From positions 1,592,501-1,656,500 of the forward strand of contig NZ_AP018827.1 of assembly GCF_003966695.1 (NCBI RefSeq): DNA of 64,000 nucleotides, written 5' to 3'. Each line of letters begins with the position of its first letter. The stretch's first letter is position 1. Source of the stretch: Asticcacaulis excentricus (GTDB lineage Bacteria; Pseudomonadota; Alphaproteobacteria; Caulobacterales; Caulobacteraceae). The notes below the pieces were generated by a model. That model worked only from the letters and a program-made list of their open reading frames with translations, was not told the DNA's origin and made no database searches. This document shows, in pieces, positions 1 to 64,000 of this stretch. The position numbers were made by a program, and so were the translations under genes.

Positions 1-276
1 GAGGGAGTCCACGGTTTCACCCAGACGCGCCACGATCACATCGGCCGTCATGATGTCCTGAACCTGCATATCAAGCGCCAAAGCGCCCTTTTGCGCCAGC
101 GCCCCTATGATGTCGCGTTCGGAGACGATGCCGGCGACACGCCCCAGACGGTCGGCGACCACAAACGCCCCGACCTTGCGCGTATGCAGAAGGGCGGATA
201 CCGCGGCCACTGTATCTTCGGGGGATACGGTGAAGACCTGATGGCCTTTGGCGTTCAAAAGCTGATTGATCAGCAT
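1..276 (-). CDS. CBS-domain protein (N-terminal part, runs off window)
   Basis: The reverse strand encodes 92 residues from an ATG at 274-276 to the window edge, so the C-terminus is missing. The start follows a strong GGGAGAGAG ribosome site. The visible sequence is one CBS motif: a hydrophobic strand, then VAGIVSERDII, then the opening of a second motif (DIMTADVIVARLGETV). CBS pairs bind adenine nucleotides, and stand-alone two-CBS proteins of about 140-150 residues are common in Alphaproteobacteria. What it regulates cannot be told from this fragment. Confidence 0.85.
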   Translation of the reverse strand, partial: MLINQLLNAKGHQVFTVSPEDTVAAVSALLHTRKVGAFVVADRLGRVAGIVSERDIIGALAQKGALALDMQVQDIMTADVIVARLGETVDSL

Positions 277-411
277 AGGCTCTCTCCCTTTGTAGCCGGA
301 CCTCCCGGTGTCCGGAGCAGGAGAGCAGGGTTATGCGAAGACGTTAAGAGGGCAAGGCCTTAATTTGACCCCGATGTCAATTTTGCGTGAGGCGTCTCTT
401 TACGGGAAATT

Positions 412-549
412 TAGCGGAATGATTTCTAGTGGAATCATTCCGCTCAAGCCGCCATTGAGGCAGCGGCCAAGGTGGCGGAGCCCGCACCCGGCGAGGGGCT
501 AAACAAAAATCTGGATCATTATGTTTCTACCAGAAATCATAATGATCTA
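412..549 (+). repeat. Family B intergenic repeat, intact copy
   Basis: The repeat runs from TA at 412-413 to TA at 548-549. It begins with a near-palindrome at 414-443 (arms GCGGAATGATT and AATCATTCCGC) and continues through a G+C-rich middle that includes GGCCAAGGTGGCGGA. It ends in a hairpin at 514-547 with GATCATTATG/CATAATGATC arms. The terminal TA supplies the rhomboid gene's TAG stop codon. A second copy at 45765-46020 is inverted and interrupted; a partial third copy lies at 60113-60197. The near-palindrome carries GANTC sites. This copy shows the uninterrupted target site for the nested insertion at 45883-46005. Confidence 0.75.
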
Positions 550-1185
550 GAGGCTGAAGAAACGCGGCCGGAACAGGCGCATCCACACCCCTATGGTCAG
601 AAGGCCAATCGCGTAACCGATCAGATGCACTTCCCAGGCAATCGTGCCCGCCGCGGGAATGATGCTGATAAAGGCCGACAGGATATTGATAGCGGTCCAC
701 GCAATCGTCATCCCCATCACTCCGCGGTCAGTAAAAGGCAGCATATAGCCGGGGCCGATGCGGATGGCCGCCCCCATCAGGCCTGAAATGGCACCGGACG
801 CGCCGATCAGGAGCACGTTACGGTCCGGGAAGATCGCGCAATAGACCACCCCGGCCAGAACGCCGCAGAACAGGTAGTATATATAGAAGAGTGCGGCACC
901 ACCGATACGTGTGCCAAAAACACGCGCCACGCCGCTGGCGAAGGCCAGCCCCAGGGCGGCATTCATACCGGCGTGTATCCAGCTCCCGTGCAGAAACAAG
1001 GTGGTAAACAGGGCGTAGAAGGTGTCGTACTTCCACAAAAGGCGCGGATTGAGGCCCAGCATATAGACCAGATCGCCGTTTGTATCGAATTGAGATTGCA
1101 GGGCGAACAGTGCCAAAATGAGCCCGCTGAGGACTACGGCCGGCCAGGGTGCCGTGAAAAACGGCTCTTTTGTCGTCTCATTCAT
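547..1185 (-). CDS. Rhomboid family intramembrane serine protease
   Basis: This 212-residue polytopic membrane protein is predicted to cut transmembrane helices within the membrane. It has about six hydrophobic segments. The rhomboid signatures are HAGMN near residue 71, the nucleophile motif GASGAISG with Ser130, and the catalytic His188 in VHLIGY. The ATG at 1185 was chosen because AAGGG lies 6 nt upstream; a TTG two codons earlier is less likely. The stop codon is TAG at 547-549, the outer TA of an adjoining intergenic repeat. The gene stands alone and diverges from hfaABD. Substrates are unknown. Confidence 0.9.
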   Translation of the reverse strand: MNETTKEPFFTAPWPAVVLSGLILALFALQSQFDTNGDLVYMLGLNPRLLWKYDTFYALFTTLFLHGSWIHAGMNAALGLAFASGVARVFGTRIGGAALFYIYYLFCGVLAGVVYCAIFPDRNVLLIGASGAISGLMGAAIRIGPGYMLPFTDRGVMGMTIAWTAINILSAFISIIPAAGTIAWEVHLIGYAIGLLTIGVWMRLFRPRFFSL

Positions 1186-1242
1186 ACGCAACCCTTATGC
1201 GGCTACAGCGTCCATCGGCCGGTCGAGCCGCGAATATAGGGC

Positions 1243-1258
1243 CGCAAAGCGCTTTGCG
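1243..1258. promoter_or_regulatory. Perfect 16-bp palindrome, possible activator site for hfa
   Basis: The sequence CGCAAAGCGCTTTGCG is a perfect inverted repeat in the rhomboid-hfaA gap. It lies about 80 bp upstream of the sigma-54-type element at 1340-1354, a typical distance for an upstream activating site bound by a sigma-54 enhancer-binding protein. No binding protein can be named from sequence alone; TacA-like or FlbD-like activators would be the first candidates in this order. Confidence 0.4.
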
Positions 1259-1339
1259 AAGCCCTTAATCCCTGATTTTGAAACCCTTTAGCGATTTTTA
1301 AGACAAAATATACCCAATTTTTAAGGTTCGCGGTCACAG

Positions 1340-1354
1340 TGGCATCCGATTTGC
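1340..1354 (+). promoter_or_regulatory. Sigma-54-type (-24/-12) promoter of hfaABD
   Basis: TGGCATCCGATTTGC has the invariant GG (1341-1342) and GC (1353-1354) dinucleotides separated by exactly 10 bp, and matches the consensus TGGCACG-N4-TTGC at nearly every conserved position. Transcription would start near 1366, leaving a leader of about 33 nt before the hfaA ATG at 1399, with an AGGAG ribosome site at 1389-1393. Confidence 0.7.
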
Positions 1355-1398
1355 TTTTCGCCTCTCAAGTGAAGGCGTAAGCCTGACAGGAGCCCAAC

Positions 1399-1851
1399 AT
1401 GGCGTTTTACAAGATAGCCGCAGCCACCGCAGGCCTCGTCGTCCTCACCGGGGCCCCGGCCCTGGCGCAGACCATGAGCACGACCTCGACCGGTTTTGAG
1501 ACCGGCTATGGCCGTACCCGCGGTCAGGAAGAGCGTGCCATCGACCCTTCGACGCGCGATGCCAATGGCAACCGTGTGCTGCTGGATGGCGTTATCGTCA
1601 CCGGCAGCGACCAGAGTATCTATTCCAAGTCGATGACCTATGGCGCGGGCGACAGCTACTCCGGCGCCGGTGCCGTGGGTGGGGCCACCGCCATCGGTAA
1701 CAATCTCTCGGTTGTCGTCAACGGCAACTACAACACCGTCATCGTCAATTCGACCCAGACCAACAACGGCAACGTCACGGCCACCAATGGCAATCAAACC
1801 GCCACCGGTGCCACTGGCACGGACATTACAGGAAATCTCAATGGCTTCTGA
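1399..1851 (+). CDS. hfaA: Holdfast anchoring protein HfaA (curlin-like)
   Basis: HfaA is a small secreted protein that helps attach the polar holdfast adhesin to the cell envelope. The 150-residue product has an N-terminal signal peptide ending near ALAQ at residue 24. The mature part is rich in Gly, Asn, Thr and Ser. Its C-terminal half has the Asn/Gln/Thr strand pattern of curlin-like amyloid subunits (for example VVVNGNYNTVIVNSTQTNNGN). Identification rests on this composition plus the next two genes, a CsgG-like lipoprotein and HfaD, which together give the Caulobacter hfaABD order. The start has AGGAG upstream. The gene overlaps hfaB by 11 nt. Confidence 0.85.
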   Translation: MAFYKIAAATAGLVVLTGAPALAQTMSTTSTGFETGYGRTRGQEERAIDPSTRDANGNRVLLDGVIVTGSDQSIYSKSMTYGAGDSYSGAGAVGGATAIGNNLSVVVNGNYNTVIVNSTQTNNGNVTATNGNQTATGATGTDITGNLNGF

Positions 1852-2875
1852 TACGAAGAAATCGTCGCGCCGCGTGCGTCGTGGCCTCAGCCTGATCGCT
1901 CTGGCGGCGGGCGCCATGACCTTATCGGCCTGTGTGTCGCCGGTCGCCGGTCCGTCGGGCGTCTATGCCAAGCCGATCGGCAATGCCCCGGTGACGGCCA
2001 ACCCGACCGCCTATTCGGACGCTCTGGTCTGCCTCGGCTCCTATGCCCGCAAGCATAGCCTCGCTTCGCCGCGCATGGCGGTGGGCCGCATCTCGGACTA
2101 CACCGGCAAGGTGGAATACGAAGGGGGCCGCAAGATTACGCAGGGCGCTTCGCTGATGGCGATGACCGCTCTGGCCAAGTCCGGCGCGCGTCAGGTCGAG
2201 CGTTTCGACACGTCGGTGTCGGAACTGGAGCTGAAGTACACCAACAACAAGCTGATCACCGATAATGAGGTCGCCAACCCGACCGAAGCCGGCGAATACC
2301 GCCGTATCATGGCGGGTCAGATCGCCGGTTCCGACTTCCACATCGTCGGCGGCATCACCGAGTTGAACTACAATATCCGCTCGTCTGGTATCGACGCCTA
2401 TGTCGGCGACGCTGACGCCCGCGACACCAAGGGCATCGTCAATGGCCGCCTCTATGTGATGAATGTCGCCCTGGACCTGCGTCTGGTCGATACCCGCACG
2501 CTGGAAGTGGTGGATGTCATTTCTTACCAGAAGCAGATCATCGGCCGCGAAATCAAGGCCGGCGTGTTCGACTTCTTCAACGGCAACATCTTCGACGTTT
2601 CGGCGGGCGAAGGCGGGCTTGAGCCCATGCAACTGGCGGTGCGTGCCCTGATTGAACGCGCCACGCTGGAATTCATGGCCAATCTCTACGGGGTGCAAGG
2701 CCCCGAAATCTGCCTGAACCCCAAGGACGACTTCCTCAACGACGCCACGCTGGGCAAGACCGGCGGCTACACCCCGGCCTATAACAATCTGGAGACCAAC
2801 AATGCGGGTACGCGCGAAGATCCTAGCCGTTGGCACAATACTCGCAACCGCAACTCTGGCGACGGCCGCTACTAG
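1841..2875 (+). CDS. hfaB: Holdfast anchoring lipoprotein HfaB (CsgG family)
   Basis: HfaB is the CsgG-like outer-membrane lipoprotein proposed to secrete or stabilise HfaA and HfaD. The 344-residue product has an Arg/Lys-rich N-terminus, a hydrophobic stretch and a lipobox TLSAC with Cys31. A CsgG-like domain follows, with RISDYTGK, a glycine-rich QGASLMAMTALAKSGARQVERF segment and DFHIVGGITE. The ATG at 1841 lies inside the 3' end of hfaA and is preceded by AGGAAA, so translation is probably coupled. A longer reading from 1640 is unlikely because it would overlap most of hfaA and lose the signal sequence. Confidence 0.88.
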   Translation: MASDTKKSSRRVRRGLSLIALAAGAMTLSACVSPVAGPSGVYAKPIGNAPVTANPTAYSDALVCLGSYARKHSLASPRMAVGRISDYTGKVEYEGGRKITQGASLMAMTALAKSGARQVERFDTSVSELELKYTNNKLITDNEVANPTEAGEYRRIMAGQIAGSDFHIVGGITELNYNIRSSGIDAYVGDADARDTKGIVNGRLYVMNVALDLRLVDTRTLEVVDVISYQKQIIGREIKAGVFDFFNGNIFDVSAGEGGLEPMQLAVRALIERATLEFMANLYGVQGPEICLNPKDDFLNDATLGKTGGYTPAYNNLETNNAGTREDPSRWHNTRNRNSGDGRY

Positions 2876-4076
2876 TCAGACGACGACCCCGGCTTCGGGC
2901 GGGCTCGACATCACCAATGATCAGGTTCAGACCGGCGACATCTTCTCCGGTCAGACCCTGAACGTGGTAGAAAACTACGACCTTCTGAAGGTCGAGACGT
3001 CGGGCCACGGCAATGCGGTGACGGTCGGCAATGAACAGGTTGATGCCAAGCTGACGTCGGTTCAGGTGCTTCAGGGCAATGTCACGGCCACGGCTACGGT
3101 CAATGGCACGGCGGCTCCGGAAGACTACCGCAAGTCGCTGGGTACGCCGCTCTATATGACGACGCAGGCCGTCGGCAATTACGGCGCGGGGACGACCACG
3201 GACGGCAAGCTGGTGGCCAATACCCAGCAGTATGTCGATGCGGTCAATGTCCACGCCGACACGCAGGTCAATTCACCCAACAACTCTATCTATGAGTCGG
3301 GTGAGATCAATACGGTCGCGGTTACCAACCATCAGGCCTATCAGGTGACCAACGGCCGTCTGGAATCGACCGCCCATCAGCAGTCTGATGCCGAAGCCCG
3401 CGCCCGCACCGGCGTGGTGCTGCACTATTCGCCGTCACCGAACCTGTACACCGCCTCGGCGATGAACAACTACTACGCTTCGAATTCAACGGATCGCGGC
3501 TCGCAGGAACATACGGTCACGCAGGATTCGAGCGGACGCACGGAATCCTACGTCTCGGCCAATGCGGGCAATGCCTGGCACATGGCCACGCAGTCGGACG
3601 CCGCCGCCAACACGGTGACGCTCTATAATACGGGCGGTTCGCTGGTCACCGACACGCGCCAGGCCAATGGCGGTCAGGTGCAGTCGATGAGCGTGCTGAG
3701 CGGGTATGAATATGGTGAGATGCACTCCACCGCGACCGGCGTGGGCAACAGCCTGACCGCGGGTAACGGCGACAAGTACGTCAACATCAATACCGAGCAG
3801 TTCAACGACGGCCCGATCGACGTGCAGGCCAGCTTTGAAGGCCATACGGGTTACGACGCCTATGTCACCGCCGAAGCGACGGGCAACTCGGCCTATGCCT
3901 ATGCCTGCGCCGAATGCGAAGCGGACATGACGGTGCGCAACTCTCAGGTCAACAACGCCAATGTGACGGCTTCGACGACAACGAATATTACCGGTTCAGG
4001 CCGGGCCATCGTTTCGACCAGCCGCGCCATCGGCAATACGGCGACCTATTACGTGTCGGGGAATGGTAAGAACTAG
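2802..4076 (+). CDS. hfaD: Holdfast anchoring protein HfaD
   Basis: HfaD is the large surface component of the holdfast anchor. The 424-residue product begins with a signal peptide (ILAVGTILATATLATAATSQ). The rest is low in Lys and hydrophobics and rich in Asn, Thr, Ser, Gly and Tyr, with repeated GN-A/S-V-T patterns such as GHGNAVTVGNEQV and GVGNSLTAGNGDKYV, suggesting beta-rich repeat structure. Two cysteines sit close together (CAECEA) near residue 368. Its ATG overlaps hfaB by 74 nt and has GGAG upstream. The three hfa genes form one overlapping unit. Confidence 0.85.
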   Translation: MRVRAKILAVGTILATATLATAATSQTTTPASGGLDITNDQVQTGDIFSGQTLNVVENYDLLKVETSGHGNAVTVGNEQVDAKLTSVQVLQGNVTATATVNGTAAPEDYRKSLGTPLYMTTQAVGNYGAGTTTDGKLVANTQQYVDAVNVHADTQVNSPNNSIYESGEINTVAVTNHQAYQVTNGRLESTAHQQSDAEARARTGVVLHYSPSPNLYTASAMNNYYASNSTDRGSQEHTVTQDSSGRTESYVSANAGNAWHMATQSDAAANTVTLYNTGGSLVTDTRQANGGQVQSMSVLSGYEYGEMHSTATGVGNSLTAGNGDKYVNINTEQFNDGPIDVQASFEGHTGYDAYVTAEATGNSAYAYACAECEADMTVRNSQVNNANVTASTTTNITGSGRAIVSTSRAIGNTATYYVSGNGKN

Positions 4077-4125
4077 GTCGTTACCCACATTACGGTTTCG
4101 TAACTTTATTCAGCCGCAAAACTTT

Positions 4126-4167
4126 GAAAAGGTCGCCCCCACATTTACCTATGAGGGCGACCTTTTC
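4126..4167 (+). terminator. Perfect 13-bp stem between hfaD and the M16 peptidase gene
   Basis: GAAAAGGTCGCCC (4126-4138) pairs perfectly with GGGCGACCTTTTC (4155-4167) around a 16-nt loop. The stem ends in a short T run, as in an intrinsic terminator for the hfa operon. Its last base directly precedes the peptidase ATG at 4168, so the same hairpin would also cover that gene's initiation region. Confidence 0.55.
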
Positions 4168-7077
4168 ATGTCGATACGTAGCCAGTTCCTGACCGCCGCA
4201 GCGGTTGCCGCCCTGTCCACCGGGCTTTTGTCGGCGACGGCGCTGACGCCCGCGGCCTATGCCCAGACGGCGCCTAAGGCTCCGGCGGTCCTGCCGGGCG
4301 GCGTCGAATTCGCACAGACCCATTCGGACATCACACCGGACCCTCAGGCGCGTTTCGGCCGCCTGCCCAACGGCCTGACCTACATCATCTATCCCAACAA
4401 GACGCCGCCGGGCGTGGTTGCCCTGCGCATGCGCTTCGGCACCGGCTCGCTGATGGAGTCTGAGCAGCAGCTTGGCCTCGCCCACTTTCTTGAGCACATG
4501 GCGTTTAACGGCTCGAAGAATGTGCCCGAAGGCGATATGGTCAAGATCCTTGAGCGTCACGGCCTGAAGTTCGGCCCCGACACCAATGCCTACACCTCGT
4601 TCGATGAGACGGTCTATATGCTGGACCTGCCCAAGAACGACGAAGAGATCATCGACACCGGCCTGTTCCTGTTCCGCGAGACAGCGGGCAATCTGACGCT
4701 GGACCCCAAGGCCATCGACCGTGAGCGCGGCGTGGTGCTGGGCGAAGAACGCGCGCGCAATTCGCCGGGTTATCGCGCCTATGTCGAATGGGCCAAGGCC
4801 GCCTTCCCCGGTCAGCTTTATGGCCACCGCCTGCCCATCGGTTCGACCAAGGTCATTGCCGAGGCCCCGGCTCAGGCCTTTATCGACTATTATAACGACT
4901 TCTACCGCCCGGAACTGACCACGGTAGTGGTGGCCGGTGATGTCGATGCCGACACAATTGAAGCCAAGATCAAGGCGAAATTCTCGGACCTGACACCGCG
5001 TTCCAAGCGCCCGCTGGATAAGCTGAGCTTCGGCACCTATACGCCGCAAAAGGCCTCGGCCTATACCTATGTCGAGCCGGGCCTCAGCAAATCCATGCAG
5101 GTGACGTGGTTCAAGCCGTTCGACGATTCGTGGGAAACGCGGGCCAAGGACTTCGACGACACGCTCGATAACCTGACCCTGTCCATCCTCAACCAGCGCC
5201 TTGAGCGTCAGGCCAAGTCCCCGGAAAGCGCCTTTGCCGCCGCCGGGGCCGGCGACGACACGGTCGCCAAGACCGCCGAAACCCTCAGCCTCAGCATCAC
5301 GCCCAAGCCCGGCAAGGAAAAGGACGCCTTTGAGCAGGCCTTTACCATGGTGCGTCAGTTCGAAACCTATGGCGTGACCGAAGACGAGGTGACCCGCGAG
5401 CTGGCCGACATGGCCGCCAGTCTGGAGGCGCAGGCCAAGGGCGAAAAGACGCGCAATACCGGTGCCATCGTCAATGCGCTGGTCGGTTCGGTGGCGGACA
5501 AGGAGGTGATGACGGCTCCCAGCCAGAACCTCGCCTTCTTCAACAGCATTAAGGGCCGCCTCACCGCTGCGGCGGTCAGTGCCCGCGCCAAGACGCTGTT
5601 CGCCGGTGACGGCCCGCTTCTGACGCATATGGCGTCCGATCTGGGCGGCTTCGACAAGCCGGCCATGCTGGCGTCGTATGAGGCCATCAAGGCCAAAACC
5701 GTTGAAAAACCGGCGGTCGCGGTCAAGAAGGCGTGGCCTTACGAAACCTTTGGCAAGGCCCCGGCCTCTGTCGTCAAGGAAGTGCTGCTGACCGATATCG
5801 GTGTCACCGAACTGGCCTATGCTAACGGCGTAAAGGTCAATATCAAGCCGACGACCTTCAAGGACAACGAAATTCTGGTCAATGTCCGCTTCAACGGCGG
5901 CCTGACCACCATCGGTCAGGACAAGGCCCTGCCGCTTCAGGCGGCCAACTGGGTCGGCGTCTTCGATGGCGGTCTGGGCAAGCTCGATTCCGAAGAGATC
6001 AAGGAGACGCTGGCCGGACGCATCTATGGGGCCAATTTTGGCATCGGCGAAGAGGCGGCGGTCCTGTCCGGCAACACAACGCCGAGCGATTTCGCGCTTC
6101 AGATGCAGGTGCTGACGGCCTTCGTCACCGACACCGCCTATCGTCCGCAGGCGCTGGATCGTCTGAAATCCTTCCTGCCCAACTATTACCAGACCCTGTC
6201 TTCGACGCCCAACAGCGTCTTCTCGACCAAGGCCCCGCGCCTGCTGCGCAATGGCGACACCCGCTTCGGCCTGCCGGAAAAGGACGCCGCTCTGGCGGTG
6301 AAGAACGACGATGCCAAGGCGCTGGTCACCGGCATCCTGACCACCGCGCCCATCGAAATCACCATCGTCGGTGACATCACGGTCGAAGAGGCCAAAAAGG
6401 TTCTGGACACCACCTTCGCCACCCTGCCCAAGCGCGCGGAAACCATCGCCCCGGTCAAGGGCGCGGATACGCTCAGCTTCCCCACGACCAACCTGCATCA
6501 GGTCCTGACCCACACCGGCCGCGCCGATCAGAACCTCAGCTACGTCGCCTGGCCGACCACGGACTTCTTCGCCGATACGAAGCAGGCCCGCGCCACCGAA
6601 ATGCTGGCCGAAGTCATGACGCTGCGCCTGATCGACGAAATCCGCGAAAAGCAGGGGGCGTCCTACGGCTCATCGGCGGGCAGCGTAATGTCCAATACCT
6701 TCAAGGGTTATGGCTATCTGGCGGCGCAGGCCACCGTGAAGCCCGAAGTCGATCAGACCTTCTACGACTCGCTGCTGGCCATTGCCGAAGACCTGAAGGC
6801 CAAGCCGGTGGAAGCCGACGAACTGCTGCGCGCCCGCAAGCCGGTGCTGGATCGTTACGACGTTCAGGTCAAGACGAACGGCTACTGGATCGGCGTCCTG
6901 CCCGGCATTCAGGCTGATCCGCGTGATCTGACGGCCATTCGCACGCGCAAGGCTGAGGTCGAGGCGGTGACGCCGGCCGACATTCAGGCCATGGCGAAGA
7001 AGTGGCTGATCAAGGAGAAGCTGCTGCGCATTCAGGTCAAGCCGGCGGACAAACCCGCCGCCGCCCCGGCGCAGTAA
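4168..7077 (+). CDS. Secreted M16 family zinc metallopeptidase
   Basis: This 969-residue peptidase of the insulysin/pitrilysin class carries a signal peptide (about residues 1-33, ending AYAQ) and so acts in the periplasm or envelope. The inverted zinc motif HFLEH spans residues 106-110, with the third ligand expected in the following VVLGEERAR segment. The rest has the usual multi-domain arrangement, with an inactive C-terminal half containing the RxxxGASYG-like REKQGASYGSS motif. The start was chosen because the signal peptide begins there; no good ribosome site is seen, and a hairpin ends at the start codon. It follows hfaD but probably forms its own unit. Substrates are unknown. Confidence 0.9.
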   Translation: MSIRSQFLTAAAVAALSTGLLSATALTPAAYAQTAPKAPAVLPGGVEFAQTHSDITPDPQARFGRLPNGLTYIIYPNKTPPGVVALRMRFGTGSLMESEQQLGLAHFLEHMAFNGSKNVPEGDMVKILERHGLKFGPDTNAYTSFDETVYMLDLPKNDEEIIDTGLFLFRETAGNLTLDPKAIDRERGVVLGEERARNSPGYRAYVEWAKAAFPGQLYGHRLPIGSTKVIAEAPAQAFIDYYNDFYRPELTTVVVAGDVDADTIEAKIKAKFSDLTPRSKRPLDKLSFGTYTPQKASAYTYVEPGLSKSMQVTWFKPFDDSWETRAKDFDDTLDNLTLSILNQRLERQAKSPESAFAAAGAGDDTVAKTAETLSLSITPKPGKEKDAFEQAFTMVRQFETYGVTEDEVTRELADMAASLEAQAKGEKTRNTGAIVNALVGSVADKEVMTAPSQNLAFFNSIKGRLTAAAVSARAKTLFAGDGPLLTHMASDLGGFDKPAMLASYEAIKAKTVEKPAVAVKKAWPYETFGKAPASVVKEVLLTDIGVTELAYANGVKVNIKPTTFKDNEILVNVRFNGGLTTIGQDKALPLQAANWVGVFDGGLGKLDSEEIKETLAGRIYGANFGIGEEAAVLSGNTTPSDFALQMQVLTAFVTDTAYRPQALDRLKSFLPNYYQTLSSTPNSVFSTKAPRLLRNGDTRFGLPEKDAALAVKNDDAKALVTGILTTAPIEITIVGDITVEEAKKVLDTTFATLPKRAETIAPVKGADTLSFPTTNLHQVLTHTGRADQNLSYVAWPTTDFFADTKQARATEMLAEVMTLRLIDEIREKQGASYGSSAGSVMSNTFKGYGYLAAQATVKPEVDQTFYDSLLAIAEDLKAKPVEADELLRARKPVLDRYDVQVKTNGYWIGVLPGIQADPRDLTAIRTRKAEVEAVTPADIQAMAKKWLIKEKLLRIQVKPADKPAAAPAQ

Positions 7078-7080
7078 AAC

Positions 7081-7112
7081 AAAACCCCTCCGGCCCAAAC
7101 CGGAGGGGTTTT
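7081..7112. terminator. Bidirectional intrinsic terminator
   Basis: AAAACCCCTCCGG pairs perfectly with CCGGAGGGGTTTT around a 6-nt loop. The A and T runs on either side make it usable in both directions, for the M16 peptidase gene (+) and for argF (-), which converge here. Confidence 0.85.
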
Positions 7113-7155
7113 CAATGTTATGCCTCCCCGCACGTCGTGCAGGGAGGTGTAAGAC

Positions 7156-8079
7156 TTATGCGCTCAGGCACCACGCAAGCACGGCCTTCTGGGCGTGGAT
7201 GCGGTTTTCCGCCTCGTCCCAGACCTGCGATTGCGGACCGTCGATAACGCCGTCCGTCACCTCTTCGCCGCGATGCGCGGGCAGGCAGTGCAGGAACAGG
7301 GCGTCCGGCTTGGCCAGCGTCATCAGCGCCTCATTGACCTGATAGGGCTCAAAGGCTTCAAGGCGTTCCTCGTGATCGAGGTCGCCCATCGACACCCAGG
7401 TATCGGCCATCACCACATCGGCGCCACGCACGGCGGCCTCGGGGTCCTGCGTCACCGTCACGCGGGCGCGCGATTCCGCCGCAAACACCATGTCGGCGTT
7501 AGACGGCTTGTACTTGGCCGGGCAGGCGATATTCAGCGTGAAGTCAAAACGCGCCGCCGCATGGATGAAGGAGGCGCAGACATTGTTGCCGTCACCGACC
7601 CAGGCCAGAGTCTTGCCCTTGATGTCACCGCGATGTTCCTCGATCGTCTGAAGATCGGCGAGGATCTGACAGGGGTGGCTCTTGTTGGTCAGACCGTTGA
7701 TCACCGGCACGCTGGCGGCGCGCGCCAGACGTTCGACATCCTCATGGCGGTTGGCGCGGATCATGATGGCATCGACCATGCGCGACAGGACCTTGGCCGT
7801 GTCTTCGATGGTCTCGCCGCGACCGAGCTGCATGTCGGTCGCCGTCGAGATGATGGCATCGCCGCCCAGTTGGCGGATGGCCGCATCAAACGAGAAGCGA
7901 GTACGCGTCGAGTTCTTTTCAAAGATCATGGCCAGCACGCGGTCCTGCGCCGGGGCATCGGCATCGACGCGCCCCTTGGGCCAACCCAGACGCGCCTTTT
8001 TACGCGCATGGGCGTCATCGAGGATGGCGCGCAGGTCAGCGGCACTCAGGTCGGAAATGTCCAGAAAATGCTTCACCAT
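7156..8079 (-). CDS. argF: Ornithine carbamoyltransferase
   Basis: The enzyme makes citrulline from ornithine and carbamoyl phosphate in arginine biosynthesis, in the cytoplasm. The 307-residue length is normal. The carbamoyl-phosphate loop reads STRTR, followed by HPCQ, and the ornithine-side [11 protein letters not shown] is present near the C-terminus. The start codon overlaps the argD stop by one base (TAATG), indicating an argD-argF operon with coupled translation. A short repeat and a bidirectional terminator follow. Confidence 0.96.
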
Positions 8080-9302
8080 TACGCGGTCTCCTCAACCAGC
8101 AGGGTGTCGCGTGCCGCCTGACAAGTCTGTTCGAACAGGGCCAGCGCCTCACGCGCCTCCTCAATGGTCAGGTTGAGCGGCGGCAGCAGACGGATGCAGT
8201 TGTCCGACCCGCCGGCGATCAGCAGGCCGTTGTCGCGCGCCAGGGCCATTACGTCACGGTTGGACGGCTTGACCTTGATCCCGACCAGCAGGCCCTTGCC
8301 GCGGATTTCGTCAATGACGTCCGGGAAGGCGGCCTTGAGGCCCTGAAGCTGCTGACGCAGGAAGCCCGACACCTGATTGACGTGATCGAGCATCTCCGGG
8401 CTCGACAGCTCGCCATAGGCGACCAGACCGACCGCCATGGCCAGCGGATTGCCGCCGAAGGTCGAGCCGTGGCTGCCGAAGACCATGCCGGACGCCGCCT
8501 CCTTGGTGGCCAGACAGGCCCCGATGGGGAAGCCGCCGCCCAGCGCCTTGGCCGTCATCATGACGTCTGGCTCCACGCCCGACCACTGGTGCGCCCACAG
8601 CTTGCCCGAACGGCCCATGCCGCACTGGATTTCGTCAAACATCAACAGAAGGCCGTATTGATCGCACAGATCACGTAAGCCGCGCAGGCATTGTTCCGGC
8701 ACCTGACGGGTGCCGCCTTCGCCCTGCACCGGCTCGACCAGAATGGCCGCTGCCGTGGGGGCGGCCGCAGCGGTTTTCAGGGCCTCATGGTCGCCAAACG
8801 ACAGATGCACATAGCCCGGCAGCTTCGGCCCGAACCCGGCCAGATAGGCGTCATTGCCCCCGGCATTGACCGCGCCATAGGAGCGGCCGTGGAAGGCCCC
8901 GGTAAAGGTGATGATGTCGATGCGCTCAGGCTGCCCCTTGGCGTCGTGATACTTGCGTGCCAGCTTCAGCGCGCATTCAACGGCCTCAGTGCCCGAATTG
9001 GTGAAGAAGACCTGATCGGCAAACGAGTCTTCGCACAGCCGCGCCGCCAGCGTCTGCTGATCCGGAATGCGGAAGATATTGGACACGTGCCACAGCTTTT
9101 CGGACTGGGTTTTCACCGCATCGATCAGCTTGGGGTGGCAGTGGCCGAGGCCATTGGTCGCCACGCCCTGCACCAGATCAATGAACACGCGCCCGTCACG
9201 GGCGTAAAGTCGCACGCCTTCGCCGCGTTCAACCTCCATAGCGGCGCGGTTATAAACGCCGAACAGGTGATCTTCGGGGGCAGTCTCAGGCGTGGTGTTC
9301 AT
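8079..9302 (-). CDS. argD: Acetylornithine aminotransferase
   Basis: This PLP-dependent class III aminotransferase (407 residues) converts N-acetylglutamate semialdehyde to acetylornithine, and often succinyl-DAP semialdehyde as well. The PLP lysine is in [14 protein letters not shown], the cofactor Asp in [15 protein letters not shown], and the phosphate-binding [15 protein letters not shown] is near residue 100. It is the first gene of an argD-argF operon. The 118 bp between it and the preceding terminator are A+T-rich and probably hold the promoter. Confidence 0.95.
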
Positions 9303-9420
9303 CTTCGTGAATCCCTTAAAAAAGAAGCATCCCCAAAGTCACACGGGACCAAGGGGATTCCAAATTCTAAGCTTTAAGGGGCTTAGGCGCGCCTTGTGTA
9401 TAAAAACGGCCTCAATGTCA

Positions 9421-9453
9421 ATAAAAACCCCTGCACGATCACGCACAGGGGTT
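9421..9453 (-). terminator. Intrinsic terminator after the TraB/GumN gene
   Basis: Read on the reverse strand, AACCCCTG and CAGGGGTT arms flank a 12-nt loop containing GTGATC, and a run of five T follows. It lies just downstream of the stop codon at 9468-9470. Confidence 0.8.
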
Positions 9454-9467
9454 ACGATCAAAGCGGC

Positions 9468-10385
9468 TTACTTCGCCGACTGATAATCGTACAGTTCGAC
9501 CTTGATGCCTTCTTTTTTCAGCAGGGCCTGCACGCTGTCCGGACCGGCGAGGTGCCCGGCACCGACGACGATCATCTGCGTGCCAGAACCGGCCAGCACG
9601 TCCTTGATCGGCTGCACCCAGTTGCGGTTGCGGGTGACCATGACGGCTTCGTACATCTTCGGCGTCTTGGTCTTCATCTCGTCGATCATCAGGACTTCCA
9701 TCCCCTTGATATCGCCGGTCTGCCACGCCGTCAGCAGCTTGGTGAACTGCGCCTTGACGTTGGCGTCTTCCTTGACCGTATCGAGCAGCGCCTTCGACTC
9801 TTCACCAAACACATCCTGAGAGAGGAGCTTCATCTGGTCTTCCATTGTCTCCAGCCCCTTAACGGGCAGGTTCTTGGCGCGCGCCGCCGCCAGAAGCGTC
9901 TTGTCCACACCGATGTTCGGATCAAAGCCTTCGGTCTGCATCTGCTTCAGGACCAGCATCAGGCTGGCCAGCCACGGCTTCAGCATGACCAACTGGTCGA
10001 TATTGAGACCATATTTGGCGTAGGTGTCGCGGATCAGCTTCTGTTCTTCGGCCGTGTAGGGCTTCAAAAGGCTGCCCGTCGGGTCGATCCCGTACTTTTG
10101 TACCAGCGCGCCCATCGCCGCCTGATCATCGGCATTGGGCACTTCGAGATAAAGCGTATCGGCGCTGTTGAACACCTTGTCGAGGGCGGGCGTCTTCCAT
10201 TGGGTGTCCGCTTTCAGAATATGGAAGGAGCCATACAGATAGATGGTGGAGTCCGCGTCGGTGATGACCCACATTTTCGGGGCGGGCGCGGCCTCTTTGG
10301 CCTCCGCGGCCCCCAGCGGCAGCAGGGCGGCGACAGCGACAAAGCCGGTCAGAAGCGCACGGCGGGTGTGTTTCAGATTGATCAT
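9468..10385 (-). CDS. TraB/GumN family protein
   Basis: A 305-residue exported protein with a twin-Arg-like N-terminus (KHTRRALLTGF) and a signal sequence ending near AEAK. The TraB/GumN fold is suggested by an early GSFHILK motif, a LYLEVPNADD segment and a C-terminal MIVVGAGHLAG, which hold the conserved His and Glu of this proposed metallopeptidase-like family. Biochemical function is not established in bacteria. It is monocistronic, with its own terminator. Confidence 0.85.
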   Translation of the reverse strand: MINLKHTRRALLTGFVAVAALLPLGAAEAKEAAPAPKMWVITDADSTIYLYGSFHILKADTQWKTPALDKVFNSADTLYLEVPNADDQAAMGALVQKYGIDPTGSLLKPYTAEEQKLIRDTYAKYGLNIDQLVMLKPWLASLMLVLKQMQTEGFDPNIGVDKTLLAAARAKNLPVKGLETMEDQMKLLSQDVFGEESKALLDTVKEDANVKAQFTKLLTAWQTGDIKGMEVLMIDEMKTKTPKMYEAVMVTRNRNWVQPIKDVLAGSGTQMIVVGAGHLAGPDSVQALLKKEGIKVELYDYQSAK

Positions 10386-10423
10386 GGGATACCCCCTCTT
10401 GAGTGTGAAAAAAAGACTATAGG

Positions 10424-10612
10424 TTAAGGTTGAAAGATGTCTTCGATTTTCAGTCCGAAGACGTCGGCGATTTTGAAAGCCAGCGGCAGGGAGGGATCGT
10501 ACTTCTCCGTTTCGATGGCATTCACGGTCTGGCGTGACACATCCAGCTTCTGGGCCAGATCGGCCTGAGACAGGTTCAGTTCCGCACGCAGGACTTTGAG
10601 ACGGTTTTTCAT
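10424..10612 (-). CDS. Small XRE-type HTH regulator (YozG-like)
   Basis: The 62-residue protein is almost entirely one Cro/CI helix-turn-helix: LRAELNLSQADLAQKLDVSRQTVNAIETEKYDPS, followed by a short C-terminal helix. It starts 15 nt after the stop of a four-helix membrane protein gene on the same strand, so the two are probably co-transcribed. Tiny XRE regulators paired with small multi-pass membrane proteins are common in bacteria; the regulator usually acts on its own operon. No target can be shown here. Confidence 0.88.
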   Translation of the reverse strand: MKNRLKVLRAELNLSQADLAQKLDVSRQTVNAIETEKYDPSLPLAFKIADVFGLKIEDIFQP

Positions 10613-10627
10613 GGGTTTATCTGGGGT

Positions 10628-11071
10628 TTACCGGTGCCGCAGCCACCAGATGAGCCAGGCGATACCATAGCCTATGATCGCGGGGGCAAGAGAGGTAATC
10701 ATGCCCAAGGCTACCAGATGGCCTTCGTAATCCATGAAGCGCACATAGGGCATCATCAGGGCATCACCACCGGCCAGAGCCGCCACAAAGGCAAAGACCG
10801 ATATCAGCAGCCCGGAGGACCCACCCCAATACCACGCCCATTTGTGGGCCTCTCTTTGGGCCTCATCTATGGTCAGCCACCAGAATACGCTGACGGCCAT
10901 GGCGGCGATCAGCACAAAACCCACGACCACATAGGCCACGGTGGGATTGTTGCGCATCAGCCCCGTACCCGAAGAAATATCATAACCCATAATGCCGCCC
11001 AGTATCAGGCTCATGAGCACGAAGGCTCCCATCATCCATCCGGCGGTTGCACGCAGATTTTTCACTTTCAT
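10628..11071 (-). CDS. Small multi-pass membrane protein paired with XRE regulator
   Basis: The product is 147 residues with four hydrophobic spans (MMGAFVLMSLILGGIMG, YVVVGFVLIAAMAVSVFWW, LLISVFAFVAALAGG and LGMITSLAPAIIGYGIAWLIWW). I do not recognise a characterised family. The ATG at 11069-11071 has GGAG very close; an upstream TTG at 11092 would add seven residues. It is the first gene of a two-gene unit with the XRE regulator. Confidence 0.75.
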   Translation of the reverse strand: MKVKNLRATAGWMMGAFVLMSLILGGIMGYDISSGTGLMRNNPTVAYVVVGFVLIAAMAVSVFWWLTIDEAQREAHKWAWYWGGSSGLLISVFAFVAALAGGDALMMPYVRFMDYEGHLVALGMITSLAPAIIGYGIAWLIWWLRHR

Positions 11072-11092
11072 CTCTCCGTTAAAGACAAGCAA

Positions 11093-11135
11093 CCTTTACA
11101 CCGGGGCAATTGATGATGTCAAGTACCCTTGTCAA
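11093..11135 (-). promoter_or_regulatory. Candidate promoter/operator of the membrane protein-XRE unit
   Basis: On the reverse strand, two TTGACA hexamers occur 13 bp apart (complements of 11130-11135 and 11117-11122). The nearer one is followed after 18 bp by TAAAGG (complement of 11093-11098), a plausible -35/-10 pair. The duplicated hexamer could also be an operator for the XRE product. The elements are very close to the ATG at 11071. Confidence 0.35.
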
Positions 11136-11313
11136 AAAGATTGCGAAACTTGTCATGTCCTACCCTTGCACGGCACCAGCGCCCCGCGAAACGTTTGTGA
11201 CGTTTTAGGTGCGTTGAAAAAAGTAACTGTCCTGAGATAGGGAATATTTACCCTTCCCTGTTAGGAATTCCCTGTAAAACAAGGGGCCACCGCAGGCCCG
11301 TTCCGGAACCCGT

Positions 11314-12447
11314 ATGATTACCTGTGACCTGATTGCCCCGCGCGACCTTAGCGAAACCGACATGGCCGCGTGGCGCGACATGGCGCGCCAGACCTTTGCC
11401 TTCGGCTCGCCCGTCCTGTCGTGGGACTTCTGCGCCACCGTGGCGCAGGTGCGCGATGACGTAAGGGTGGCGGTTTTTCGTCGTGCCGGAAAGACCCTCG
11501 CCTTTTTGCCGCACCACCGCCGTCCGGGGCAGTTTGCGCGCCCCGTCGGCGCGCCGTTCAACGACTATACCGCCCTGATCAGCTTTCCGGACACGGCCTT
11601 CCCCGCGCGGGAAGCGCTGGCTCTGGCCGGGATTCGCGCCTTTCAGGTGTCGGGCCTGATCGACCCCTACGGGGCCTTTGACGGTTTTGAGGGCGAACCC
11701 GAAGACGCCTACGGCATCGACCTGACTCACGACGAGACGGTCAATAATGTCGAAAAGAAGCACCTGAAAAACATCAACCGCCTGCGACGTCGCCTCGAAG
11801 AAGAACACGGCGAGGTGCGGTTTGAACTGCCGGATTTCACGCCCGAACATTTCGACGCCATGCTGGCCATCAAACGCGCCCAGACGGCGCAGACCGGCAT
11901 CCACGACTTCCTGTCGGCACCGTGGGTGCAGGCCCTGATGCGCCACCTGTTCGTGCGCCCGGCCGACACTCAGACGCAGCTTTATGGCCACCTGACCACC
12001 GTCACGGCGGGCGGCAAGCCGATCATCTGGCATTTTGGCCCGCGTCTGGGCGACCGCGTCCATCCGTGGGTCTCGGCCTTTGATCCGGCCTACAGCGCCT
12101 ATTCCCCCGGTCAGATCTTCCTGCAAGGCTGCCAGACGCCGCTGCGTGAACTGGGGGTCAATTACTACGACCTCTCAACCGGGCAGCAGCATTATAAGAA
12201 CGCCTTCTGCAACACCCATTCGGTGGTGCAGCATGGCCGCCTGTTTGCCGCCTCCGGTCAGGGTCGCACCTCTGAGACCCTGTCGCGCCTGATCGACAGC
12301 GGCGGCAAGGCGCTGGGCGTGTCGCACCTGACGCGGCGTCTGGGGCGTCGCCTCGACCATCTGGCCAGTCTGGAACTGGACCTCGGCGGGCGCGTCAACG
12401 GCACGATCTACGCCTTCGCCAATGCCCGCAAGCGGTTGAGCCAGTAA
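11314..12447 (+). CDS. GNAT acyltransferase, BioF2-like/CelD-like (Acetyltransf_6)
   Basis: This 377-residue cytoplasmic protein resembles the two-lobed GNAT/FemAB-like transferases found in polysaccharide loci. The central linker is highly charged (EKKHLKNINRLRRRLEEEHGEVRFELPDF), and the C-terminal lobe holds GGKPIIWHFGPRLGD and the family-typical YDLSTGQQHYKNAFC. It is followed at once by a GT2 glycosyltransferase (1-nt gap) and a cupin-like gene, so a role in modifying a sugar or glycoconjugate is likely. In Caulobacter a GNAT protein of this kind (HfsK) modifies holdfast polysaccharide, but I cannot show orthology. Confidence 0.75.
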   Translation: MITCDLIAPRDLSETDMAAWRDMARQTFAFGSPVLSWDFCATVAQVRDDVRVAVFRRAGKTLAFLPHHRRPGQFARPVGAPFNDYTALISFPDTAFPAREALALAGIRAFQVSGLIDPYGAFDGFEGEPEDAYGIDLTHDETVNNVEKKHLKNINRLRRRLEEEHGEVRFELPDFTPEHFDAMLAIKRAQTAQTGIHDFLSAPWVQALMRHLFVRPADTQTQLYGHLTTVTAGGKPIIWHFGPRLGDRVHPWVSAFDPAYSAYSPGQIFLQGCQTPLRELGVNYYDLSTGQQHYKNAFCNTHSVVQHGRLFAASGQGRTSETLSRLIDSGGKALGVSHLTRRLGRRLDHLASLELDLGGRVNGTIYAFANARKRLSQ

Positions 12448-12448
12448 G

Positions 12449-13378
12449 ATGTCGGTCAGCGTGATCATCCCCACCTTCCGCCGCCCGGACGGCTTAAAGA
12501 CCGCGCTGAACTCGGTCTTTGCGCAGACGGGCGTTGAGAGGGCCGTGAACATCATCGTCTGCGACAATTCCCCGGAAGGGTCAGCGCGCGCTGAGGTCGA
12601 GCGCCTGACGCCCGGTGCGGGGCAAACCCTGACCTATTTGCACGAGCCCAATCCCGGCGTTGCCAATGCCCGCAATACGGCGGTAAAGGCCGCGCGTGAC
12701 CCCTTTATCCTCTTCCTCGATGACGACGAAGAGGCTCCGTCCGACTGGGTGGCGAAGATGCTGAGCGTGCAACAGGCCTTTGACGCCGATGTGGTGTTTG
12801 GCCCGGTCACGGCGCGGCTCAAAACCGCCGATCCGAAATTCCGCCCCTATTTCGAAGCCTTCTTCTCGCGCTTCGGACCGGCCCACAGCGGCCCCATCCC
12901 CGACTATTACGGCTGCGGCAATTCGCTGATCCGCCGCGCCCTGCTGAGCGGGGAGCAGCCCTTCGACACCAACCGCAACAACTGCGGCGGTGAGGATGAC
13001 AAGCTGTTCTATGCGCTGAAACAGGAGGGCGCGCGCATGGTGTGGGCGGCCGATGCCTTTGTGTGGGAAGACGTGCCCGAAAGCCGTGCCACGCTGCGTT
13101 ACACCCTGCCGCGCGCCTTTGCCTATGGTCAGGGGCCTTCGACCTCGGCCATGGCCGGTACACCGAAAAAGCCGCTGACCTGCGCCTACTGGATGCTCAA
13201 CGGGCTGGTGCAGGCGGTGCTGTTCGGCGGGGCCGGGCTGGCGCTTTATGCGGCAGGCTCAAAGGCCGCCGCGCGTATCCTCGACAAGGCCGCCCGAGGC
13301 CTTGGCAAACTCATCTGGTTTCACAAGATCGGCTTTTACGGCACGGCCCTGCTGCGCCCCAATCCCGCCGGAAGATAG
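12449..13378 (+). CDS. Family 2 glycosyltransferase
   Basis: This GT-A-type glycosyltransferase has 309 residues. It opens with VSVIIPTFRRPDGLKTAL, and NVAR-type donor binding is seen in NPGVANARNTAVKAA. The metal-binding LDDDEE lies near residue 92, and the expected GGEDDKLFYALKQEG acceptor-side motif near residue 178. The C-terminus has a hydrophobic segment (LNGLVQAVLFGGAGLALYAAG) that may anchor it to the inner membrane. It sits in a three-gene operon with the upstream GNAT protein and the downstream cupin-like protein. The sugar and acceptor are unknown. Confidence 0.9.
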   Translation: MSVSVIIPTFRRPDGLKTALNSVFAQTGVERAVNIIVCDNSPEGSARAEVERLTPGAGQTLTYLHEPNPGVANARNTAVKAARDPFILFLDDDEEAPSDWVAKMLSVQQAFDADVVFGPVTARLKTADPKFRPYFEAFFSRFGPAHSGPIPDYYGCGNSLIRRALLSGEQPFDTNRNNCGGEDDKLFYALKQEGARMVWAADAFVWEDVPESRATLRYTLPRAFAYGQGPSTSAMAGTPKKPLTCAYWMLNGLVQAVLFGGAGLALYAAGSKAAARILDKAARGLGKLIWFHKIGFYGTALLRPNPAGR

Positions 13379-13380
13379 AC

Positions 13381-14331
13381 ATGACCGACATTCTCACCTG
13401 GACTGACGCGCATAAGGCGGGCTTTGGCCGTGAAAACCTCACCTTCACGCACGACCTGCACAACAGCCCGCTGTTTACCGATGAAGCGCTGATCGCCCTG
13501 ATCGACCGCTATCCGCGTGACAAGCTGGAAGTGTTCACCATGGGCTACGACCCGACCAACTGGGGGCAATGGTTCCTCGGTCGCCGCGGCGCGCATGACG
13601 GACGCGCGCTGATGGAAGGCGTGAAGGCCGGGCGGCTGTGGCTCAACCTGCGCAAGGTCAATCATGCGGACGCCGATATCGGCGCCCTGTGCGAGGCCAT
13701 GTTTGCCGAGATTCGCGCCAAAACCGGCGTCAGCACGCTGAAGGAAGATCTGGGTCTGCTGATCTCTTCGCCCAATGCCCACGTCTTCTATCACCTCGAC
13801 ATCCCACTGGTGACCCTGTGGCAGATACGCGGCGTCAAGCACGTCTATGTCTATCCGCCCAAAGCCCCCTATGTCTCCGATCACGACCTCGAAGGCGTGG
13901 CCCTGCGCGAATCGGATGAGCAGTTGCGCTTTGATCCGGCGTGGGATGCCGAGGCGATGAAGGTCGAGTTTGTGCCGGGGCAGATGCTTACGTGGAAACA
14001 AAACGCCCCGCACCGCATCGTCAATCAGGATTCGGTGAACGTCTCCTTGTCGATCGAGTTCATGACCCCGGCGGCCATCTGGCGCGCCAATGTCATCTAC
14101 GCCAATGGCTGCCTGCGCCGCTGGCTGGGGCTGAAACCCGCTCTGGCGACGTCCCCTAAATGGCTGGAGCCGTTCAAGGTGGTGTTTGCGCGTCTGGTCA
14201 AGATGACCGGTGGCTATAATGGCAACAAGTCGCCGCTCAAGCCGCGCTTTACCCTGGACGAAACCCGCCCCGAAGTCCTGCACTTTGATGAGGGGGTCGA
14301 AGTGCCGGTGCCGTCAAAGCGAGCGGCTTAG
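13381..14331 (+). CDS. Cupin/JmjC-like protein with HxD...H site
   Basis: The start ATG is 2 nt after the glycosyltransferase stop; longer upstream readings overlap that gene. The 316-residue product has a cupin-like core with His138-Leu-Asp140 (FYHLDIP) and a distal His211 (APHRIVN), the ligand pattern of Fe(II)/2-oxoglutarate oxygenases of the JmjC/cupin_8 group. YPPKAPYVSDHD lies between them. The co-substrate Lys/Arg cannot be assigned with certainty. Its place in a GNAT-GT2 operon suggests hydroxylation or oxidation of a polysaccharide precursor or a protein partner, which is inference. Confidence 0.75.
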   Translation: MTDILTWTDAHKAGFGRENLTFTHDLHNSPLFTDEALIALIDRYPRDKLEVFTMGYDPTNWGQWFLGRRGAHDGRALMEGVKAGRLWLNLRKVNHADADIGALCEAMFAEIRAKTGVSTLKEDLGLLISSPNAHVFYHLDIPLVTLWQIRGVKHVYVYPPKAPYVSDHDLEGVALRESDEQLRFDPAWDAEAMKVEFVPGQMLTWKQNAPHRIVNQDSVNVSLSIEFMTPAAIWRANVIYANGCLRRWLGLKPALATSPKWLEPFKVVFARLVKMTGGYNGNKSPLKPRFTLDETRPEVLHFDEGVEVPVPSKRAA

Positions 14332-14339
14332 CCTCTTTT

Positions 14340-14448
14340 CATACCTCCCCAGCTTGCTGGGGTATAGCGCAGCGAAAGTATAGCTTTCGCCAGCGTTGGA
14401 ACCGCACGCAGCTTGCGAAGCAAGCAAGATGCGGTGGTGGGGGTTTTT
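14340..14448 (+). repeat. Family C G+C-rich intergenic repeat, interrupted copy
   Basis: It contains the family's CCTCCCC-AGCTTGCT-GGGG hairpin and, after an insertion of about 40 bp, the GATGCGGTGGTGGGGG end. Together with the inverted copy at 14610-14673 it flanks a family A element, so the 349 bp between the cupin gene and the YodC-like gene consist almost wholly of repeats. Confidence 0.7.
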
Positions 14449-14451
14449 ACT

Positions 14452-14575
14452 TAGAGCGTATTTCGTTCAGATTGAATCGAAATCTCGCTCTAACATTTTG
14501 TTTTGTCGCGCATTTGATTCCGAAACGGAGTTCGGCGAAGCCAAAACCGTTGCACACTTTTCGGAATGCGCTCTA
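14452..14575 (-). mobile_element. Family A TA-flanked element, long form (124 bp)
   Basis: The copy starts TAGAGCG and ends CGCTCTA. It is the most diverged of the full-length copies, but retains GTTTTGTCGCG and the 20-bp segment that distinguishes the long form (GGAGTTCGGCGAAGCC). Two GANTC methylation-type sites lie in it, at 14474-14478 and 14516-14520. It codes for no protein. Confidence 0.75.
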
Positions 14576-14609
14576 AGTTCAAAAGACTCAGCAGGTGGAC
14601 ATATCGAAA

Positions 14610-14673
14610 AACACCCCACCACCCTTTGCTCCGCAAAGGGTCCCCCTCCCCGCACGATGTGCAGGGAGGTGTA
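14610..14673 (-). repeat. Family C G+C-rich intergenic repeat
   Basis: CCCCACCACC is followed by a small hairpin (CTTTGCTCCGCAAAG), then TCCCCCTCCCCGCAC and the closing GTGCAGGGAGGTGTAA. It lies in inverted orientation relative to the copy at 14340-14448, downstream of the YodC-like gene. Confidence 0.7.
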
Positions 14674-14680
14674 AGCCTGT

Positions 14681-14893
14681 TTACAATGACGGCGATGCCA
14701 CCGGCGTCGGTTCGTTTGGCGCGGCCTCGGCAGTAGCGGCGACCAGCAGATCGGCCTTGAACTTGTCTGAATGGCGGTCGCCGTGTTCGTCGAACCAGTC
14801 GCAATAGACATAGTTGTCGAGATCGACATTGTTGACGGTCATGGCCGGGCCGCCGGATTTGAGCTGAACCGTATCGCCAATCATATAGCCCAT
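14681..14893 (-). CDS. YodC family protein (DUF2158)
   Basis: The 70-residue protein is built on one small domain (MGYMIGDTVQLKSGGPAMTV, then a YVYCDWFDEHGDRHSDKF stretch), which matches the YodC/DUF2158 family of unknown function. The start at 14893 is fixed by GGAGG placed 6 nt upstream; an in-frame extension to 14980 looks like non-coding sequence. The last 20 residues are a low-complexity Ala/Pro tail. It is likely monocistronic. Confidence 0.85.
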   Translation of the reverse strand: MGYMIGDTVQLKSGGPAMTVNNVDLDNYVYCDWFDEHGDRHSDKFKADLLVAATAEAAPNEPTPVASPSL

Positions 14894-14968
14894 ACTATCC
14901 TCCATCATCTGAAGGACCATCAGGCACACACGGGCGCAAAAAAGCGATATGCCGCGCGCACCGCCTGT

Positions 14969-15071
14969 AAAAGTCTTCAATTTGGATGAGATGGCAGGAG
15001 GCTAGCGCCGCCCGTATATGAATACGGGCAAGCGACGCCGACACCCCAGATCGCCAAATTCAAGACTTTTA
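14969..15071. mobile_element. 103-bp inverted-repeat element with TA ends (family F)
   Basis: The element has 16-bp terminal inverted repeats, AAAGTCTTCAATTTGG on the left and CCAAATTCAAGACTTT on the right (one mismatch), and both ends are bordered by TA (14969-14970 and 15070-15071). The interior has a CCCGTA/TACGGG hairpin at 15011-15027. Its right TA is part of the dCTP deaminase stop codon. The ends are unrelated to family A, but the arrangement is the same. No coding capacity. Confidence 0.65.
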
Positions 15072-16076
15072 CCAAGGCCTGAAATGCTTGGACAGTTTCA
15101 GCCCCTGCTTCTGGTAGTGCGACCCGCCCTGTCCATAGAGCTGTTCCGGCCTGGCCACCAGCGGCTCATAGACCAGACGCGCCACGGTCTGCCCGTGTTC
15201 CAGCAGGAAGGGCGTCTCGTGGCAGCGCACTTCCAGCACGCCTTTTGAACCGATGCCGCCCGCCTCTTCGGTGCCGAAGCCCGGATCGAAGAAACCGGCA
15301 TAGTGGACGCGGAATTCGCCGACGCTGGGGTCGATGGGCAGCATCTCGGCGGCTTCGGTCACCGGGATGACGACATCGGTTTGCGAGGCAAGGATGTAGA
15401 ATTCGCCCGGATCGAGCAGCAACTGCCCCTTGTTCTGATAAAGCGGCTCCCAGAAGTCGCGCGGATTGTGGCCATCGACATGATCGAGGTCGATGACCCC
15501 GGCGTGACGCCGCGCCCGATAGCCGACCAGATCGCCGGTCATCAGGTCCACGCCGCAATCGGCCGTATAGAGCTTGGGCACCTCACCGGTCTTGAGGCGC
15601 AACTGGTTCAGGCGCGTCCCCGTGCGGGCCAGCACCGAAAAGGTCTGCGGTGCGATTTCGACATAGATCGGGCCCTTGTAGCCTTCGCGCACATCGTCAA
15701 ACAGGTCGCCGAAATCCGACAAAAGGCGCACGAAGACATCCACGCGCCCGGTCGAGCTTTTGGGGTTGGCGCGCGCCGAAACGCCGGTGGGCAGGCTTAA
15801 AAACTCCTGCAACTCAGCGATATAGACGCAGCCCGATTCGAACACCGCGCCCCGCGTCAGGTCCATTTCGTGCATCACCACGTCGGGCAGGCGATCCATT
15901 ACCCGCTTGCCGCGCGGCAGATAGGAGGCGCGCACGCGCCAGGCCCTCGCCCCCAGCCGCAGGTCGATCGAGGCCGGCTGAATCTGGTCGGCATCAAGCG
16001 TTGAGGCGCTCATAATGGCGCTCTGATCAACCAGTTCACGGATGGATTGCAGCGGCAGGATACCGGAAACAGTCAT
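15069..16076 (-). CDS. dcd: 2'-Deoxycytidine 5'-triphosphate deaminase
   Basis: The enzyme deaminates dCTP to dUTP, feeding thymidylate synthesis. The 335-residue product is the long alphaproteobacterial form made of two dUTPase-like halves. The N-terminal half has QIQPASIDLRLGARAWR; the middle has ARANPKSSTGRVDVFVRL and a GYKGPIYVEI strand. The C-terminal half carries the second deaminase-like core (HYAGFFDPGFG, VLEVRCHETPFLLEHGQTV). The ATG at 16074-16076 was chosen because an upstream extension would overlap the divergent apaG promoter region. The stop TAA lies at the end of an inverted-repeat element. Confidence 0.92.
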   Translation of the reverse strand: MTVSGILPLQSIRELVDQSAIMSASTLDADQIQPASIDLRLGARAWRVRASYLPRGKRVMDRLPDVVMHEMDLTRGAVFESGCVYIAELQEFLSLPTGVSARANPKSSTGRVDVFVRLLSDFGDLFDDVREGYKGPIYVEIAPQTFSVLARTGTRLNQLRLKTGEVPKLYTADCGVDLMTGDLVGYRARRHAGVIDLDHVDGHNPRDFWEPLYQNKGQLLLDPGEFYILASQTDVVIPVTEAAEMLPIDPSVGEFRVHYAGFFDPGFGTEEAGGIGSKGVLEVRCHETPFLLEHGQTVARLVYEPLVARPEQLYGQGGSHYQKQGLKLSKHFRPW

Positions 16077-16181
16077 CAGGAATCGCAACTTTCTTAAAGC
16101 AGGGGAGGTGCATTTAAGCGGCTCAAACACAATGCGCAAAGAAAAACTGACACAGGCCGCGAAGCGTCCTATTCTGCGCCC

Positions 16182-16580
16182 ATGATCTATACCGCCACCA
16201 CCGACGGCGTGACTGTCAGCGTCCGCGTTCAGTTCATTCCGCGCAATGATGACGCCATCCGCGCCCACAAATGGCTGTGGACCTACCACATCACCATTGC
16301 CAATGCTTCAAACCGCGCCCTTCAGCTCAGGACGCGACACTGGCGCATCACTGATGCGCTGGGCCGCGTGCAAACGGTCGATGGCGAAGGCGTGGTCGGC
16401 GAAACCCCGCGCATTCGTCCGGGGGATAGCTACAGCTATGCGTCTAGCTGTCCACTGGATACGGACTCCGGCACCATGGGCGGGCATTATATGTGCGTGA
16501 CGGATGAGGGCGAATGGCTGGCCATACAGGTGCCGCTGTTCTCGCTGGATGCGCCGCAGACCCGGCGCGTGTTGAATTAG
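16182..16580 (+). CDS. apaG: ApaG family protein
   Basis: The 132-residue protein has a fibronectin III-like ApaG fold. Family hallmarks are YHITIANAS, the RHWRITDALGR strand, VDGEGVVGETPRIRPGDSYSYASSCPL and GTMGGHYMC. ApaG has been linked to Mg/Co efflux in enterobacteria, but its molecular role is not settled. It diverges from dcd across 105 bp. Its TAG stop codon (16578-16580) is the first three bases of a family A element. Confidence 0.95.
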   Translation: MIYTATTDGVTVSVRVQFIPRNDDAIRAHKWLWTYHITIANASNRALQLRTRHWRITDALGRVQTVDGEGVVGETPRIRPGDSYSYASSCPLDTDSGTMGGHYMCVTDEGEWLAIQVPLFSLDAPQTRRVLN

Positions 16581-16701
16581 AGCGAAATGACTTTAGGTGG
16601 AAACGCCATTTCGCTCTACATTTTTGTTTTGTCGCGATGTTTTTGCGGAAAACCGCTCACACTTTTGGCTTCGCCGAACTCCGTTTCCGCACATCGCTCT
16701 A
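16578..16701 (-). mobile_element. Family A TA-flanked element, long form (124 bp)
   Basis: TAGAGCGAAATG to CATCGCTCTA. It starts with an imperfect hairpin (GAGCGAAATGACTTT.../...GCCATTTCGCTC), then GTTTTGTCGCGATG and the second hairpin (GCGGAAAACCGC). The left TAG is the apaG stop codon. Confidence 0.85.
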
Positions 16702-16758
16702 AGGCTGCCGCCTGAGCCGCTTCGCCTTGTTCAACACCTATAAACCATTTCAGCGGAC

Positions 16759-16787
16759 CCTCGGCTCAAAACCCATAACCGCCGAGG
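16759..16787 (+). promoter_or_regulatory. Stem-loop covering the ribosome site of the soluble chemoreceptor gene
   Basis: CCTCGGC (16759-16765) can pair with GCCGAGG (16781-16787) around a 15-nt loop. The 3' arm contains the GAGGA ribosome site (16784-16788) for the ATG at 16797, so the folded form would hide it. Confidence 0.35.
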
Positions 16788-16796
16788 AACCGCCCC

Positions 16797-18236
16797 ATGA
16801 CGCAAGCCGCCCTGTCTGGCCTGACGCCGGTGTCCGCTGAGACGACGGACACAGCCTCCGCCCATCAGGTCATCCACCGCATCTCGGATATTGCCGGTTC
16901 CGTCGGGCTCGAACTTCTCTCGGTGTCGGGCAATATCGAGACGGTGGTACGCCGCCATGCCGATCAGACCTGCGCCCTTAAGACACTGGCCGACGCGGCG
17001 GCTGAGGTGTCCGCGCAAAACGCCCGTCTGGTCGATCTGGCCCGTGAGGCCGAGGGTCGGCTGGATCAGTCGGCGCGCGACACCGAAAGCCGCGTCTCAC
17101 AAGCCATTGGCGCCATGGAACACTGGGTCACCAGCGCTGAGGGGCAGGCCTCGCGCATCACCGCCTTGTCCAGCAGCCTCGCCTCGGTGGCGCAGGTGGC
17201 GCGGTCCATCGAAACCATCGCGTCGAACACCAACCTTCTGGCGCTGAACGCCACCATTGAAGCCGCCCGCGCCGGTGAGGCCGGACGCGGCTTTGCGGTC
17301 GTTGCCGCCGAGGTCAAGGCCCTGTCGGCGCAGACGCGCGAAGCCTCCCGCCATATCCAGCAAACCCTGTCGGCCCTGACGCAGGAAATCGAAACCCTGA
17401 CGCAGATCAGCGAGGACAATCTCGACATGGCGCGCGCCGTATCCGGGCAGGGCACCGGCAAAACGTCGTCTCAGGACTCATCTCTGGCCGGTATCGGCGA
17501 AGCCTTTGATCAGGCGCGCGACACCCTGCGCGCCGTCACCGAAGGCGCGGGCCGCATTGAGGGCCATTCCGGTGAACTGCGCGAAGGGCTGGGACAATTG
17601 GCCTCCGATGTTGCGCAACTGGACACCCTGCTGACCGGCGGTAGCCAGCGCCTTGAAAAGGTGGCGATGGACGCCGAAGCCATCATGCAACTGACCTCAT
17701 CGGCGGGTGTCGAAAACGCCGACAGCGCCACTGTGCGCAAGGCCACAGACGCCGCTGAGCGCATCCGTCAGATGTTCGAAGCCGCTCTGGCCAGGGGCGA
17801 GATCGCTCAGGCCGATCTGTTTGACGCCGATTACCGCCCCATCCCCGGCACAAACCCGGCCCAGGTCATGACGCGCTTTGTGGCCCTGACCGACCGCCTG
17901 CTGCCCGATCTTCAGGAAGCCATCCTCAGCAGCGACCCTCAGATTGCCTTCTGTGCCGCGGTGGATCGCAATGGTTTCCTGCCGACACACAACCGCAAAT
18001 TCTCACAGCCTCAGCGGCCCAACGATCCGGAATGGAATACGGCCCATTGCCGCAATCGCCGCCTGTTCAATGATCGCGTCGGCCTGCGCGCCGGGCAAAA
18101 CAGCGGCCCGCCTCTGGTGCAGGCCTATCGCCGCGATATGGGCAATGGTGAATTTGTCATGATGAAGGACGTCTCTGCGCCCATAATCGTGCACGGAAGA
18201 CACTGGGGCGGATTTAGAATCGGTATCCGGCTTTAA
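16797..18236 (+). CDS. Soluble methyl-accepting chemotaxis-like protein
   Basis: The 479-residue protein has no transmembrane segment. Residues 20-250 form a coiled-coil MCP signalling domain; the hairpin tip resembles the CheA/CheW-contact motif ([38 protein letters not shown]). The C-terminal part, about residues 325-479, is a small globular domain ([48 protein letters not shown]) resembling a cytoplasmic PAS/Cache-like sensor. This fits a cytoplasmic receptor reading an internal signal. No other chemotaxis gene is adjacent. A PP2C-kinase gene follows on the same strand 115 bp later. Confidence 0.88.
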
Positions 18237-18351
18237 TTTTTTGCCATAATCGCGGTTTTCGTTTTATCGTTCTGTGACAGAAGGATGGACGTCTTGCATA
18301 CCGGCCCACGCGGGCGCGGGCACAAAGAGCGTCTGAAACACAGGACACTGC

Positions 18352-20139
18352 ATGGCCAGCCTGCCTACCGCCACCCGTCTCAAGGCCGCCGTCGGGTTCG
18401 CCAGCCATATCGGCCGCCGCGAGGACAATCAGGACTTTGCGGCCTCGTGTCTGGCCGATGACGGGTCACATCACGGGCTGGTGGCGGCGCTGGCTGATGG
18501 GGTTGGCGGGCGCAAGGGCGGGCGCGTCGCCGCCGAACTGAGCGTGCGTTCCTTCATCGACGACTATCTCAGCCAGACCGAGGCCCTGTCGCCGCAAAAG
18601 ACCGCCGGGCGCGCGCTGGAAAGCATCAACTACTGGCTCCACCGTCAGGGGCAGAAGGACGAAAACGTCCGCGGCATGAGTTGCGCCTTCACCGGCGTGG
18701 TGATCAAGGGCAACCGCCTGCACTCCTTCCACGTCGGCGACACGCGGCTTTACCGCTGGCGCGAGGGCTATCTGGGTCAGATGACGCAGGATCACAAGCC
18801 CGAAGGCGGCGAGGATTCGCCCTACCTCACCCGCGCCATCGGCTTCGAAGAGGTGGTGCGCATCGACTATCGCATCCACGACATCTTCCCGCACGACCGG
18901 CTGTTGCTGTGTTCCGACGGGATGCACGCCAAGGTGCCGGAAGCCCAGATCAACGCCATCCTGTCCGAACGGCTATCGGCCGATGATACGGCGCAGAAGC
19001 TGGTCGATATGGCCATCCACAATGGCGGCGATGACAATGCCACCGTGCTGATCATCGACATTTTCGAACTGCCCCCCGCCACCGTCAAGGACCTTGACGC
19101 CGCCATTTCGCGCCTGCCGATGCGCGAACCGCCAGAGGTGGGCGAAACCATAGACGACTTCCGGCTGGAGGTCATGCTGGCCGACGGCATGTACAGCCGC
19201 GTGTTCAAGGCGCGCGACCTGTCGGCCACCGGGCCACTTTCGACCGTGGTGCTCAAATTCCCTAAGCCGCACAATCTGGGGGCCGAAACCCTGGCCCGAC
19301 AGGCCTTTGTGCGCGAAACCTGGGTGGCCAGTCGCGTGCAGCACATGTGGATCGGCTCGGTCCTGCAACTGCCGCCCAAGCGCCAGACCTGCCTCTATGT
19401 GGCGCAGCCCTTCTATGAGGGCGAAACGCTGGAAAAACGCCTGTCGCGCAAGCCGGCGATTGGCCTGAGCGAAGGCATCGACATCGCCACCAAGCTGGCC
19501 AAGGCGCTGGGCTCGCTGCACCGGGCAGGCGTCATCCATCGTGACGTCAAACCCGATAATGTGATCCTGCTGAAAGATGGCGGGCTGAAACTGGTTGATC
19601 TGGGCTTTGCGCGCCTGCCCGCGCTTGACGAAAAGACCGGTGTCCTGCCGCCCGGCACCAATAACTACATGGCCCCGGAACTGTTCGATGGTCAGTGGGG
19701 GGATGAGCGCTCGGACATCTTCGCGCTGGGGGTCACCCTGCACCGCCTGTTCACCGGCGGCACCTTCCCCTACGGCGAAAGCGAGCCCTTCACCAAGCCG
19801 ACGCTGAAACGTCCGGACCTTCTCACCCACAAACGTCATGACGCGCCGGGCTGGCTGGAGAGCATCATTCTTCAGTCTCTGGCCCCCAATCCGGATGAGC
19901 GCTTTCAGGACGGGTTTGAAATGGCCTTTGCACTGGAAACCGGCTCTTACGGCGTCAATCCGGCCTCGATCCGTAAGGCCGCGCGCTTCCATCCGGCGCG
20001 CCCGTGGCAGATCGCGACGGCAGTCCTGACGGCGCTGGTGCTGTGGCTGGGGGCCCTGCAACTGGGGCTGATCGCCGGGCCGGACGTCGAGGCCACCAAG
20101 GCCTTCCTGCGCGAGCATGGGTTTCCGGAGTTGAAATAA
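18352..20139 (+). CDS. PP2C phosphatase-Ser/Thr kinase fusion, membrane-anchored
   Basis: One 595-residue protein holds two opposed activities. Residues 10-240 are a PP2C phosphatase: RREDNQDF, ALADGVGGRKGG with metal-binding Asp, SFHVGDTRLYRW, LLLCSDGMH and GGDDNATVLII. Residues 265-555 are a Hanks-type kinase: VVLKFPKP with the Lys, catalytic HRDVKPDNVILL, then LVDLGFAR in place of DFG and the APE-like MAPELFDG. The change from DFG to DLG keeps the metal Asp. A C-terminal hydrophobic stretch (IATAVLTALVLWLGALQLGLIAG) should anchor it in the inner membrane. Substrates are unknown. Confidence 0.92.
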   Translation: MASLPTATRLKAAVGFASHIGRREDNQDFAASCLADDGSHHGLVAALADGVGGRKGGRVAAELSVRSFIDDYLSQTEALSPQKTAGRALESINYWLHRQGQKDENVRGMSCAFTGVVIKGNRLHSFHVGDTRLYRWREGYLGQMTQDHKPEGGEDSPYLTRAIGFEEVVRIDYRIHDIFPHDRLLLCSDGMHAKVPEAQINAILSERLSADDTAQKLVDMAIHNGGDDNATVLIIDIFELPPATVKDLDAAISRLPMREPPEVGETIDDFRLEVMLADGMYSRVFKARDLSATGPLSTVVLKFPKPHNLGAETLARQAFVRETWVASRVQHMWIGSVLQLPPKRQTCLYVAQPFYEGETLEKRLSRKPAIGLSEGIDIATKLAKALGSLHRAGVIHRDVKPDNVILLKDGGLKLVDLGFARLPALDEKTGVLPPGTNNYMAPELFDGQWGDERSDIFALGVTLHRLFTGGTFPYGESEPFTKPTLKRPDLLTHKRHDAPGWLESIILQSLAPNPDERFQDGFEMAFALETGSYGVNPASIRKAARFHPARPWQIATAVLTALVLWLGALQLGLIAGPDVEATKAFLREHGFPELK

Positions 20140-20166
20140 CCTTCTTCGGCCGTTGGTATAAGGTCA

Positions 20167-20270
20167 AACCACAGATTTCACAGATTTCACAGATTAAGAT
20201 GTCTTTATCATAAAGTCATCGCGACCAAAGCCGCAAAGGCGCGAAGCACTCATCTGTGAAATCTGTGGTT
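20167..20270. repeat. Inverted-repeat element with CACAGATTT iterations
   Basis: A 19-bp perfect inverted repeat (AACCACAGATTTCACAGAT at 20167-20185; its complement at 20252-20270) encloses about 65 bp. The left arm is extended by a further ACAGATT unit. The interior contains GCCGCAAAGGCGCGAAG. It lies between the kinase fusion and the convergent nuclease gene and has no coding content. Similar CACAGATTT-type repeats occur in scattered bacterial genomes. Confidence 0.7.
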
Positions 20271-20349
20271 CCCCAAACATAAGGCACTCAGAGACCATTT
20301 TCCTTGCACAGCACAGCTCCCACGGCTCTATTTCCTTTTCGTGGGGCGA

Positions 20350-20838
20350 TTATTGACTGTGCCGGAAATCCTCCGGGGCCCTGACCTCATAGGCCCAGGC
20401 GCCGGTGCGGGTGCGTTTGGCCGTCTCTTCGGCGGCGACATAGCGGTCGGAATAGCGGCGATAGGCCAGAGCCAGCCCGGCCCGTACCTGCGCCTCGCCC
20501 AGATCGCGGCCTTCGACGGCGCAAAAGGCCAGTATGCGCCCATACCGGTCTTCGCCCTGCGGGTCACAAACGACCTCGGCCCCGGCCACCAGACGTTTCA
20601 GTTGCCGACTGGCCGCCTCGCCACAGGCAAAGGCCCCGCAGCGCTGATCATATTCAAAGGCATCGACGCCTTCGAGGCGCACCTCAACACCGTCCACGCG
20701 CAGGGAATCGCCGTCTATGGCCTCGGCCTCGCCGCTAAGCGTTCCAGTTTCCAGTTTGGACTCTTGCGGCGATGAAGACGGCGCGGGTTTACACGCCGCC
20801 AGCGCGGCCAGCATCAGAAGGCCCGCCCAACGCCTCAG
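20350..20838 (-). CDS. Thermonuclease (SNase-like) lipoprotein, probable CTG start
   Basis: This is an exported nuclease of the staphylococcal-nuclease fold: IDGDSLRVDGVEVRLEGVDAFE, then DRYGRILAFC with the expected Asp-Arg, and a typical C-terminal TGAWA. The first ATG (20812-20814) leaves only MLAALAAC, too short for a signal peptide. Reading upstream gives LRRWAGLLMLAALAAC, a complete lipoprotein signal with a LAAC lipobox, if translation begins at CTG 20836-20838. That codon overlaps the preceding gene's stop as CTGA. The product would have 162 residues and be anchored at Cys15. Domain call firm, start tentative. Confidence 0.8.
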   Translation of the reverse strand: MRRWAGLLMLAALAACKPAPSSSPQESKLETGTLSGEAEAIDGDSLRVDGVEVRLEGVDAFEYDQRCGAFACGEAASRQLKRLVAGAEVVCDPQGEDRYGRILAFCAVEGRDLGEAQVRAGLALAYRRYSDRYVAAEETAKRTRTGAWAYEVRAPEDFRHSQ

Positions 20839-21371
20839 CGGGAGGCATCCAGTTGCGCCAGCACGACCGGCGCGCCCTTGTGCAGGGGCATATAGGCCGA
20901 GGCGATCTGGCTCAGGGGCACCGGCCCCTGCGTCAGGTAGCCGAATCCAAACAGAATGAGCATCAGATAGCGCAGAGCCAGCGGGTCGCCCTTGGCCATA
21001 CCGGCCTTGGCCTTGCCGATCTTCAATGACGGCTGCTTCGTCTTGTGGCGCAGACCGATCAGCACTTCGGGTGTGACGCCATTATCGAGCGCCAGTCGTG
21101 TATTGATCTCGGTAAAGCTCGGCTGTCTGAAGCCGCGCAGGTTCAGCACGGCAGCAAGGGCGGCCACCACAACACCCGCCGCCAGAACGCCCAGATGCCC
21201 CAGCGGGCTCAAGGCCGCAAATATCCCCCATTGCGCGGCCACGGCAATGGCACCGGCCAGCAGCAGAAACGGCGTCAGGGCGGGCAGGATCTGCTCCCAG
21301 ATCATCACCACGTGCGTCCAGAACAGCGCCCGGTTCAGCTTGGATAAGGGTTTTGTCCGTTGCAGCTTCAT
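20835..21371 (-). CDS. Short DUF4175-like (TIGR02302-type) membrane protein, probably truncated
   Basis: The 178-residue product has hydrophobic segments at about residues 25-70 (ILPALTPFLLLAGAIAVAAQ and LGVLAAGVVVAALAAVLNL) and near 140 (LALRYLMLILFGFGYL), and SFTEINTRLALDNG between them. This matches the N-terminal region of the large DUF4175/TIGR02302 proteins, usually around 800 residues, that commonly follow lysA in Alphaproteobacteria. The long periplasmic part is missing. GGGGGA precedes the ATG at 21371; an ATG at 21383 is the alternative. It follows lysA by 24 nt and overlaps the nuclease gene. Confidence 0.6.
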   Translation of the reverse strand: MKLQRTKPLSKLNRALFWTHVVMIWEQILPALTPFLLLAGAIAVAAQWGIFAALSPLGHLGVLAAGVVVAALAAVLNLRGFRQPSFTEINTRLALDNGVTPEVLIGLRHKTKQPSLKIGKAKAGMAKGDPLALRYLMLILFGFGYLTQGPVPLSQIASAYMPLHKGAPVVLAQLDASR

Positions 21372-21395
21372 GCCGTCCCCCATAGACGTGCGGAT

Positions 21396-22712
21396 TTAGT
21401 CCACCTTTACCCTATGCGGTCTTAACCATTCCGGCAAGACCTCACGGTTCATCATCTCCTCATAGGCGGGGCGAGGACGCACCACCGCCCAATTGGTGTC
21501 ACGCACCAACACCTCAGGGGCGAGCGGGCGCGAATTGTATTCGCTGCCCATCACCGCCCCATAGGCTCCGGCCGACATGAAGGCGACCAGATCACCGGCC
21601 TTCAGCGCCGGCATGTCGCGGCCGCGCGTAAAGGTGTCGCCGGTTTCGCAGACGGGGCCAACCACATCGTAGGTGGCGGTTTCGTTGGTCTGACCCGCCG
21701 TCACCGGGCGGATGTCATGATAGGCGTCGTACATGGCGGGGCGGATCAGGTCGTTCATCGCCGCATCGACGACCAGGAACTTCTGACCCGAATCTTCGCG
21801 CTCATGGATATGGATGACGCGCGACACCAGAATCCCGGCATTGGCGGCGATCAGGCGCCCCGGCTCAAAGGTATAGCGTACCCCCAGATGGCCGACCGTC
21901 AGCGCCACCATCTGCGCAAAATCGTTGGGCGACGGCGGTTCGGGCATATTGAAATAGGGCACACCCAGCCCGCCGCCCAGATCGAGGCGCTCAACGCTCA
22001 GGCCACCGGCGCGCAGTTCCTGCACCCAGCCCTTCATCTTCGAGAAGGCCGCCTGCATGGGGGCAAGGTCGGTGATCTGGCTGCCGATATGGCAGGCAAT
22101 ACCCATCGGCGCGATATTCGGATCAGCGGCCGCCTGAGCATAGAGGGCGATGGCTTCGCGGGCCGACACGCCGAACTTGTCCTTGGCCCCGCCCGTGGTG
22201 ATCTTGGCATGACCGCCCGCGCCGACGCCCGGATTGATGCGGATAACGATCGGGGCCACCACGCCCAGAGACCCCGCCACGTGGCTGAGGCGTTCCAGTT
22301 CGGGCTTCGATTCGACATTGAGCTGATAGATGCCGGTCTTCAGCGCGAAGGCCATTTCTTCGTCGGTCTTGCCCACGCCCGAAAAGACGATGCGTTCCGG
22401 CGGAATACCGGCGGTCAAGGCCTTGCGGATTTCGCCCTCGGACACCGTATCGGCCCCGGCCCCCTGTTCGGCAAGCGTTTGCAGCACAGCCAGATTGGAG
22501 TTGGCCTTGGTCGCATAGGCGATCAATGGGGCTTCATTCTTGGGGCTTTGCAGGGCGTCCTGCGCCCACAGGGCCTGAGAGAAGACCTGAAAATGCCGCT
22601 CAAAGGTGGCGGACGAATAGACATAGAGCGGCGTGCCGACGCGCTCAGCCAGTTCGCGGATGGATACGCCCTCGGCGTGCATCTCGCCGTCACGGATGTC
22701 AAAATGGTTCAT
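21396..22712 (-). CDS. lysA: Diaminopimelate decarboxylase
   Basis: This PLP enzyme performs the last step of lysine synthesis. The 438-residue product has the PLP lysine in PLIAYATKANSN, the HIGSQI motif, a glycine-rich LDLGGGLGVPY loop, EPGRLIAANAG, and the cross-subunit active-site VGPVCETGDTF with its Cys-Glu. It is preceded by a 104-bp gap filled by a family C repeat. It lies in the usual alphaproteobacterial order argH, small lipoprotein, lysA, DUF4175. Confidence 0.96.
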   Translation of the reverse strand: MNHFDIRDGEMHAEGVSIRELAERVGTPLYVYSSATFERHFQVFSQALWAQDALQSPKNEAPLIAYATKANSNLAVLQTLAEQGAGADTVSEGEIRKALTAGIPPERIVFSGVGKTDEEMAFALKTGIYQLNVESKPELERLSHVAGSLGVVAPIVIRINPGVGAGGHAKITTGGAKDKFGVSAREAIALYAQAAADPNIAPMGIACHIGSQITDLAPMQAAFSKMKGWVQELRAGGLSVERLDLGGGLGVPYFNMPEPPSPNDFAQMVALTVGHLGVRYTFEPGRLIAANAGILVSRVIHIHEREDSGQKFLVVDAAMNDLIRPAMYDAYHDIRPVTAGQTNETATYDVVGPVCETGDTFTRGRDMPALKAGDLVAFMSAGAYGAVMGSEYNSRPLAPEVLVRDTNWAVVRPRPAYEEMMNREVLPEWLRPHRVKVD

Positions 22713-22741
22713 TTGAAAACAGATTCCTGTGAGGCGGAAAG

Positions 22742-22810
22742 AACCCCCACCACCGCATCTCAGCTACGCTTCGTGCGGTCCCCCTCCCCGACACGTCGGG
22801 GAGGTATAAA
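22742..22810 (-). repeat. Family C G+C-rich intergenic repeat
   Basis: CCCCCACCACCGCATCTC, a hairpin around GCTACGCTTCGTGC, TCCCCCTCCCC, then GACACGTCGGGGAGGTATA. It fills the space between the LptM-like gene and lysA. Confidence 0.75.
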
Positions 22811-22816
22811 ATGATT

Positions 22817-23113
22817 TTACTGGCGCTGGGCGTTGCCCGTGCCTTCGAGCGGCGCGTCGGCGACCTTGCTGTTTTGCTGATAGGGGTCGGGCATTTCGTT
22901 CTTGAATTCCTTGCGCGGCAGGGCGCGCTCGGTGGCCTTACCCTCGGCCTCGGCCTTCTTTTTGGCCGCGACCTCTTCCTGAGCGCGTTTACCCCACAGA
23001 GGCGGCGCGCGTTCCAGATCGCCTTGTTTGGCACAGGCCGTCAGACCCAGACCGGAGATCGCGGCCAGCAACAGGGCGGCCTTCACAAACGAACGCGATA
23101 CGGTAGCGGTCAT
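22817..23113 (-). CDS. Small lipoprotein, LptM-like
   Basis: The 98-residue product has a signal peptide and lipobox ([10 protein letters not shown], Cys27) followed by [15 protein letters not shown] short lipoprotein with the Cys-x-x-x-Gly-x-Leu pattern between argH and lysA is typical of the LptM/YifL family, which assists maturation of the LptD-E LPS translocon. The rest is a charged Lys/Glu/Ala helix and a polar tail. The ATG at 23111-23113 overlaps the argH stop (ATGA), so it is translationally coupled. An upstream start at 23131 is less likely. Confidence 0.75.
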
Positions 23114-24519
23114 ACCAAAATTTCCTTCCAACGCTGGATCTGTTCACGCACCCGCACAGGCGAGGTGCCCCCATAGGACAGGCGCGAAGCCGCCGAGGCT
23201 TCGGGCGTGAGGACACTATATACGTCTTCGGTAATCCCCGCCTCCAGTTTTTGCAGATCAGCGAGCGACAGTTGCGAAAGGTCCACACCCTGCCCTTCGG
23301 CCAGCTTGACCGCCGCCCCGGTAACATGGTGCGCATCGCGGAACGGCATGTTGAGGGTGCGCACCAGCCAGTCGGCCAGGTCCGTCGCCGTCGAAAAGCC
23401 CGATGAGGCCGCGGCCTTCATGCGCTCCAGATTGGCGCTCAGGTCGCGCACCATGCCGGTCATGGCCGCCAGCGCCAGATCGAGCGATTCAAAGGCCTCA
23501 AACACCGGCGGCTTGTCTTCCTGCATGTCCTTGGAATAGGCGAGAGGCAGGCCCTTCATCACCGTGGTCAGGGCGATCAGCGCGCCATTGATGCGGCCCG
23601 TCTTGGCGCGCACCAGCTCAGCCGCGTCGGGATTGCGCTTTTGCGGCATGATCGAGGAACCGGTCGAAAAAGCGTCCGACAAGCGGATGAAACCGAACTG
23701 CGGCGTCGTCCAGATGACGATTTCTTCGGCCAGACGCGACAGATGCCCGGCGCAAATCGCGGCGTGGCTCAAAGACTCCAGCGCGAAATCGCGATCGGAG
23801 ACGCCGTCGAGGCTGTTGGCCGTCGGGCGGTCAAAGCCCAGCGCCTGCGCCGTCATGTGGCGGTCGATCGGAAAGGGCGACCCGGCCAGAGCGGCGGAGC
23901 CCAGCGGGTTTTCATTCATACGCTTGCGCGCGTCTTCGAAGCGCGTGGCGTCGCGACCGAACATTTCGACATAGGCCATCAGGTGGTGGCCAAAGGTCAC
24001 GGGCTGTGCCGGTTGCAGGTGGGTGAAGCCCGGCATCAGGGCGTCGGCATAGTCTTCGGCGCGCGTCACCAGCGCCTTTTGCAGGTCACGCAGTTGCGCA
24101 ATCGTATAGTCCACGCGGTCGCGCACCCACAGGCGGAAGTCGGTCGCCACCTGATCATTGCGCGAACGCGCCGTGTGCAGACGCCCGGCCGTCGCCCCGA
24201 TCAGTTCACGCAGACGCGCCTCGACATTCATATGGATGTCTTCGTATTCGGCGCGGAAGGGGAAGGTCCCGGCTTCGATCTCAGCGATGATGGTTTGCAG
24301 CCCGGCGTCGATCTCGTTGGCCGCCTCGGCGCTGATGATGCCCTGTTTGGCCAGCATGGCGGCGTGGGCGCGTGATCCGGCGATGTCCTGCGCCCACAAA
24401 CGTTTGTCAACCTCGATCGAGACGTTGATGGCTTGCATAATGGCGTCAGGTTGGGCAGAGAATCGTCCACCCCACATTTTCTGCCCGGCGGAATTGGGGG
24501 ATTGCGAAGGATCGGTCAT
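23110..24519 (-). CDS. argH: Argininosuccinate lyase
   Basis: The enzyme cleaves argininosuccinate to arginine and fumarate. The 469-residue product carries [57 protein letters not shown] (the fumarase/aspartase-superfamily signature with the catalytic Ser loop) and [10 protein letters not shown]. The ATG at 24517-24519 overlaps, on the other strand, the ATG of tlpA (24518-24520). A later start at MWGGRF (24477) is possible. Confidence 0.95.
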
Positions 24520-25204
24520 GAATGAGCCTCTGGACGAAAACACGGACACGGCGAACGCCGAAGCGCAGGCCCCGCAGACAGAGCGGACCAGACCGCCGCG
24601 CAAGCTGAAATTCAACCTGATCGTCGCGGGCCTGCTGGTCCTGATAATCGCCGTCTCCGTAGCGGCTGTGGTGCTGTTCCGTCAAGCCGAGACTGACGGG
24701 ACGGTCGCCGCCGAAAGTGGGCCGGTCGCTGAAGGGCCGCTCAAAACCTACGCCACCGGCGCGCTGGCCAAGCTGGAAACCCACGCCGCCCCGCGCCCCA
24801 TCGAAGACATCAGCTTCCTCGATGGCGAAGGCAAGACGGTCAAGCTGTCGGATTTCAAGGGCCGCGTGGTGGTGCTGAACGTCTGGGCGACGTGGTGCGC
24901 GCCGTGTAAAGTTGAGATGCCGACCCTGGCCAATCTGCAAAAGGGCTATGACCCGCAAAAGGTGCTGGTCCTTCCGCTCAGCATCGACAAGGCCGAGGAC
25001 AAGGCGGCGGTCGAAAAAGAACTGAAGCTCAGCGGCGGCCTGCCCGTCTATATGGACTCCGAAATCCAGCCAATGAGCAAGTGGGGCATTGTCGGCATGC
25101 CAACAACGATCATCCTCGATAAAAACGGTCAGGAAGTCGCGCGCCTTGGCGGCGAGGCCAAGTGGGACGCACCGGAGGTCAAGGCGCTGCTCGACGCGCT
25201 ATAG
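24518..25204 (+). CDS. tlpA: TlpA-like membrane-anchored thiol-disulfide oxidoreductase
   Basis: The 228-residue protein has a short acidic cytoplasmic tail, one transmembrane helix ([22 protein letters not shown], about 37-58) and a periplasmic thioredoxin-like domain. The active site is [13 protein letters not shown], and the cis-Pro motif is GMPTTIILD. TlpA-type proteins reduce cysteines for cytochrome c and cytochrome oxidase assembly. GAAGGA precedes the ATG. The gene is divergent from argH with overlapping start codons. The TAG stop lies just inside the left end of a family A element: the base after its TA is T instead of G. Confidence 0.92.
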
Positions 25205-25291
25205 CGATGTGCGGAAACGGAGTTCGGCGAAGCCAAAAGTGTGAGCGGTTTTCCGCAAAAACATCGCGACAAACAAAGATCTAGAGCGAAG
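25200..25291 (+). mobile_element. Family A element, 3'-truncated copy
   Basis: It matches the long form from the TA at 25200-25201 through GTGCGGAAACGGAG, the GCGGTTTTCCGC hairpin and ACATCGCGACAAA to CTAGAGCGAAG, then stops. The last hairpin is replaced by family C-like sequence (25300-25365). The tlpA stop codon sits in its first bases. Confidence 0.7.
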
Positions 25292-25405
25292 TAAAGCTCC
25301 GCCTACCCTGCATAGCGGGGGAGGTGTCAGCGAAGCTGACGGAGGGGGCAACCCGCCGTGCCAACAGGGCATTGAACCGGCTGCCACGTGGTGCTAACCA
25401 GCACC

Positions 25406-25478
25406 TAGTGTCCTGAATCTGAAATTCGCATGTGCTTGATATCGTCCACTGGCGAATTTCAGATTCAACAGGACACTA
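25406..25478. repeat. Long palindromic hairpin 1 (family D)
   Basis: Arms of 24 and 27 nt (TAGTGTCCTG...AAATTCGC and its complement, which contains three extra bases) enclose a 22-nt loop with a central GATATC. Each arm carries a GANTC site (25415-25419 and 25462-25466). Non-coding; located upstream of hisC. Confidence 0.75.
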
Positions 25479-25492
25479 CCAAATTGTTGTAT

Positions 25493-25570
25493 CTAGTATC
25501 GTTTTTTGAATTTGAAGTTCGCCCGGGTCTCGATATCAGAATGAAGCGAACTTCAAATTCACGATACTAG
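25493..25570. repeat. Long palindromic hairpin 2 (family D)
   Basis: A second hairpin begins 14 bp after the first and is built the same way: CTAGTATCG...GAAGTTCGC arms, a loop with a central GATATC, and ends in CTAG. The arms differ from hairpin 1 at matched positions on both sides, as expected if pairing is preserved while sequence drifts. It ends 30 bp before hisC. Confidence 0.75.
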
Positions 25571-25599
25571 TAAAATTCGCACGCGCAGGAACATCCCCG

Positions 25600-26703
25600 A
25601 TGGATACCGTTTCGCCCCCCGCTTCTACCCCTGAACCCAAATCCGGTATCTGGGAGATTGCCGCCTATGTCGGGGGCAAGTCGAAGATCGAAGGCGTGGC
25701 CGAGCCGATCAAGCTGTCGTCCAATGAAAACGCGCTGGGCAGTTCGACCAAAGCTGTTGAGGCCTTCGAAGCCGCGCGCGCCAAGCTGTTCCGCTATCCC
25801 GACGGTCACGCTGCCCCGCTGCGTGAGGCCGTGGCCGCCTATCACGGCCTTGAGCCGGACCGCCTGATCTTTGGCAATGGCTCGGACGAGGTGTTCGGTG
25901 TGCTTAATCAGGCTTGGCTGGAGGCCGGAGACAATATCGTTACCGGTGAACACGGCTTCCTTGCCTACCGCATCAGCGCCGAGGCCTGTCAGGCCGAGGT
26001 GCGTCTGGCCCCCGAACCCGCTCAGCGCGTCGAAATCGAACGTCTGCTGGAGCTGGTCGATGCGCGCACCAAGATCGTCTATATTTCCAACCCGGCCAAT
26101 CCAACCGGCACCTGGAACACGCCGGACGAGATCGCCGATCTGCGCAGCCGTCTGGCACCGCACATCCTGCTGGTCATCGACGAAGCCTATGCGGAGTTTG
26201 CCGACGAGCCGACCTATCAGAGCGCCTTTGGGCTGGCGCGCAATTGCGACAACATGATCGTCACGCGCACCTTCTCGAAGATTCACGGACTGGCCGGGTT
26301 GCGGGTCGGCTTCGGCTACGCCCCGGTGCGGGTGATTGAGGCGCTGGATCGCATCCGGATGCCGTTCAATATCAACCTCCCGGCCCAGTACGCCGCCGTC
26401 GCCTCTCTGGCCGATCAGGCGCATCTGGACGCCTCGCGCACGCAGGTACTGCAATGGCGGCCGCGCTTTTATCAGGCGGTGCGGGCGCTGGGCTACCGCG
26501 TCGATGTCAGTCAGGGCAATTTCGTCCTGATCCACTTCGCCGACGAAGCGCAGGCCGTGCGTGCCAATGAACACCTGATGCGTAAGGGCTTTATCGTGCG
26601 TCATGTCGCCAATTATGGTCTGCCGCACTGCCTGCGCGTCACCATTGGCAAGGATCACGAAAACGAAGGCTTCCTCGCGGCACTGGGCGCGTTCGGGGGA
26701 TAG
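25600..26703 (+). CDS. hisC: Histidinol-phosphate aminotransferase
   Basis: This PLP class II aminotransferase (367 residues) carries out the seventh step of histidine synthesis and often also transaminates aromatic amino acids. IKLSSNENALGSS opens the protein, NPANPTGTW is the substrate-side motif, VIDEAYAEF carries the PLP-ring Asp, and the PLP lysine is in TRTFSKIHGLAGLRVGFG. AGGA lies upstream of the ATG. The gene is alone, with repeats on both sides. Confidence 0.95.
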   Translation: MDTVSPPASTPEPKSGIWEIAAYVGGKSKIEGVAEPIKLSSNENALGSSTKAVEAFEAARAKLFRYPDGHAAPLREAVAAYHGLEPDRLIFGNGSDEVFGVLNQAWLEAGDNIVTGEHGFLAYRISAEACQAEVRLAPEPAQRVEIERLLELVDARTKIVYISNPANPTGTWNTPDEIADLRSRLAPHILLVIDEAYAEFADEPTYQSAFGLARNCDNMIVTRTFSKIHGLAGLRVGFGYAPVRVIEALDRIRMPFNINLPAQYAAVASLADQAHLDASRTQVLQWRPRFYQAVRALGYRVDVSQGNFVLIHFADEAQAVRANEHLMRKGFIVRHVANYGLPHCLRVTIGKDHENEGFLAALGAFGG

Positions 26704-26707
26704 AAGA

Positions 26708-26882
26708 TCATACCTCCCTGGCTATGCCGGGGAGGGGGACCGCGCCCGAAGGGCGGGGTGGTGGGGTGTCTTGCGATATCCCCACCTGCTCAGTTTCCTG
26801 AATTCAGTAAGAACCCCCACCACCGCATCTCACTCACTACGTTCGTTCGTGCGGTCCCCCTCCCCAACACGTTGGGGAGGTA
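26708..26882. repeat. Inverted pair of family C repeats
   Basis: One copy (26708-26772) reads from CATACCTCCC to GGTGGTGGGGTG. The second (26811-26882) reads in the opposite direction, from CCCCCACCACCGCATCTC to GTTGGGGAGGTATG. They could form one long hairpin downstream of hisC. Apart from about 90 bp that probably carry the Rieske promoter, the 271-bp gap holds nothing else. Confidence 0.75.
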
Positions 26883-26974
26883 TGCTACGGTGGTGCGACA
26901 AATAATCGCTTTTGGCGACGGCGCGCGCTGAACTATAGTCACTCTTTTCGCCCGTTTTGTGATATCGTTTGCCC

Positions 26975-28078
26975 ATGCCTGATCAGTCCGCCCCGCCCAT
27001 CGCCAAAGAACGTCTTGTCTTCGGGCAGGGCTTCCTCCGCGACGCCTGGTATTTTGCGGCACTGGCCGACGATCTGAAGCCCGGCAAGCTGCAACGCTAC
27101 GAGATTTTGGGCGAGCCGGTGTTGCTGGCCCGCGACACGCAGGGCAAGGCCTATGCGATGCGCGACATCTGCCCGCACCGCGCCGCGCCCTTGTCCGCCG
27201 GCAAGATGATCCCTGACCCCAAGACCGGTCAGCCGGTGGTGCAGTGCCCCTATCACGGCTGGACCTTTGGGACGAATGGTGGCTGCACGGCTGTGCCCTC
27301 CCTGACCGCCGATCAGCCTATGGACGTCGACCGCATCCGGGTGCGATCTTACGCCGTTAAGGAACAACAGGGCATCGTCTGGATCTACATGACCGCCGAT
27401 GCGCGCCGCCCGGCGGAGCCCGATCATCAGCCGCCCCTGCTGCCCGGTGTGGTCGGGGGCAAACCCATTATCGTTGAGAGCATGGATTTCGACAGCCACA
27501 TCGACCACGCGGTGGTGGGGCTGATGGACCCAGCCCACGGCCCCTATGTGCATCAGCAATGGTGGTGGCGCTCCTCCAAGAAGCAGCTCGAAAAGGCCAA
27601 GGCGTTTGAGCCGCGTGAGTTCGGCTTTGCGATGGTGCGCCACGCGCCGTCAAAAAATTCGCGCGCCTATCGTATTCTGGGCGGGGCCCCGGCGACCGAG
27701 ATCACCTTCCGCCTGCCCGGTGTGCGCTATGAGCATATCGAGATCGGTGAGCGGCAGATTCTGGGCCTCACCTGCCTGACACCGGTGCACGCCACCAGGA
27801 CGCGCATCACGCAGATCTTCTGGTCGGATCACGCCATTTTCCGCGCCATTGCGCCGATCTTCAAATATGGCACCAGAGCCTTCCTCAAGCAGGACGGCGA
27901 CATGGTCAATCTGCAAAACGAAGGGCTGAGATACGATCCGTCACTCCTGTGGATCGACGACGCCGACACACAGGCCAAGTGGTACCAGCAACTCAAAAAA
28001 GAGTGGATGGCGCACCGTTCCGAAGAACGCCCCTTCGCCAACCCGCTGAAACCCGCCACGCTGAAATGGACCAGCTAG
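26975..28078 (+). CDS. Rieske [2Fe-2S] non-haem iron oxygenase
   Basis: The product is 367 residues. The N-terminal Rieske domain binds a 2Fe-2S cluster through CPHRAAPLS (near residue 66) and CPYHGWTF (near residue 90). The catalytic domain has the mononuclear iron pattern D-x2-H-x4-H in MDPAHGPYVH near residue 190. This is the layout of ring-hydroxylating and aliphatic-ring oxygenase alpha subunits. No reductase or ferredoxin gene is adjacent, and the substrate is unknown. The ATG at 26975 is preferred over a TTG two codons earlier. The stop TAG is the left end of a family A element. Confidence 0.9.
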   Translation: MPDQSAPPIAKERLVFGQGFLRDAWYFAALADDLKPGKLQRYEILGEPVLLARDTQGKAYAMRDICPHRAAPLSAGKMIPDPKTGQPVVQCPYHGWTFGTNGGCTAVPSLTADQPMDVDRIRVRSYAVKEQQGIVWIYMTADARRPAEPDHQPPLLPGVVGGKPIIVESMDFDSHIDHAVVGLMDPAHGPYVHQQWWWRSSKKQLEKAKAFEPREFGFAMVRHAPSKNSRAYRILGGAPATEITFRLPGVRYEHIEIGERQILGLTCLTPVHATRTRITQIFWSDHAIFRAIAPIFKYGTRAFLKQDGDMVNLQNEGLRYDPSLLWIDDADTQAKWYQQLKKEWMAHRSEERPFANPLKPATLKWTS

Positions 28079-28179
28079 AGCGATGTGCGGAAAAGTGCGA
28101 GCGGTTTTCCGCAAAAACATCGCGACAAAACAAAAATTTAGAGCGAAATGGCGATTCCACTGAAAGTCATTTCACTCTA
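28076..28179 (+). mobile_element. Family A TA-flanked element, short form (104 bp)
   Basis: TAGAGCGATGTGCGG to TTTCACTCTA. The left TAG is the Rieske gene's stop codon. The right end, read on the reverse strand, is the TAG stop codon of dinB, so one element separates the two convergent genes exactly stop to stop. A GANTC site is at 28153-28157. Confidence 0.85.
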
Positions 28180-29265
28180 AATCGCCAGCGATAATTGCTG
28201 CGGTTCCGCCTGCGCCTCCGACCCGCCCAGCGACGACAGGGTGACGCCCAGCAGGCGAATACCCTTAGCAATCGGGAAGACGCTTTCGAGCAGGCTGCCC
28301 GACAGGCGCGCCAGTTCGTCCTTGTTGAGCACGGTGGCGGCCGCCGTGTGGCTGCGGGTGATCTGCTGGAAGTCGGTATATTTAACCTTCAGAGTCACGG
28401 TGCGGCCGCGCGTGCCGTGCTGATCGCAGTAGCGCCAGACCTTGTCCACAATGGGGGAAAGGGCGGCGCGCGCGGCCTCCAGCGAAAAGATGTCCTGAAA
28501 GAAGGTGTTTTCCGCACCCACCGACTTGCGCACCCGGTCGGGCTGCACGCGGCGATGGTCGATGCCGCGCGCGATATTGTAGTAATAGTCGCCCGACACG
28601 CCGAAATGCTTTTGCAGAAAGGCCAGGTCCTGCGCCTTGAGATCGGCCCCGGTCAGGATGCCCAGCCGGTTCATCTTCTCTTCGGTCGCCGGGCCGATGC
28701 CGTGGAATCGCCCCACCATCAGGGTTTCGACAAACTCAGGCCCCATGCGCGGCGTGATGACATAAAGCCCGTCCGGCTTGCGATAGTCCGAGGCCATCTT
28801 GGCCAGAAACTTGTTATAGGACACGCCCGCCGAGGCCGTCAGCCCGGTCGCCAGCTTGATCCGTGCCCGGATTTCCTGCGCGATCAGGGTCGCCGAAGCG
28901 ATGGCCTTGTGATTGTGCGTGACGTCGAGATAGGCCTCATCGAGCGACAGCGGTTCCACCAGCTCCGTATAGTCTTCGAAAATCTCGCGGATCTGCTTCG
29001 ATACGGCCTTATAGGCGTCAAAGCGCGGCTTGACGAAGATCAGGTCCGGGCATTTGCGTCGCGCCGTCACCGACGGCATGGCCGAGCGGACGCCGTATTT
29101 GCGCGCCTCATACGACGCCGCCGCCACGACGCCGCGTTCCAGCCCACCCACCGCCACGGGCTTACCGCGCAGATCGGGATTATCGCGCTGTTCCACAGAG
29201 GCGTAGAAGGCATCCATATCCACATGGATGATCTTGCGCAGGGGTTCGATGTTCTCGTTTTCCAT
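28177..29265 (-). CDS. dinB: DNA polymerase IV
   Basis: This Y-family translesion polymerase has 362 residues: IIHVDMDAFYASVEQRDNP with the first metal Asp, ASYEARKYGVRSAMPS, the SLDEAYLDVT catalytic Asp-Glu, and KFLAKMASDYRKPDG. The thumb helix-hairpin-helix reads FHGIGPATEEKMNRLGI, and a little-finger domain follows. The usual C-terminal beta-clamp peptide may be the short tail EPQQLSLAI, with QLSLAI resembling the QLxLx(F/L) motif. The start at MENEN was preferred; ATG 29286 is an alternative that would overlap the SOS box region. Confidence 0.95.
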   Translation of the reverse strand: MENENIEPLRKIIHVDMDAFYASVEQRDNPDLRGKPVAVGGLERGVVAAASYEARKYGVRSAMPSVTARRKCPDLIFVKPRFDAYKAVSKQIREIFEDYTELVEPLSLDEAYLDVTHNHKAIASATLIAQEIRARIKLATGLTASAGVSYNKFLAKMASDYRKPDGLYVITPRMGPEFVETLMVGRFHGIGPATEEKMNRLGILTGADLKAQDLAFLQKHFGVSGDYYYNIARGIDHRRVQPDRVRKSVGAENTFFQDIFSLEAARAALSPIVDKVWRYCDQHGTRGRTVTLKVKYTDFQQITRSHTAAATVLNKDELARLSGSLLESVFPIAKGIRLLGVTLSSLGGSEAQAEPQQLSLAI

Positions 29266-29288
29266 GGTGCGGTTCCGCAGCGTCATTA

Positions 29289-29303
29289 GAACGTAATGCG
29301 AAC
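29289..29303 (-). promoter_or_regulatory. LexA (SOS) box of dinB
   Basis: On the reverse strand GTTC-GCATTAC-GTTC matches the alphaproteobacterial LexA site GTTC-N7-GTTC exactly. It lies 24 bp upstream of the dinB ATG at 29265, so LexA binding would cover the promoter or transcript start. Confidence 0.88.
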
Positions 29304-29337
29304 ATAGCACAAAAAGAGAACAAATCAAGCGGTGAGC

Positions 29338-30390
29338 CTAACGTTCCGCCTCCAGCAGCGCCGCCTTGCGCTCTACGCCCCAGCGATAGCCCGACAGGCT
29401 GCCGTCGGTACGCACCACGCGGTGACAGGGGATGGCCACGGCGATCTTGTTGGCGGCGCAGGCCGAGGCGACGGCGCGCACCGCGGCGGGTAAACCGACC
29501 CGTTCGGCCAGTTCGCTGTAGGAGACGCGCGTGCCGGCGGGCAGGGCCTGAAGCGCAGCCCACACCTTCTGCTGGAACAGGGTGCCGCGAATATCGAGCG
29601 GCAGGTCGAGCGCGGTTTGCGGCGCTTCGATCAGGCCCGCCACGCGCGCCAGGGTCTCTTCAAACGCCGCGTCCCCACCGATCAGTTCGGCCTTGGGAAA
29701 AGCGTCCTGAAGGTCGCGCACCAGCGCCTCCGGGTCGTCGCCCAGAAACACGGCACAGACGCCCTTTTCGCTGCGCGCGACCAGAAGCGCCCCCAGACGC
29801 GACTGCCCCACGGCGAAGCGGATCACCTCGGCCACGCCGCCCTTGCGGAAGGTGCGCGGTGACATGCCCAGCGCCTGGGCCGTATCGGCGTAGAAGCGGC
29901 TGGGGGCATTGAAGCCAGCCTCGTAGATGGCCTCGGTGACGCTGCCGCTGGTCTTCAGCGCGGCGCGCATCCGGCCACTGCGATGGGCGCGGGCATAGGC
30001 CTTGGGCGTCAGACCGGTGACCGCTTTGAACAGGCGGTGAAAATGGAAGGGGCTTAGGCCCGCCCGCTGCGCCAGCGTTTCGAGTTTCGGCTCGACTTCG
30101 GCGGTCTCGATCTCGCGGCAGGCCTCGGCGATGCGCTGCGCCTGAAGGGCGCGCTGACCGCCCTGATCGGGCTGGCAGCGCATGCAAGGGCGAAACCCGG
30201 CGGTCTCGGCCTCCGGGCCAGTGGCAAAAAAGCGCACATTCTCAGGCTTTGGCCGCCGCGACGGGCAGGTGCAGCGGCAATAGACGCCGGTGGTCTTCAC
30301 GGCATAGACAAAGGCGCCGTCCTGCGTCGCATCGCGGGTGGTCACGGCGCGCCAGCGCGGGTCTTCGGTCAGGGCAAAGGCTGCGGTCAT
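29338..30390 (-). CDS. ada: Bifunctional Ada: AraC-type regulator and O6-methylguanine-DNA methyltransferase
   Basis: The 350-residue protein has three parts. The N-terminal Zn domain has Cys ligands in VYCRCTCPSRR and PCMRC and accepts methyl groups from phosphotriesters. An AraC HTH follows (LSPFHFHRLFKAVTGLTPKAYARAHR). The C-terminal alkyltransferase has the acceptor Cys in IPCHRVVRTDG. This is the complete adaptive-response regulator. The start at MTAAFAL has GAGGAA upstream. The gene lies 72 nt upstream of dinB, but dinB has its own SOS box. It may have displaced ptsH next to the EIIA gene. Confidence 0.94.
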   Translation of the reverse strand: MTAAFALTEDPRWRAVTTRDATQDGAFVYAVKTTGVYCRCTCPSRRPKPENVRFFATGPEAETAGFRPCMRCQPDQGGQRALQAQRIAEACREIETAEVEPKLETLAQRAGLSPFHFHRLFKAVTGLTPKAYARAHRSGRMRAALKTSGSVTEAIYEAGFNAPSRFYADTAQALGMSPRTFRKGGVAEVIRFAVGQSRLGALLVARSEKGVCAVFLGDDPEALVRDLQDAFPKAELIGGDAAFEETLARVAGLIEAPQTALDLPLDIRGTLFQQKVWAALQALPAGTRVSYSELAERVGLPAAVRAVASACAANKIAVAIPCHRVVRTDGSLSGYRWGVERKAALLEAER

Positions 30391-30482
30391 GGATGGTTCC
30401 TCACTCACCGGATACCTCCATTGTGACGCCAACGGCCCGTCGGCGCTTCCCGCGCCTTGCGGTCAAATTCGGGCGGTCACGC

Positions 30483-30887
30483 TCAGTTGTCACCCGACAG
30501 GACGTAAGAGGCGACGGTGACGTATTTGCGCCCGGCCTCCTGCGCGTGTTGCACGCAATCGGCCAGGGCCTCCAGCTTGCGCAGGGTCGCCAGTTTGATC
30601 AGCATGGGCAGGTTGAGCCCGGCGATCACCTCGGCCTTGGTCTGCTCCATGACGGAGATGGCCAGATTCGACGGGGTGCCACCGAACATGTCGGTCAGCA
30701 GGATCACGCCGTCGCCGCTGTCATTGGCAAAGGTGGCCTTGAGGATGTCCTGACGGCGCTGAGCCACGTCGTCTTCGGGCCCGATACAGATGGCCGTCAC
30801 CTGATCCTGCGGTCCCACAACGTGTTCCATGGCGGATACAAACTCTTCCGCCAGACCGCCGTGGGTCACGATCACCAGTCCGATCAT
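30483..30887 (-). CDS. PTS EIIA component, mannose/fructose type (regulatory)
   Basis: This 134-residue EIIA-Man domain begins MIGLVIVTHGG, where His9 is the phosphate acceptor, followed by the LLTDMFGGTPSNLA strand-loop. In Alphaproteobacteria such stand-alone EIIA proteins lie with hprK and ptsH in a regulatory phosphorelay rather than with sugar permeases. Longer readings up to 30977 run into non-coding sequence. ptsH normally follows but is replaced here by ada. Confidence 0.9.
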   Translation of the reverse strand: MIGLVIVTHGGLAEEFVSAMEHVVGPQDQVTAICIGPEDDVAQRRQDILKATFANDSGDGVILLTDMFGGTPSNLAISVMEQTKAEVIAGLNLPMLIKLATLRKLEALADCVQHAQEAGRKYVTVASYVLSGDN

Positions 30888-31042
30888 ATAGACGTCATCC
30901 CTACACGTGACCGCCCGTCGGGTCCCGGATTTCGGGTCGGAGCGGGGCACAAGAAACTGATTATAGACCCAATTCACTGCACTGCAAAAAGGTCTTTCGA
31001 TTTAGGACGAAAATGCGACGGTGCCAAGGGCGATCCGCGGGA

Positions 31043-31471
31043 TCACGACAGAAGACGCAGCCGGGTGAGCAGTTTGGCCACAGTCGAAGCTTCCCTTGGG
31101 TTAAGCCTGAGGGTGGGCAAATCATACCCCAGAACGGGGGTCAGCTCGGCTTCGGGCAGGCGCTCAGGGGGCGATAATTGGCATTGCACACAAAGACTTA
31201 CGCGGGTCAGGGGGCGACGGGGTTGTGGCGTTATGCCGATACCGCGCACCTCCATTCGCCCGGCAATGGTGTCCGGAGCGCTGGCGAAAATGTGATCGCC
31301 CGACGCCCACAGGACCGAGTAGTCGTCGCTCACAAGTTGAAACCCGGTCTCCAGCGCGCGCAGGACGAGATCGCTCTTGCCGATACCCGACGGCCCCATC
31401 ACGAGCACGCCCCGCCACTGACCCCGAATGGGCACGGTCAGCGACGTGGCGTGGAGGATGATTCGAGACAA
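31043..31471 (-). CDS. hprK: HPr kinase/phosphorylase, short alphaproteobacterial form
   Basis: The protein (142 residues from a TTG start) is the catalytic domain only, as usual in Alphaproteobacteria. The P-loop is MGPSGIGKSD and the catalytic loop is LVSDDYSVL; VRGIGI follows. It phosphorylates HPr on Ser and couples PTS state to the ChvG-ChvI system. I chose TTG at 31469-31471 because GGAG lies 7 nt upstream and the protein then starts SRIILHATS like its relatives. An ATG at 31492 lies directly against a repeat-derived GGGGAGGT and would add seven residues. Confidence 0.88.
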   Translation of the reverse strand: MSRIILHATSLTVPIRGQWRGVLVMGPSGIGKSDLVLRALETGFQLVSDDYSVLWASGDHIFASAPDTIAGRMEVRGIGITPQPRRPLTRVSLCVQCQLSPPERLPEAELTPVLGYDLPTLRLNPREASTVAKLLTRLRLLS

Positions 31472-31490
31472 GTACGGGCTCCGGATAATC

Positions 31491-31562
31491 ATACCTCCCC
31501 AGTTTACTGGGGAGGGGGACCGCACGACGCTTGCGGAGCAAGCTAGATGCGGTGGTGGGGGT
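31491..31562 (+). repeat. Family C G+C-rich intergenic repeat within the chv-hprK unit
   Basis: CATACCTCCCC-AGTTTACT-GGGGAGGGGGACCGCACGA ... GATGCGGTGGTGGGGG. It lies between chvG and hprK and extends to an alternative hprK ATG. Confidence 0.75.
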
Positions 31563-31638
31563 TCTTACTTATTCAACACGCTATACAGGTGGACACAACG
31601 AAAGCCCCTCACCGAAGGCAGGAGGGTATAGGGATGGG

Positions 31639-33219
31639 TCACTGATACACGTTCGGCAGGGTAATGGTAAAGCGGGCACCCGCGATGGTGTGGTCATCGT
31701 CCAGACGGTTCTCGGCCCAGATACGGCCACCCTGCGCCTCGATGATCTGGCGCGAGATCGACAGACCCAGACCCGAATTGCGCCCGAAATCCGTGCCCTT
31801 GGGCCGCGAGGTATAGAAACGCTGGAAGATAGTCTCCAGATTTTCCGTCGGGATGCCGGGGCCCTCGTCCTCAATCACGATGTGCACCGGGCGCTTTGGA
31901 TCGGCGTCGGAATAGGCGACGCAGACGCGCACCGTACCGCCTTCGGGCGAGAAGGAGCGCGCATTGTCGATGACATTGCGGAAGACCTGCCCCAGCGGCC
32001 CTTCGCGGCCCATCACCTTCGACGCCGCCGGGGTCAGTTTGCGCTCCAGACTGACACCCGCCCCCTCGGGCATATGCTGATAGAGGGAGACGATGTCTTC
32101 GAGCAGGGCGCCGACATCGACGGGTTTGGGCACATCGCGCGCCAGTTCGGCATCCAGGCGTGAGGCGTTGGAAATATCGGTGATCAGCCGATCGGCGCGG
32201 CGCACATCCTGTTGGATGACGGCCATCAGGCGTGCCTTGGCGGCCTCATCCTTCACCAGGCTGAGGGTTTCCAGCGCGCTGCGGATCGAGGTCAGGGGGT
32301 TCTTGATCTCATGCGACACGTCGGCGGCGAAGCGGTCGATATCGTCCATGCGCTTTTGCAGCGCTTCGGTCATGGATTGCAGCGAACGGGCCAGAATCCC
32401 CACCTCATCGTGGCGCGACTCCAGATCGGGCAGGGAGAAGGTGCGCGCCTTCTGCATCCGCACCGCATCGGCGGCGTCGGACAGGCGGTGGATGGGCCGG
32501 CTGACCAGCCAGTGCAGCAGCAGCGACGAAAACAGGCTGACGCCCAGCGCCACCAGAATAAAGGGCAGCATGGCCCAGCGCTGCGCCGCGACGATGGTGT
32601 CCACGTCGCCCGCCTCAATGGTCAGCACGCCCAGTATCGCCTTGACGCGCTTCAGCGGCACCGAGACGGAAACGACCTTTTCGCCTTTTTCGTTATAGCG
32701 CACCGACGCGACCGGCTCACCGCTCAGGGCCTGTTTGACCTCGGCGTCCAGCGCCTCACGCGCCTTTTCCTGCCGCAGATTGCGCGCCTTGCGCCGCTCG
32801 GTATCGGGCAGGGTGTCCTCGACCGGCGGCAGGCTGCGCACATCGATCTGTTCGGAGACGGAATAGGAGTCGGTAAGGACGTGCCCCTTGGCGTCGAACA
32901 GGCGTGCGCGCTGTTCTTCGGGGATGAAGCGCCCCAGCACCAGCACGGCATATTGCGGCTCCAGATAGGGCTCAGGGTCACCGGCGGTGGCGACCTCGGC
33001 GATGATCTCGCCCATGGTCTCCGCCTGCGCCATCAGCGACTCCTTGCGGTTGTCGATCAGGCCCTGACGGAATTCATTCAGCACCAGCGCGCCGGTGATC
33101 AGCACCAGCAGACCGGCCAGATTGAGCAGCAGGATCAGCCGCCCCAGCCGCGCGCGGAAAAAACCGATGCGCGCAAAGGGCGGCAGAAGGCGACGCTGCG
33201 GGGTTTCGGTGCCGGACAT
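31639..33219 (-). CDS. chvG: Sensor histidine kinase ChvG
   Basis: This membrane kinase (526 residues) pairs with ChvI and senses acid or cell-envelope stress in Alphaproteobacteria. TM1 is at about 28-48 (LILLLNLAGLLVLITGALVL), followed by a periplasmic sensor domain of about 190 residues. TM2 (WAMLPFILVALGVSLFSSLLLHWLV), a HAMP segment, the H-box DVSHEIKNPLTSIRSALETL, the N-box VFRNVIDNARSFSPEGG, and the G boxes EDEGPGIP and GLGLSISRQIIEAQGG complete it. Gene order chvI-chvG-hprK-EIIA supports the call. Confidence 0.93.
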   Translation of the reverse strand: MSGTETPQRRLLPPFARIGFFRARLGRLILLLNLAGLLVLITGALVLNEFRQGLIDNRKESLMAQAETMGEIIAEVATAGDPEPYLEPQYAVLVLGRFIPEEQRARLFDAKGHVLTDSYSVSEQIDVRSLPPVEDTLPDTERRKARNLRQEKAREALDAEVKQALSGEPVASVRYNEKGEKVVSVSVPLKRVKAILGVLTIEAGDVDTIVAAQRWAMLPFILVALGVSLFSSLLLHWLVSRPIHRLSDAADAVRMQKARTFSLPDLESRHDEVGILARSLQSMTEALQKRMDDIDRFAADVSHEIKNPLTSIRSALETLSLVKDEAAKARLMAVIQQDVRRADRLITDISNASRLDAELARDVPKPVDVGALLEDIVSLYQHMPEGAGVSLERKLTPAASKVMGREGPLGQVFRNVIDNARSFSPEGGTVRVCVAYSDADPKRPVHIVIEDEGPGIPTENLETIFQRFYTSRPKGTDFGRNSGLGLSISRQIIEAQGGRIWAENRLDDDHTIAGARFTITLPNVYQ

Positions 33220-33230
33220 TATTTACAACT

Positions 33231-33338
33231 CCCCAAGGAACTGAGGAGGTGGACGCAACAAGCCCACCCACCGCCGCCTCTCTCCGCCAGCGGCGGCCCG
33301 TGCGGCACCCCTCCCCGGGCAGGCCGGGGAGGCATAAG
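33231..33338 (-). repeat. Family C-like repeat between chvI and chvG
   Basis: CTCCCCAAGGAACTGAGGAGG, then CCCACCCACCGCCGCC, a GCCAGCGGCGGC hairpin and CCCCTCCCCGGGCAGGCCGGGGAGGCATA. It is diverged from the consensus and fills the 141-bp gap in the operon. Confidence 0.65.
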
Positions 33339-33360
33339 GGAAGCGGGCAAACGGCATGGG

Positions 33361-34071
33361 TTACACTTCGCGGTAGCGATAGCCTACGCCATAGAGGGTT
33401 TCGATGGAGTCGAACTCCTGATCGACCAGACGGAACTTCTTGCGCATACGCTTGATGTGGCTGTCGATCGTGCGGTCATCGACATAGACCTGATCGTCAT
33501 AGGCGGCGTCCATCAGGTTGTCGCGGCTTTTGACGAAGCCCGGACGCTGCGCCAGCGCGTGCAGCAGCAGGAATTCGGTGACGGTCAGGCGCACCGGCTT
33601 GCCCTCCCAGGTGCATTCGTGGCGGGCGGCGTCCATGACCAGCTTGCCGCGCTTTAGCGACTTGGCATTCAGCGCTTCCTGCGTTTCCGGCGGCTCAGAC
33701 TGATCGACGACGCCGGCGCGGCGCAGCACGGCCTTGACGCGCTCCAGCAGCAGGCGCTGCGAAAACGGCTTGTGCATATAGTCGTCGGCGCCGAGGTTGA
33801 AGCCCAACACTTCGTCGATCTCATCGTCCTTCGACGTCAGGATGATCACCGGCAGGTTGGAATTCATGCGCAGACGGCGCAGGACCTCCATACCGTCCAT
33901 GCGCGGCATCTTCACATCAAGGATGGCCAGATCGGGCGGGTCCTTTTCGAGTGCAGCCAGACCGGTCGCGCCGTCGTGATAGGCCTGCACCGTATGTCCG
34001 CCGCTTTCCAGCGCCAGCGAAACGCTGGTGACAATGTTTTCGTCATCATCGACAAGGGTAATTCTGGCCAT
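33361..34071 (-). CDS. chvI: Response regulator ChvI (OmpR/PhoB family)
   Basis: The 236-residue regulator has a receiver domain with acidic pocket Asp8-Asp10, phosphoacceptor Asp52 (LAILDVKMP), the switch Thr in VIILTSKDD, and Lys in [11 protein letters not shown] winged-helix DNA-binding domain follows ([53 protein letters not shown]). It is first in the chvI-chvG-hprK-EIIA order and divergent from an unknown 566-residue gene. Confidence 0.94.
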
Positions 34072-34291
34072 AAGCCCTCCGGTTGTCTTACCTGTGGCGC
34101 ACCATATAACGCCGTTTACGCCAAAACACTCAATTATTGACCAAATATAGGCCGCTCCGGGGTGATAATCAGGCCCGAACGACCCTTCAACGTTAATTTA
34201 ACAGGATTCGTCCATATTTCGACGTGAATGGCAGGGTTTGTGACACGCGGGTCATAAAGAGCCAATTATTGACAAGACGCATCGGAGCGTT

Positions 34292-35992
34292 ATGGCCGGT
34301 CAGATTCACTACGAAATCTTCTCGCGCAAGACGCCGCAATCGGGCTGGGTGCTGCAAAACGCGCTGGAAGACCGTGACGCCGCCATCGCACAGGCGCGTG
34401 AATTGCTGAATGCCCGTCGCGCCGCCGCCATCAAGGTGACCAAGGAAGTCTTTTCCGACGATACCGGGGAATTTCGCACCTATACCGTCCTGACTGAGGG
34501 CCTGCCGGAAACGCGCAGCAAGCCGAAGGCGGCCAGCAGCGCCGAGCCGGTTTGCACGTCACCGCAAGACCTCTATAGCCGCCACGCTCGCGAAACCATT
34601 GCTCGCGTGCTGGAAGACTGGCTGCGTCGTCAAGGCGCGACCGCGTTCGAGTTGTTGCACAGCCCGCTCCTGTGCCAAAGACTGGACGCCTCGGTCAACG
34701 ATCTTACCCATGCTATCCAGAAGGTCGCTATTCCCGAATCCGAAGAAACCGGGGCCTCAATCCACGAAATCATGCGCCGCTGGAACAATCTGGTGGATAA
34801 GGCGATTGCCCGCGTCATCAACGACGGTCGCAAGAATGTGTTCAGCGAAATCGACCTTACGGGCGATATCGCCACACAGGTGGCCCGCATCGGGCAATCA
34901 CCGGAGCGCCACTATGTGCTGGGCGGTGCTGTGGCCCGGCTGATGGGCGCAGATCGCAGTACCGAAGGCAAGTTGGCACCGTTGACGCAGATCGCCACCG
35001 CCCTTGCCGCAAGGTCAGATTTACAATGGGCGCTCGACATTATTGAAACCCCCCTTGTCGAACTGCTTGGGCGAAGGGGCGGACTAAATGATAGTCAGGA
35101 CGCAAAGAGTGACAGCCTGGCCTTTATGACCCACATGGTCAGCAGCGAAGCCATTGAGCGCCTGAGCCAGGTGGATGCCAGTATCGGGCGCGCCCTGCCG
35201 CCGCCGCCACCGCATCTCGAAGCGTTTGCGCACCTGATCCGTAAGGGCCATTTCCGCAACCTGCGTCTTCAGGCCTTTCGTAATGTGCTGACCGAACTGC
35301 GCGGCGTGAAGCGGCTGATGCCGGACAATCCAGTGGGCGAAATCGACCTCCTGCGCGCCATGGCGCTGGCGCTCACCGCCGGCAGCCAGCAGCAGGTCGA
35401 GCGCGAAGATATTTCCGACGCCTTTATCGAACGCTCCAAAATGCTGGTGTCGAGTGCTTTTGTCGAAGGCCTGACGCGCGGCGCACCGCACTGCCTCGAA
35501 GAGATTGAGCGCCTGTTGTGGCTGTGCGAGAACGTGGTCGGGGCGGCCAATAAAAAACAGGCGGCGCGCTGGCTTTTGTCGTCCCTGACGGCGCATCGGT
35601 TTGAAACGGACCTGCGTGATCCCAAACGCCCGGCGGCGCAGCGCCTTCAGTTGCTGGCCCTGCTGCAACGCCGCATCACCAAGGCCAGCTTGAGTGAAAG
35701 CGATACCGAAGCCGCCCATACGCGACTGGGGCAGATCGGCGCGCAGATTGCCGGGGATGTGCAGCTTTTGCCGCAAATCCTAAAAGGCTCCAAGTCACCG
35801 CTTCAGCGCATGGCGGCCCTGCTGGGGCTGGCCACCGGTCAGTCGGGGCCGCTGGGCGCACTCAGCGAACTGGCCAAGGCTGAGATCATGAAGCAGTTGC
35901 GCGCCCCCGATGTGCGCGCCAGCCTGATGGAAGACCCGGCGGCGCTGGTGCGGCTCAAACCCCTGCTGGTACAGGCCGGTCTGGCGGCATAG
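34292..35992 (+). CDS. Conserved-looking hypothetical protein (566 aa), divergent from chvI
   Basis: I do not recognise a family. The protein is soluble, without signal or membrane segment. Residues 1-75 look like a small alpha/beta domain (HYEIFSRKTPQSGWVLQNALEDRDAAIAQARELL, FRTYTVLTEG). The rest is almost entirely helical, with several amphipathic helices and a PPPPP stretch near residue 304. Codon use matches its neighbours, and there is one long open frame without competing signals. Its promoter shares the 220-bp A+T-rich gap with chvI, which suggests, without proof, a link to that regulatory system. Confidence 0.8.
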   Translation: MAGQIHYEIFSRKTPQSGWVLQNALEDRDAAIAQARELLNARRAAAIKVTKEVFSDDTGEFRTYTVLTEGLPETRSKPKAASSAEPVCTSPQDLYSRHARETIARVLEDWLRRQGATAFELLHSPLLCQRLDASVNDLTHAIQKVAIPESEETGASIHEIMRRWNNLVDKAIARVINDGRKNVFSEIDLTGDIATQVARIGQSPERHYVLGGAVARLMGADRSTEGKLAPLTQIATALAARSDLQWALDIIETPLVELLGRRGGLNDSQDAKSDSLAFMTHMVSSEAIERLSQVDASIGRALPPPPPHLEAFAHLIRKGHFRNLRLQAFRNVLTELRGVKRLMPDNPVGEIDLLRAMALALTAGSQQQVEREDISDAFIERSKMLVSSAFVEGLTRGAPHCLEEIERLLWLCENVVGAANKKQAARWLLSSLTAHRFETDLRDPKRPAAQRLQLLALLQRRITKASLSESDTEAAHTRLGQIGAQIAGDVQLLPQILKGSKSPLQRMAALLGLATGQSGPLGALSELAKAEIMKQLRAPDVRASLMEDPAALVRLKPLLVQAGLAA

Positions 35993-36005
35993 GCACCAAA
36001 CCGGA

Positions 36006-37688
36006 TCAGGCGGCGCGCACCTGCGCCAGGAAGCCGTTGACCTGCGCCTGCAACTTCGCCGCCTGTTGCGCCAGTTCGGATGAAGCGCTGAGCACCTGAG
36101 ACGCGCCTGTGCCGGTTTCTTCGGCCATGCGGGCCACGCCGGTGATGTTTTGCGTCACTTCAATCGCGCCGGTGGACGCCTGAGTTACGGACAATACGAT
36201 CTCGCTGGTGGCGGCACCCTGCTGCTCGACCGCGGCGGCGATGGTGGCGGAGGATTCGTTGATGATGCGGATGGTCTGCGAGATGTTTTCGATGGCGCGC
36301 ACCGCCTGTTCGGTGGTCGCCTGAATACCCGCGATCTGCTGATTGATTTCAGTCGTCGCATGAGCGGTCTGGGTAGCCAGCGTTTTCACCTCGGCGGCCA
36401 CAACCGCAAAACCCTTACCCGCTTCACCGGCCCGCGCCGATTCGATGGTGGCATTGAGCGCCAGCAGGTTGGTCTGCGAGGCGATGCTTGAGATCATGTC
36501 CACGATGCTGGTGATACGGCCTGCCGCACCCGACAACTCATTGACGATGGCATAGGTGGCTTCGGCCTCGCCCACCGCTTCGCGCGCCTTGCTGAGCGAG
36601 TGTCGCACCTGACGGCTGATTTCAGAGATCGACGCCCCCAGTTCTTCGGCTGATCCCGCCACGGAGGTGACACTGCTGCCGGCCTGTTCGGCCGCAGCGG
36701 AAACGGACTGCGCCTTTGCCGAGGATTCCTGTGCTGACGCCGACAATTGCGCTGCCGTCGCCTGCATTTCGGTTGCGGCGGAGGACACCATTTCAACCAC
36801 GCCGCCTATAGCCCCTTCGAAATCGGCGGCCAGATCGCGCATCGCCTGTCTGCGCTGATGCTCGGCGTCTTCGCGGGCCCTGGCCGCCTCGGCTTCCAGC
36901 GCGCGGTTGCGGATCAGGCCGTCGCGGAACACCTCGACGGCCGCCGCCATTTGCCCGATTTCATTGCGTTCGCCCAGATGAGGCACTTTTACCTCGGTCT
37001 GACCACTGGACAGAACCTTCATCACGTCCGACATGCGCGCAATGGGCACAGAGACGGCGCGGACCATCAGAAAGCCGATCAGCGCCGCACACAGGGCCGT
37101 CACGCACAGCGCGATCAGGATCAGGGTGCGGGCCGTCGCGCCCTGTTCCATGCCATAAGCGGCGGCCTTCTCTCCGGCCTCCACCTGATAGGCGCGGGCT
37201 TCTTGAATATAGTTGCGGAGTTCACGGGCCTGTGTACGCATCTCTTGCGAGAAATAGGCCTGAGCTGCCGCCATGTCACCGGTATCAATCAGACCGGCAT
37301 AATGCGTGCTATTGGCCATATAGGTTTTCAGTTCTGCACGGATTTTTTCGGCCTGCGCCCGCTCCTCAGGGCTGGTCAGGTGGCGCGTACTACCTTCTAT
37401 GGCTTGCGACAGTTGAGCCAGTTCCTGATTAACGCTGTCGCGAATTTCCGGCCGTTCGGACTCGGGAACAGTCGTAAGCTGAAGCTGACGAAATCGGGCC
37501 AGTTCAAAACTCTGACCGGCTTCGCCAAGACCATGAGAGGCCGGCAGCCAGTGGGTGGCAAGATCACTGAGGGACGCGTTGACGGTGGCCAGACGGTTGA
37601 TTGCAAACAGACCCAGTCCCAGCGTGCAGGCAAGGACAACCGAAAAGGCAGTGATAATCCGTATCCGGACAGAAATATGTCTGAACAT
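36006..37688 (-). CDS. Methyl-accepting chemotaxis protein (4HB/HAMP type), paralog 1
   Basis: The 560-residue transmembrane chemoreceptor has TM1 at about 10-30, a periplasmic four-helix-bundle sensor domain, TM2 near 190-212 ([21 protein letters not shown]), HAMP, and a signalling domain with the tip [33 protein letters not shown]. It ends [12 protein letters not shown] and lacks the CheR/CheB-tethering pentapeptide. GAGGGGGAA lies before the ATG at 37688. The next gene upstream on the same strand encodes a close paralog: the signalling halves are nearly identical and the sensor halves diverge. Confidence 0.93.
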
Positions 37689-37829
37689 TGTTCCCCCTCT
37701 TGATAATTGCAGGCGTGCATCCGAACAATTCAAAGAGGAGTGTTATCTGAAGGTGTAAAAACAGGGTTAAGGGATTGTATATGTGGACTGTGAGACCTGA
37801 GGGGGAAATGCGGCATGGGCTGAATGGGG

Positions 37830-37866
37830 GCATACCAAGGGTCATCGAAAATGACTCCTGGTATGC
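37830..37866. repeat. Hairpin between the two chemoreceptor genes
   Basis: GCATACCAAGGGTCAT and ATGACTCCTGGTATGC pair at 14 of 16 positions around a 5-nt loop. It lies about 140 bp upstream of the first receptor's start codon. It may be a terminator for the second receptor gene or a regulatory site. The rest of the 374-bp gap holds one family A element and a presumed promoter. Confidence 0.5.
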
Positions 37867-37927
37867 CTTTCGAGAGAGTCTCGTGTCTTCAACGTCCAGA
37901 TGCAGTCAGCATCTTCGGCCGTTGGAT

Positions 37928-38031
37928 TAGAGCGATGTGCGGAAAAGTGTGAGCGGTTTTCCGCAAAAACATCGCGACAAAACATAAATTTTGAGCGAAA
38001 TGGCGTTTCCATCTAAAATCATTTCGCTCTA
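37928..38031 (+). mobile_element. Family A TA-flanked element, short form (104 bp)
   Basis: TAGAGCGATGTGCGGAAAAG to CATTTCGCTCTA, lacking the 20-bp segment of the long form. It lies between the two chemoreceptor genes, 31 bp from the stop codon of the second. Confidence 0.85.
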
Positions 38032-38062
38032 GTTCCCGATTGAGCCTGACCCCAGAGCCGCC

Positions 38063-39745
38063 TTATGCCGCGCGGACCTGCGCCAGGAAGCCATTGACCT
38101 GCGCCCGCAGCGTTTCCGCCTGTTGCGCCAGCTCGGAAGAGGCGTTGAGCACCTGAGACGCGCCCATGCCGGTTTCTTCGGCCAGACGGGCGACGCCGGT
38201 GATGCTTTGGGTCACCTCAGTCGTGCCCATAGAGGCCTGATTGACCGCCTGCACGATCTCGCTCGTCGCCGCGCCCTGCTGCTCCACCGCAGCGGCGATG
38301 GTGGCAGAGGACTCGTTGATGATGCGGATGGTCTGCGAGATGTTTTCGATGGCGCGCACTGCCTGTTCGGTGGTCGCCTGAATACCCGCGATCTGCTGAT
38401 TGATCTCGGTGGTGGCGCGGGCCGTCTGGGTGGCCAGCGTCTTCACTTCGGCGGCGACGACCGCAAAACCCTTGCCCGCTTCACCGGCGCGTGCGGATTC
38501 GATGGTGGCATTAAGCGCCAGCAGATTGGTCTGCGACGCGATACCCGAAATCATGTCCACGATCCCGGTGATGCGGCCCGCGGCCTCTGACAGTTCGTTG
38601 ACGATGGCCGAGGTGGCTTCGGCCTCAGTAACCGCTTCGCGCGCCTTGGTCAGCGAATGCTGGACCTGACGGCTGATCTCAGAGACAGAGGCCCCCAGTT
38701 CCTCAGCCGAACCGGCCACAGAGGTCACGTTGGTGCCGGCCTCTTCGGCGGCTGCCGACACCGACTGTGCCTGAGCCGAGGATTCCTGCGCCGAAGCGGT
38801 CAGTTGAGCCGCCGTGGCCTGCATCTCCGTCGCGGCGGAGGACACCATTTCAACCACGCCACCAATAGCCCCTTCGAAATCGGCGGCCAGATCACGCATG
38901 GCCTGCTGGCGCTGATATTCGGCGTCTTCGCGGGCCTTCGCCGCCTCCGCTTCGAGGGCAAGGTTGCGGATCAGGCCGTCGCGGAAGACCTCGACAGACG
39001 CCGCCATCTGCCCGATTTCGTTGCGCTCGCCCAGATTGGGGACCTTCACGTCGGCCTGACCGCCGGACAGGGCCTTCATCACCTCCGACATGCGCGCAAT
39101 CGGCACAGAGACGCTGCGGATCATCAGGAAGCCGATCAGGGCGGCAAACACTGCCGTCGCGGCCAGCGCGATCAGGATCAGGGTGGCGGCTGATCTGCCC
39201 GTGGCGATGCCCTGATTCGCGGCCTTGTTGCCTTCTTCGACCTGATAGGCGCGGTCGGCGCGGATAGCGTCGCGCAAGGTACGGGCCTGAGCCTGCATAT
39301 CGTTCATAAAGAAGGTTTGTGCGCCCGCCATATCGCCTGCCGACACCATATCCAGATAGCGCTGGCTGTTGGTGCGGTAGCCCTCCATCGTGTCGTAGAT
39401 CTTGTCGGCCAGCACCTGCTCGTCGCCACCGGAAATCATCGTCTTGTAGCTTTCGAGCGACCCTTCGAGGTCCTTGGACGCCTTGGCGATATTTTCGATG
39501 ATCTCCGGACGCTCGGCCTCAGCGACGATCAGCAGTTGCGACTGGCGCAGGCGCATCAGTTCGAAGGTTTGCGAGGCGTCCCCCAGCGTATTGGCCGTCG
39601 GCAGCCAGTTGGAGCCCAGATCATCCACAGAGCGGTTGACGGCGTTCAACTGACTGATGCTGAACACCCCCAATCCGACCGTAGCAAACAGGATCAGGGC
39701 GAAGGCCGCGACGATACGCGCGCGAATGGTGAGATTTTTGAACAT
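38063..39745 (-). CDS. Methyl-accepting chemotaxis protein (4HB/HAMP type), paralog 2
   Basis: This 560-residue receptor has the same plan as its neighbour: TM1 [20 protein letters not shown], a periplasmic helical bundle, TM2 [27 protein letters not shown] and the signalling domain. From the HAMP segment to the C-terminus the two proteins differ at few positions, and both end [12 protein letters not shown]. The sensor regions differ far more, consistent with duplication and then divergence in ligand recognition. The start MFKN (39745) has no clear ribosome site; a GTG three codons upstream is possible. Confidence 0.92.
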
Positions 39746-39887
39746 TGAGCACACGAAAACACGGGCAAGGATACAGATTATACGTTTCTCGATTTTCCGT
39801 ATTAATGCTGAATGTAAGGTTAACTATAGTATAGATGAGAGTTTTAAAACGAAACGTACCATTACGTTTTCTAAAATTCGGAATATA

Positions 39888-40286
39888 TTACCCGCGAAAA
39901 TTGAGCTCCAGAAGAACATTGTTCGGATCGGCGACAAATATTTGTCGCAAAGATATACGCGCAATATCATTGGTGGCGTAGTGGAGTCCCATAACCTTAA
40001 GTTTATCTACGGTCTCCTCATAGCCGTCGCACTCAAAAGCGATATGGTGGATCGCCCCGGTCGGGTTACCGGGCACCACTTCACGCGGGATGGTGTTGTC
40101 GGTGCCAAAACGGTTTAGGTGGATCACGGCACGGTCACCGGAGTCGTAAAGCCACATGCGGTCCGCCGGGTCGCGCTCCGGCGCCGTACGTGCCTCAAGG
40201 TTCAACAGATCGGCATAGAAGGCGATGGTGCCCGCCATGTCGTGGGTTTGGATATTGAAGTGGTCGAGGCGTTTTACAGTGGTCAT
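39888..40286 (-). CDS. VOC superfamily (glyoxalase-like) protein
   Basis: The 132-residue product has two beta-alpha-beta-beta-beta modules typical of the vicinal oxygen chelate fold: RLDHFNIQTHDMAGTIAFYADLLNLE, then GAIHHIAFECDGYEETVDKLKVMGL and FVADPNNVLLELNF. Likely metal ligands are His9, the His in HHIAF and the C-terminal Glu. The substrate cannot be told. The 142 bp between this gene and the upstream receptor gene are strikingly A+T-rich compared with the rest of the window. Confidence 0.85.
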   Translation of the reverse strand: MTTVKRLDHFNIQTHDMAGTIAFYADLLNLEARTAPERDPADRMWLYDSGDRAVIHLNRFGTDNTIPREVVPGNPTGAIHHIAFECDGYEETVDKLKVMGLHYATNDIARISLRQIFVADPNNVLLELNFRG

Positions 40287-40384
40287 GGCCTCAGCTTATC
40301 GGGCCAAGGACGCAGGGGCAAATGCCAATTGCGCATCGTCAAAGGGCCGGCCTATAAAAGGCTTTTTAGCGAGGAGAGCCGCTC

Positions 40385-42049
40385 ATGAAACGCACGCTGA
40401 TCTGTCTCGGACTGATCGCCAGCTTCGCCGCCAGTGGGGCGTTGGCGCAGGTGTCTGGCGGTATAGACGGCGCGCGGATTTCGCAGGACGTAAAAGTGCT
40501 GGCCTCCGATGCTTTTGAAGGGCGCGCCCCCGGTACAGCCGGCGAAGCCAAGACCATCGCCTGGCTGAGCGAACGCTTCAAGGCGCTGGGCCTTGAGCCC
40601 GGTGGTGAAAACGGCAGCTATCTTCAGACCGTGCCACTGACCCATACGCGCCTGTCGCCGCCTTCGCTGTTGAACCTGCGCACGGCCGCAGGTACGCAGC
40701 CCCTCACCCACGAACAAGACATCTATCTGGCCACAGCCCGCCCGGTCGAGCGCCTGTCGGTCAAGGACCTGCCTATGGTCTTTGTCGGCTATGGCGTGAA
40801 GGCCCCGGAGCGTCAGCGCGACGATTTCAAGGGCGCGGACCTCAAAGGCAAGATCGCCGTCTTCCTGATCAATGATCCGGATTTCGAAGCCGCCGCCGAT
40901 GAGTCGGTGGCGGGGCGTTTCGGCGGCCGGGCCATGACCTGGTACGGGCGCTGGGTCTATAAGTATGAGATTGCCGCGCGTCTGGGGGCCGCCGGCGCCC
41001 TGATCATCCACGATACGCCGGGCGCGGGCTATGGCTGGAGCACGGTCACCGCCCCGCATTCCGAAGTCTTCGACGTGGTGCGCCAACCCGATGCGCTTCA
41101 GGCCGTGCCGTTTCAGGGCTGGCTGAACGGCGCAGCGGCCGCGGACCTGTTTGGCAAAGCCGGGCTGGACCTCAAAGCCTTGCGTGTGGCGGCGCGTCGG
41201 GATGATTTCAAGCCGGTCGCCATCGGGGATGCGCGCCTGTCGATCGAGGCCGCGGTCAAGAGTGATCAGGTGCAGAGCCATAACGTCATCGCCCGCCTGC
41301 CTGGCAAAAGCCGCCCGGACGAGTCGATCCTGTACGGCGCGCACTGGGACGCCTATGGCATAGGTCCGGCGGACGCGCAGGGTCGCACCCTCCGCCCCGG
41401 TGCCAATGATGACGGGCTGGGGACCGCCGCCGTGCTGGAAGTCGCCCGTCAGTTTGTGCAGGGACCAAGGCCTGACCGCAGCGTCGTCTTTGCGCTATGG
41501 ACCGCCGAAGAACGCGGCCTGCTGGGCTCGGAAACCTATGCCAGCCGCCCGACCTATCCGCTGGAAACCACGGTCGCCAATATCACGCTGGACGTGCTGC
41601 AAACGGCAGGCAAGGCAAAGGATATGGTGTTGATCGGCATGGGTCAGAACGATCTGGAAGACCGTCTGGCGACGCTGGCGCAGACTCAGGGGCGCACCCT
41701 GACCCCGGATTCCGCTCCCGAACGCGGTCTGTTCTATCGCGCCGACCACTTTTCGGTGGCCAAGCGCGGCGTGCCCACCCTGCTGATCATGGGACTGGGC
41801 GGCGGGGCCGATCTGGTCAAGGGTGGACGCGCCGCCGGAGAGCGCTGGGTCGCCGACTATACGGCCAACTGCTATCACAAGACCTGCGATGCGTGGAGCG
41901 CCGACTGGGACCTCAGCGGCGCGGTCGAAGATATCGACCTCGCCTACCGGTTGGGGCGTGATCTGGCCCATAGCCGCGACTGGCCACAATGGAAGGCGGG
42001 CTCGGAATTCCGCCCTGTGCGGGACAAGAGCGCCGGTGTGCGGAAGTAG
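40385..42049 (+). CDS. Secreted M28 family metallopeptidase with PA domain
   Basis: The 554-residue protein has a signal peptide ending ALAQ near residue 22. It is an aminopeptidase-type di-zinc enzyme: GAHWDAYG (zinc His and Asp), GANDDGLGTAAVLEVAR (bridging Asp), WTAEERGLLGS (catalytic Glu-Glu) and a C-terminal YHKTCDAW region with the last His. Residues about 130-270 form a PA-type insert (VFVGYGVKAPERQRDDFKGADLKGKIAVF). The enzyme would act in the periplasm or outside. The stop TAG is the left end of a family A element. Confidence 0.93.
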   Translation: MKRTLICLGLIASFAASGALAQVSGGIDGARISQDVKVLASDAFEGRAPGTAGEAKTIAWLSERFKALGLEPGGENGSYLQTVPLTHTRLSPPSLLNLRTAAGTQPLTHEQDIYLATARPVERLSVKDLPMVFVGYGVKAPERQRDDFKGADLKGKIAVFLINDPDFEAAADESVAGRFGGRAMTWYGRWVYKYEIAARLGAAGALIIHDTPGAGYGWSTVTAPHSEVFDVVRQPDALQAVPFQGWLNGAAAADLFGKAGLDLKALRVAARRDDFKPVAIGDARLSIEAAVKSDQVQSHNVIARLPGKSRPDESILYGAHWDAYGIGPADAQGRTLRPGANDDGLGTAAVLEVARQFVQGPRPDRSVVFALWTAEERGLLGSETYASRPTYPLETTVANITLDVLQTAGKAKDMVLIGMGQNDLEDRLATLAQTQGRTLTPDSAPERGLFYRADHFSVAKRGVPTLLIMGLGGGADLVKGGRAAGERWVADYTANCYHKTCDAWSADWDLSGAVEDIDLAYRLGRDLAHSRDWPQWKAGSEFRPVRDKSAGVRK

Positions 42050-42170
42050 AGCGATGTACGGAAACGGCGTTCGGCGAAGCCAAAAGTGTGAGCGGTTTTC
42101 CGCAAAAACATCGCGACAAAACAAAAATTTAGAGCGAAATGACGATTCCTCTTAAAGTCATTTTGCTCTA
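42047..42170 (+). mobile_element. Family A TA-flanked element, long form (124 bp)
   Basis: TAGAGCGATGTACGG to CATTTTGCTCTA. Its left TAG is the M28 peptidase stop codon. Its right end is 1 bp from the brnA stop codon. A GANTC site lies at 42144-42148. Confidence 0.85.
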
Positions 42171-42171
42171 G

Positions 42172-42510
42172 TTAGCGTCGTTTCAGATCGGCCAGCATTT
42201 CCTTGCGGAGAATGGCATTCAAGCGGGTCTGATACCCCCTGCCGGACGCTTTCAGCCAATCGAGCACATCGGCATCAATGCGAACCGTCGCCTGCTGTTT
42301 GACGGGTTTGTAAAAGCGGCCACGCACAGCGTTTTTGAAAAAGTCGTCGGTCAGTGGCGGGATGTCGCTATAGTCGATGTCACTGTCCGGACGCTCGGAG
42401 AGGGCTTTGAGTTCGGCCCTTTGTTGATCTGTGAGCGGCGGAGGATTGTCGATATCCAGTTCATATCTGACGACTTTGGAAACGGTTGATTTCATATTGC
42501 TGTTTTTCAT
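42172..42510 (-). CDS. brnA: BrnA family antitoxin
   Basis: The 112-residue product is the DNA-binding antitoxin of a BrnT/BrnA system. The C-terminal ribbon-helix-helix reads QATVRIDADVLDWLKASGRGYQTRLNAILRKEM, typical of BrnA. The N-terminal part (YSDIPPLTDDFFKNAVRGRF) resembles the toxin-binding segment. The start codon lies inside the 3' end of the brnT frame, the usual overlapping order. Since brnT carries a stop, brnA may persist as an orphan antitoxin or autorepressor. Confidence 0.85.
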   Translation of the reverse strand: MKNSNMKSTVSKVVRYELDIDNPPPLTDQQRAELKALSERPDSDIDYSDIPPLTDDFFKNAVRGRFYKPVKQQATVRIDADVLDWLKASGRGYQTRLNAILRKEMLADLKRR

Positions 42511-42784
42511 GCTTTTCGGCGCGGCGCGCAGAGATGATGCGGATAACTTCGATGACTTCGCCATGATCATCTTCTTCCCAGGTCGTATGGGCTACCGGCA
42601 ACACCATATGGTCATCGACAAGACCGATTGTCTGCCAGCGCTCTTAGTAATCCGTGATGCGATCCAGTTTTGTAAGAACGTCCGGATCAAGAAAAACGCG
42701 GGTCGCCAAGGCAAAGCTGATCCCGTGCTTGCGCTTATTCGACAGAGCCTTGGCGTCATCCCATTCGAAGCGTAGCCTGGTCAT
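42461..42784 (-). pseudogene. brnT: BrnT toxin gene with in-frame stop codon
   Basis: The frame starts at ATG 42782-42784: MTRLRFEWDDAKALSNKRKHGISF, then FLDPDVLTKLDRITDY, then TAA at 42644-42646. It continues in the same frame as ERWQTIGLVDDHM and EVIRIISARRAEKHEKQQY to a TGA at 42461-42463. These are the conserved BrnT blocks (RNase-like toxin, about 90-107 residues). The TAA stands where relatives have a Glu-type codon, so one base change explains it. A 46-residue N-terminal peptide should be inactive. A sequencing error cannot be excluded. Confidence 0.85.
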
Positions 42785-42815
42785 ATTGTAACTACAAAAT
42801 TGCAACTACACAATA

Positions 42816-45677
42816 TCAATGCGCCTCGTCCCAGTTGTCGGCTGCCTTGGCTTCGACCTCCAGCGGCACGGAGATGTCGAGCGCCGGTAGGGCCGCGTGT
42901 TTCATCACCTTGACGATCACCGCCTTGGCCGCCTCGACCTCGGCTTCGGGGGCCTCGAAAATCAGTTCGTCGTGCACCTGAAGCAGCATGGTGGTGGTCA
43001 GGCCCGCCGCTTCGAGCGCGCCCGGCATACGGATCATGGCGCGGCGGATGATGTCGGCGGCGGTGCCCTGAATGGGCGCATTGATCGCCGCGCGCTCGGC
43101 AAAGGCGCGCTGGCCCGCCGACTTGGCGTGGATGTCGGGGATGTGGATGCGCCGGCCGAAGATGGTTTCGACATAGCCCGTCGCCTTCACCTGGTCTTTC
43201 GCTGCGTCCATATAGGCCTTGATGCCGGGGAAGCGCTCGAAATAGGTCTTGATGTAGCGACCGGCCTCCTGATTGTCGATGCCGAGCTGATTGCCCAGAC
43301 CAAAGGCCGAAATGCCGTAGATAATGCCGAAATTGATAGCCTTGGCGCGGCGGCGCACTTCGGACGGCATACCTTCGACCGGCACGCCAAACATTTCCGA
43401 GGCCGTCAGGGCGTGGATGTCAATGCCGTCCTGAAACGCCTTTTTGAGCTGGCCGATGTCACCGATATGGGCCAGCAGGCGCAGCTCAATCTGCGAGTAG
43501 TCGGCCGAGATCAGCTTATGCCCCGGACGCGCCACGAAGGCGGTGCGGATCTTGCGCCCTTCCGGCGTGCGGATCGGGATGTTTTGCAGGTTGGGTTCGT
43601 TGGACGACAGGCGGCCCGTCGTAGTTGACGCCAGTTGGTAGGAGGTATGGATGCGGTGCGTCTTCGGATCGGCATATTCGACCAAAGCATCCGTATAGGT
43701 GCCTTTCAGCTTGGCCATCTGCCGGTAATCAAGCAGCAGGCGGGCCAGACGCTGGCCCTGATCGTGCGTGCCCTTTTCGGCGATCTCTTCCAGCACCTTG
43801 ACGTCGGTCGCCCACTGCCCCGTCGCGGTCTTCTTGCCGCCCGGCAGGGCCATTTCATCGAAGAAGATGGCCCCCAGTTGTTGCGGCGAATTGAGATTGA
43901 ACGGATGGCCGGCCACCGTGTGCGCCTCGGCCTCGATCTCGCCCATACGCACGCCAAAGTCCTGCGACAGAAGGCGCAGCACCTGCGGGTCGATGCGCAC
44001 GCCCGCCAGTTCCATGTCCGACAGAACCGTCGGCATGGCGCGTTCCAGCGTCTCATAGACGGTCAGAAGCCGCTTTTGCGCCAGTTGCGGCTTGAGCACA
44101 TGCCACAAACGCAGCGTGATGTCGGCGTCTTCGGCGGCGTATTCGGTAGCGGGTTTCAGATCGACGAATTTGAACGATTTGGCGCTCTTGCCCGTGCCAG
44201 CCACCTGCTTGAACGGGATGGGCGTGTGGCCCAGATGCAGCTCCGACAGCTCATCCATGCCGTGCCCGTGCAGGCCGCCTTCGAGCACGTAGGAGATCAG
44301 CAGGGTGTCGTCATAAGGCGCGACACGGATGCCATAGCGCGCAAAGACCGACAGGTCGTATTTGATATTCTGCCCCACCTTGAGCACCGTCGGGTCTTCG
44401 AGCAGCGGCTTCAGTTCGGCCAGCGCCTCACCCAGAGCGATCTGTTTCAACTCATCCCCGGACAGGGCCAGACCGCCGTCGTCCGACTGATGCGCCAGCG
44501 GGATATAGACCCCCGACCCCGGCGCGCAGCTCAGAGAAACGCCGACCAGACCCGACGCCGTAGCCGACAGCGAGTCGGTTTCCGTATCGACGGCAAACAC
44601 ACCTGCCGCGCGGCATTGCGCCAGATAGGCCTTCAGCGCCTCTATGTCCTGAACACACTGATAGGCGCTGTAATCGACCGGCGTCAGCAGCGCTTCAGGG
44701 GTGGCCGGGCGCGGCGCGCTCACCTGAGTCGTGGTGCCGAACAGGGGCTTGGACACAGGCGCCGTGAGGTCGCGCGGGGTGGCCTGTGCCGTTTCGAGCG
44801 TCGCCAGCGACCCACCGACGCGACGCGCCAGAGAGGTGAACTCCATCTCGGCCAGAAACGCCCCCAGTTCGGCCGCATTGGGGTCTTTCAGAGCAAATTC
44901 CTCGATGGGGCACGGCGGCGGCACATCACAGCGCAGACGCACCAGCTCACGCGACATCAGGATCTGATCGCGGAAGTCGGTCAGGGCCTCGCGGCGCTTG
45001 GGTTGTTTGATCTCATGCGCACGCTCAAGCAAGGCATCGAGCGAGCCGTATTCGAGGATAAGCTGAGCCGCGGTCTTGATGCCGATGCCGGGCGCACCGG
45101 GGACGTTATCGGTGGAATCGCCGATCAGGGCCTGCGCATCGACGACCAGCTCCGGCGGCACGCCGAACTTTTCGATCACCTGCTCGCGCCCCACGTGCGT
45201 GCCCTTGACCGGATCGAGCATGGAAACGTGATCGTTGACCAGTTGCATCAGGTCCTTGTCGGACGAGATGATGGTGACTTCAAAGCCCTGCTCGACGGCC
45301 AGACGGGCATAGGTGCAGATCAGGTCATCGGCTTCAAAGCCCAGAAGCTCGACATTGTGGATGCCAAAGGCCTTCGTCGCCTGACGGATCAGGGGGAATT
45401 GCGGGATCAGGTCTTCGGGGGGCGGCGGGCGGTGCGCCTTATACTGATCATAGAGGTCGTTGCGGAAGGTGTGCGCCCCGGCGTCAAAAATAACCGCCAG
45501 ATGCGACGGCGCATCGTCACCGCGGTTCTCTTTGATGAGCTTATACAGCATGTTGCAAAAGCCCGACACGGCCCCGACCGGCAGGCCATCGGACTTGCGC
45601 GTCAGGGGCGGCAGGCCGTGATAGGCGCGGAAGATATAGCCGGAACCGTCGATCAGGACGAGGCGTTTGGGGGACAT
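42816..45677 (-). CDS. polA: DNA polymerase I
   Basis: The 953-residue enzyme fills gaps and removes RNA primers. The N-terminal 5'-3' exonuclease (VLIDGSGYIFRAYHGLPPL, GFEADDLICTYA, GDSTDNVPGAPGIG) occupies about residues 1-290. A 3'-5' exonuclease domain with FAVDTETDSLSA and YAAEDADITLRLW follows. The polymerase domain has SADYSQIELRLLAHIG, RRRAKAINFGIIYGIS and LLQVHDELIFE. The start at 45677 gives the usual polA N-terminus; the extension to 45728 is not typical. It is monocistronic. Confidence 0.96.
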   Translation of the reverse strand: MSPKRLVLIDGSGYIFRAYHGLPPLTRKSDGLPVGAVSGFCNMLYKLIKENRGDDAPSHLAVIFDAGAHTFRNDLYDQYKAHRPPPPEDLIPQFPLIRQATKAFGIHNVELLGFEADDLICTYARLAVEQGFEVTIISSDKDLMQLVNDHVSMLDPVKGTHVGREQVIEKFGVPPELVVDAQALIGDSTDNVPGAPGIGIKTAAQLILEYGSLDALLERAHEIKQPKRREALTDFRDQILMSRELVRLRCDVPPPCPIEEFALKDPNAAELGAFLAEMEFTSLARRVGGSLATLETAQATPRDLTAPVSKPLFGTTTQVSAPRPATPEALLTPVDYSAYQCVQDIEALKAYLAQCRAAGVFAVDTETDSLSATASGLVGVSLSCAPGSGVYIPLAHQSDDGGLALSGDELKQIALGEALAELKPLLEDPTVLKVGQNIKYDLSVFARYGIRVAPYDDTLLISYVLEGGLHGHGMDELSELHLGHTPIPFKQVAGTGKSAKSFKFVDLKPATEYAAEDADITLRLWHVLKPQLAQKRLLTVYETLERAMPTVLSDMELAGVRIDPQVLRLLSQDFGVRMGEIEAEAHTVAGHPFNLNSPQQLGAIFFDEMALPGGKKTATGQWATDVKVLEEIAEKGTHDQGQRLARLLLDYRQMAKLKGTYTDALVEYADPKTHRIHTSYQLASTTTGRLSSNEPNLQNIPIRTPEGRKIRTAFVARPGHKLISADYSQIELRLLAHIGDIGQLKKAFQDGIDIHALTASEMFGVPVEGMPSEVRRRAKAINFGIIYGISAFGLGNQLGIDNQEAGRYIKTYFERFPGIKAYMDAAKDQVKATGYVETIFGRRIHIPDIHAKSAGQRAFAERAAINAPIQGTAADIIRRAMIRMPGALEAAGLTTTMLLQVHDELIFEAPEAEVEAAKAVIVKVMKHAALPALDISVPLEVEAKAADNWDEAH

Positions 45678-45764
45678 GAGGGCTCGCTTCAAGAAGGGTG
45701 TGCAGGCTTCATAAAGCCATCCGCGCACGATGCCAATTCAAACCGTCAAATTGCGGCAGCAGGC

Positions 45765-46020
45765 TAGATCATTATGATTTCTGGTAGAAATATAATGATC
45801 TAGATGTTTAGTCCCTCGCCGGGCGGCGGCTTCGCCACCTTGGCCGCCGCCTCAATGGCAGCTTGAGCGGAATGATTCCACTAGAGCGATGTGCGGAAAC
45901 GAAGTTCGGCGAAGCCAAAAGTGTGAGCGATTTTCCGCAAAAACATCGCGATAAAACAAAAATGTAGAGCGAAATGGCGTTTCCACCTAAAGTCATTTCG
46001 CTCTAGAAATCATTCCGCTC
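45765..46020 (-). repeat. Family B intergenic repeat, interrupted by a family A element
   Basis: In reverse orientation this repeats the copy at 412-549. The TAGATCATTATG hairpin (45765-45803) comes first, then CCCTCGCCGGGC, GGCCGCCGCCTCAATGGC, and the near-palindrome GCGGAATGATTCCAC | GAAATCATTCCGC, which is split by the insertion at 45883-46005. With it, the 405-bp gap between polA and higB is almost completely repeat-derived. Confidence 0.8.
45883..46005 (+). mobile_element. Family A element inserted in a family B palindrome (TA duplicated)
   Basis: This 123-bp long-form copy is bordered by TA at 45883-45884 and 46004-46005. Removing the element and one TA restores the palindrome found intact at 414-443, base for base (allowing for orientation). 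This is direct evidence of insertion with TA target duplication. Confidence 0.88.
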
Positions 46021-46062
46021 TTATGTTGCGCAACGCACAACAATTGCTTTGCTCTCATGCAC

Positions 46063-46079
46063 GTTGTGTGATAAACAAC
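46063..46079. promoter_or_regulatory. Candidate HigA operator
   Basis: GTTGT-GTGATAA-ACAAC is a 5-bp inverted repeat with a 7-bp spacer, immediately upstream of the higB ATG at 46083. HigA-type antitoxins repress their own operon from such sites. Confidence 0.35.
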
Positions 46080-46082
46080 ACC

Positions 46083-46364
46083 ATGATTGAAAGCTTCGCC
46101 AATCGTCAGACCCAGCAATTGTTTGAGGGCATCGCCGTCAAGCGCATGGATGCCGGTTTGCAAAAGCAGGCACTTCGACGGTTGATCTACCTTCACGCCG
46201 CCATAAGCCTGGATGATCTGCGCGTTCCGCCGTCAAACCGGCTGGAAGCCCTGCAAGGTGATCGCAAAGGCTTCTATTCGATCCGCGTCAATGACCAATG
46301 GCGCATTGTCTTCAAATGGCAGGACGGCAAGGCCTATGAAGTCGAATTCGTGGACTATCACTGA
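46083..46364 (+). CDS. higB: HigB-like toxin (RelE superfamily)
   Basis: The 93-residue product is a predicted ribosome-dependent mRNA interferase: MIESFANRQTQQLFEGIAVKR, RLIYLHAAISLDDLRVPPSNRLEAL, then DRKGFYSIRVNDQWRIVFKW. This is the HigB/GraT pattern with the RWRI-like strand. It is followed after 30 nt by an antitoxin gene, toxin first, as in HigBA modules. An earlier in-frame ATG at 46023 is in repeat-flanking sequence and is unlikely. Confidence 0.9.
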   Translation: MIESFANRQTQQLFEGIAVKRMDAGLQKQALRRLIYLHAAISLDDLRVPPSNRLEALQGDRKGFYSIRVNDQWRIVFKWQDGKAYEVEFVDYH

Positions 46365-46394
46365 AACAGCACAGGCCTCTGGAAAGCACAGAAA

Positions 46395-46694
46395 ATGACG
46401 GACTATATCGACATCGACCCGCCGGGCGTCCTGCTGAAGGAAGACTTTCTGGACGATCTGGGCATCCGCCCCGGCACGCTGGCGGCGGCCATAAAGGTGG
46501 ATCGCGCGGCCATCAAGGCCATTATCGAAGGCCGCCGCGCCATCACGGCAGAAATGGCGCTGCGCCTGGGCCTGTTCCTCGGCACCAGCCCGGAGTTCTG
46601 GTTGAACCTGCAAAAGGACTACGATCTGCGCAAGGCGAAGCGCGAACGGTTCGACGAGTTAAAAGCCCAGATCGAGCCGCTCAAGGTGGCGTGA
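46395..46694 (+). CDS. higA: HigA-like antitoxin (XRE HTH)
   Basis: The 99-residue protein neutralises HigB and represses the operon. The HTH core is GVLLKEDFLDDLGIRPGTLAAAIKVDRAAIKAIIEGRRAITAEMALRLGLFLGTSPEFWLNLQKDYDL, the standard HigA family sequence; the last 20 residues are a charged helix. The module appears intact, in contrast to the broken brnTA locus about 3.5 kb away. Confidence 0.92.
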   Translation: MTDYIDIDPPGVLLKEDFLDDLGIRPGTLAAAIKVDRAAIKAIIEGRRAITAEMALRLGLFLGTSPEFWLNLQKDYDLRKAKRERFDELKAQIEPLKVA

Positions 46695-46758
46695 TAACCA
46701 GCTCCCCATATTGGGCATACTGGTCCCAAGTGCTCGGGCGCGTGGGTAGCATTTAAGC

Positions 46759-46830
46759 CCCCCTACACCTCCCCACTGGCGGGGAGGGTGGCATTTGGCG
46801 CACGCCAAATGACGGGTGGGGTGGTTCACG
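46759..46830 (+). repeat. Family C variant repeat
   Basis: CCCCCCTACACCTCCCCACTGGCGGGGAGGGTGGCATTTGGCGC...GCGCCAAATG-type palindrome, then GACGGGTGGGGTGG. It sits 65 bp after higA and runs into the 3' end of the convergent DUF559 gene. A shorter relative is at 47309-47342. Confidence 0.6.
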
Positions 46831-47194
46831 ACCTGTCCAGCCGCTCCAGAGCCTTCAGTCTCACCCCGTCAGCCACCGCGTCCGGATCGGCAAACACATC
46901 GGCAGCGGCAATCCGATAGACTTCCAGACCTTGCGCTTCGACGAACCGGTCCCGCTCAGCATCGCGTTGCGGGCGATCAGCCAGACTGTGGTGCGCCCCA
47001 TCGACCTCGATACAGAGGCGTGCGGCCTTGCAATAGAAGTCGAGAATGTACGGGCCTAACGGATGCTGCCGCCGAAAGACCAGACCGTCATCAAGGCGCT
47101 GTTTCAGGCGTTCCCACAACAGCCATTCGGGCATAGTCAGGGCTTTGCGGAACCGGCGCGCTCTGGCGATTTGCTTCGGATCTGTGGCTGACAA
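46826..47194 (-). CDS. DUF559 protein (Vsr/endonuclease-like fold)
   Basis: The 122-residue protein has the DUF559 layout: ARRFRKALTMPEWLLWERLK, GLVFRRQHPLGPYILDFYCKAARLCIEVDGAHH, then RDRFVEAQGLEVYRIAAADVF. The D-x-(D/E)-G/A-H pattern in IEVDGAHH with upstream LDFYC resembles the catalytic core of very-short-patch-repair nucleases. Members are often found near repeats or mobile DNA. Function is not established. Confidence 0.9.
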   Translation of the reverse strand: MSATDPKQIARARRFRKALTMPEWLLWERLKQRLDDGLVFRRQHPLGPYILDFYCKAARLCIEVDGAHHSLADRPQRDAERDRFVEAQGLEVYRIAAADVFADPDAVADGVRLKALERLDRS

Positions 47195-47204
47195 GGTGAC
47201 ACCC

Positions 47205-47342
47205 CACCACCACGCCTTTCAGGCGCGGTCCCCCTCCCCGCACGTCGTGCAGGGAGGGGTAAGATTATCAGAGCTTCATGACTTTTTAAACCGCCCACAG
47301 ATAGGCGCCCCCCCCTACACCTCTCTCTGGCGGGGAGGGTGG
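47205..47342. repeat. Family C repeat and short variant
   Basis: CACCCCACCACCACGCCTTTCAGGCGCGGTCCCCCTCCCCGCACGTCGTGCAGGGAGG (47203-47262) is followed by a shorter relative, CCCCCCCCTACACCTCTCTCTGGCGGGGAGGG (47309-47340). These fill the space between the gloA and DUF559 genes. A probable hairpin GCCGTTCGGAATTCCGGGCGGC (47363-47385) follows and may terminate gloA. Confidence 0.6.
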
Positions 47343-47410
47343 CCAGTCGAAACAACCAAAAAGCCGCCCGGAATTCCGAACGGCTTTTTGTGTTTCTCGC
47401 AGCTAAAACC

Positions 47411-47878
47411 CTACCAGCTCCCCGTATTGGGCATACTGGCCCACGGTTCCTGCGGGGCTTTGGGTGCCCCCTTTTGCAGCAGTTCGATGCTGATGCCGTC
47501 CGGAGAGCGCACAAAGGCCATATTGCCATCGCGCGGCGGGCGGTTGATCACCACGCCCATATCCATCAGGTGCTGACAGGCGGCATAGATGTCATCGACC
47601 TCATAGGCCAGGTGCCCGAAATTTCGCCCGCCCGTATAGTCTTCGACATTGCCGTTTTCGTCGGGCCAGTTATAGGTCAGCTCGACATGCGGCGCAGCAC
47701 GGTCGCCACCATTGACGGTCGCCGAGGCCGAATCAAGCGTCGCGGCCAGAAACACCAGCGTAAAGCGGCCCTTTTCGCTCACCGTGCGGCGCACCTCAAA
47801 CAGACCCAGACCGCGACAATAGAAATCGAGCGCCGCGTCCAGATCCTTCACGCGGACCATGGTGTGCAGGTATCTCAT
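47411..47878 (-). CDS. gloA: Lactoylglutathione lyase (glyoxalase I)
   Basis: The 155-residue VOC enzyme detoxifies methylglyoxal as the glutathione hemithioacetal. It starts [26 protein letters not shown] with metal His5, then [34 protein letters not shown] (Glu and His ligands) and [11 protein letters not shown] (last Glu). The C-terminus has an extra Pro-rich tail. The start was chosen at the usual family N-terminus; the extension to 47959 lies in a repeat. Confidence 0.92.
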
Positions 47879-47883
47879 CAGAG

Positions 47884-47934
47884 CACTTTCCAAAAAGTGG
47901 GACGCACTTTTTGGATGAAAAAGTGCGCTAAGCC
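47884..47934. repeat. CACTTTTTGG hairpin repeat (family E)
   Basis: CCAAAAAGTG (47890-47899) and CACTTTTTGG (47905-47914) form a perfect 10-bp stem with a 5-nt loop. GAAAAAGTGCGC follows at 47917-47928 as a third, related unit. It lies immediately upstream of gloA, so it may affect gloA expression. Similar AAAAAGTGCG repeats are common in alphaproteobacterial intergenic DNA. Confidence 0.6.
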
Positions 47935-47976
47935 AAAAACGAAAGCGCCGATCTGACAACCTCAGATCGGCTGGCT

Positions 47977-48189
47977 TTAGTGATCGCCTTCGGGGCGCGG
48001 TGCCGGGCTTTGGTACTCGTGCGCGTGGTCCTTATGCACAAACTTGCGGTCGCAATAGCCGCATTCGACCTCACCATTGGCCCCCAGTTCCAGATAAACC
48101 AGCGGGTGACCCAGCGCGCCACCGCCGCCATTGCAGGCGACCTTGTGACCATCGACATAGATGACTTCGGGAGGAGGAACGGTGCTCAT
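47977..48189 (-). CDS. zf-CHCC zinc-finger domain protein
   Basis: The 70-residue protein matches the NDUFS6-like zf-CHCC family: [35 protein letters not shown], with one Cys, one His and a CxxC as zinc ligands, and a His-rich tail. Alphaproteobacterial members relate to a mitochondrial complex I accessory subunit. It lies about 100 bp upstream of gloA on the same strand. Role in this organism not shown. Confidence 0.92.
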
Positions 48190-48310
48190 AGATATAAGGC
48201 CCAGCTAACTCAGGGAGATCAGGCCAAGCCTTACTGAAAGCCGCGCCGCGCGTCAAACCCCATTCATGTCTCGCCAACGTTCCGGGGAAACATGAATGGG
48301 TCAGGGCAGA

Positions 48311-48745
48311 TTAGGCCAGCGTCGCTTCCAGGGTGATCGGCACCGAGGCCAGCGCCTTGGAGATCGGGCAGTTGGCCTTGGCCCCGGCGGCCAGTTCCTG
48401 AAACTGCTCCGCCGACACACCCGGCACATGGGCCTTCAGTTTTAGCGTGATGGCGGTGATGGAAAAGCCCGCTTCGGAGGGCGTGACCTCAACCACGGCT
48501 TCGGTTTCCAGCAGTTCCGCCGTGAACCCAGCCTTGGCCAAGGCGAATGACAGGGCCATGGTAAAACACCCCGAATGCGCCGCTGCGATCAGTTCTTCCG
48601 GATTGGTCCCGGCCTTACCGTCTTCGTCGCCGAAACGGGTCTTAAAGCTGTAGGGCTGGGCCGTGAAGGCGCCGCTTTGGGTGGTGAGCGTGCCGGTGCC
48701 GGTCATGCCGTCGCCGCGCCACTGGGCTGTTGCCGTGCGTCTCAT
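48311..48745 (-). CDS. OsmC family peroxiredoxin-like protein
   Basis: The 144-residue OsmC/Ohr-type protein reduces organic hydroperoxides with two reactive cysteines, seen here in AAAHSGCFTMALSFAL and AGAKANCPISKAL. GTNPEELIAAAHSGC is the hallmark of the OsmC rather than the Ohr branch. GGAG lies 7 nt before the ATG. It is monocistronic and unrelated in sequence to the second OsmC-type gene at 51456. Confidence 0.93.
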   Translation of the reverse strand: MRRTATAQWRGDGMTGTGTLTTQSGAFTAQPYSFKTRFGDEDGKAGTNPEELIAAAHSGCFTMALSFALAKAGFTAELLETEAVVEVTPSEAGFSITAITLKLKAHVPGVSAEQFQELAAGAKANCPISKALASVPITLEATLA

Positions 48746-48986
48746 CGGAAGTCTCCATGGAGAGCCTCATGCCGAAACGTGTGAAGCGGTTCGGAAACAC
48801 ATGAGGCGTTGCAAAAATAAATCGGCCCCAACGCGGCCAATACCGGAACGATTGGTAAACCGGGATGTGTAAACGGGCAATCCTGTTGCATATCTCTTCT
48901 TACTCAACGCGATAGAAAGCCTCGTTTGCCGGTCGGGGTGTGTGCCTGTTACAGGTGAGACGAGGTTTATATCCGGGTATTGAGAC

Positions 48987-49748
48987 ATGTGCGAACTTCT
49001 GGGCATGAGCGCCAATGTGCCCACCGACATCCGCTTTTCCTTTACGGCCCTGGCCAAGCGCGGCGGAGCCACCGGTCCGCACGCCGATGGTTGGGGCATC
49101 AGCTTCTATGAGCAAAAGGGCTGTCGTAATTTTCACGACCCGAACCCGTCGGCGACGTCCGAGCTGGCGGCACTGGTGCGTGACTACCCCATAAAGTCCA
49201 AGACGGTCATCGCCCATGTGCGCAAGGCCAATCGCGGCCGCGTGGCGCTGGAAAACACCCACCCCTTCACCCGCGAACTGTGGGGCCGGGCGTGGACCTT
49301 TGCCCACAATGGGCAGCTCAAGGGCGTCAAAGCCCTGCCGCTGAGCTTTTTCCGCCCGATCGGCACAACCGACTCCGAACACGCCTTCTGCTGGATACTC
49401 GATCAACTGGTCCGCAAATATATGGATTATCCGCCGGCCCGGGTGCTGGACAAGGAGGTCAAGCGGCTGTTCGGTGAGCTGCGCAAGATGGGCGTTTTCA
49501 ATGCCTTGCTGACCGATGGACGGTCGCTTTACGCCAGTTGCTCAAAGAAGCTGACCTATATTCAGCGCCGCGCGCCGTTTGGTCGCGCCACCCTGATCGA
49601 CGCCGAGATGCAGGTCGATTTCGCGCAGGAAACCACACCGAACGACAAGGTCATCATCATCGCCACCCAGCCCCTCACCCACGACGAGGTGTGGACAGCG
49701 GTCGAGCCGGGATCATCGCTGATTTTCCGCGCAGGCGAGGTGGTTTAA
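48987..49748 (+). CDS. Class II glutamine amidotransferase (YafJ-like)
   Basis: The 253-residue Ntn-hydrolase glutaminase domain has the nucleophile Cys2 exposed after Met removal (MCELLGMSANVPTDIRFSF). PHADGWGISFYE, VIAHVRKANRG, NTHPFTRELWGRAWTFAHNG and TDSEHAFCWILD form the glutamine site. No synthase domain is attached, as in YafJ-type proteins. The acceptor reaction is unknown. Confidence 0.92.
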   Translation: MCELLGMSANVPTDIRFSFTALAKRGGATGPHADGWGISFYEQKGCRNFHDPNPSATSELAALVRDYPIKSKTVIAHVRKANRGRVALENTHPFTRELWGRAWTFAHNGQLKGVKALPLSFFRPIGTTDSEHAFCWILDQLVRKYMDYPPARVLDKEVKRLFGELRKMGVFNALLTDGRSLYASCSKKLTYIQRRAPFGRATLIDAEMQVDFAQETTPNDKVIIIATQPLTHDEVWTAVEPGSSLIFRAGEVV

Positions 49749-49781
49749 TCTCACTCTCCATTGCGAGAAAGACAAAGCCTT

Positions 49782-50753
49782 ATGACCACAGCCATTCGGG
49801 TGCATCAAACCGGCGGACCGGAGGTTCTCAGCGTCGAACAGATCGAGGTCGGCGATCCGGGGCCCGCTGAGGCGCGGGTGCGTCACACTGCCATTGGCGT
49901 CAACTTCATCGACACCTATTTCCGTTCGGGGCTCTATAAGACCGCCCTGCCCTTTGTGCCGGGGAATGAAGGCGCGGGCATTGTCGAGGCGGTGGGCGAA
50001 GGCGTCGATGTCGTCAAACCCGGCGACCGGGTGGTCTATTCGGCGACGCCTGGCGGCTATGCGCAACAACGCCTGATCGCTGCCGACAAGCTGATCCCCA
50101 TTCCCGATGGCCTTAGCGACGAAGTGGCGGCGGCGGCCTTTCTCAAAGGATTGACCGCGCAGTATCTGTTGCGCCGCACCTTTCGCGTCGGGCCGGGACA
50201 TACGATCTTGATCCACGCGGCGGCCGGGGGCGTCGGGCTGATCGCCGGGCAATGGGCCAGGGCGCTGGGGGCCACGGTGATCGGCACCGCCGGTTCTGAG
50301 GCCAAGATCGAACTGGCGCGCCAGAATGGCTACGAGCACCTGATCAACTACCGCACCGAAGATTTCGTCGCGCGCGTTCTGGAGATTACGGATGGCCGCA
50401 AGGTCGACGTGGTCTATGACTCGGTGGGCAAGGATACGTTCGACGGATCGCTGGATGTGCTCAAGCCGTTGGGCCTGATGGTGTCGTTCGGACAGTCGTC
50501 GGGCGCCGTGCCGCCGGTCGATATTTCGGTGCTGAATACGAAGGGTTCGCTGTTCCTGACGCGGCCTTCGGTGTTTGGCTATAACCGCGACCGGGCAACG
50601 CTACTTGAGTCCGCTGCGGACCTGTTTGACGTCATCCTGAACGGCAAGGTCCGTGTACGGATTGATCAGCGTTTTGCGCTGACCGAGGCGCGCGCGGCCC
50701 ACGAAGCGCTGGAGAGCCGCGCCACCACCGGCAGCACCTTGCTTATCCCTTAA
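49782..50753 (+). CDS. NADPH:quinone oxidoreductase (zinc-free MDR family)
   Basis: The 323-residue medium-chain dehydrogenase/reductase has VNFIDTYFRSGLYKT and PFVPGNEGAGIVEAVG near the N-terminus and a nucleotide-binding ILIHAAAGGVGLIAGQWARALGA. These are hallmarks of QOR1-type quinone reductases. There are no zinc-ligand cysteines. It lies 33 nt after the amidotransferase gene on the same strand and overlaps the converging next gene by 4 nt at the stop codons. Confidence 0.93.
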   Translation: MTTAIRVHQTGGPEVLSVEQIEVGDPGPAEARVRHTAIGVNFIDTYFRSGLYKTALPFVPGNEGAGIVEAVGEGVDVVKPGDRVVYSATPGGYAQQRLIAADKLIPIPDGLSDEVAAAAFLKGLTAQYLLRRTFRVGPGHTILIHAAAGGVGLIAGQWARALGATVIGTAGSEAKIELARQNGYEHLINYRTEDFVARVLEITDGRKVDVVYDSVGKDTFDGSLDVLKPLGLMVSFGQSSGAVPPVDISVLNTKGSLFLTRPSVFGYNRDRATLLESAADLFDVILNGKVRVRIDQRFALTEARAAHEALESRATTGSTLLIP

Positions 50754-51334
50754 CCCACTGGATCGCGCGGCGTGAGGGCGAGCGGATTGGCCTTATGGTC
50801 TGTGTGCGGAGCCAAATCGGGAATGTCGAGATCGGCATGGCCGTGGTCGCCGGGGTCAGCGCGTTCGCCCGTGGCCAGGGCCTGAAGGAAGGCGATGCCG
50901 GCCGCAATCAGACCGGGGCTGTCCCAGAATTCGGCCTCGCTGGCGTCGAACCGCAGCAGGCGCAGGTTGGGGTCGTCCTTGCCGCCGGGGAACCACGCCT
51001 TATCGGCCGCCGACCACAGTTCGTCGATAATGGCCGGGTCGCGACTGATGCTCACCGTGCCGTTCAGGGCGACATAGTTGTGACCCTTGGGGTCGGAAAA
51101 GGTCAGCAGCGCTGCCGGATTGGCGTCGATTTCCGCCATCTTTCCCGTGTCGGCCCCGGTGAAAAACCACAGCACACCGTCAAAGGCCTTGTCTTCCGGG
51201 CGGCGGATCTGCGGCATCATGGGCCGCGCGTGCAGCAGGCCGGTCACGGCGTGCGTCGCCAGCATGGCCACCTTGGTGTCCTTGATCAGGGACCAGATGC
51301 GTTCGCGGGCCTCTTGGCCATACAGGGTCGTCAT
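50750..51334 (-). CDS. Pyridoxamine 5'-phosphate oxidase-like FMN-binding protein
   Basis: The 194-residue split-barrel protein is of the general-stress/PNPOx-like group: ERIWSLIKDTKVAMLATHAVTGLLHARPM, WFFTGADTGKMAEIDANPAALLTFSDPKGHNYVALNGTVSISRDP, then a LWSAADKAWFPGGKDDPNLRLLRF segment. It probably binds FMN, F420 or haem. AGAGG lies upstream of the ATG at 51334. Codons upstream of that ATG lie within the opposing OsmC gene and promoter and are unlikely to be translated. Confidence 0.9.
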   Translation of the reverse strand: MTTLYGQEARERIWSLIKDTKVAMLATHAVTGLLHARPMMPQIRRPEDKAFDGVLWFFTGADTGKMAEIDANPAALLTFSDPKGHNYVALNGTVSISRDPAIIDELWSAADKAWFPGGKDDPNLRLLRFDASEAEFWDSPGLIAAGIAFLQALATGERADPGDHGHADLDIPDLAPHTDHKANPLALTPRDPVG

Positions 51335-51455
51335 GAGTTTACCTCTTGGGTTTACCAGCACCCCGCCGCTGTTCTCCATTTGCGATGCGCGCCCGTAAAA
51401 TAGCCATAGGAAGAGCACTTCGGCGGATATAGTGTTGCCGCAAAGGAGACCCTCC

Positions 51456-51842
51456 ATGGCCCATGCGCGCGCCCATATCGGCATCGCCGACTTTCTCACC
51501 ACCATCGAAACGGGCGGACGCAGCCTCAGCGCCGATGAGCCCGAAGCGCTGGGGGGCGGCAATGCCGGGTTTGCCCCCTACGACCTGCTGCTGGCTTCAC
51601 TGGCCGCCTGTACCTGCATCACGCTGCGCATGTATGCGGCGCGCAAGGGCTGGCCGCTGGAGGCGATTGATGTCGAATTGCACCACGCAAAGGACGACAA
51701 GCGCTCAAAAATCACGCGCGTCCTGACCCTGACGGGGGCGCTGGATGAGGCCCAAAAGGCGCGACTGGCCGAGGTGGTCGAACGCACGCCGGTCACCCTG
51801 ACGCTCAAGGAAGGGGCGGATATCGCCACCACGTTTGAATAA
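51456..51842 (+). CDS. OsmC family protein (second)
   Basis: The 128-residue protein belongs to the YhfA/OsmC-like branch: LSADEPEALGGGNAGFAPYDLLLASLAACTCITLRMYAARKGWPLEAIDVELHH. The first Cys region is ACTC; the second conserved Cys is replaced (VERTPVTLTLK lacks Cys), so standard two-Cys peroxidase chemistry is doubtful. AAAGGAG precedes the ATG. It is divergent from the flavin-binding-fold gene. Confidence 0.9.
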   Translation: MAHARAHIGIADFLTTIETGGRSLSADEPEALGGGNAGFAPYDLLLASLAACTCITLRMYAARKGWPLEAIDVELHHAKDDKRSKITRVLTLTGALDEAQKARLAEVVERTPVTLTLKEGADIATTFE

Positions 51843-51903
51843 CCGACGGACGCCGATAGCCTCAGCTTCCTAGCCGGTCTATATCTATGGTCGTTGGTAA
51901 GAT

Positions 51904-52005
51904 TAGAGCGATATGTCGAAAAGTGTAAGCGATTTTCGACAAAAATATCGCGACAAAACAAAAGTTTAGAGGGGAATGGCGCTTCCATTTGGAATCATTC
52001 CGCTC
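51904..52005 (+). mobile_element. Family A/B hybrid element, diverged
   Basis: The left half is family A short form (TAGAGCGATATGTCGAAAAG...ATCGCGACAAAACAAAAG). The last hairpin ends TGGAATCATTCCGCTC, which matches the family B palindrome, suggesting recombination between families. It has a GANTC site in GGAATC. Confidence 0.7.
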
Positions 52006-52018
52006 AAGCGTCAGACAT

Positions 52019-52053
52019 AAAAAAGCCGCCAGAGAGACCCCGGCGGCTTTTTT
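52019..52053. terminator. Bidirectional intrinsic terminator
   Basis: AAAAAAGCCGCC and GGCGGCTTTTTT flank an 11-nt loop. The homopolymer runs on both sides allow use from either strand, between the second OsmC gene (+) and the TetR gene (-). Confidence 0.88.
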
Positions 52054-52074
52054 ATGGGAGGAGAGAGGATTGGC

Positions 52075-52755
52075 TTACGCCGCCTTCAGGCCAGACACGA
52101 TCAGTTCGATCTGAAAGCGCAGACGCTCGCCCATCGAGACGAACGCCTGCCCGTCGCGATGGGCGCGGCGCAGGTTGGAGAAGGTGAGGTCTTCGATGAT
52201 CTCGGCGCCATGCTCGATGTCGGCCTTGGCTGGCAGTTCGTTTTCGCTTTGGGCGTGGCGCAGGGTCTCCAGAATCACCTGGCGCGTCATGTCGGTGAGG
52301 CTGGCGATATCGGCCAGACCGGCATTGGCTTCGGTGTCACTGGTCTGACCGCTCCAGTTCATCACGAAGGCCGACAGGATCAGGCGCACATTGCCCTCTG
52401 CCGCTTCATAGGCCGCCATAAGCTGACGGTGCAGACGATCGGCCAGCGGGCGCGTCGTGTCGTGCGCGTCGATGGCTGCGGTGATGACGCGTGCGGTTTC
52501 TTCTTCGACGACCTTCACGAAGATCTCGTTCTTGTCGGCGAAGTTGGCGAAAACGGCACCCGTGGACAGACCCGCTTCGCGCGCGATGTCGCGTAAGGTG
52601 GCCGCCTCATAGCCGCGCTCCCGGAACAGAGCTTTGGCGGAGGCAAGGATTTTGAGACGGTTCAGTTCCTTGGAACGCGCGCGCGCGCCCAGAGGCAGTG
52701 CCGTCTCTTCCTGAGTGAGTTTGTCTTTCAGTTCATACGCCTGATACATGTTCAT
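52075..52755 (-). CDS. TetR/AcrR family transcriptional regulator
   Basis: The 226-residue repressor has an N-terminal HTH, AKALFRERGYEAATLRDIAREAGLSTGAVFANFADKNEIF, followed by an all-helical ligand domain. The start is ATG 52755 or 52749. Upstream lies a 433-bp gene-free region containing the perfect operator-like palindrome GAATGA-TCGT-TCATTC at 52960-52975. No transporter or catabolic gene is divergent from it within that gap, so its target is unclear. Confidence 0.92.
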   Translation of the reverse strand: MNMYQAYELKDKLTQEETALPLGARARSKELNRLKILASAKALFRERGYEAATLRDIAREAGLSTGAVFANFADKNEIFVKVVEEETARVITAAIDAHDTTRPLADRLHRQLMAAYEAAEGNVRLILSAFVMNWSGQTSDTEANAGLADIASLTDMTRQVILETLRHAQSENELPAKADIEHGAEIIEDLTFSNLRRAHRDGQAFVSMGERLRFQIELIVSGLKAA

Positions 52756-52959
52756 TTATCGAGCTGTGTTGAGGGCGGTGCGGGCCGCCGGATGGAACCT
52801 GTACCCATAAACGGGGTAGGGTTTTAGGGAATTCAATGGGTTACGCGGTTTAATACCTATCGGGTCTGTAGGGCAAGCCCCAAAGGGCGTTAACGCAGGG
52901 AATTCGGTGAGAAACGCGTACCACACCCGTAGGGGTGAAGTCTGATGTATCCATAACGA

Positions 52960-52975
52960 GAATGATCGTTCATTC
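52960..52975. promoter_or_regulatory. Candidate TetR operator palindrome
   Basis: GAATGATCGTTCATTC has perfect 6-bp arms around TCGT and lies about 205 bp upstream of the TetR start codon. The surrounding region (52756-53188) has lower G+C, several short A+T-rich stretches and no convincing gene. I see only the TetR promoter, this site and the presumed promoter for the next gene. Confidence 0.45.
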
Positions 52976-53188
52976 CGTCGTATACAGAACTTCATTACGC
53001 CGAAAAACAGGCAAAAAATAGACCTGACCTCTAAAAAAGTGTAACCCTGTAACATGAAGTGGCCTGTCCGGAGAATTCCTCGGGTGCGTTGTTTTAAACA
53101 ACACGCATGACGATCTGGATTTTTTGGCGTTAACATGGTTGATACAGGCCGGTTATTTTCTCAAAGCCTGTTGCTGAGCGAGCCTGCG

Positions 53189-53389
53189 ATGAGCACTTTT
53201 CTTCTGATTGCCGCCTTGCTGGCGATGTTTGCGGTCCTTGTCGTGCTGGGCATAGGCGTGTTCAGCCTCTATCGCGGCGGCCGGTTTGGTGAGCGCTGGT
53301 CGAACAAGCTGATGCAGTGGCGCGTCATGCTTCAGGCGGTGGCCATCGGCCTTCTGTGCCTGCTGGCCTGGTGGAAGACGGGGCACTGA
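53189..53389 (+). CDS. Small twin-transmembrane (HIG1-like) protein
   Basis: The 66-residue protein has two membrane helices, LLIAALLAMFAVLVVLGIGVFSLY and MLQAVAIGLLCLLAWW, joined by a basic loop RGGRFGERWSNKLMQWR. This is the layout of the HIG1/twin-TM proteins that sit next to cobalamin adenosyltransferase genes in Alphaproteobacteria. The ATG at 53189 matches the family N-terminus; an ATG at 53135 would add 18 residues. It ends 7 nt before the next gene. Confidence 0.78.
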   Translation: MSTFLLIAALLAMFAVLVVLGIGVFSLYRGGRFGERWSNKLMQWRVMLQAVAIGLLCLLAWWKTGH

Positions 53390-53396
53390 GCCGTCT

Positions 53397-53966
53397 ATGG
53401 TGAAGCTCAACAGGATTTATACGCGCACCGGCGATGACGGAACGACGGGTCTGGGCGACGGCGCGCGGCGACTGAAAACCGATGCGCGCGTCGTCGCCAT
53501 GGGCAGCGTCGATGAAGCCAATGCGGCGCTGGGCGTGGCGCGCCTGTTCGCGGACGGGGCGGTCGATGCCCTTCTGGCGCAGGTGCAGAACGATCTGTTC
53601 GATCTGGGAGCCGATCTGGCCGTCCCTGAGGACGGTCAGCCCAAGAGCTGGACGCCGCTGCGGCTTGATGCACAGCGCGTGGAAGCGCTGGAACAGGCGA
53701 TAGATCGCTATAATGGCGAGATGGCGCCCCTCAGTTCCTTCATCTTGCCGGCCGGGTCGCCGCTGAGCGCGCATCTGCATCTGGCTCGCACGATTGCGCG
53801 GCGGGCCGAGCGCGATTGCGTGGCGCTGACGCAGTTGGCGGATGAGGTGGTGAGCCCACCGGTGACGACCTATCTCAACCGACTGTCGGACCTGCTGTTC
53901 GTGCTGGCGCGCCACGCCAATGATCAGGGCCGCGCCGATGTGCTATGGGTGCCGGGCAAGGTTTAG
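53397..53966 (+). CDS. Cob(I)alamin adenosyltransferase, PduO type
   Basis: The 189-residue enzyme makes adenosylcobalamin from ATP and cob(I)alamin. Signatures are KLNRIYTRTGDDGTTGLGDG (ATP loop), VDEANAALGVAR, QNDLFDLGADLA, FILPAGSPLSAHLHLARTIARRAER (the Arg-rich ATP-contacting helix) and LNRLSDLLFVLAR. The order small membrane protein, adenosyltransferase, etfBA, hydroxybutyryl-CoA dehydrogenase recurs in this bacterial class. Confidence 0.94.
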   Translation: MVKLNRIYTRTGDDGTTGLGDGARRLKTDARVVAMGSVDEANAALGVARLFADGAVDALLAQVQNDLFDLGADLAVPEDGQPKSWTPLRLDAQRVEALEQAIDRYNGEMAPLSSFILPAGSPLSAHLHLARTIARRAERDCVALTQLADEVVSPPVTTYLNRLSDLLFVLARHANDQGRADVLWVPGKV

Positions 53967-53972
53967 GACTTT

Positions 53973-54129
53973 GACCGCGAAAAACACGAAAAGCACAAAC
54001 TTCTTTGCGGGGATAGTCCGCATACAGCGCGGTAACACTCAGTGTGTGGGAAGCGCCGTCAAGGCCCTTCGGGCACAAGCCGTCAAGCACACACCGTTCG
54101 TGTTTTTCGTGTTTTTCGTGTTTTTCGTG
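53973..54129. repeat. CACGAAAAACACGAAAA-type inverted-repeat element
   Basis: The left end has GCGAAAAACACGAAAAGCAC (53977-53996). The right end has three GTGTTTTTC-type units in tandem (54098-54129), the complement of the left. The 100-bp interior shows no gene. The build resembles the element at 20167-20270: short A+T-rich iterations as inverted ends around a G+C-rich core. Confidence 0.65.
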
Positions 54130-54137
54130 GCTAACTC

Positions 54138-54452
54138 TTATTTTGACGCACTTGCGGCCGAAGCCGCCGGCTGATCCAACGGCCTGGGCGAGCCATTGGA
54201 CGCGCCTTTGGCGTCTTCGGTCGGCCACAGGATCTTTTGCGGCTCACCCGCCTTACGTTTGGTCAAAAGCGGTAGATAGACCGGCGTTTTGCACGCGCGG
54301 TACTTGTCCGACCACCACCCGCCATTGGCCTCACACTTGCGGCGCGGCATTTCGTACAGCGCGCCATAGACCAGAATGCCGATGCTGGCCACTATGAAGA
54401 CCCCCAGCGCGATTAACTTGACGCGAAGGATAAGATTTTTGTCGGTTTTCAT
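54138..54452 (-). CDS. Small single-span membrane protein of unknown function
   Basis: The 104-residue product begins MKTDKNLILRVKLIALGVFIVASIGILVYGALY, a probable N-terminal anchor or uncleaved signal. A periplasmic part follows with three Cys, two of them in the spacing CEANGGWWSDKYRAC, and a Pro/Ala/Ser tail. I do not recognise a family. It stands alone, opposed to its neighbours. Confidence 0.7.
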   Translation of the reverse strand: MKTDKNLILRVKLIALGVFIVASIGILVYGALYEMPRRKCEANGGWWSDKYRACKTPVYLPLLTKRKAGEPQKILWPTEDAKGASNGSPRPLDQPAASAASASK

Positions 54453-54655
54453 ACGGCAGGCTTCCGCAACGGCGCGATCAGTTGAGTGCCCGTTTCCATG
54501 CCTTCAAACCGCGCCACAGGCAAGTGAAATGGTTGCCGTTGAGATCGGAAAGCCAATAAAATGCGCGGGTTTCCGCCACGACACCGATTGACTTTGAGGG
54601 GCAGCGGCGTCAGTAAACGTCATCGAATTATAGCTTGCTGCGAGGAAAGCTCACC

Positions 54656-55402
54656 ATGAAGGTACTGGTACCCGTCAAGCGGGTGTTGGACTACAATGTC
54701 AAGGTCCGCGTCAAGTCTGACCAGACCGGCGTCGATCTGGCCAATGTCAAGATGGCCATGAACCCCTTTGACGAAATCGCCGTCGAAGAGGCGGTGCGCC
54801 TCAAGGAAAAGGGCACGGTGACCGAGATCGTCGCCGTCTCCATCGGCGTCGCGCAGTGCGAGGCGATCCTGCGCACGGCTCTGGCCATGGGTGCCGATCG
54901 CGGCCTGCTGATCGAAACCGATCAGGACCTTGAGCCGCTGGCCGTCGCCAAGGTGCTGAAGGCCGTAGTGGCTCAGGAAACGCCGGACATCGTGCTGATG
55001 GGCAAACAGGCCATTGATGGCGACAACAACGCCACCGGCCAGATGCTGTCGGCCCTGCTCGACTGGCCGCAGGCGACCTTTGCCTCGAAGGTGGAGATCG
55101 CAGGTTCCGAAGCGCTCGTCACCCGCGAAGTCGATGGCGGTCTGCAAACGCTTGGCGTGCAGCTTCCGGCGGTCATCACGACCGATCTGCGCCTCAATGA
55201 GCCGCGCTACGCCTCCCTGCCCAACATCATGAAGGCCAAGAAGAAGCCGCTCGATACCAGGGCACTGGCCGATTACGGCGTCGATGCGGCGGCGCGCCTG
55301 ACGGTGGTCAAGGTCACCGAGCCGGCCAAGCGGTCGGCGGGTATCAAGGTCGATAGCGCCGATGCCCTTATCGCTAACCTCAAGACGGCAGGAGTTCTCT
55401 GA
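54656..55402 (+). CDS. etfB: Electron transfer flavoprotein, beta subunit
   Basis: The 248-residue subunit, with EtfA, carries electrons from acyl-CoA dehydrogenases to the membrane quinone pool. [20 protein letters not shown] opens it; [47 protein letters not shown] and [21 protein letters not shown] are characteristic, the last being the recognition-loop region. GAGGAAA precedes the ATG. The stop overlaps the etfA start (TGATG). Confidence 0.95.
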
Positions 55403-56334
55403 TGGCGGTTCTGGTTATTGCCGATCACGACGGCGCACACCTGCGCGACACGACGCTGAAGGTCATCACGGCGGCGCAAAAGCTGTCGGGGGATATCGAC
55501 GTGCTGGTCTATGGCGAAGCGTCTGCCGTGGCCGCTCAGGCCGCTGCGGCGGCGGGCGTGCGCAAGGTGCTGACGGCCGAAAGTGCCGAGCTGAAGGCCG
55601 ACATTGCTGAGGCCGTTTCGGCCCTGATCGTGTCGCTGGCCGGTGGCTATGACGCCATCGCCCTCCCGGCCACGGCTTCGGGCAAGAATGTCGCGCCGCG
55701 CATCGCCGCCGCGCTCGACGTTTCGATCATTTCCGACGTCATCGAAGTGGTGGCGGGCGACACCTTCGTGCACCCCATCTATGCGGGTAATGCGCTGGAA
55801 ACCGTTAAGACAGTGGACGCCAAGAAGGTGTTGACCGTGCGTCCGACGGCCTTTGCGCCGGTGGCGGCGACAGGTGGTTCGGCGGCGGTCGAAGCCGTGG
55901 CCGTTCCGGCGGTGACGCTGAAAACGCGCTTTGTGTCGGACGAAAAGGTCGTCTCGGATCGTCCCGAACTGGGTGCGGCCAAGGTGGTGGTGTCCGGTGG
56001 CCGGGCGCTAGGTTCGGCCGATGAGTTCAAGGCCGTGCTGGAGCCCCTGGCCGACAAGCTGGGGGCCGCGGTTGGCGCCTCGCGCGCAGCGGTCGATGCA
56101 GGCTATGCCCCCAATGACTATCAGGTGGGGCAAACCGGTAAGGTCGTGGCGCCTGAGCTCTACATCGCCGTCGGTATTTCGGGCGCTATCCAGCACCTGG
56201 CCGGTATGAAGGACTCCAAGGTCATCGTCGCCATCAACAAGGACCCGGAAGCCCCGATCTTTCAGGTCGCCGATTTCGGTCTGGTCGAAGATTACAAGAC
56301 CGCCGTCCCGGCTCTGGTCAAGGCGCTGGGTTAA
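55402..56334 (+). CDS. etfA: Electron transfer flavoprotein, alpha subunit
   Basis: The 310-residue FAD-binding subunit has C-terminal FAD motifs [58 protein letters not shown], and [22 protein letters not shown]. The ribosome site lies inside etfB. Both subunits are complete. A 260-bp gap with two family C repeats separates it from the hydroxybutyryl-CoA dehydrogenase gene. Confidence 0.96.
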
Positions 56335-56343
56335 ACGCTGTTC

Positions 56344-56522
56344 TATACCTCCCTGGCTATGCCGGGGAGGGGGACCGCACGAGCCTGCGAAGCCGGTGAG
56401 ATGTGGTGGTGGGGTTTCTTTTTTGAACTTCGTCACTGTGTAAAGGGACGTATAGCCAGATACCCCACCACCACGCCTTTCAGGCGCGGTCCCCCTCCCC
56501 AACAAGTTGGGGAGGTATAATT
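56344..56522. repeat. Inverted pair of family C repeats
   Basis: The first copy (56344-56419) runs CTATACCTCCC ... GGTGGTGGGG and the second (56463-56522) runs in the opposite direction, CCCCACCACC ... TTGGGGAGGTATA. They are separated by 43 bp and fill the etfA-hbd gap. Confidence 0.78.
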
Positions 56523-56594
56523 TTTTCTGGGCCCTTGATTACCCGGTGGGGCGGTTTAAGCTCCTGCCCTAATAACAAGTACCGCGGGTTCAAA

Positions 56595-57473
56595 ATGACA
56601 GAGATCAAAGTCGTCGGCGTTATCGGGGCAGGGCAGATGGGGTCGGGCATTGCGCAGGTGTGCGCGCAGGCAGGCTACGACGTCTTCCTCTACGATCAGC
56701 AGGCCGCCGCCATCGCCAAGGCGATCGAAAAGATCAACAAGGGCATCGCCCGGTCGGTCGAAAAGGGCGTCATCACGGCTGAGACAGGCGCCAATGCGGT
56801 CAAGCTGGTCAAGCCGGCGGCTATGGCCTCGGAACTGGCCGACTGCGATCTGGTCATCGAGGCGGCGACCGAAAACGAAGACATCAAGAAGGCCATCTTC
56901 CAATCGGTGTCCGAACACCTGAAACCCGAAGCCATTCTGGCGTCGAACACCTCATCCATCTCGATCACGCGACTGGCCACGGCTTCGGATCGTCCGACGC
57001 GCTTTATCGGCCTGCACTTCATGAACCCGGTGCCGATCATGAAGCTGGTCGAAATCATCCGCGGCATCGCCACCGAGACCGACACCTATGAGGCGGCAGT
57101 GCGCTTTGCCGAAAGCCTCGACAAGATCACCGCCAATGCGCAGGACTATCCGGCCTTTATCGTCAACCGCATCCTGATCCCGATGATCAACGAAGCCATC
57201 TACACCCTGTACGAAGGGGTGGGGACGGTCGAAGCCATCGACACGGCCATGAAGCTGGGGGCCAATCACCCGATGGGGCCGCTGGAGCTGGGCGATTTTA
57301 TCGGTCTGGATACGGTGCTGGCCATCATGAACGTGTTGTATGACGGCCTGTCGGATTCCAAGTACCGCCCCTGCCCGCTGCTGGTGAAGTATGTTGAGGC
57401 CGGCTGGTATGGTCGTAAGACCGGGCGCGGCTTCTATGACTATCGCGGCGAAAAGCCGGTTCCGACAAGGTAG
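56595..57473 (+). CDS. 3-Hydroxybutyryl-CoA dehydrogenase
   Basis: This NAD(P)-dependent enzyme (292 residues) interconverts acetoacetyl-CoA and 3-hydroxybutyryl-Co[30 protein letters not shown] is the Rossmann motif; [52 protein letters not shown] (catalytic His) and [11 protein letters not shown] follow. It sits downstream of etfBA, fitting short-chain acyl-CoA metabolism. The ATG at 56595 gives the family N-terminus. Confidence 0.95.
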
Positions 57474-57480
57474 GTTTCGC

Positions 57481-57939
57481 GTGCTCACGGCCCGCCGCCC
57501 GCTGTTCCTGTGGTTTAGTCTGGCGCTGCTGGCGGCGGCGATCCTGCACGCCTGCGTGTGGTTCGCGGCGCGCGTCTTTGCGGCGCAGGGCCTTCTGGCC
57601 GCCAGTGAAGGCGCGCGTCAGATGGGCCTGTCCCTGTTCTGGATGGTGTGCGCGACGTCCCTGTGGCTCATTCAGGGGCCGAAGAACCGCCTGCACGCGG
57701 TCGGCCATGTGATCGGCTGCGCCTTCCTTGTCTGCTCCTTGGGGTCGGTCATGGCCTTCAGCAACCTGACCCTCAGCCAGAATTTCGAACTGAGTTTCAG
57801 CAATCTGCTGGTCTTTGCGCTGGTGGCCGTGCCGATGGTCGCCAGTCAGGTCCTGCTGGCCGTGCCGTCCGCCGTCGTGTTCCAACTGATCCTGCTCAAG
57901 AGCCCGCCGCAGGTCGCAGCCGAGGCCCCCGCCGCATGA
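57481..57939 (+). CDS. Multi-pass membrane protein of unknown function
   Basis: Read from GTG 57481 (AAGGTAGG upstream), the 152-residue product has four hydrophobic spans (LFLWFSLALLAAAILHACVWF, GLSLFWMVCATSLWLI, AVGHVIGCAFLVCSLGSVMAF, NLLVFALVAVPMVASQVLLAVPSAVVFQLILL). No family was recognised. It starts 7 nt after the dehydrogenase stop and overlaps the DUF418 gene by 4 nt (ATGA), so it belongs to that operon. An in-frame ATG at 57436 would overlap the dehydrogenase gene. Confidence 0.72.
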   Translation: MLTARRPLFLWFSLALLAAAILHACVWFAARVFAAQGLLAASEGARQMGLSLFWMVCATSLWLIQGPKNRLHAVGHVIGCAFLVCSLGSVMAFSNLTLSQNFELSFSNLLVFALVAVPMVASQVLLAVPSAVVFQLILLKSPPQVAAEAPAA

Positions 57940-59114
57940 GTGCCAAGCGCTATCCCGCCCTTGACTATATTCGCGGGTTCGCGCTGCTGGGCATATTGAT
58001 CGTCAATGCCCCGGCCTTTGGCTGGCCGCTGGAGGTCTATATGAACCCGGCGCGTGCCACGATCCCGTTGAGCGACCCCGACCGTCAGGCGTGGTGGGTC
58101 ATCCATACCTTTTTCGAGTCGAAATGCCTGACCCTGTTTGCCATGCTGTTTGGCATCAGCCTGTTTCTGGTCGGGCAAAAAGACGACCCGGCGACTCCGG
58201 TGACGCAGACCGTGCGCTTTCGGCGTCTGGTCTGGCTGGCCCTGATCGGCGTCGGCCACGGCGCGGCCATCTGGGTCGGCGATATCCTGCTGATGTATGC
58301 CCTGTGCGGCCTGTTCTATATCCTGACCGTTCGCACGCCGCATCTGTTGCGCTGGGGGATTTTCGCCTGGGCTCTTGGCGGCCTTATGGTGGTGGGGGCC
58401 GGGTTTATCCTGAGCTTTGTGCCGCGTGAGCAACTGGGCGAGGCCCTCAGCGGCAGTGACGGCCTGAGCTTTGCCGAAACGATCCGCCTGATGCAGGGGA
58501 CGTTTGCCCAATCCCTGCACGCCAATTTCGTCATGTGGGCGATGAGCATATTCTCTCAGATCGCCGTCTTTGCGCCCAAGGTCATCGGCCTGATGATGAT
58601 TGGTCTGGGCCTGTTCAAGGTGGGCTATTTCGAGGCGCGCCGCACCCTGTGGCATCTGTTGGCGATCATTATAGGCACGGTGGCGCTGGGGGTCATAGGC
58701 TGGCAAAACCTGATCATCCTGCGCGAAAACTTCCCCGAGCCGGAAATCTATGGCTCGCACCGCGCGGCGGCGGAGTTCCTCAGTCTCTTCGTCAGTCTCG
58801 GCTATGCCAGCGCCCTGATGCTGCTGAGCCGCCTGCCGGTGGCGAAGGGCGTGACCGCCCTGCTGAGCCCGGTGGGACGCATGGCCTTTACCAACTATCT
58901 CAGCCAGTCGCTGATCATGACGGCGATCTTCTATGGCGGGCGTGGGCTGGGCCTCTACGGGCAAGTATCGCTGTCGCAGATGGTGCCGATTGTGGCCAGC
59001 ATCTGGGTGTTTCAGATCGTGGTCAGCAGTCTTTGGCTGCGCGCGTTCCGCTATGGCCCGTTTGAATGGGTGTGGCGCTGCCTCAGCCACGGGCGCTGGG
59101 TGGCCCTTCGCTGA
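57936..59114 (+). CDS. DUF418 (YeiB-like) membrane protein
   Basis: The 392-residue polytopic protein begins RYPALDYIRGFALLGILIVNAPAFGW, the DUF418 signature. About eight to ten membrane spans follow, including LVWLALIGVGHGAAIWVGDILLMYALCGLFYILTV, and the C-terminal DUF418 block is FTNYLSQSLIMTAIFYGGRGLGLYG...FQIVVSSLWLRAFRYGPFEWVWR. The family is related to acyltransferase-type membrane proteins; function unknown. The stop TGA falls inside a family A remnant. Confidence 0.92.
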   Translation: MSAKRYPALDYIRGFALLGILIVNAPAFGWPLEVYMNPARATIPLSDPDRQAWWVIHTFFESKCLTLFAMLFGISLFLVGQKDDPATPVTQTVRFRRLVWLALIGVGHGAAIWVGDILLMYALCGLFYILTVRTPHLLRWGIFAWALGGLMVVGAGFILSFVPREQLGEALSGSDGLSFAETIRLMQGTFAQSLHANFVMWAMSIFSQIAVFAPKVIGLMMIGLGLFKVGYFEARRTLWHLLAIIIGTVALGVIGWQNLIILRENFPEPEIYGSHRAAAEFLSLFVSLGYASALMLLSRLPVAKGVTALLSPVGRMAFTNYLSQSLIMTAIFYGGRGLGLYGQVSLSQMVPIVASIWVFQIVVSSLWLRAFRYGPFEWVWRCLSHGRWVALR

Positions 59115-59138
59115 ACTCCGTTTCCGCACGTCGCTCTA
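59105..59138 (-). mobile_element. Family A remnant spanning two convergent stop codons
   Basis: CTTCGCTGAACTCCGTTTCCGCACGTCGCTCTA matches about 34 bp of one end of the long form. Two stop codons lie in it: TGA of the DUF418 gene (59112-59114) and, on the reverse strand, TAG of the chorismate mutase gene (59136-59138). Confidence 0.75.
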
Positions 59139-59969
59139 AATCCGCGGCGACGTTCCGATCACGCCGGACAGCGACCCCAGCGCCTTTTCGGCCTTGGGGT
59201 CGAGGCGGCTATCATCTTCCTGCACAAACCCGGACAGGCCAAACAGCTTCATCCCGCCGGTCGAGCCCAGCCATTCGGCGGCCAGCCCGCGTTGCCCCAG
59301 AAGCTCGGTCAGGACGGCTTCGGACAGACGGCTGTCCGTCACCCAGTAACTGACGTCATCGCCCGTCGGTTCGGGTTTCAGGGCGGCAATGGCAAAGCCC
59401 TTCGGGCGTTCCGGTGTGCGTTCCGGCAGGGCGCAGATGACCCGCACCTGCGGCTCGGCCAGCAGGCGCGCCCACCAGGCGCCCGCGCGCGGATCAAGGC
59501 TCAGGATACCGATATGGCGGGGGTCGCGGGCGGCGGCGATGACCTGCACCGGCTCGGCCAGACCGGCCTCAGAGGGGGCGGCGCCAAAGCGTTCGCGGCT
59601 CCATTTGACCAGTTGCGCCGACGAGTCACCCGCCCAAAAATCAAGGTGAAGACCACCCTGATCCTCACCTTGAATGCGCAGCGATTCCGAGATCAGTTCG
59701 CGCCAAATAGCGACCACGGCCGCATCCGAAGCGGCCACGCGCGGCTTACCCGTCAGCTTGCGCAGCAGCATGGCTTCGCGGTCAGGGCGCAGCAAGCAGG
59801 CATTGGCGTCACCGCCTTCGCGCACCTTGGCCGCTGCAATGTCACGCGCCAACGCCGAACGCTCATCGACCAAACGCAGAAGCTCGGCATCAATCGCGTC
59901 GATCCGTAGTCGCAACTCAGTCAGCGACAGGGGTGACGGTGGGGTTTGCGCGCGGGCATTGAGGGCCAA
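59136..59969 (-). CDS. Chorismate mutase with C-terminal domain
   Basis: The 277-residue protein has an N-terminal AroQ-type helical domain (LTELRLRIDAIDAELLRLVDERSALARDIAAAK ... RPDREAMLLRKL) with the active-site Arg, Lys, Asp and Glu pattern, converting chorismate to prephenate. The C-terminal 170 residues (HLDFWAGDSSAQLVKWSRERFG, HIGILSLDPRAGAWWARLL, VSYWVTDSRLSEAVL) form a separate domain typical of caulobacterial CM proteins and of unknown role. The stop TAG is the end of a family A remnant. Confidence 0.88.
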   Translation of the reverse strand: MALNARAQTPPSPLSLTELRLRIDAIDAELLRLVDERSALARDIAAAKVREGGDANACLLRPDREAMLLRKLTGKPRVAASDAAVVAIWRELISESLRIQGEDQGGLHLDFWAGDSSAQLVKWSRERFGAAPSEAGLAEPVQVIAAARDPRHIGILSLDPRAGAWWARLLAEPQVRVICALPERTPERPKGFAIAALKPEPTGDDVSYWVTDSRLSEAVLTELLGQRGLAAEWLGSTGGMKLFGLSGFVQEDDSRLDPKAEKALGSLSGVIGTSPRI

Positions 59970-60112
59970 GCTCGGTCTCCGTGACCCGGTGACGGCATTG
60001 CCGGTGGGGTCTTTTCAAAACTATACACAGCCGTCCCTTTGGTTTCCAAAGATACCAAAGTGTAGCTCTGCCAATTACAGTACAAAACGATATTTTTTAC
60101 AATATAAAGCGG

Positions 60113-60197
60113 AATGATTTCTCATGGAAGCATTCCGCTCAAGCCGCCATTGAGGCGGCGGCCAAGGTGGCGGAGACCGCACCCGGCGAGGGGCAAA
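60113..60197 (+). repeat. Family B intergenic repeat, partial copy
   Basis: AAGCGGAATGATTTC...GAAGCATTCCGCTC palindrome, then GCCGCCATTGAGGCGGCGGCCAAGGTGGCGGAG and CCCGGCGAGGGG. It lacks the terminal GATCATTATG hairpin of the copy at 412-549. It borders the 3' end of the DUF2125 gene; the preceding 110 bp (60000-60110) are A+T-rich and gene-free. Confidence 0.75.
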
Positions 60198-60203
60198 AAA
60201 AGT

Positions 60204-61256
60204 CTAGCGAATAACCGGTGCCGCCGCCACGCGCAGCGGCCCGACATAGACCCCACCCTCACGGAAGACGAAATCGAGCTTCACCGGCTTGTCCGCCGTC
60301 ATTTTTGTGCCGACAAAGGCGCGCGCCAGCGGTTCGTATTCCGCCGAGATCAGCCCCGCCCCCAGCAGAAACGCAAACGGGTCGCCCGTGCCCTTGACCT
60401 CCAGCCCCAAAGGCCCGCTGAGCGCCAGATTGGGGTCGAGCAACAGGGCCTCGGAGCGGCCAAACACCTCAAGCTCCCCCACATGCAGAGAGGCCTGTAC
60501 CTGACGCACGGCCCCGCCGGCCTCGCGCCAGCCGTTCAGATCGCCACGGAATTTGGAGGCCTGCGCCATGCGCCCCTGAAAGGCCATGTCGAAATTCTGC
60601 CCCTGCCCCAGCCGCCCCAGCAGGCTCTGCGGATGCGCCTGAGCGCCCGACGCGCGCCAGATGAAATCGACCGTATCCACCCCGTCCTTCGTCGGCGTCA
60701 CGCGCCCTTCAAGGCGCTGGGCGCTTTGCAGGACGAAGGGGTGTTCGGGTTTCGACGGCGTGAAGGTGGCGTTCAGCCCCTCAAGGCCAATGGTCTGTAA
60801 CGGCTGCGTCCAGCCCGACACGCTGACGCGCAGGGCGTCACCGGTGACGGCGACCTGCCCCAGATCGCTCTGATCCGCCCCCTGCCCGCGATAGAGCGTC
60901 AGGCCTTTGGTGGCGACAAACATCCATTTGTCGAGCGCGAAGGCCGAGGCCTCGGCCTCCAGCGCCGGAACCGCCAGCCCCTTGCCATTGGGCGCGATCA
61001 GCCGCACGTCTTTGAGCTGAAGGAACATGCGGAAGGGATAACCCTGCACCCGGAACGGCGCGTGGGCGACTTGATAGCCTTTTGACGTCAGAGTCTTCGC
61101 CTGCTCGGCCAGCCGGGTTTCAATCTGATGCGCCGTGTAAAACCAGTAGCCGCTCCACAGCAGCGCCGCGATCAGGAACAGCCCGATAGGCAGGAACAGA
61201 CCCAGCCGCGAGTGCTTATTTTTGGGTTTGGCAACGTCAACCTGATTTTCGGCCAT
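60204..61256 (-). CDS. DUF2125 domain protein
   Basis: The 350-residue protein has one N-terminal membrane helix (LGLFLPIGLFLIAALLWSGYWFY) and a large periplasmic beta-rich domain of the alphaproteobacterial DUF2125 family: GYPFRMFLQLKDVRL, PALEAEASAFALDKWMF, LSGPLGLEVKGTGDP and GGVYVGPLRVAAAPVI. This repeating beta pattern resembles AsmA-like envelope proteins. GGAG lies before the ATG at 61256. Function unknown. Confidence 0.9.
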   Translation of the reverse strand: MAENQVDVAKPKNKHSRLGLFLPIGLFLIAALLWSGYWFYTAHQIETRLAEQAKTLTSKGYQVAHAPFRVQGYPFRMFLQLKDVRLIAPNGKGLAVPALEAEASAFALDKWMFVATKGLTLYRGQGADQSDLGQVAVTGDALRVSVSGWTQPLQTIGLEGLNATFTPSKPEHPFVLQSAQRLEGRVTPTKDGVDTVDFIWRASGAQAHPQSLLGRLGQGQNFDMAFQGRMAQASKFRGDLNGWREAGGAVRQVQASLHVGELEVFGRSEALLLDPNLALSGPLGLEVKGTGDPFAFLLGAGLISAEYEPLARAFVGTKMTADKPVKLDFVFREGGVYVGPLRVAAAPVIR

Positions 61257-61271
61257 GAGGGCTCCGTTCAA

Positions 61272-61376
61272 CCCCCTCTCCCTTGAGGGAGAGGGCTGGG
61301 GTGAGGGGGAAACCGGCGCGGGGAAGCCCCCTCACCCGGCCCTTACGGGCCTCCCTCTCCCTCAAGGGAGAGGGGG
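61272..61376. repeat. CCCTCTCCCTTGAGGGAGAGGG inverted-repeat element (family G)
   Basis: Two 22-bp palindromes stand in inverted arrangement at the ends of a 105-bp unit whose arms match over more than 20 bp. The interior has CCCCCTCACCCGGCCCTTACGGGCC. It lies between the DUF2125 and leuA genes. Elements of this composition are widespread in proteobacterial genomes. Confidence 0.8.
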
Positions 61377-61415
61377 TCTTACCTGTTAACCCAAACTTAC
61401 AAGGCCTGAGGCGTT

Positions 61416-63089
61416 TTACAAGGCATTCGCCGCCGAAAGGATCGCCTTGACCGAGGCCGTGGCGCTATCAACGTCCATGCCGACACCGAAGACCTTACGA
61501 TCATCGGCGGTACGGCATTCGACATAGGCCACGGCCTTAGCGTCCGTACCCCGGCTCAGCGCGTGTTCGTGATAGTCGAGCACCTCGATCCCCAGCGCAT
61601 AGGCGGCATTCAGCGCATCGACGGCGGCGGCCATCAGGCCATTTCCGCGCCCGGTGACCGGAGTTTCGATGCCGTCATGGATGATGCGCCCGGCAAACAG
61701 GCGATCAACCCCCGCCCGGCGCGCCCCGGAGTCGATATATTCGACCAGCTCGTATTTCGGTGTGCCCTTGAGGTAGTAGGCGTCCTCAAAGGCGTGCCAG
61801 ATGTCGGCCGCCTGCATCTCCTTGCCCGTGGCATCGGCGATTTCCTGCACCTTGCGCGAAAAATCGACCTGAAGGCGACGCGGCAGTTTCAGCCCCTTGT
61901 CCTGCTCCAGAATCCAGGCGATGCCGCCCTTGCCCGACTGTGAGTTGACGCGGATGACGGCCTCATAGCTTTCGCCCAGATCGGCCGGGTCGATGGGCAG
62001 GTAGGGCATTTCCCACACGCCGTCATTGCGCGTCTCATGCACCGCAAAGCCCTTCTTGATGGCGTCCTGATGCGAGCCGGAAAAGGCCGTGAAGACCAGT
62101 TCACCGGCGTAAGGGTGGCGCGGGTGCACGGGGATATTGTTGCAGTGGATGACCGTATTGACCACCGAGCGGATGTCCGAAAAATCAAGCTCAGGGCTTA
62201 CCCCTTGCGTATAGAGATTGAGCGCCAGCGTCACCAGATCGACATTGCCCGTGCGCTCGCCATTGCCAAACAGGCAGCCTTCGATGCGGTCGGCCCCGGC
62301 CAGAATCCCCAGCTCCGCCGCCGCAATGCCCGTGCCCCGGTCGTTGTGCGGATGCAGCGAGATGATGGCCGACGAGCGGCGCGTCAACTGACGGCAGAAC
62401 CATTCGATCTGATCGGCATAGATGTTGGGCGACGAGACTTCGACCGTGGCCGGCAGGTTGAGGATGACCGGCTTTTCAGGCGAGGCCTCCCACACATCCA
62501 TCACCCGCTCGCACACCTCGACCGCAAAGTCGGGCTCGGTGGCCGAAAAGGTTTCCGGCGAATATTCAAACGACCATTCGGTGTCCGGTTGCTTCGCCGC
62601 GCAGTCCTTGATCAGTTGCGCCGCCTTGACCGCAAGCGCCAGCACGTCCGATTTTTCCAGCCCGAACACCACGCGGCGGAACAGGGGCGAGGTGGCGTTA
62701 TAGAAGTGGATACAGGCCTTTTTGGCCCCTTTCAGCGACTCAAAGGTGCGCAGGATCAGGTCTTCGCGCGCCTGCACCAGCACCTGAATGGTCACATCGT
62801 CGGGGACGTGATCTTCCTCGATCAGCTTGCGCACAAAGTCGAATTCGATCTGGGATGCCGAAGGGAAGCCGACCTCGACCTCCTTGACGCCGATCTGCAT
62901 CAGCGTCTTCCAGAAGCGCATCTTCTTTTCGACGTCCATCGGGTCGGCCAGCGCCTGATTACCGTCGCGCAGATCGGTCGATAGCCAGCGCGGCGCCTTT
63001 TCGATGGTCTTCGACGGCCAGGTCCGGTCGGACATGTCGAAGGGGAAGACGAAGGGGCGATACTTGCTGGCGGGATTTTTGAGCATCAT
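61416..63089 (-). CDS. leuA: 2-Isopropylmalate synthase (long form)
   Basis: The 557-residue enzyme condenses acetyl-CoA with 2-oxoisovalerate in leucine synthesis. The N-terminus [44 protein letters not shown] contains the [11 protein letters not shown] catalytic/metal motif. [46 protein letters not shown] carries the metal His pair. The C-terminal leucine-sensing domain is present. This is the longer LeuA2-like type. Upstream, GCACGGC/GCCGTGC (63097-63130) could form a leader hairpin, but I see no leader peptide rich in Leu. Confidence 0.96.
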
Positions 63090-63174
63090 GTCAGGTTACT
63101 CTGCACGGCGATTTTGCGCGCACTCTTAGGCCGTGCCGGACGGGGGGTCAATGCAGTGTGTGACTGAAGCCCTC

Positions 63175-63280
63175 CCCACCACCATTCGCTTCGCTCATGG
63201 TCCCCCTCCCCAGCAAGCTGGGGAGGTATAGAACCGCACGCGCCCGCGATCGGCGGCGAGAGGCGGTGGTGGGGTGTCTT
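63175..63280. repeat. Family C repeats, inverted pair
   Basis: CCTCCCCACCACCATTCGCTTCGC...GGTCCCCCTCCCC-AGCAAGCT-GGGGAGGTATA is followed directly by the opposing fragment ACCGCACGCGCCCGCGATC...GGCGGTGGTGGGGTG. It fills the gap between leuA and the helicase gene. Confidence 0.72.
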
Positions 63281-63289
63281 TCTTTATCC

Positions 63290-64000
63290 TTATTCCCGCG
63301 GCAGGAAGCCCTCAATCGCCGTAACGGCTTCGGTCAAGGTACAGCGCTGCACCACCACCCCGTCGGGCAAGGACGCAAACAACCGCGTAGGGGCCGCCGA
63401 ATCGAGCATCACAAACACGCCCCGGTCATCGGCGCGGCGGATCAGCCGCCCAAAGGCCTGCGCCAGCTTGGCGCGCACCAGTGCGTCGTCATAGAGTTTG
63501 GCCCCGAAATGCGCCCGCCGCGCCTTGTGCAGGGCGTCCGGGCGCGGCCACGGAATGCGGTCAAAGGCGATCAGGCGCAGGGCCTGACCCGGCACATCGA
63601 CTCCGTCGCGCACCGCATCGGTCCCCAGAAGGCACGAATGGCGCTCAGAGCGAAATACGCTGATCAGGTCCGAAACATCCAGCGGATCGACGTGCTGGGC
63701 ATAGAGCGAAATCCCCGCCTCTCCCAGCGGCCGGAACAATTGCTCATAGACGGCCTTGAGGCGGCGAATGGCGGTAAACAGGCCAAGCCCCCCGCCCCCG
63801 GCCGCCAGAAACAGCGCCTTCATGGCGGTGGCAACGGCGCGCGGATCATCGCGCGGCACGTCGGTGACGACGAACAACCGCGCCTGCGCCTCGTAATCAA
63901 ACGGCGAGGCGATGCGCAGTGACTTGGCCCCCATCGACAGGTGCGCAGCGCCGGTGCGTTGCCGCGCCAGAGCAAACGGGTCTTCGTCAGGCTGTTCGGC
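63290..64000 (-). CDS. DinG-like ATP-dependent DNA helicase (C-terminal part)
   Basis: 236 residues are visible up to the window edge; the frame is open to the last base, so the N-terminus is missing. The sequence is the second RecA-like domain of an SF2 XPD/DinG-type helicase: LFLAAGGGGLGLFTAIRRLKAVYEQL (motif IV region), LLGTDAVRDGVDVPGQALRLIAFDRIPWPRPD (motif V), then LAQAFGRLIRRADDRGVFVMLDSA (motif VI, Q-x-x-GRxIR). The visible part looks intact. Confidence 0.9.
   Translation of the reverse strand, partial: AEQPDEDPFALARQRTGAAHLSMGAKSLRIASPFDYEAQARLFVVTDVPRDDPRAVATAMKALFLAAGGGGLGLFTAIRRLKAVYEQLFRPLGEAGISLYAQHVDPLDVSDLISVFRSERHSCLLGTDAVRDGVDVPGQALRLIAFDRIPWPRPDALHKARRAHFGAKLYDDALVRAKLAQAFGRLIRRADDRGVFVMLDSAAPTRLFASLPDGVVVQRCTLTEAVTAIEGFLPRE

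Follow-up and report, generated by a model that had tools for sequence, protein, structure and literature searches.

The closest described systems are the CIR repeats (CcrM-associated intergenic repeats) of Caulobacter and other alphaproteobacteria, which are about 110 bp long, consist of two inverted-repeat arms and a linker, lie between genes, carry GANTC in the loop of one arm and, as far as a published table tells, apparently have TA at their termini (PMC2229807); how CIR-like repeats move needs more work, as the same review puts it. Also comparable is RUP of Streptococcus pneumoniae, a 107-bp repeat with a TA target, IS630-like ends and an excess in convergent regions, which has been proposed to be moved by IS630-Spn1 (PMC3049150, PMC2229807). 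Brucella has the palindromic repeats Bru-RS1 and Bru-RS2 of 103-105 bp, and associated with them is IS711, which inserts at YTAR and duplicates TA (PMC2266754, PMC3163539, PMC2267715). Among autonomous elements, ISY100 inserts at TA, duplicates it and moves by cut and paste, and a title cited in the same paper ascribes a preference for CTAG to IS630 of Shigella (PMC2170065). In terms of gene ends, the BOX repeat of S. pneumoniae provides 36 annotated genes with their stop codon, without strong evidence of truncation (PMC3049150), and QMITE1 overlaps gene ends by 2 and 3 bp (PMC5896051). These two were the nearest to a stop-codon rule for TA elements, of which no description was found in the portions of the literature that were searched.

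A sequence-only reading of the window (the whole 64,000-nt stretch analysed here) had described a family of short TA-flanked repeats, and this family is confirmed. The window holds 17 occurrences of TAGAGCGA, where shuffles lead one to expect 0.94 (the occurrence at 63702 is not an element copy), and the copies are located as listed in Table 1. The positions given earlier hold with the exception of the start at 45883, which is corrected to 45882, and so do the ends in general, the departures being the copies at 25200, which has lost its right end and has other sequence in place of the right hairpin, and at 51904. The gene calls also bear out that element termini form the TAG stop codons of five genes. 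The copy at 28076, which provides two of them, is located at a synteny break relative to relatives.

Table 1. Copies of the element in the window (gene coordinates are from the gene calls, gene names from Pfam).
Position	Form	Strand	Stop codon supplied	Remarks
14452..14575	124 bp	-		GCGCATT subfamily; TA at both ends
16578..16701	124 bp	-	16578..16580 (+), TAG of apaG	
25200..25289	truncated	+		right limit approximate; left end mutated to TATAGCGA
28076..28179	104 bp	+	28076..28078 (+), TAG of the Rieske oxygenase gene; right end, 28177..28179 (-), TAG of dinB	dinB convergent to the Rieske gene
37928..38031	104 bp	+	none	between genes
42047..42170	124 bp	+	42047..42049 (+), TAG of the M28 peptidase gene	
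45882..46005	124 bp	+		nested in hairpin of another repeat, family C
51904..52007	104 bp	+		right end decayed, CTCAA
59105..59138	remnant of one end	-	59136..59138 (-), TAG of the chorismate mutase gene	

The element is composed of two hairpins with the A-rich linker GACAAAACAAAAAT between them, is bounded by GAGCG and CGCTC, and is represented by a model of 104 positions. Core matches in the genome numbered 79, against 11 for a control, and 61 of these copies were counted, the other 18 being dropped for lack of two readable ends. The two length forms noticed in the window recur genome-wide (32 copies of 104 bp and 10 of 124 bp among the 61), and the 20-bp piece that separates them sits in hairpin 1. 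Pairing of the stems is maintained, 13 of the 19 pairs being altered on both sides in some copy. The element is present in all 25 congeneric genomes, with copies that vary in presence between near relatives, and CIR-like repeats occur across Caulobacterales in 33 of 120 genomes and 16 of 29 genera sampled. An assignment to an Rfam family was rejected; no family had a gathering match anywhere in the window, and none overlapped the copy at 16578 with an E-value up to 1 in a search around it.

The element is a mobile repeat with two hairpins and a TA duplication at its ends. It belongs to the CIR kind, as judged by the published description of CIR, with which it shares its size, two arms and a linker, an intergenic location, many copies and a host in Caulobacterales. 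GANTC stands at the fixed place in the loop in only 24 of the 61 copies (anywhere in 29 of 61, versus a share of 0.34 in shuffles). RUP resembles it in the features given above but differs in sequence and host, and the accounts seen describe no stop-codon rule for RUP; Bru-RS1 and Bru-RS2 are of similar size. ISY100 resembles it in the use of TA, but both ISY100 and IS630 are autonomous, and no stop-codon consequence is described for them in the portion of PMC2170065 consulted. BOX is a different element, for which the relevant part of PMC3049150 gives no explanation by TA or YTAR. The repeat itself is of a known kind, and its partner, its target rule and its consequence for stop codons appear to be new.

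The target rule is YTAR: 56 of the 61 genome copies lie at this motif, to which only 436 of the 2154 intergenic TA sites (20%) conform. Among the best-scoring copies of the matches listed, the same holds for 63 of 68 in other congeneric genomes (71 matches, of which one truncated at the edge of its contig was omitted and two of the remaining 70 were not used) and for 35 of 44 in other genera of the order, with CTAG in 25 of the 35 (47 matches minus three whose ends were not element ends). The duplication of TA on insertion is visible in the window because the copy nested in family C, when collapsed to a single TA, gives the empty repeat seen at 413-450. Empty sites in relatives agree: 11 of 16 tested sites were readable in at least one relative, the other five (copies 4, 19, 23, 28 and 73) not being spanned in the fetched loci, and all 26 empty-site alignments lack the element, with TA at the junction in 22 and TG or CA in four. 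The copy at 28076 has no empty-site assignment because the downstream synteny differs in relatives. Copies are depleted between divergent genes (5/52 versus 119/523 YTAR sites) and favoured between convergent ones (21/52 versus 104/523).

We consider it probable, at roughly 0.78, that the element is a CIR-type, non-autonomous MITE, moved in trans by a transposase of the IS630 kind, targeted to YTAR and silent at tolerated stop codons. Most likely an IS630-type (Tc1/mariner) transposase would insert the element into YTAR and duplicate TA; hits on YTAR inside genes would be harmful and be lost by purifying selection, as we infer, and the element would be depleted between divergent genes and tolerated around the 3' ends of genes. 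Since in-frame TAR is always a stop codon, on either strand, most YTAR sites at gene 3' ends are stop codons, and because the element begins with G, a copy that enters Y-TAA or Y-TAG restores a TAG at the position of the original stop and does not alter the protein. Two convergent genes sharing one TA would both keep their stops after such an insertion.

In the genome, 25 of the 61 copies supply the stop codon of a neighbouring gene, five of them at both ends; among the best-scoring matches listed, the corresponding numbers are 24 of 68 in the congeneric set and 10 of 44 in other genera. An earlier proposal held that insertion favours stop codons as such, through targeting or selection, and the transposase or a partner might actively seek them beyond YTAR, for example through a link to translation termination or to the ends of transcripts. 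Tested against any TA in the own genome, stops are in large excess (23/57 observed versus 7.9 expected), and an unstratified YTAR null also leaves 25/61 against 15% expected (P 1e-6). The excess shrinks when YTAR sites are stratified by gene context, to 19/52 versus 11.9 (z 2.5) in the own genome, 21 versus 14.4 (z 2.1) in the congeneric set and 9 versus 3.2 (z 3.7) in other genera, the latter two sets being the best-scoring matches listed; the individual sets thus keep a residual excess of 1.5- to 2.8-fold, and summed they give 49 observed versus 29.5 expected. The gene calls behind these comparisons were made with a home-made scorer, and the background consists of stretches fetched because they hold copies. 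YTAR is occupied at 40/168 stops, 17/88 sites 1-25 bp downstream, 32/245 sites 26-150 bp downstream and 14/192 sites beyond 150 bp. Stops exceed the YTAR sites taken over the whole 1-150 bp downstream (p 0.013) but are occupied about as often as those within 25 bp (p 0.43). Within regions, 19 were observed versus 17.5 expected under YTAR (P 0.22, with just 10 informative regions; P 0.028 with any TA), and unrelated YTAR insertion sequences land in stops as well (5/21). Special targeting of stop codons is therefore mostly not needed to explain the positions of the element, and an active search for them seems unlikely.

In terms of the partner, the suggested kinship to Tc1/mariner-IS630 elements is supported as likely. 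An IS630-family IS of 1048 bp with DDE_3 (locus L273) and its kin have ends that match the right end of the element at 14-16 of 18 positions and the left end at 11-14 of 18. Of the six IS ends in this comparison, four had been picked for likeness to the first IS; 14 of 18 was reached by one of 20000 random 18-mers. This IS itself occupies the TAG stop that closes a frame of 326 codons. An IS of this type is found in 8 of the 25 congeneric genomes and has no match in the own genome (G000), and the identity of the transposase is hence inferred from the ends only; the scan that yielded the similar ends found none of this kind on the related IS630 copies of G019, G012 and G004. The DDE_3 transposases of the own genome (L276 and L284) were rejected as partners, having no blastn match to the L273 IS. 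The likely partner would be an IS630-family (Tc1/mariner-type) IS found in relatives.

Alternatively, the element might be moved by an IS427-type transposase of the IS5 family, like IS711, with TA duplicated at YTAR; in this genome five copies of an IS427-like IS are found at YTAR sites, flanked by TA on either side, and IS711 targets YTAR and favours Bru-RS repeats, according to the parts seen of PMC2266754 and PMC3163539. IS711, however, uses Bru-RS as a target, and the present element's own ends point to IS630: one end each of six IS427-like ISs matches the element at 8-11 of 18, in the range covered by random 18-mers, and the IS630-type ends match better. An IS427-like partner was rejected on these ends, and we regard this route as quite improbable.

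As a further possibility, a host function of the hairpins, namely in transcript ends, RNA stability or GANTC methylation, might have led selection to place them behind genes. The compensatory changes in the stems, GANTC at one fixed loop position in part of the copies and the preference for convergent regions would be consistent with such a function, but paired ends are also expected from transposition, near relatives differ in their copies, and stops lie at the left end in 16 copies and at the right end in 14, with no orientation bias. A terminator-like orientation is rejected on the same counts, and a host function as the cause of the distribution is hardly probable.

Entry of the element at stops is silent and not truncating, as the sequence-only reading had supposed. 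When the codon is rebuilt from the far flank, 27 of the 28 evaluated stop-bearing ends (30 in total) give TAA or TAG, the sole exception being TAT; in the congeneric set, among the best-scoring matches listed, one of 27 rebuilt codons is not a stop. At the 11 element-free sites in relatives, the stop is found at the same codon for 30 of 31 gene ends, and the corresponding codon also terminates the Rieske gene in the 16 Asticcacaulis orthologues that were read. Insertions at in-frame TA that cut off gene tails, for which the two non-stop codons would speak, are thus largely refuted as the source of these stops and scarcely credible. A different subtype occupies the same Rieske stop in genome G019, as read by eye from weak model scores.

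The main reading, a MITE with a YTAR target and silent entry, offers a testable transposase and target rule for CIR-like repeats. It would explain how a repeat can come to provide the stop codons of many genes with no selection for this function, and in annotation such TAG codons should be taken as insertions and not as conserved signals. TAG is read by release factor 1 only, and mobile DNA, these results suggest, may shift stop-codon use from TAA to TAG. More tentatively, stop codons could be a general safe harbour for YTAR transposons beginning with G, with TAA converted to TAG over time; the ends may be kept G-initial because G makes the most exposed tolerated site, a TAA or TAG stop, silent. 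All 21 YTAR ISs examined, of about 14 types and two unrelated transposase families, start with G after TA, and five of them lie in a stop codon, YTAR itself not being a result here because they were chosen as YTAR-flanked inverted-repeat pairs.

We put at roughly 0.78 the probability that family A is a mobile element of the CIR kind that takes YTAR (TA preceded by T or C and followed by A or G) as its target, silently re-makes the stop codons it enters and is moved by an IS630-kind transposase. Its first hairpin reads, in the commonest form, GCGATGTGCGGAAAA...TTTTCCGCAAAAACATCGC, the linker GACAAAACAAAAAT and the second hairpin TAGAGCGAAATGGC...GTCATTTCGCTCTA; there are at least four stem types, and stem pairing is maintained, with two-sided changes in some copy at 13 of the 19 predicted pairs. 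The same anatomy is published for CIR repeats, and a review states that their mobility needs more information (PMC2229807).

The copies seen in the window proved to belong to a much wider population. With up to three mismatches, the core pattern occurs at 79 places in the A. excentricus genome (G000; 3.79 Mb, three contigs) against 11 for a control pattern, so a handful of the 79 are likely due to chance. A covariance model made from 45 copies, with at most 150 matches scored per genome, gave 123 matches in this genome and matched in 25/25 congeneric genomes searched; in an order-wide sample, the element was present in 33 of 120 genomes and 16 of 29 genera. By protein search with the Rieske gene (26975-28078), the nearest relatives are Asticcacaulis.

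Of the 61 copies whose ends could be read, 57 had T or C ahead of the left TA, 60 had A or G behind the right TA and 56 had the full YTAR, against 20% of intergenic TA sites (436/2154) and 10% of all TA sites (894/9055). YTAR was also found in 63/68 copies from other congeneric genomes and 35/44 from other genera. Since TAR in frame can only be a stop, this target and the initial G let the element repeatedly enter and re-make stops. With genes called by a hexamer score trained on fetched stretches, only one of the 79 places was spanned by a call, and a weak one, in a test that a gene-splitting insertion might evade.

These 61 copies supplied a stop at the left end only in 11 cases, at the right end only in nine and at both ends in five, the last being convergent genes that had one TA in common. 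When the pre-insertion codon was rebuilt from the far flank, the 28 ends evaluated gave TAA in 19, TAG in eight and TAT in one, so that about two thirds of those entries changed TAA to TAG. The 180-base flanks of 16 stop-bearing copies, joined by a single TA, then served as queries against five near relatives; 11 of these queries were spanned in fetched loci, and the element was absent from all 26 resulting alignments. In these element-free loci, a stop (TAA, TAG or TGA), scored only after at least 50 open codons, lay at the same codon in 30/31 gene ends, the sole exception ending one codon earlier. The silent entry into TAA or TAG proposed in the sequence-only reading is thus borne out. The supposed TA duplication is likewise upheld: the empty junctions held TA in 22/26 (TG or CA in 4/26), and the copy at 45882-46005, nested within a hairpin of another repeat (family C), yields on replacement by a single TA the empty repeat found at 413-450. 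At three queried sites in one relative (G014), the matches were split by gaps of 93-109 bp, as might be expected of a shared copy. Furthermore, all 16 Asticcacaulis Rieske orthologues read terminate at the corresponding codon, and in genome G019 a tandem pair of a different subtype, read by eye, occupies the same stop; given its weak covariance-model scores (E 0.05 and 0.3), it is from the sequence itself that the pair would be an independent hit.

Stops were also thought to be targeted or selected. The coincidence does exceed expectation against any TA near genes, namely, 23/57 (7.9 expected) in A. excentricus, 24/66 (7.8) in the congeneric set and 10/27 (1.6) in other genera, and against unstratified YTAR sites (25/61 versus 15%, P 1e-6). 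When the YTAR sites are stratified by gene order, the excess shrinks to 19/52 (11.9 expected, z 2.5), 21/61 (14.4, z 2.1) and 9/23 (3.2, z 3.7), respectively. Occupancy of YTAR sites falls with distance from the gene end (stop, 40/168; 1-10 bp, 5/31; 11-25 bp, 12/57; 26-60 bp, 11/105; 61-150 bp, 21/140; >150 bp, 14/192), and stops differ from sites at 1-150 bp (p 0.013) but not from those at 1-25 bp (p 0.43). Within regions, stops are in excess over any TA (23 versus 18.4 expected, P 0.028) but not over YTAR (19 versus 17.5, P 0.22), the latter with only 10 informative regions, which leaves some room for active seeking of stops beyond the YTAR rule; we regard such seeking as improbable. The use of stops is read as tolerance near gene ends combined with stops forming most YTAR sites there, with a modest unexplained excess left.

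Loci with IS427-type (DUF4096) and IS630-type (DDE_3) transposases in 25 genomes were scanned for TA-flanked inverted repeats. The IS427-like ISs of A. excentricus have the target in common with the element but not the ends, and were rejected as its partner after one end of each of six IS427-like ISs had been compared. In an IS630-type element from a congeneric genome, two frames overlap, of which the first gave helix-turn-helix matches and the second DDE_3, and the left TAG of this IS closes a 326-codon frame. In related loci, its right end was found in G022, G002 and G011 and its left end in G022; the related copies in G019, G012 and G004 yielded neither. The six IS630-type ends, four of them selected by likeness, agree with the element at 14-16 of 18 positions (right) and 11-14 of 18 (left), and 14 was attained by 1 of 20000 random 18-mers. 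This selection and the few informative regions slightly reduced our confidence in the overall account and slightly raised that in stop-seeking. No match to this IS was found in the A. excentricus genome, and the partner may therefore be lost there or act from incoming DNA. The best mechanistic parallel is RUP with IS630-Spn1; RIME1 of rhizobia is presumably akin.

All 21 YTAR ISs, which represent about 14 types of IS427-like and IS630-like elements, begin with G, and five occupy the stop of a coding-like frame; stop re-making is therefore a property of target and first base, not specific to this element. YTAR is the target of IS711 (PMC2266754, PMC3163539), and BOX repeats provide stop codons for 36 genes (PMC3049150).

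Coordinates of the candidate partner, neighbouring repeats and associated features
Feature	Location	Remark
IS630-type element	G008, L273:981-2028	ends TA-GAGCGGGATGACGTTTAA and TA-GAGCGTGATGACATTAGT
IS110-family IS	L440-L444 = G000:C1:1667221, 1888421, 2048579, 2202236; C3:89915	1166 bp in four
Family C	window 413-550, 45765-45885, 60108-60201; L125 774-912	linker AAACAAAAATCTAGATC
Family B	window 14398-14453, 26728-26865, 31491-31571, 47198-47258, 56364-56519, 63174-63285	CCCCACCACC...GTGCGGTCCCCCTCCCC
Tandem elements	L144 2566-2793; G011:C2:30091-30294	G011 pair by coordinates only
BrnA-type antitoxin gene	window 42172-42510	

Each element end is itself YTAR; re-insertion of copies at their own ends is therefore possible and would again yield TAG. 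Tandem elements with a common or nearly common end TA were noticed. Each of the five IS110-family IS copies found is inserted within one end of a CIR-type element (CGCT-IS-CTCTA), and this IS is site-specific with the element terminus as its target (Pfam was run on two copies; the far end was seen in all but L443). Family C is a second TA-bounded hairpin repeat whose linker resembles that of the element, and in one fetched locus (L125) a small gene, presumably kdpF-like, has the terminal TAG of family C as its stop and lies immediately upstream of another, presumably kdpA-like; GC-rich family B occurs in many places. The copy at 28076-28179 lies at a synteny break, its flanking genes being separated or inverted in the nearest relatives, which suggests rearrangement between element copies. 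The BrnA-type antitoxin gene adjoins the copy at the M28 peptidase gene.
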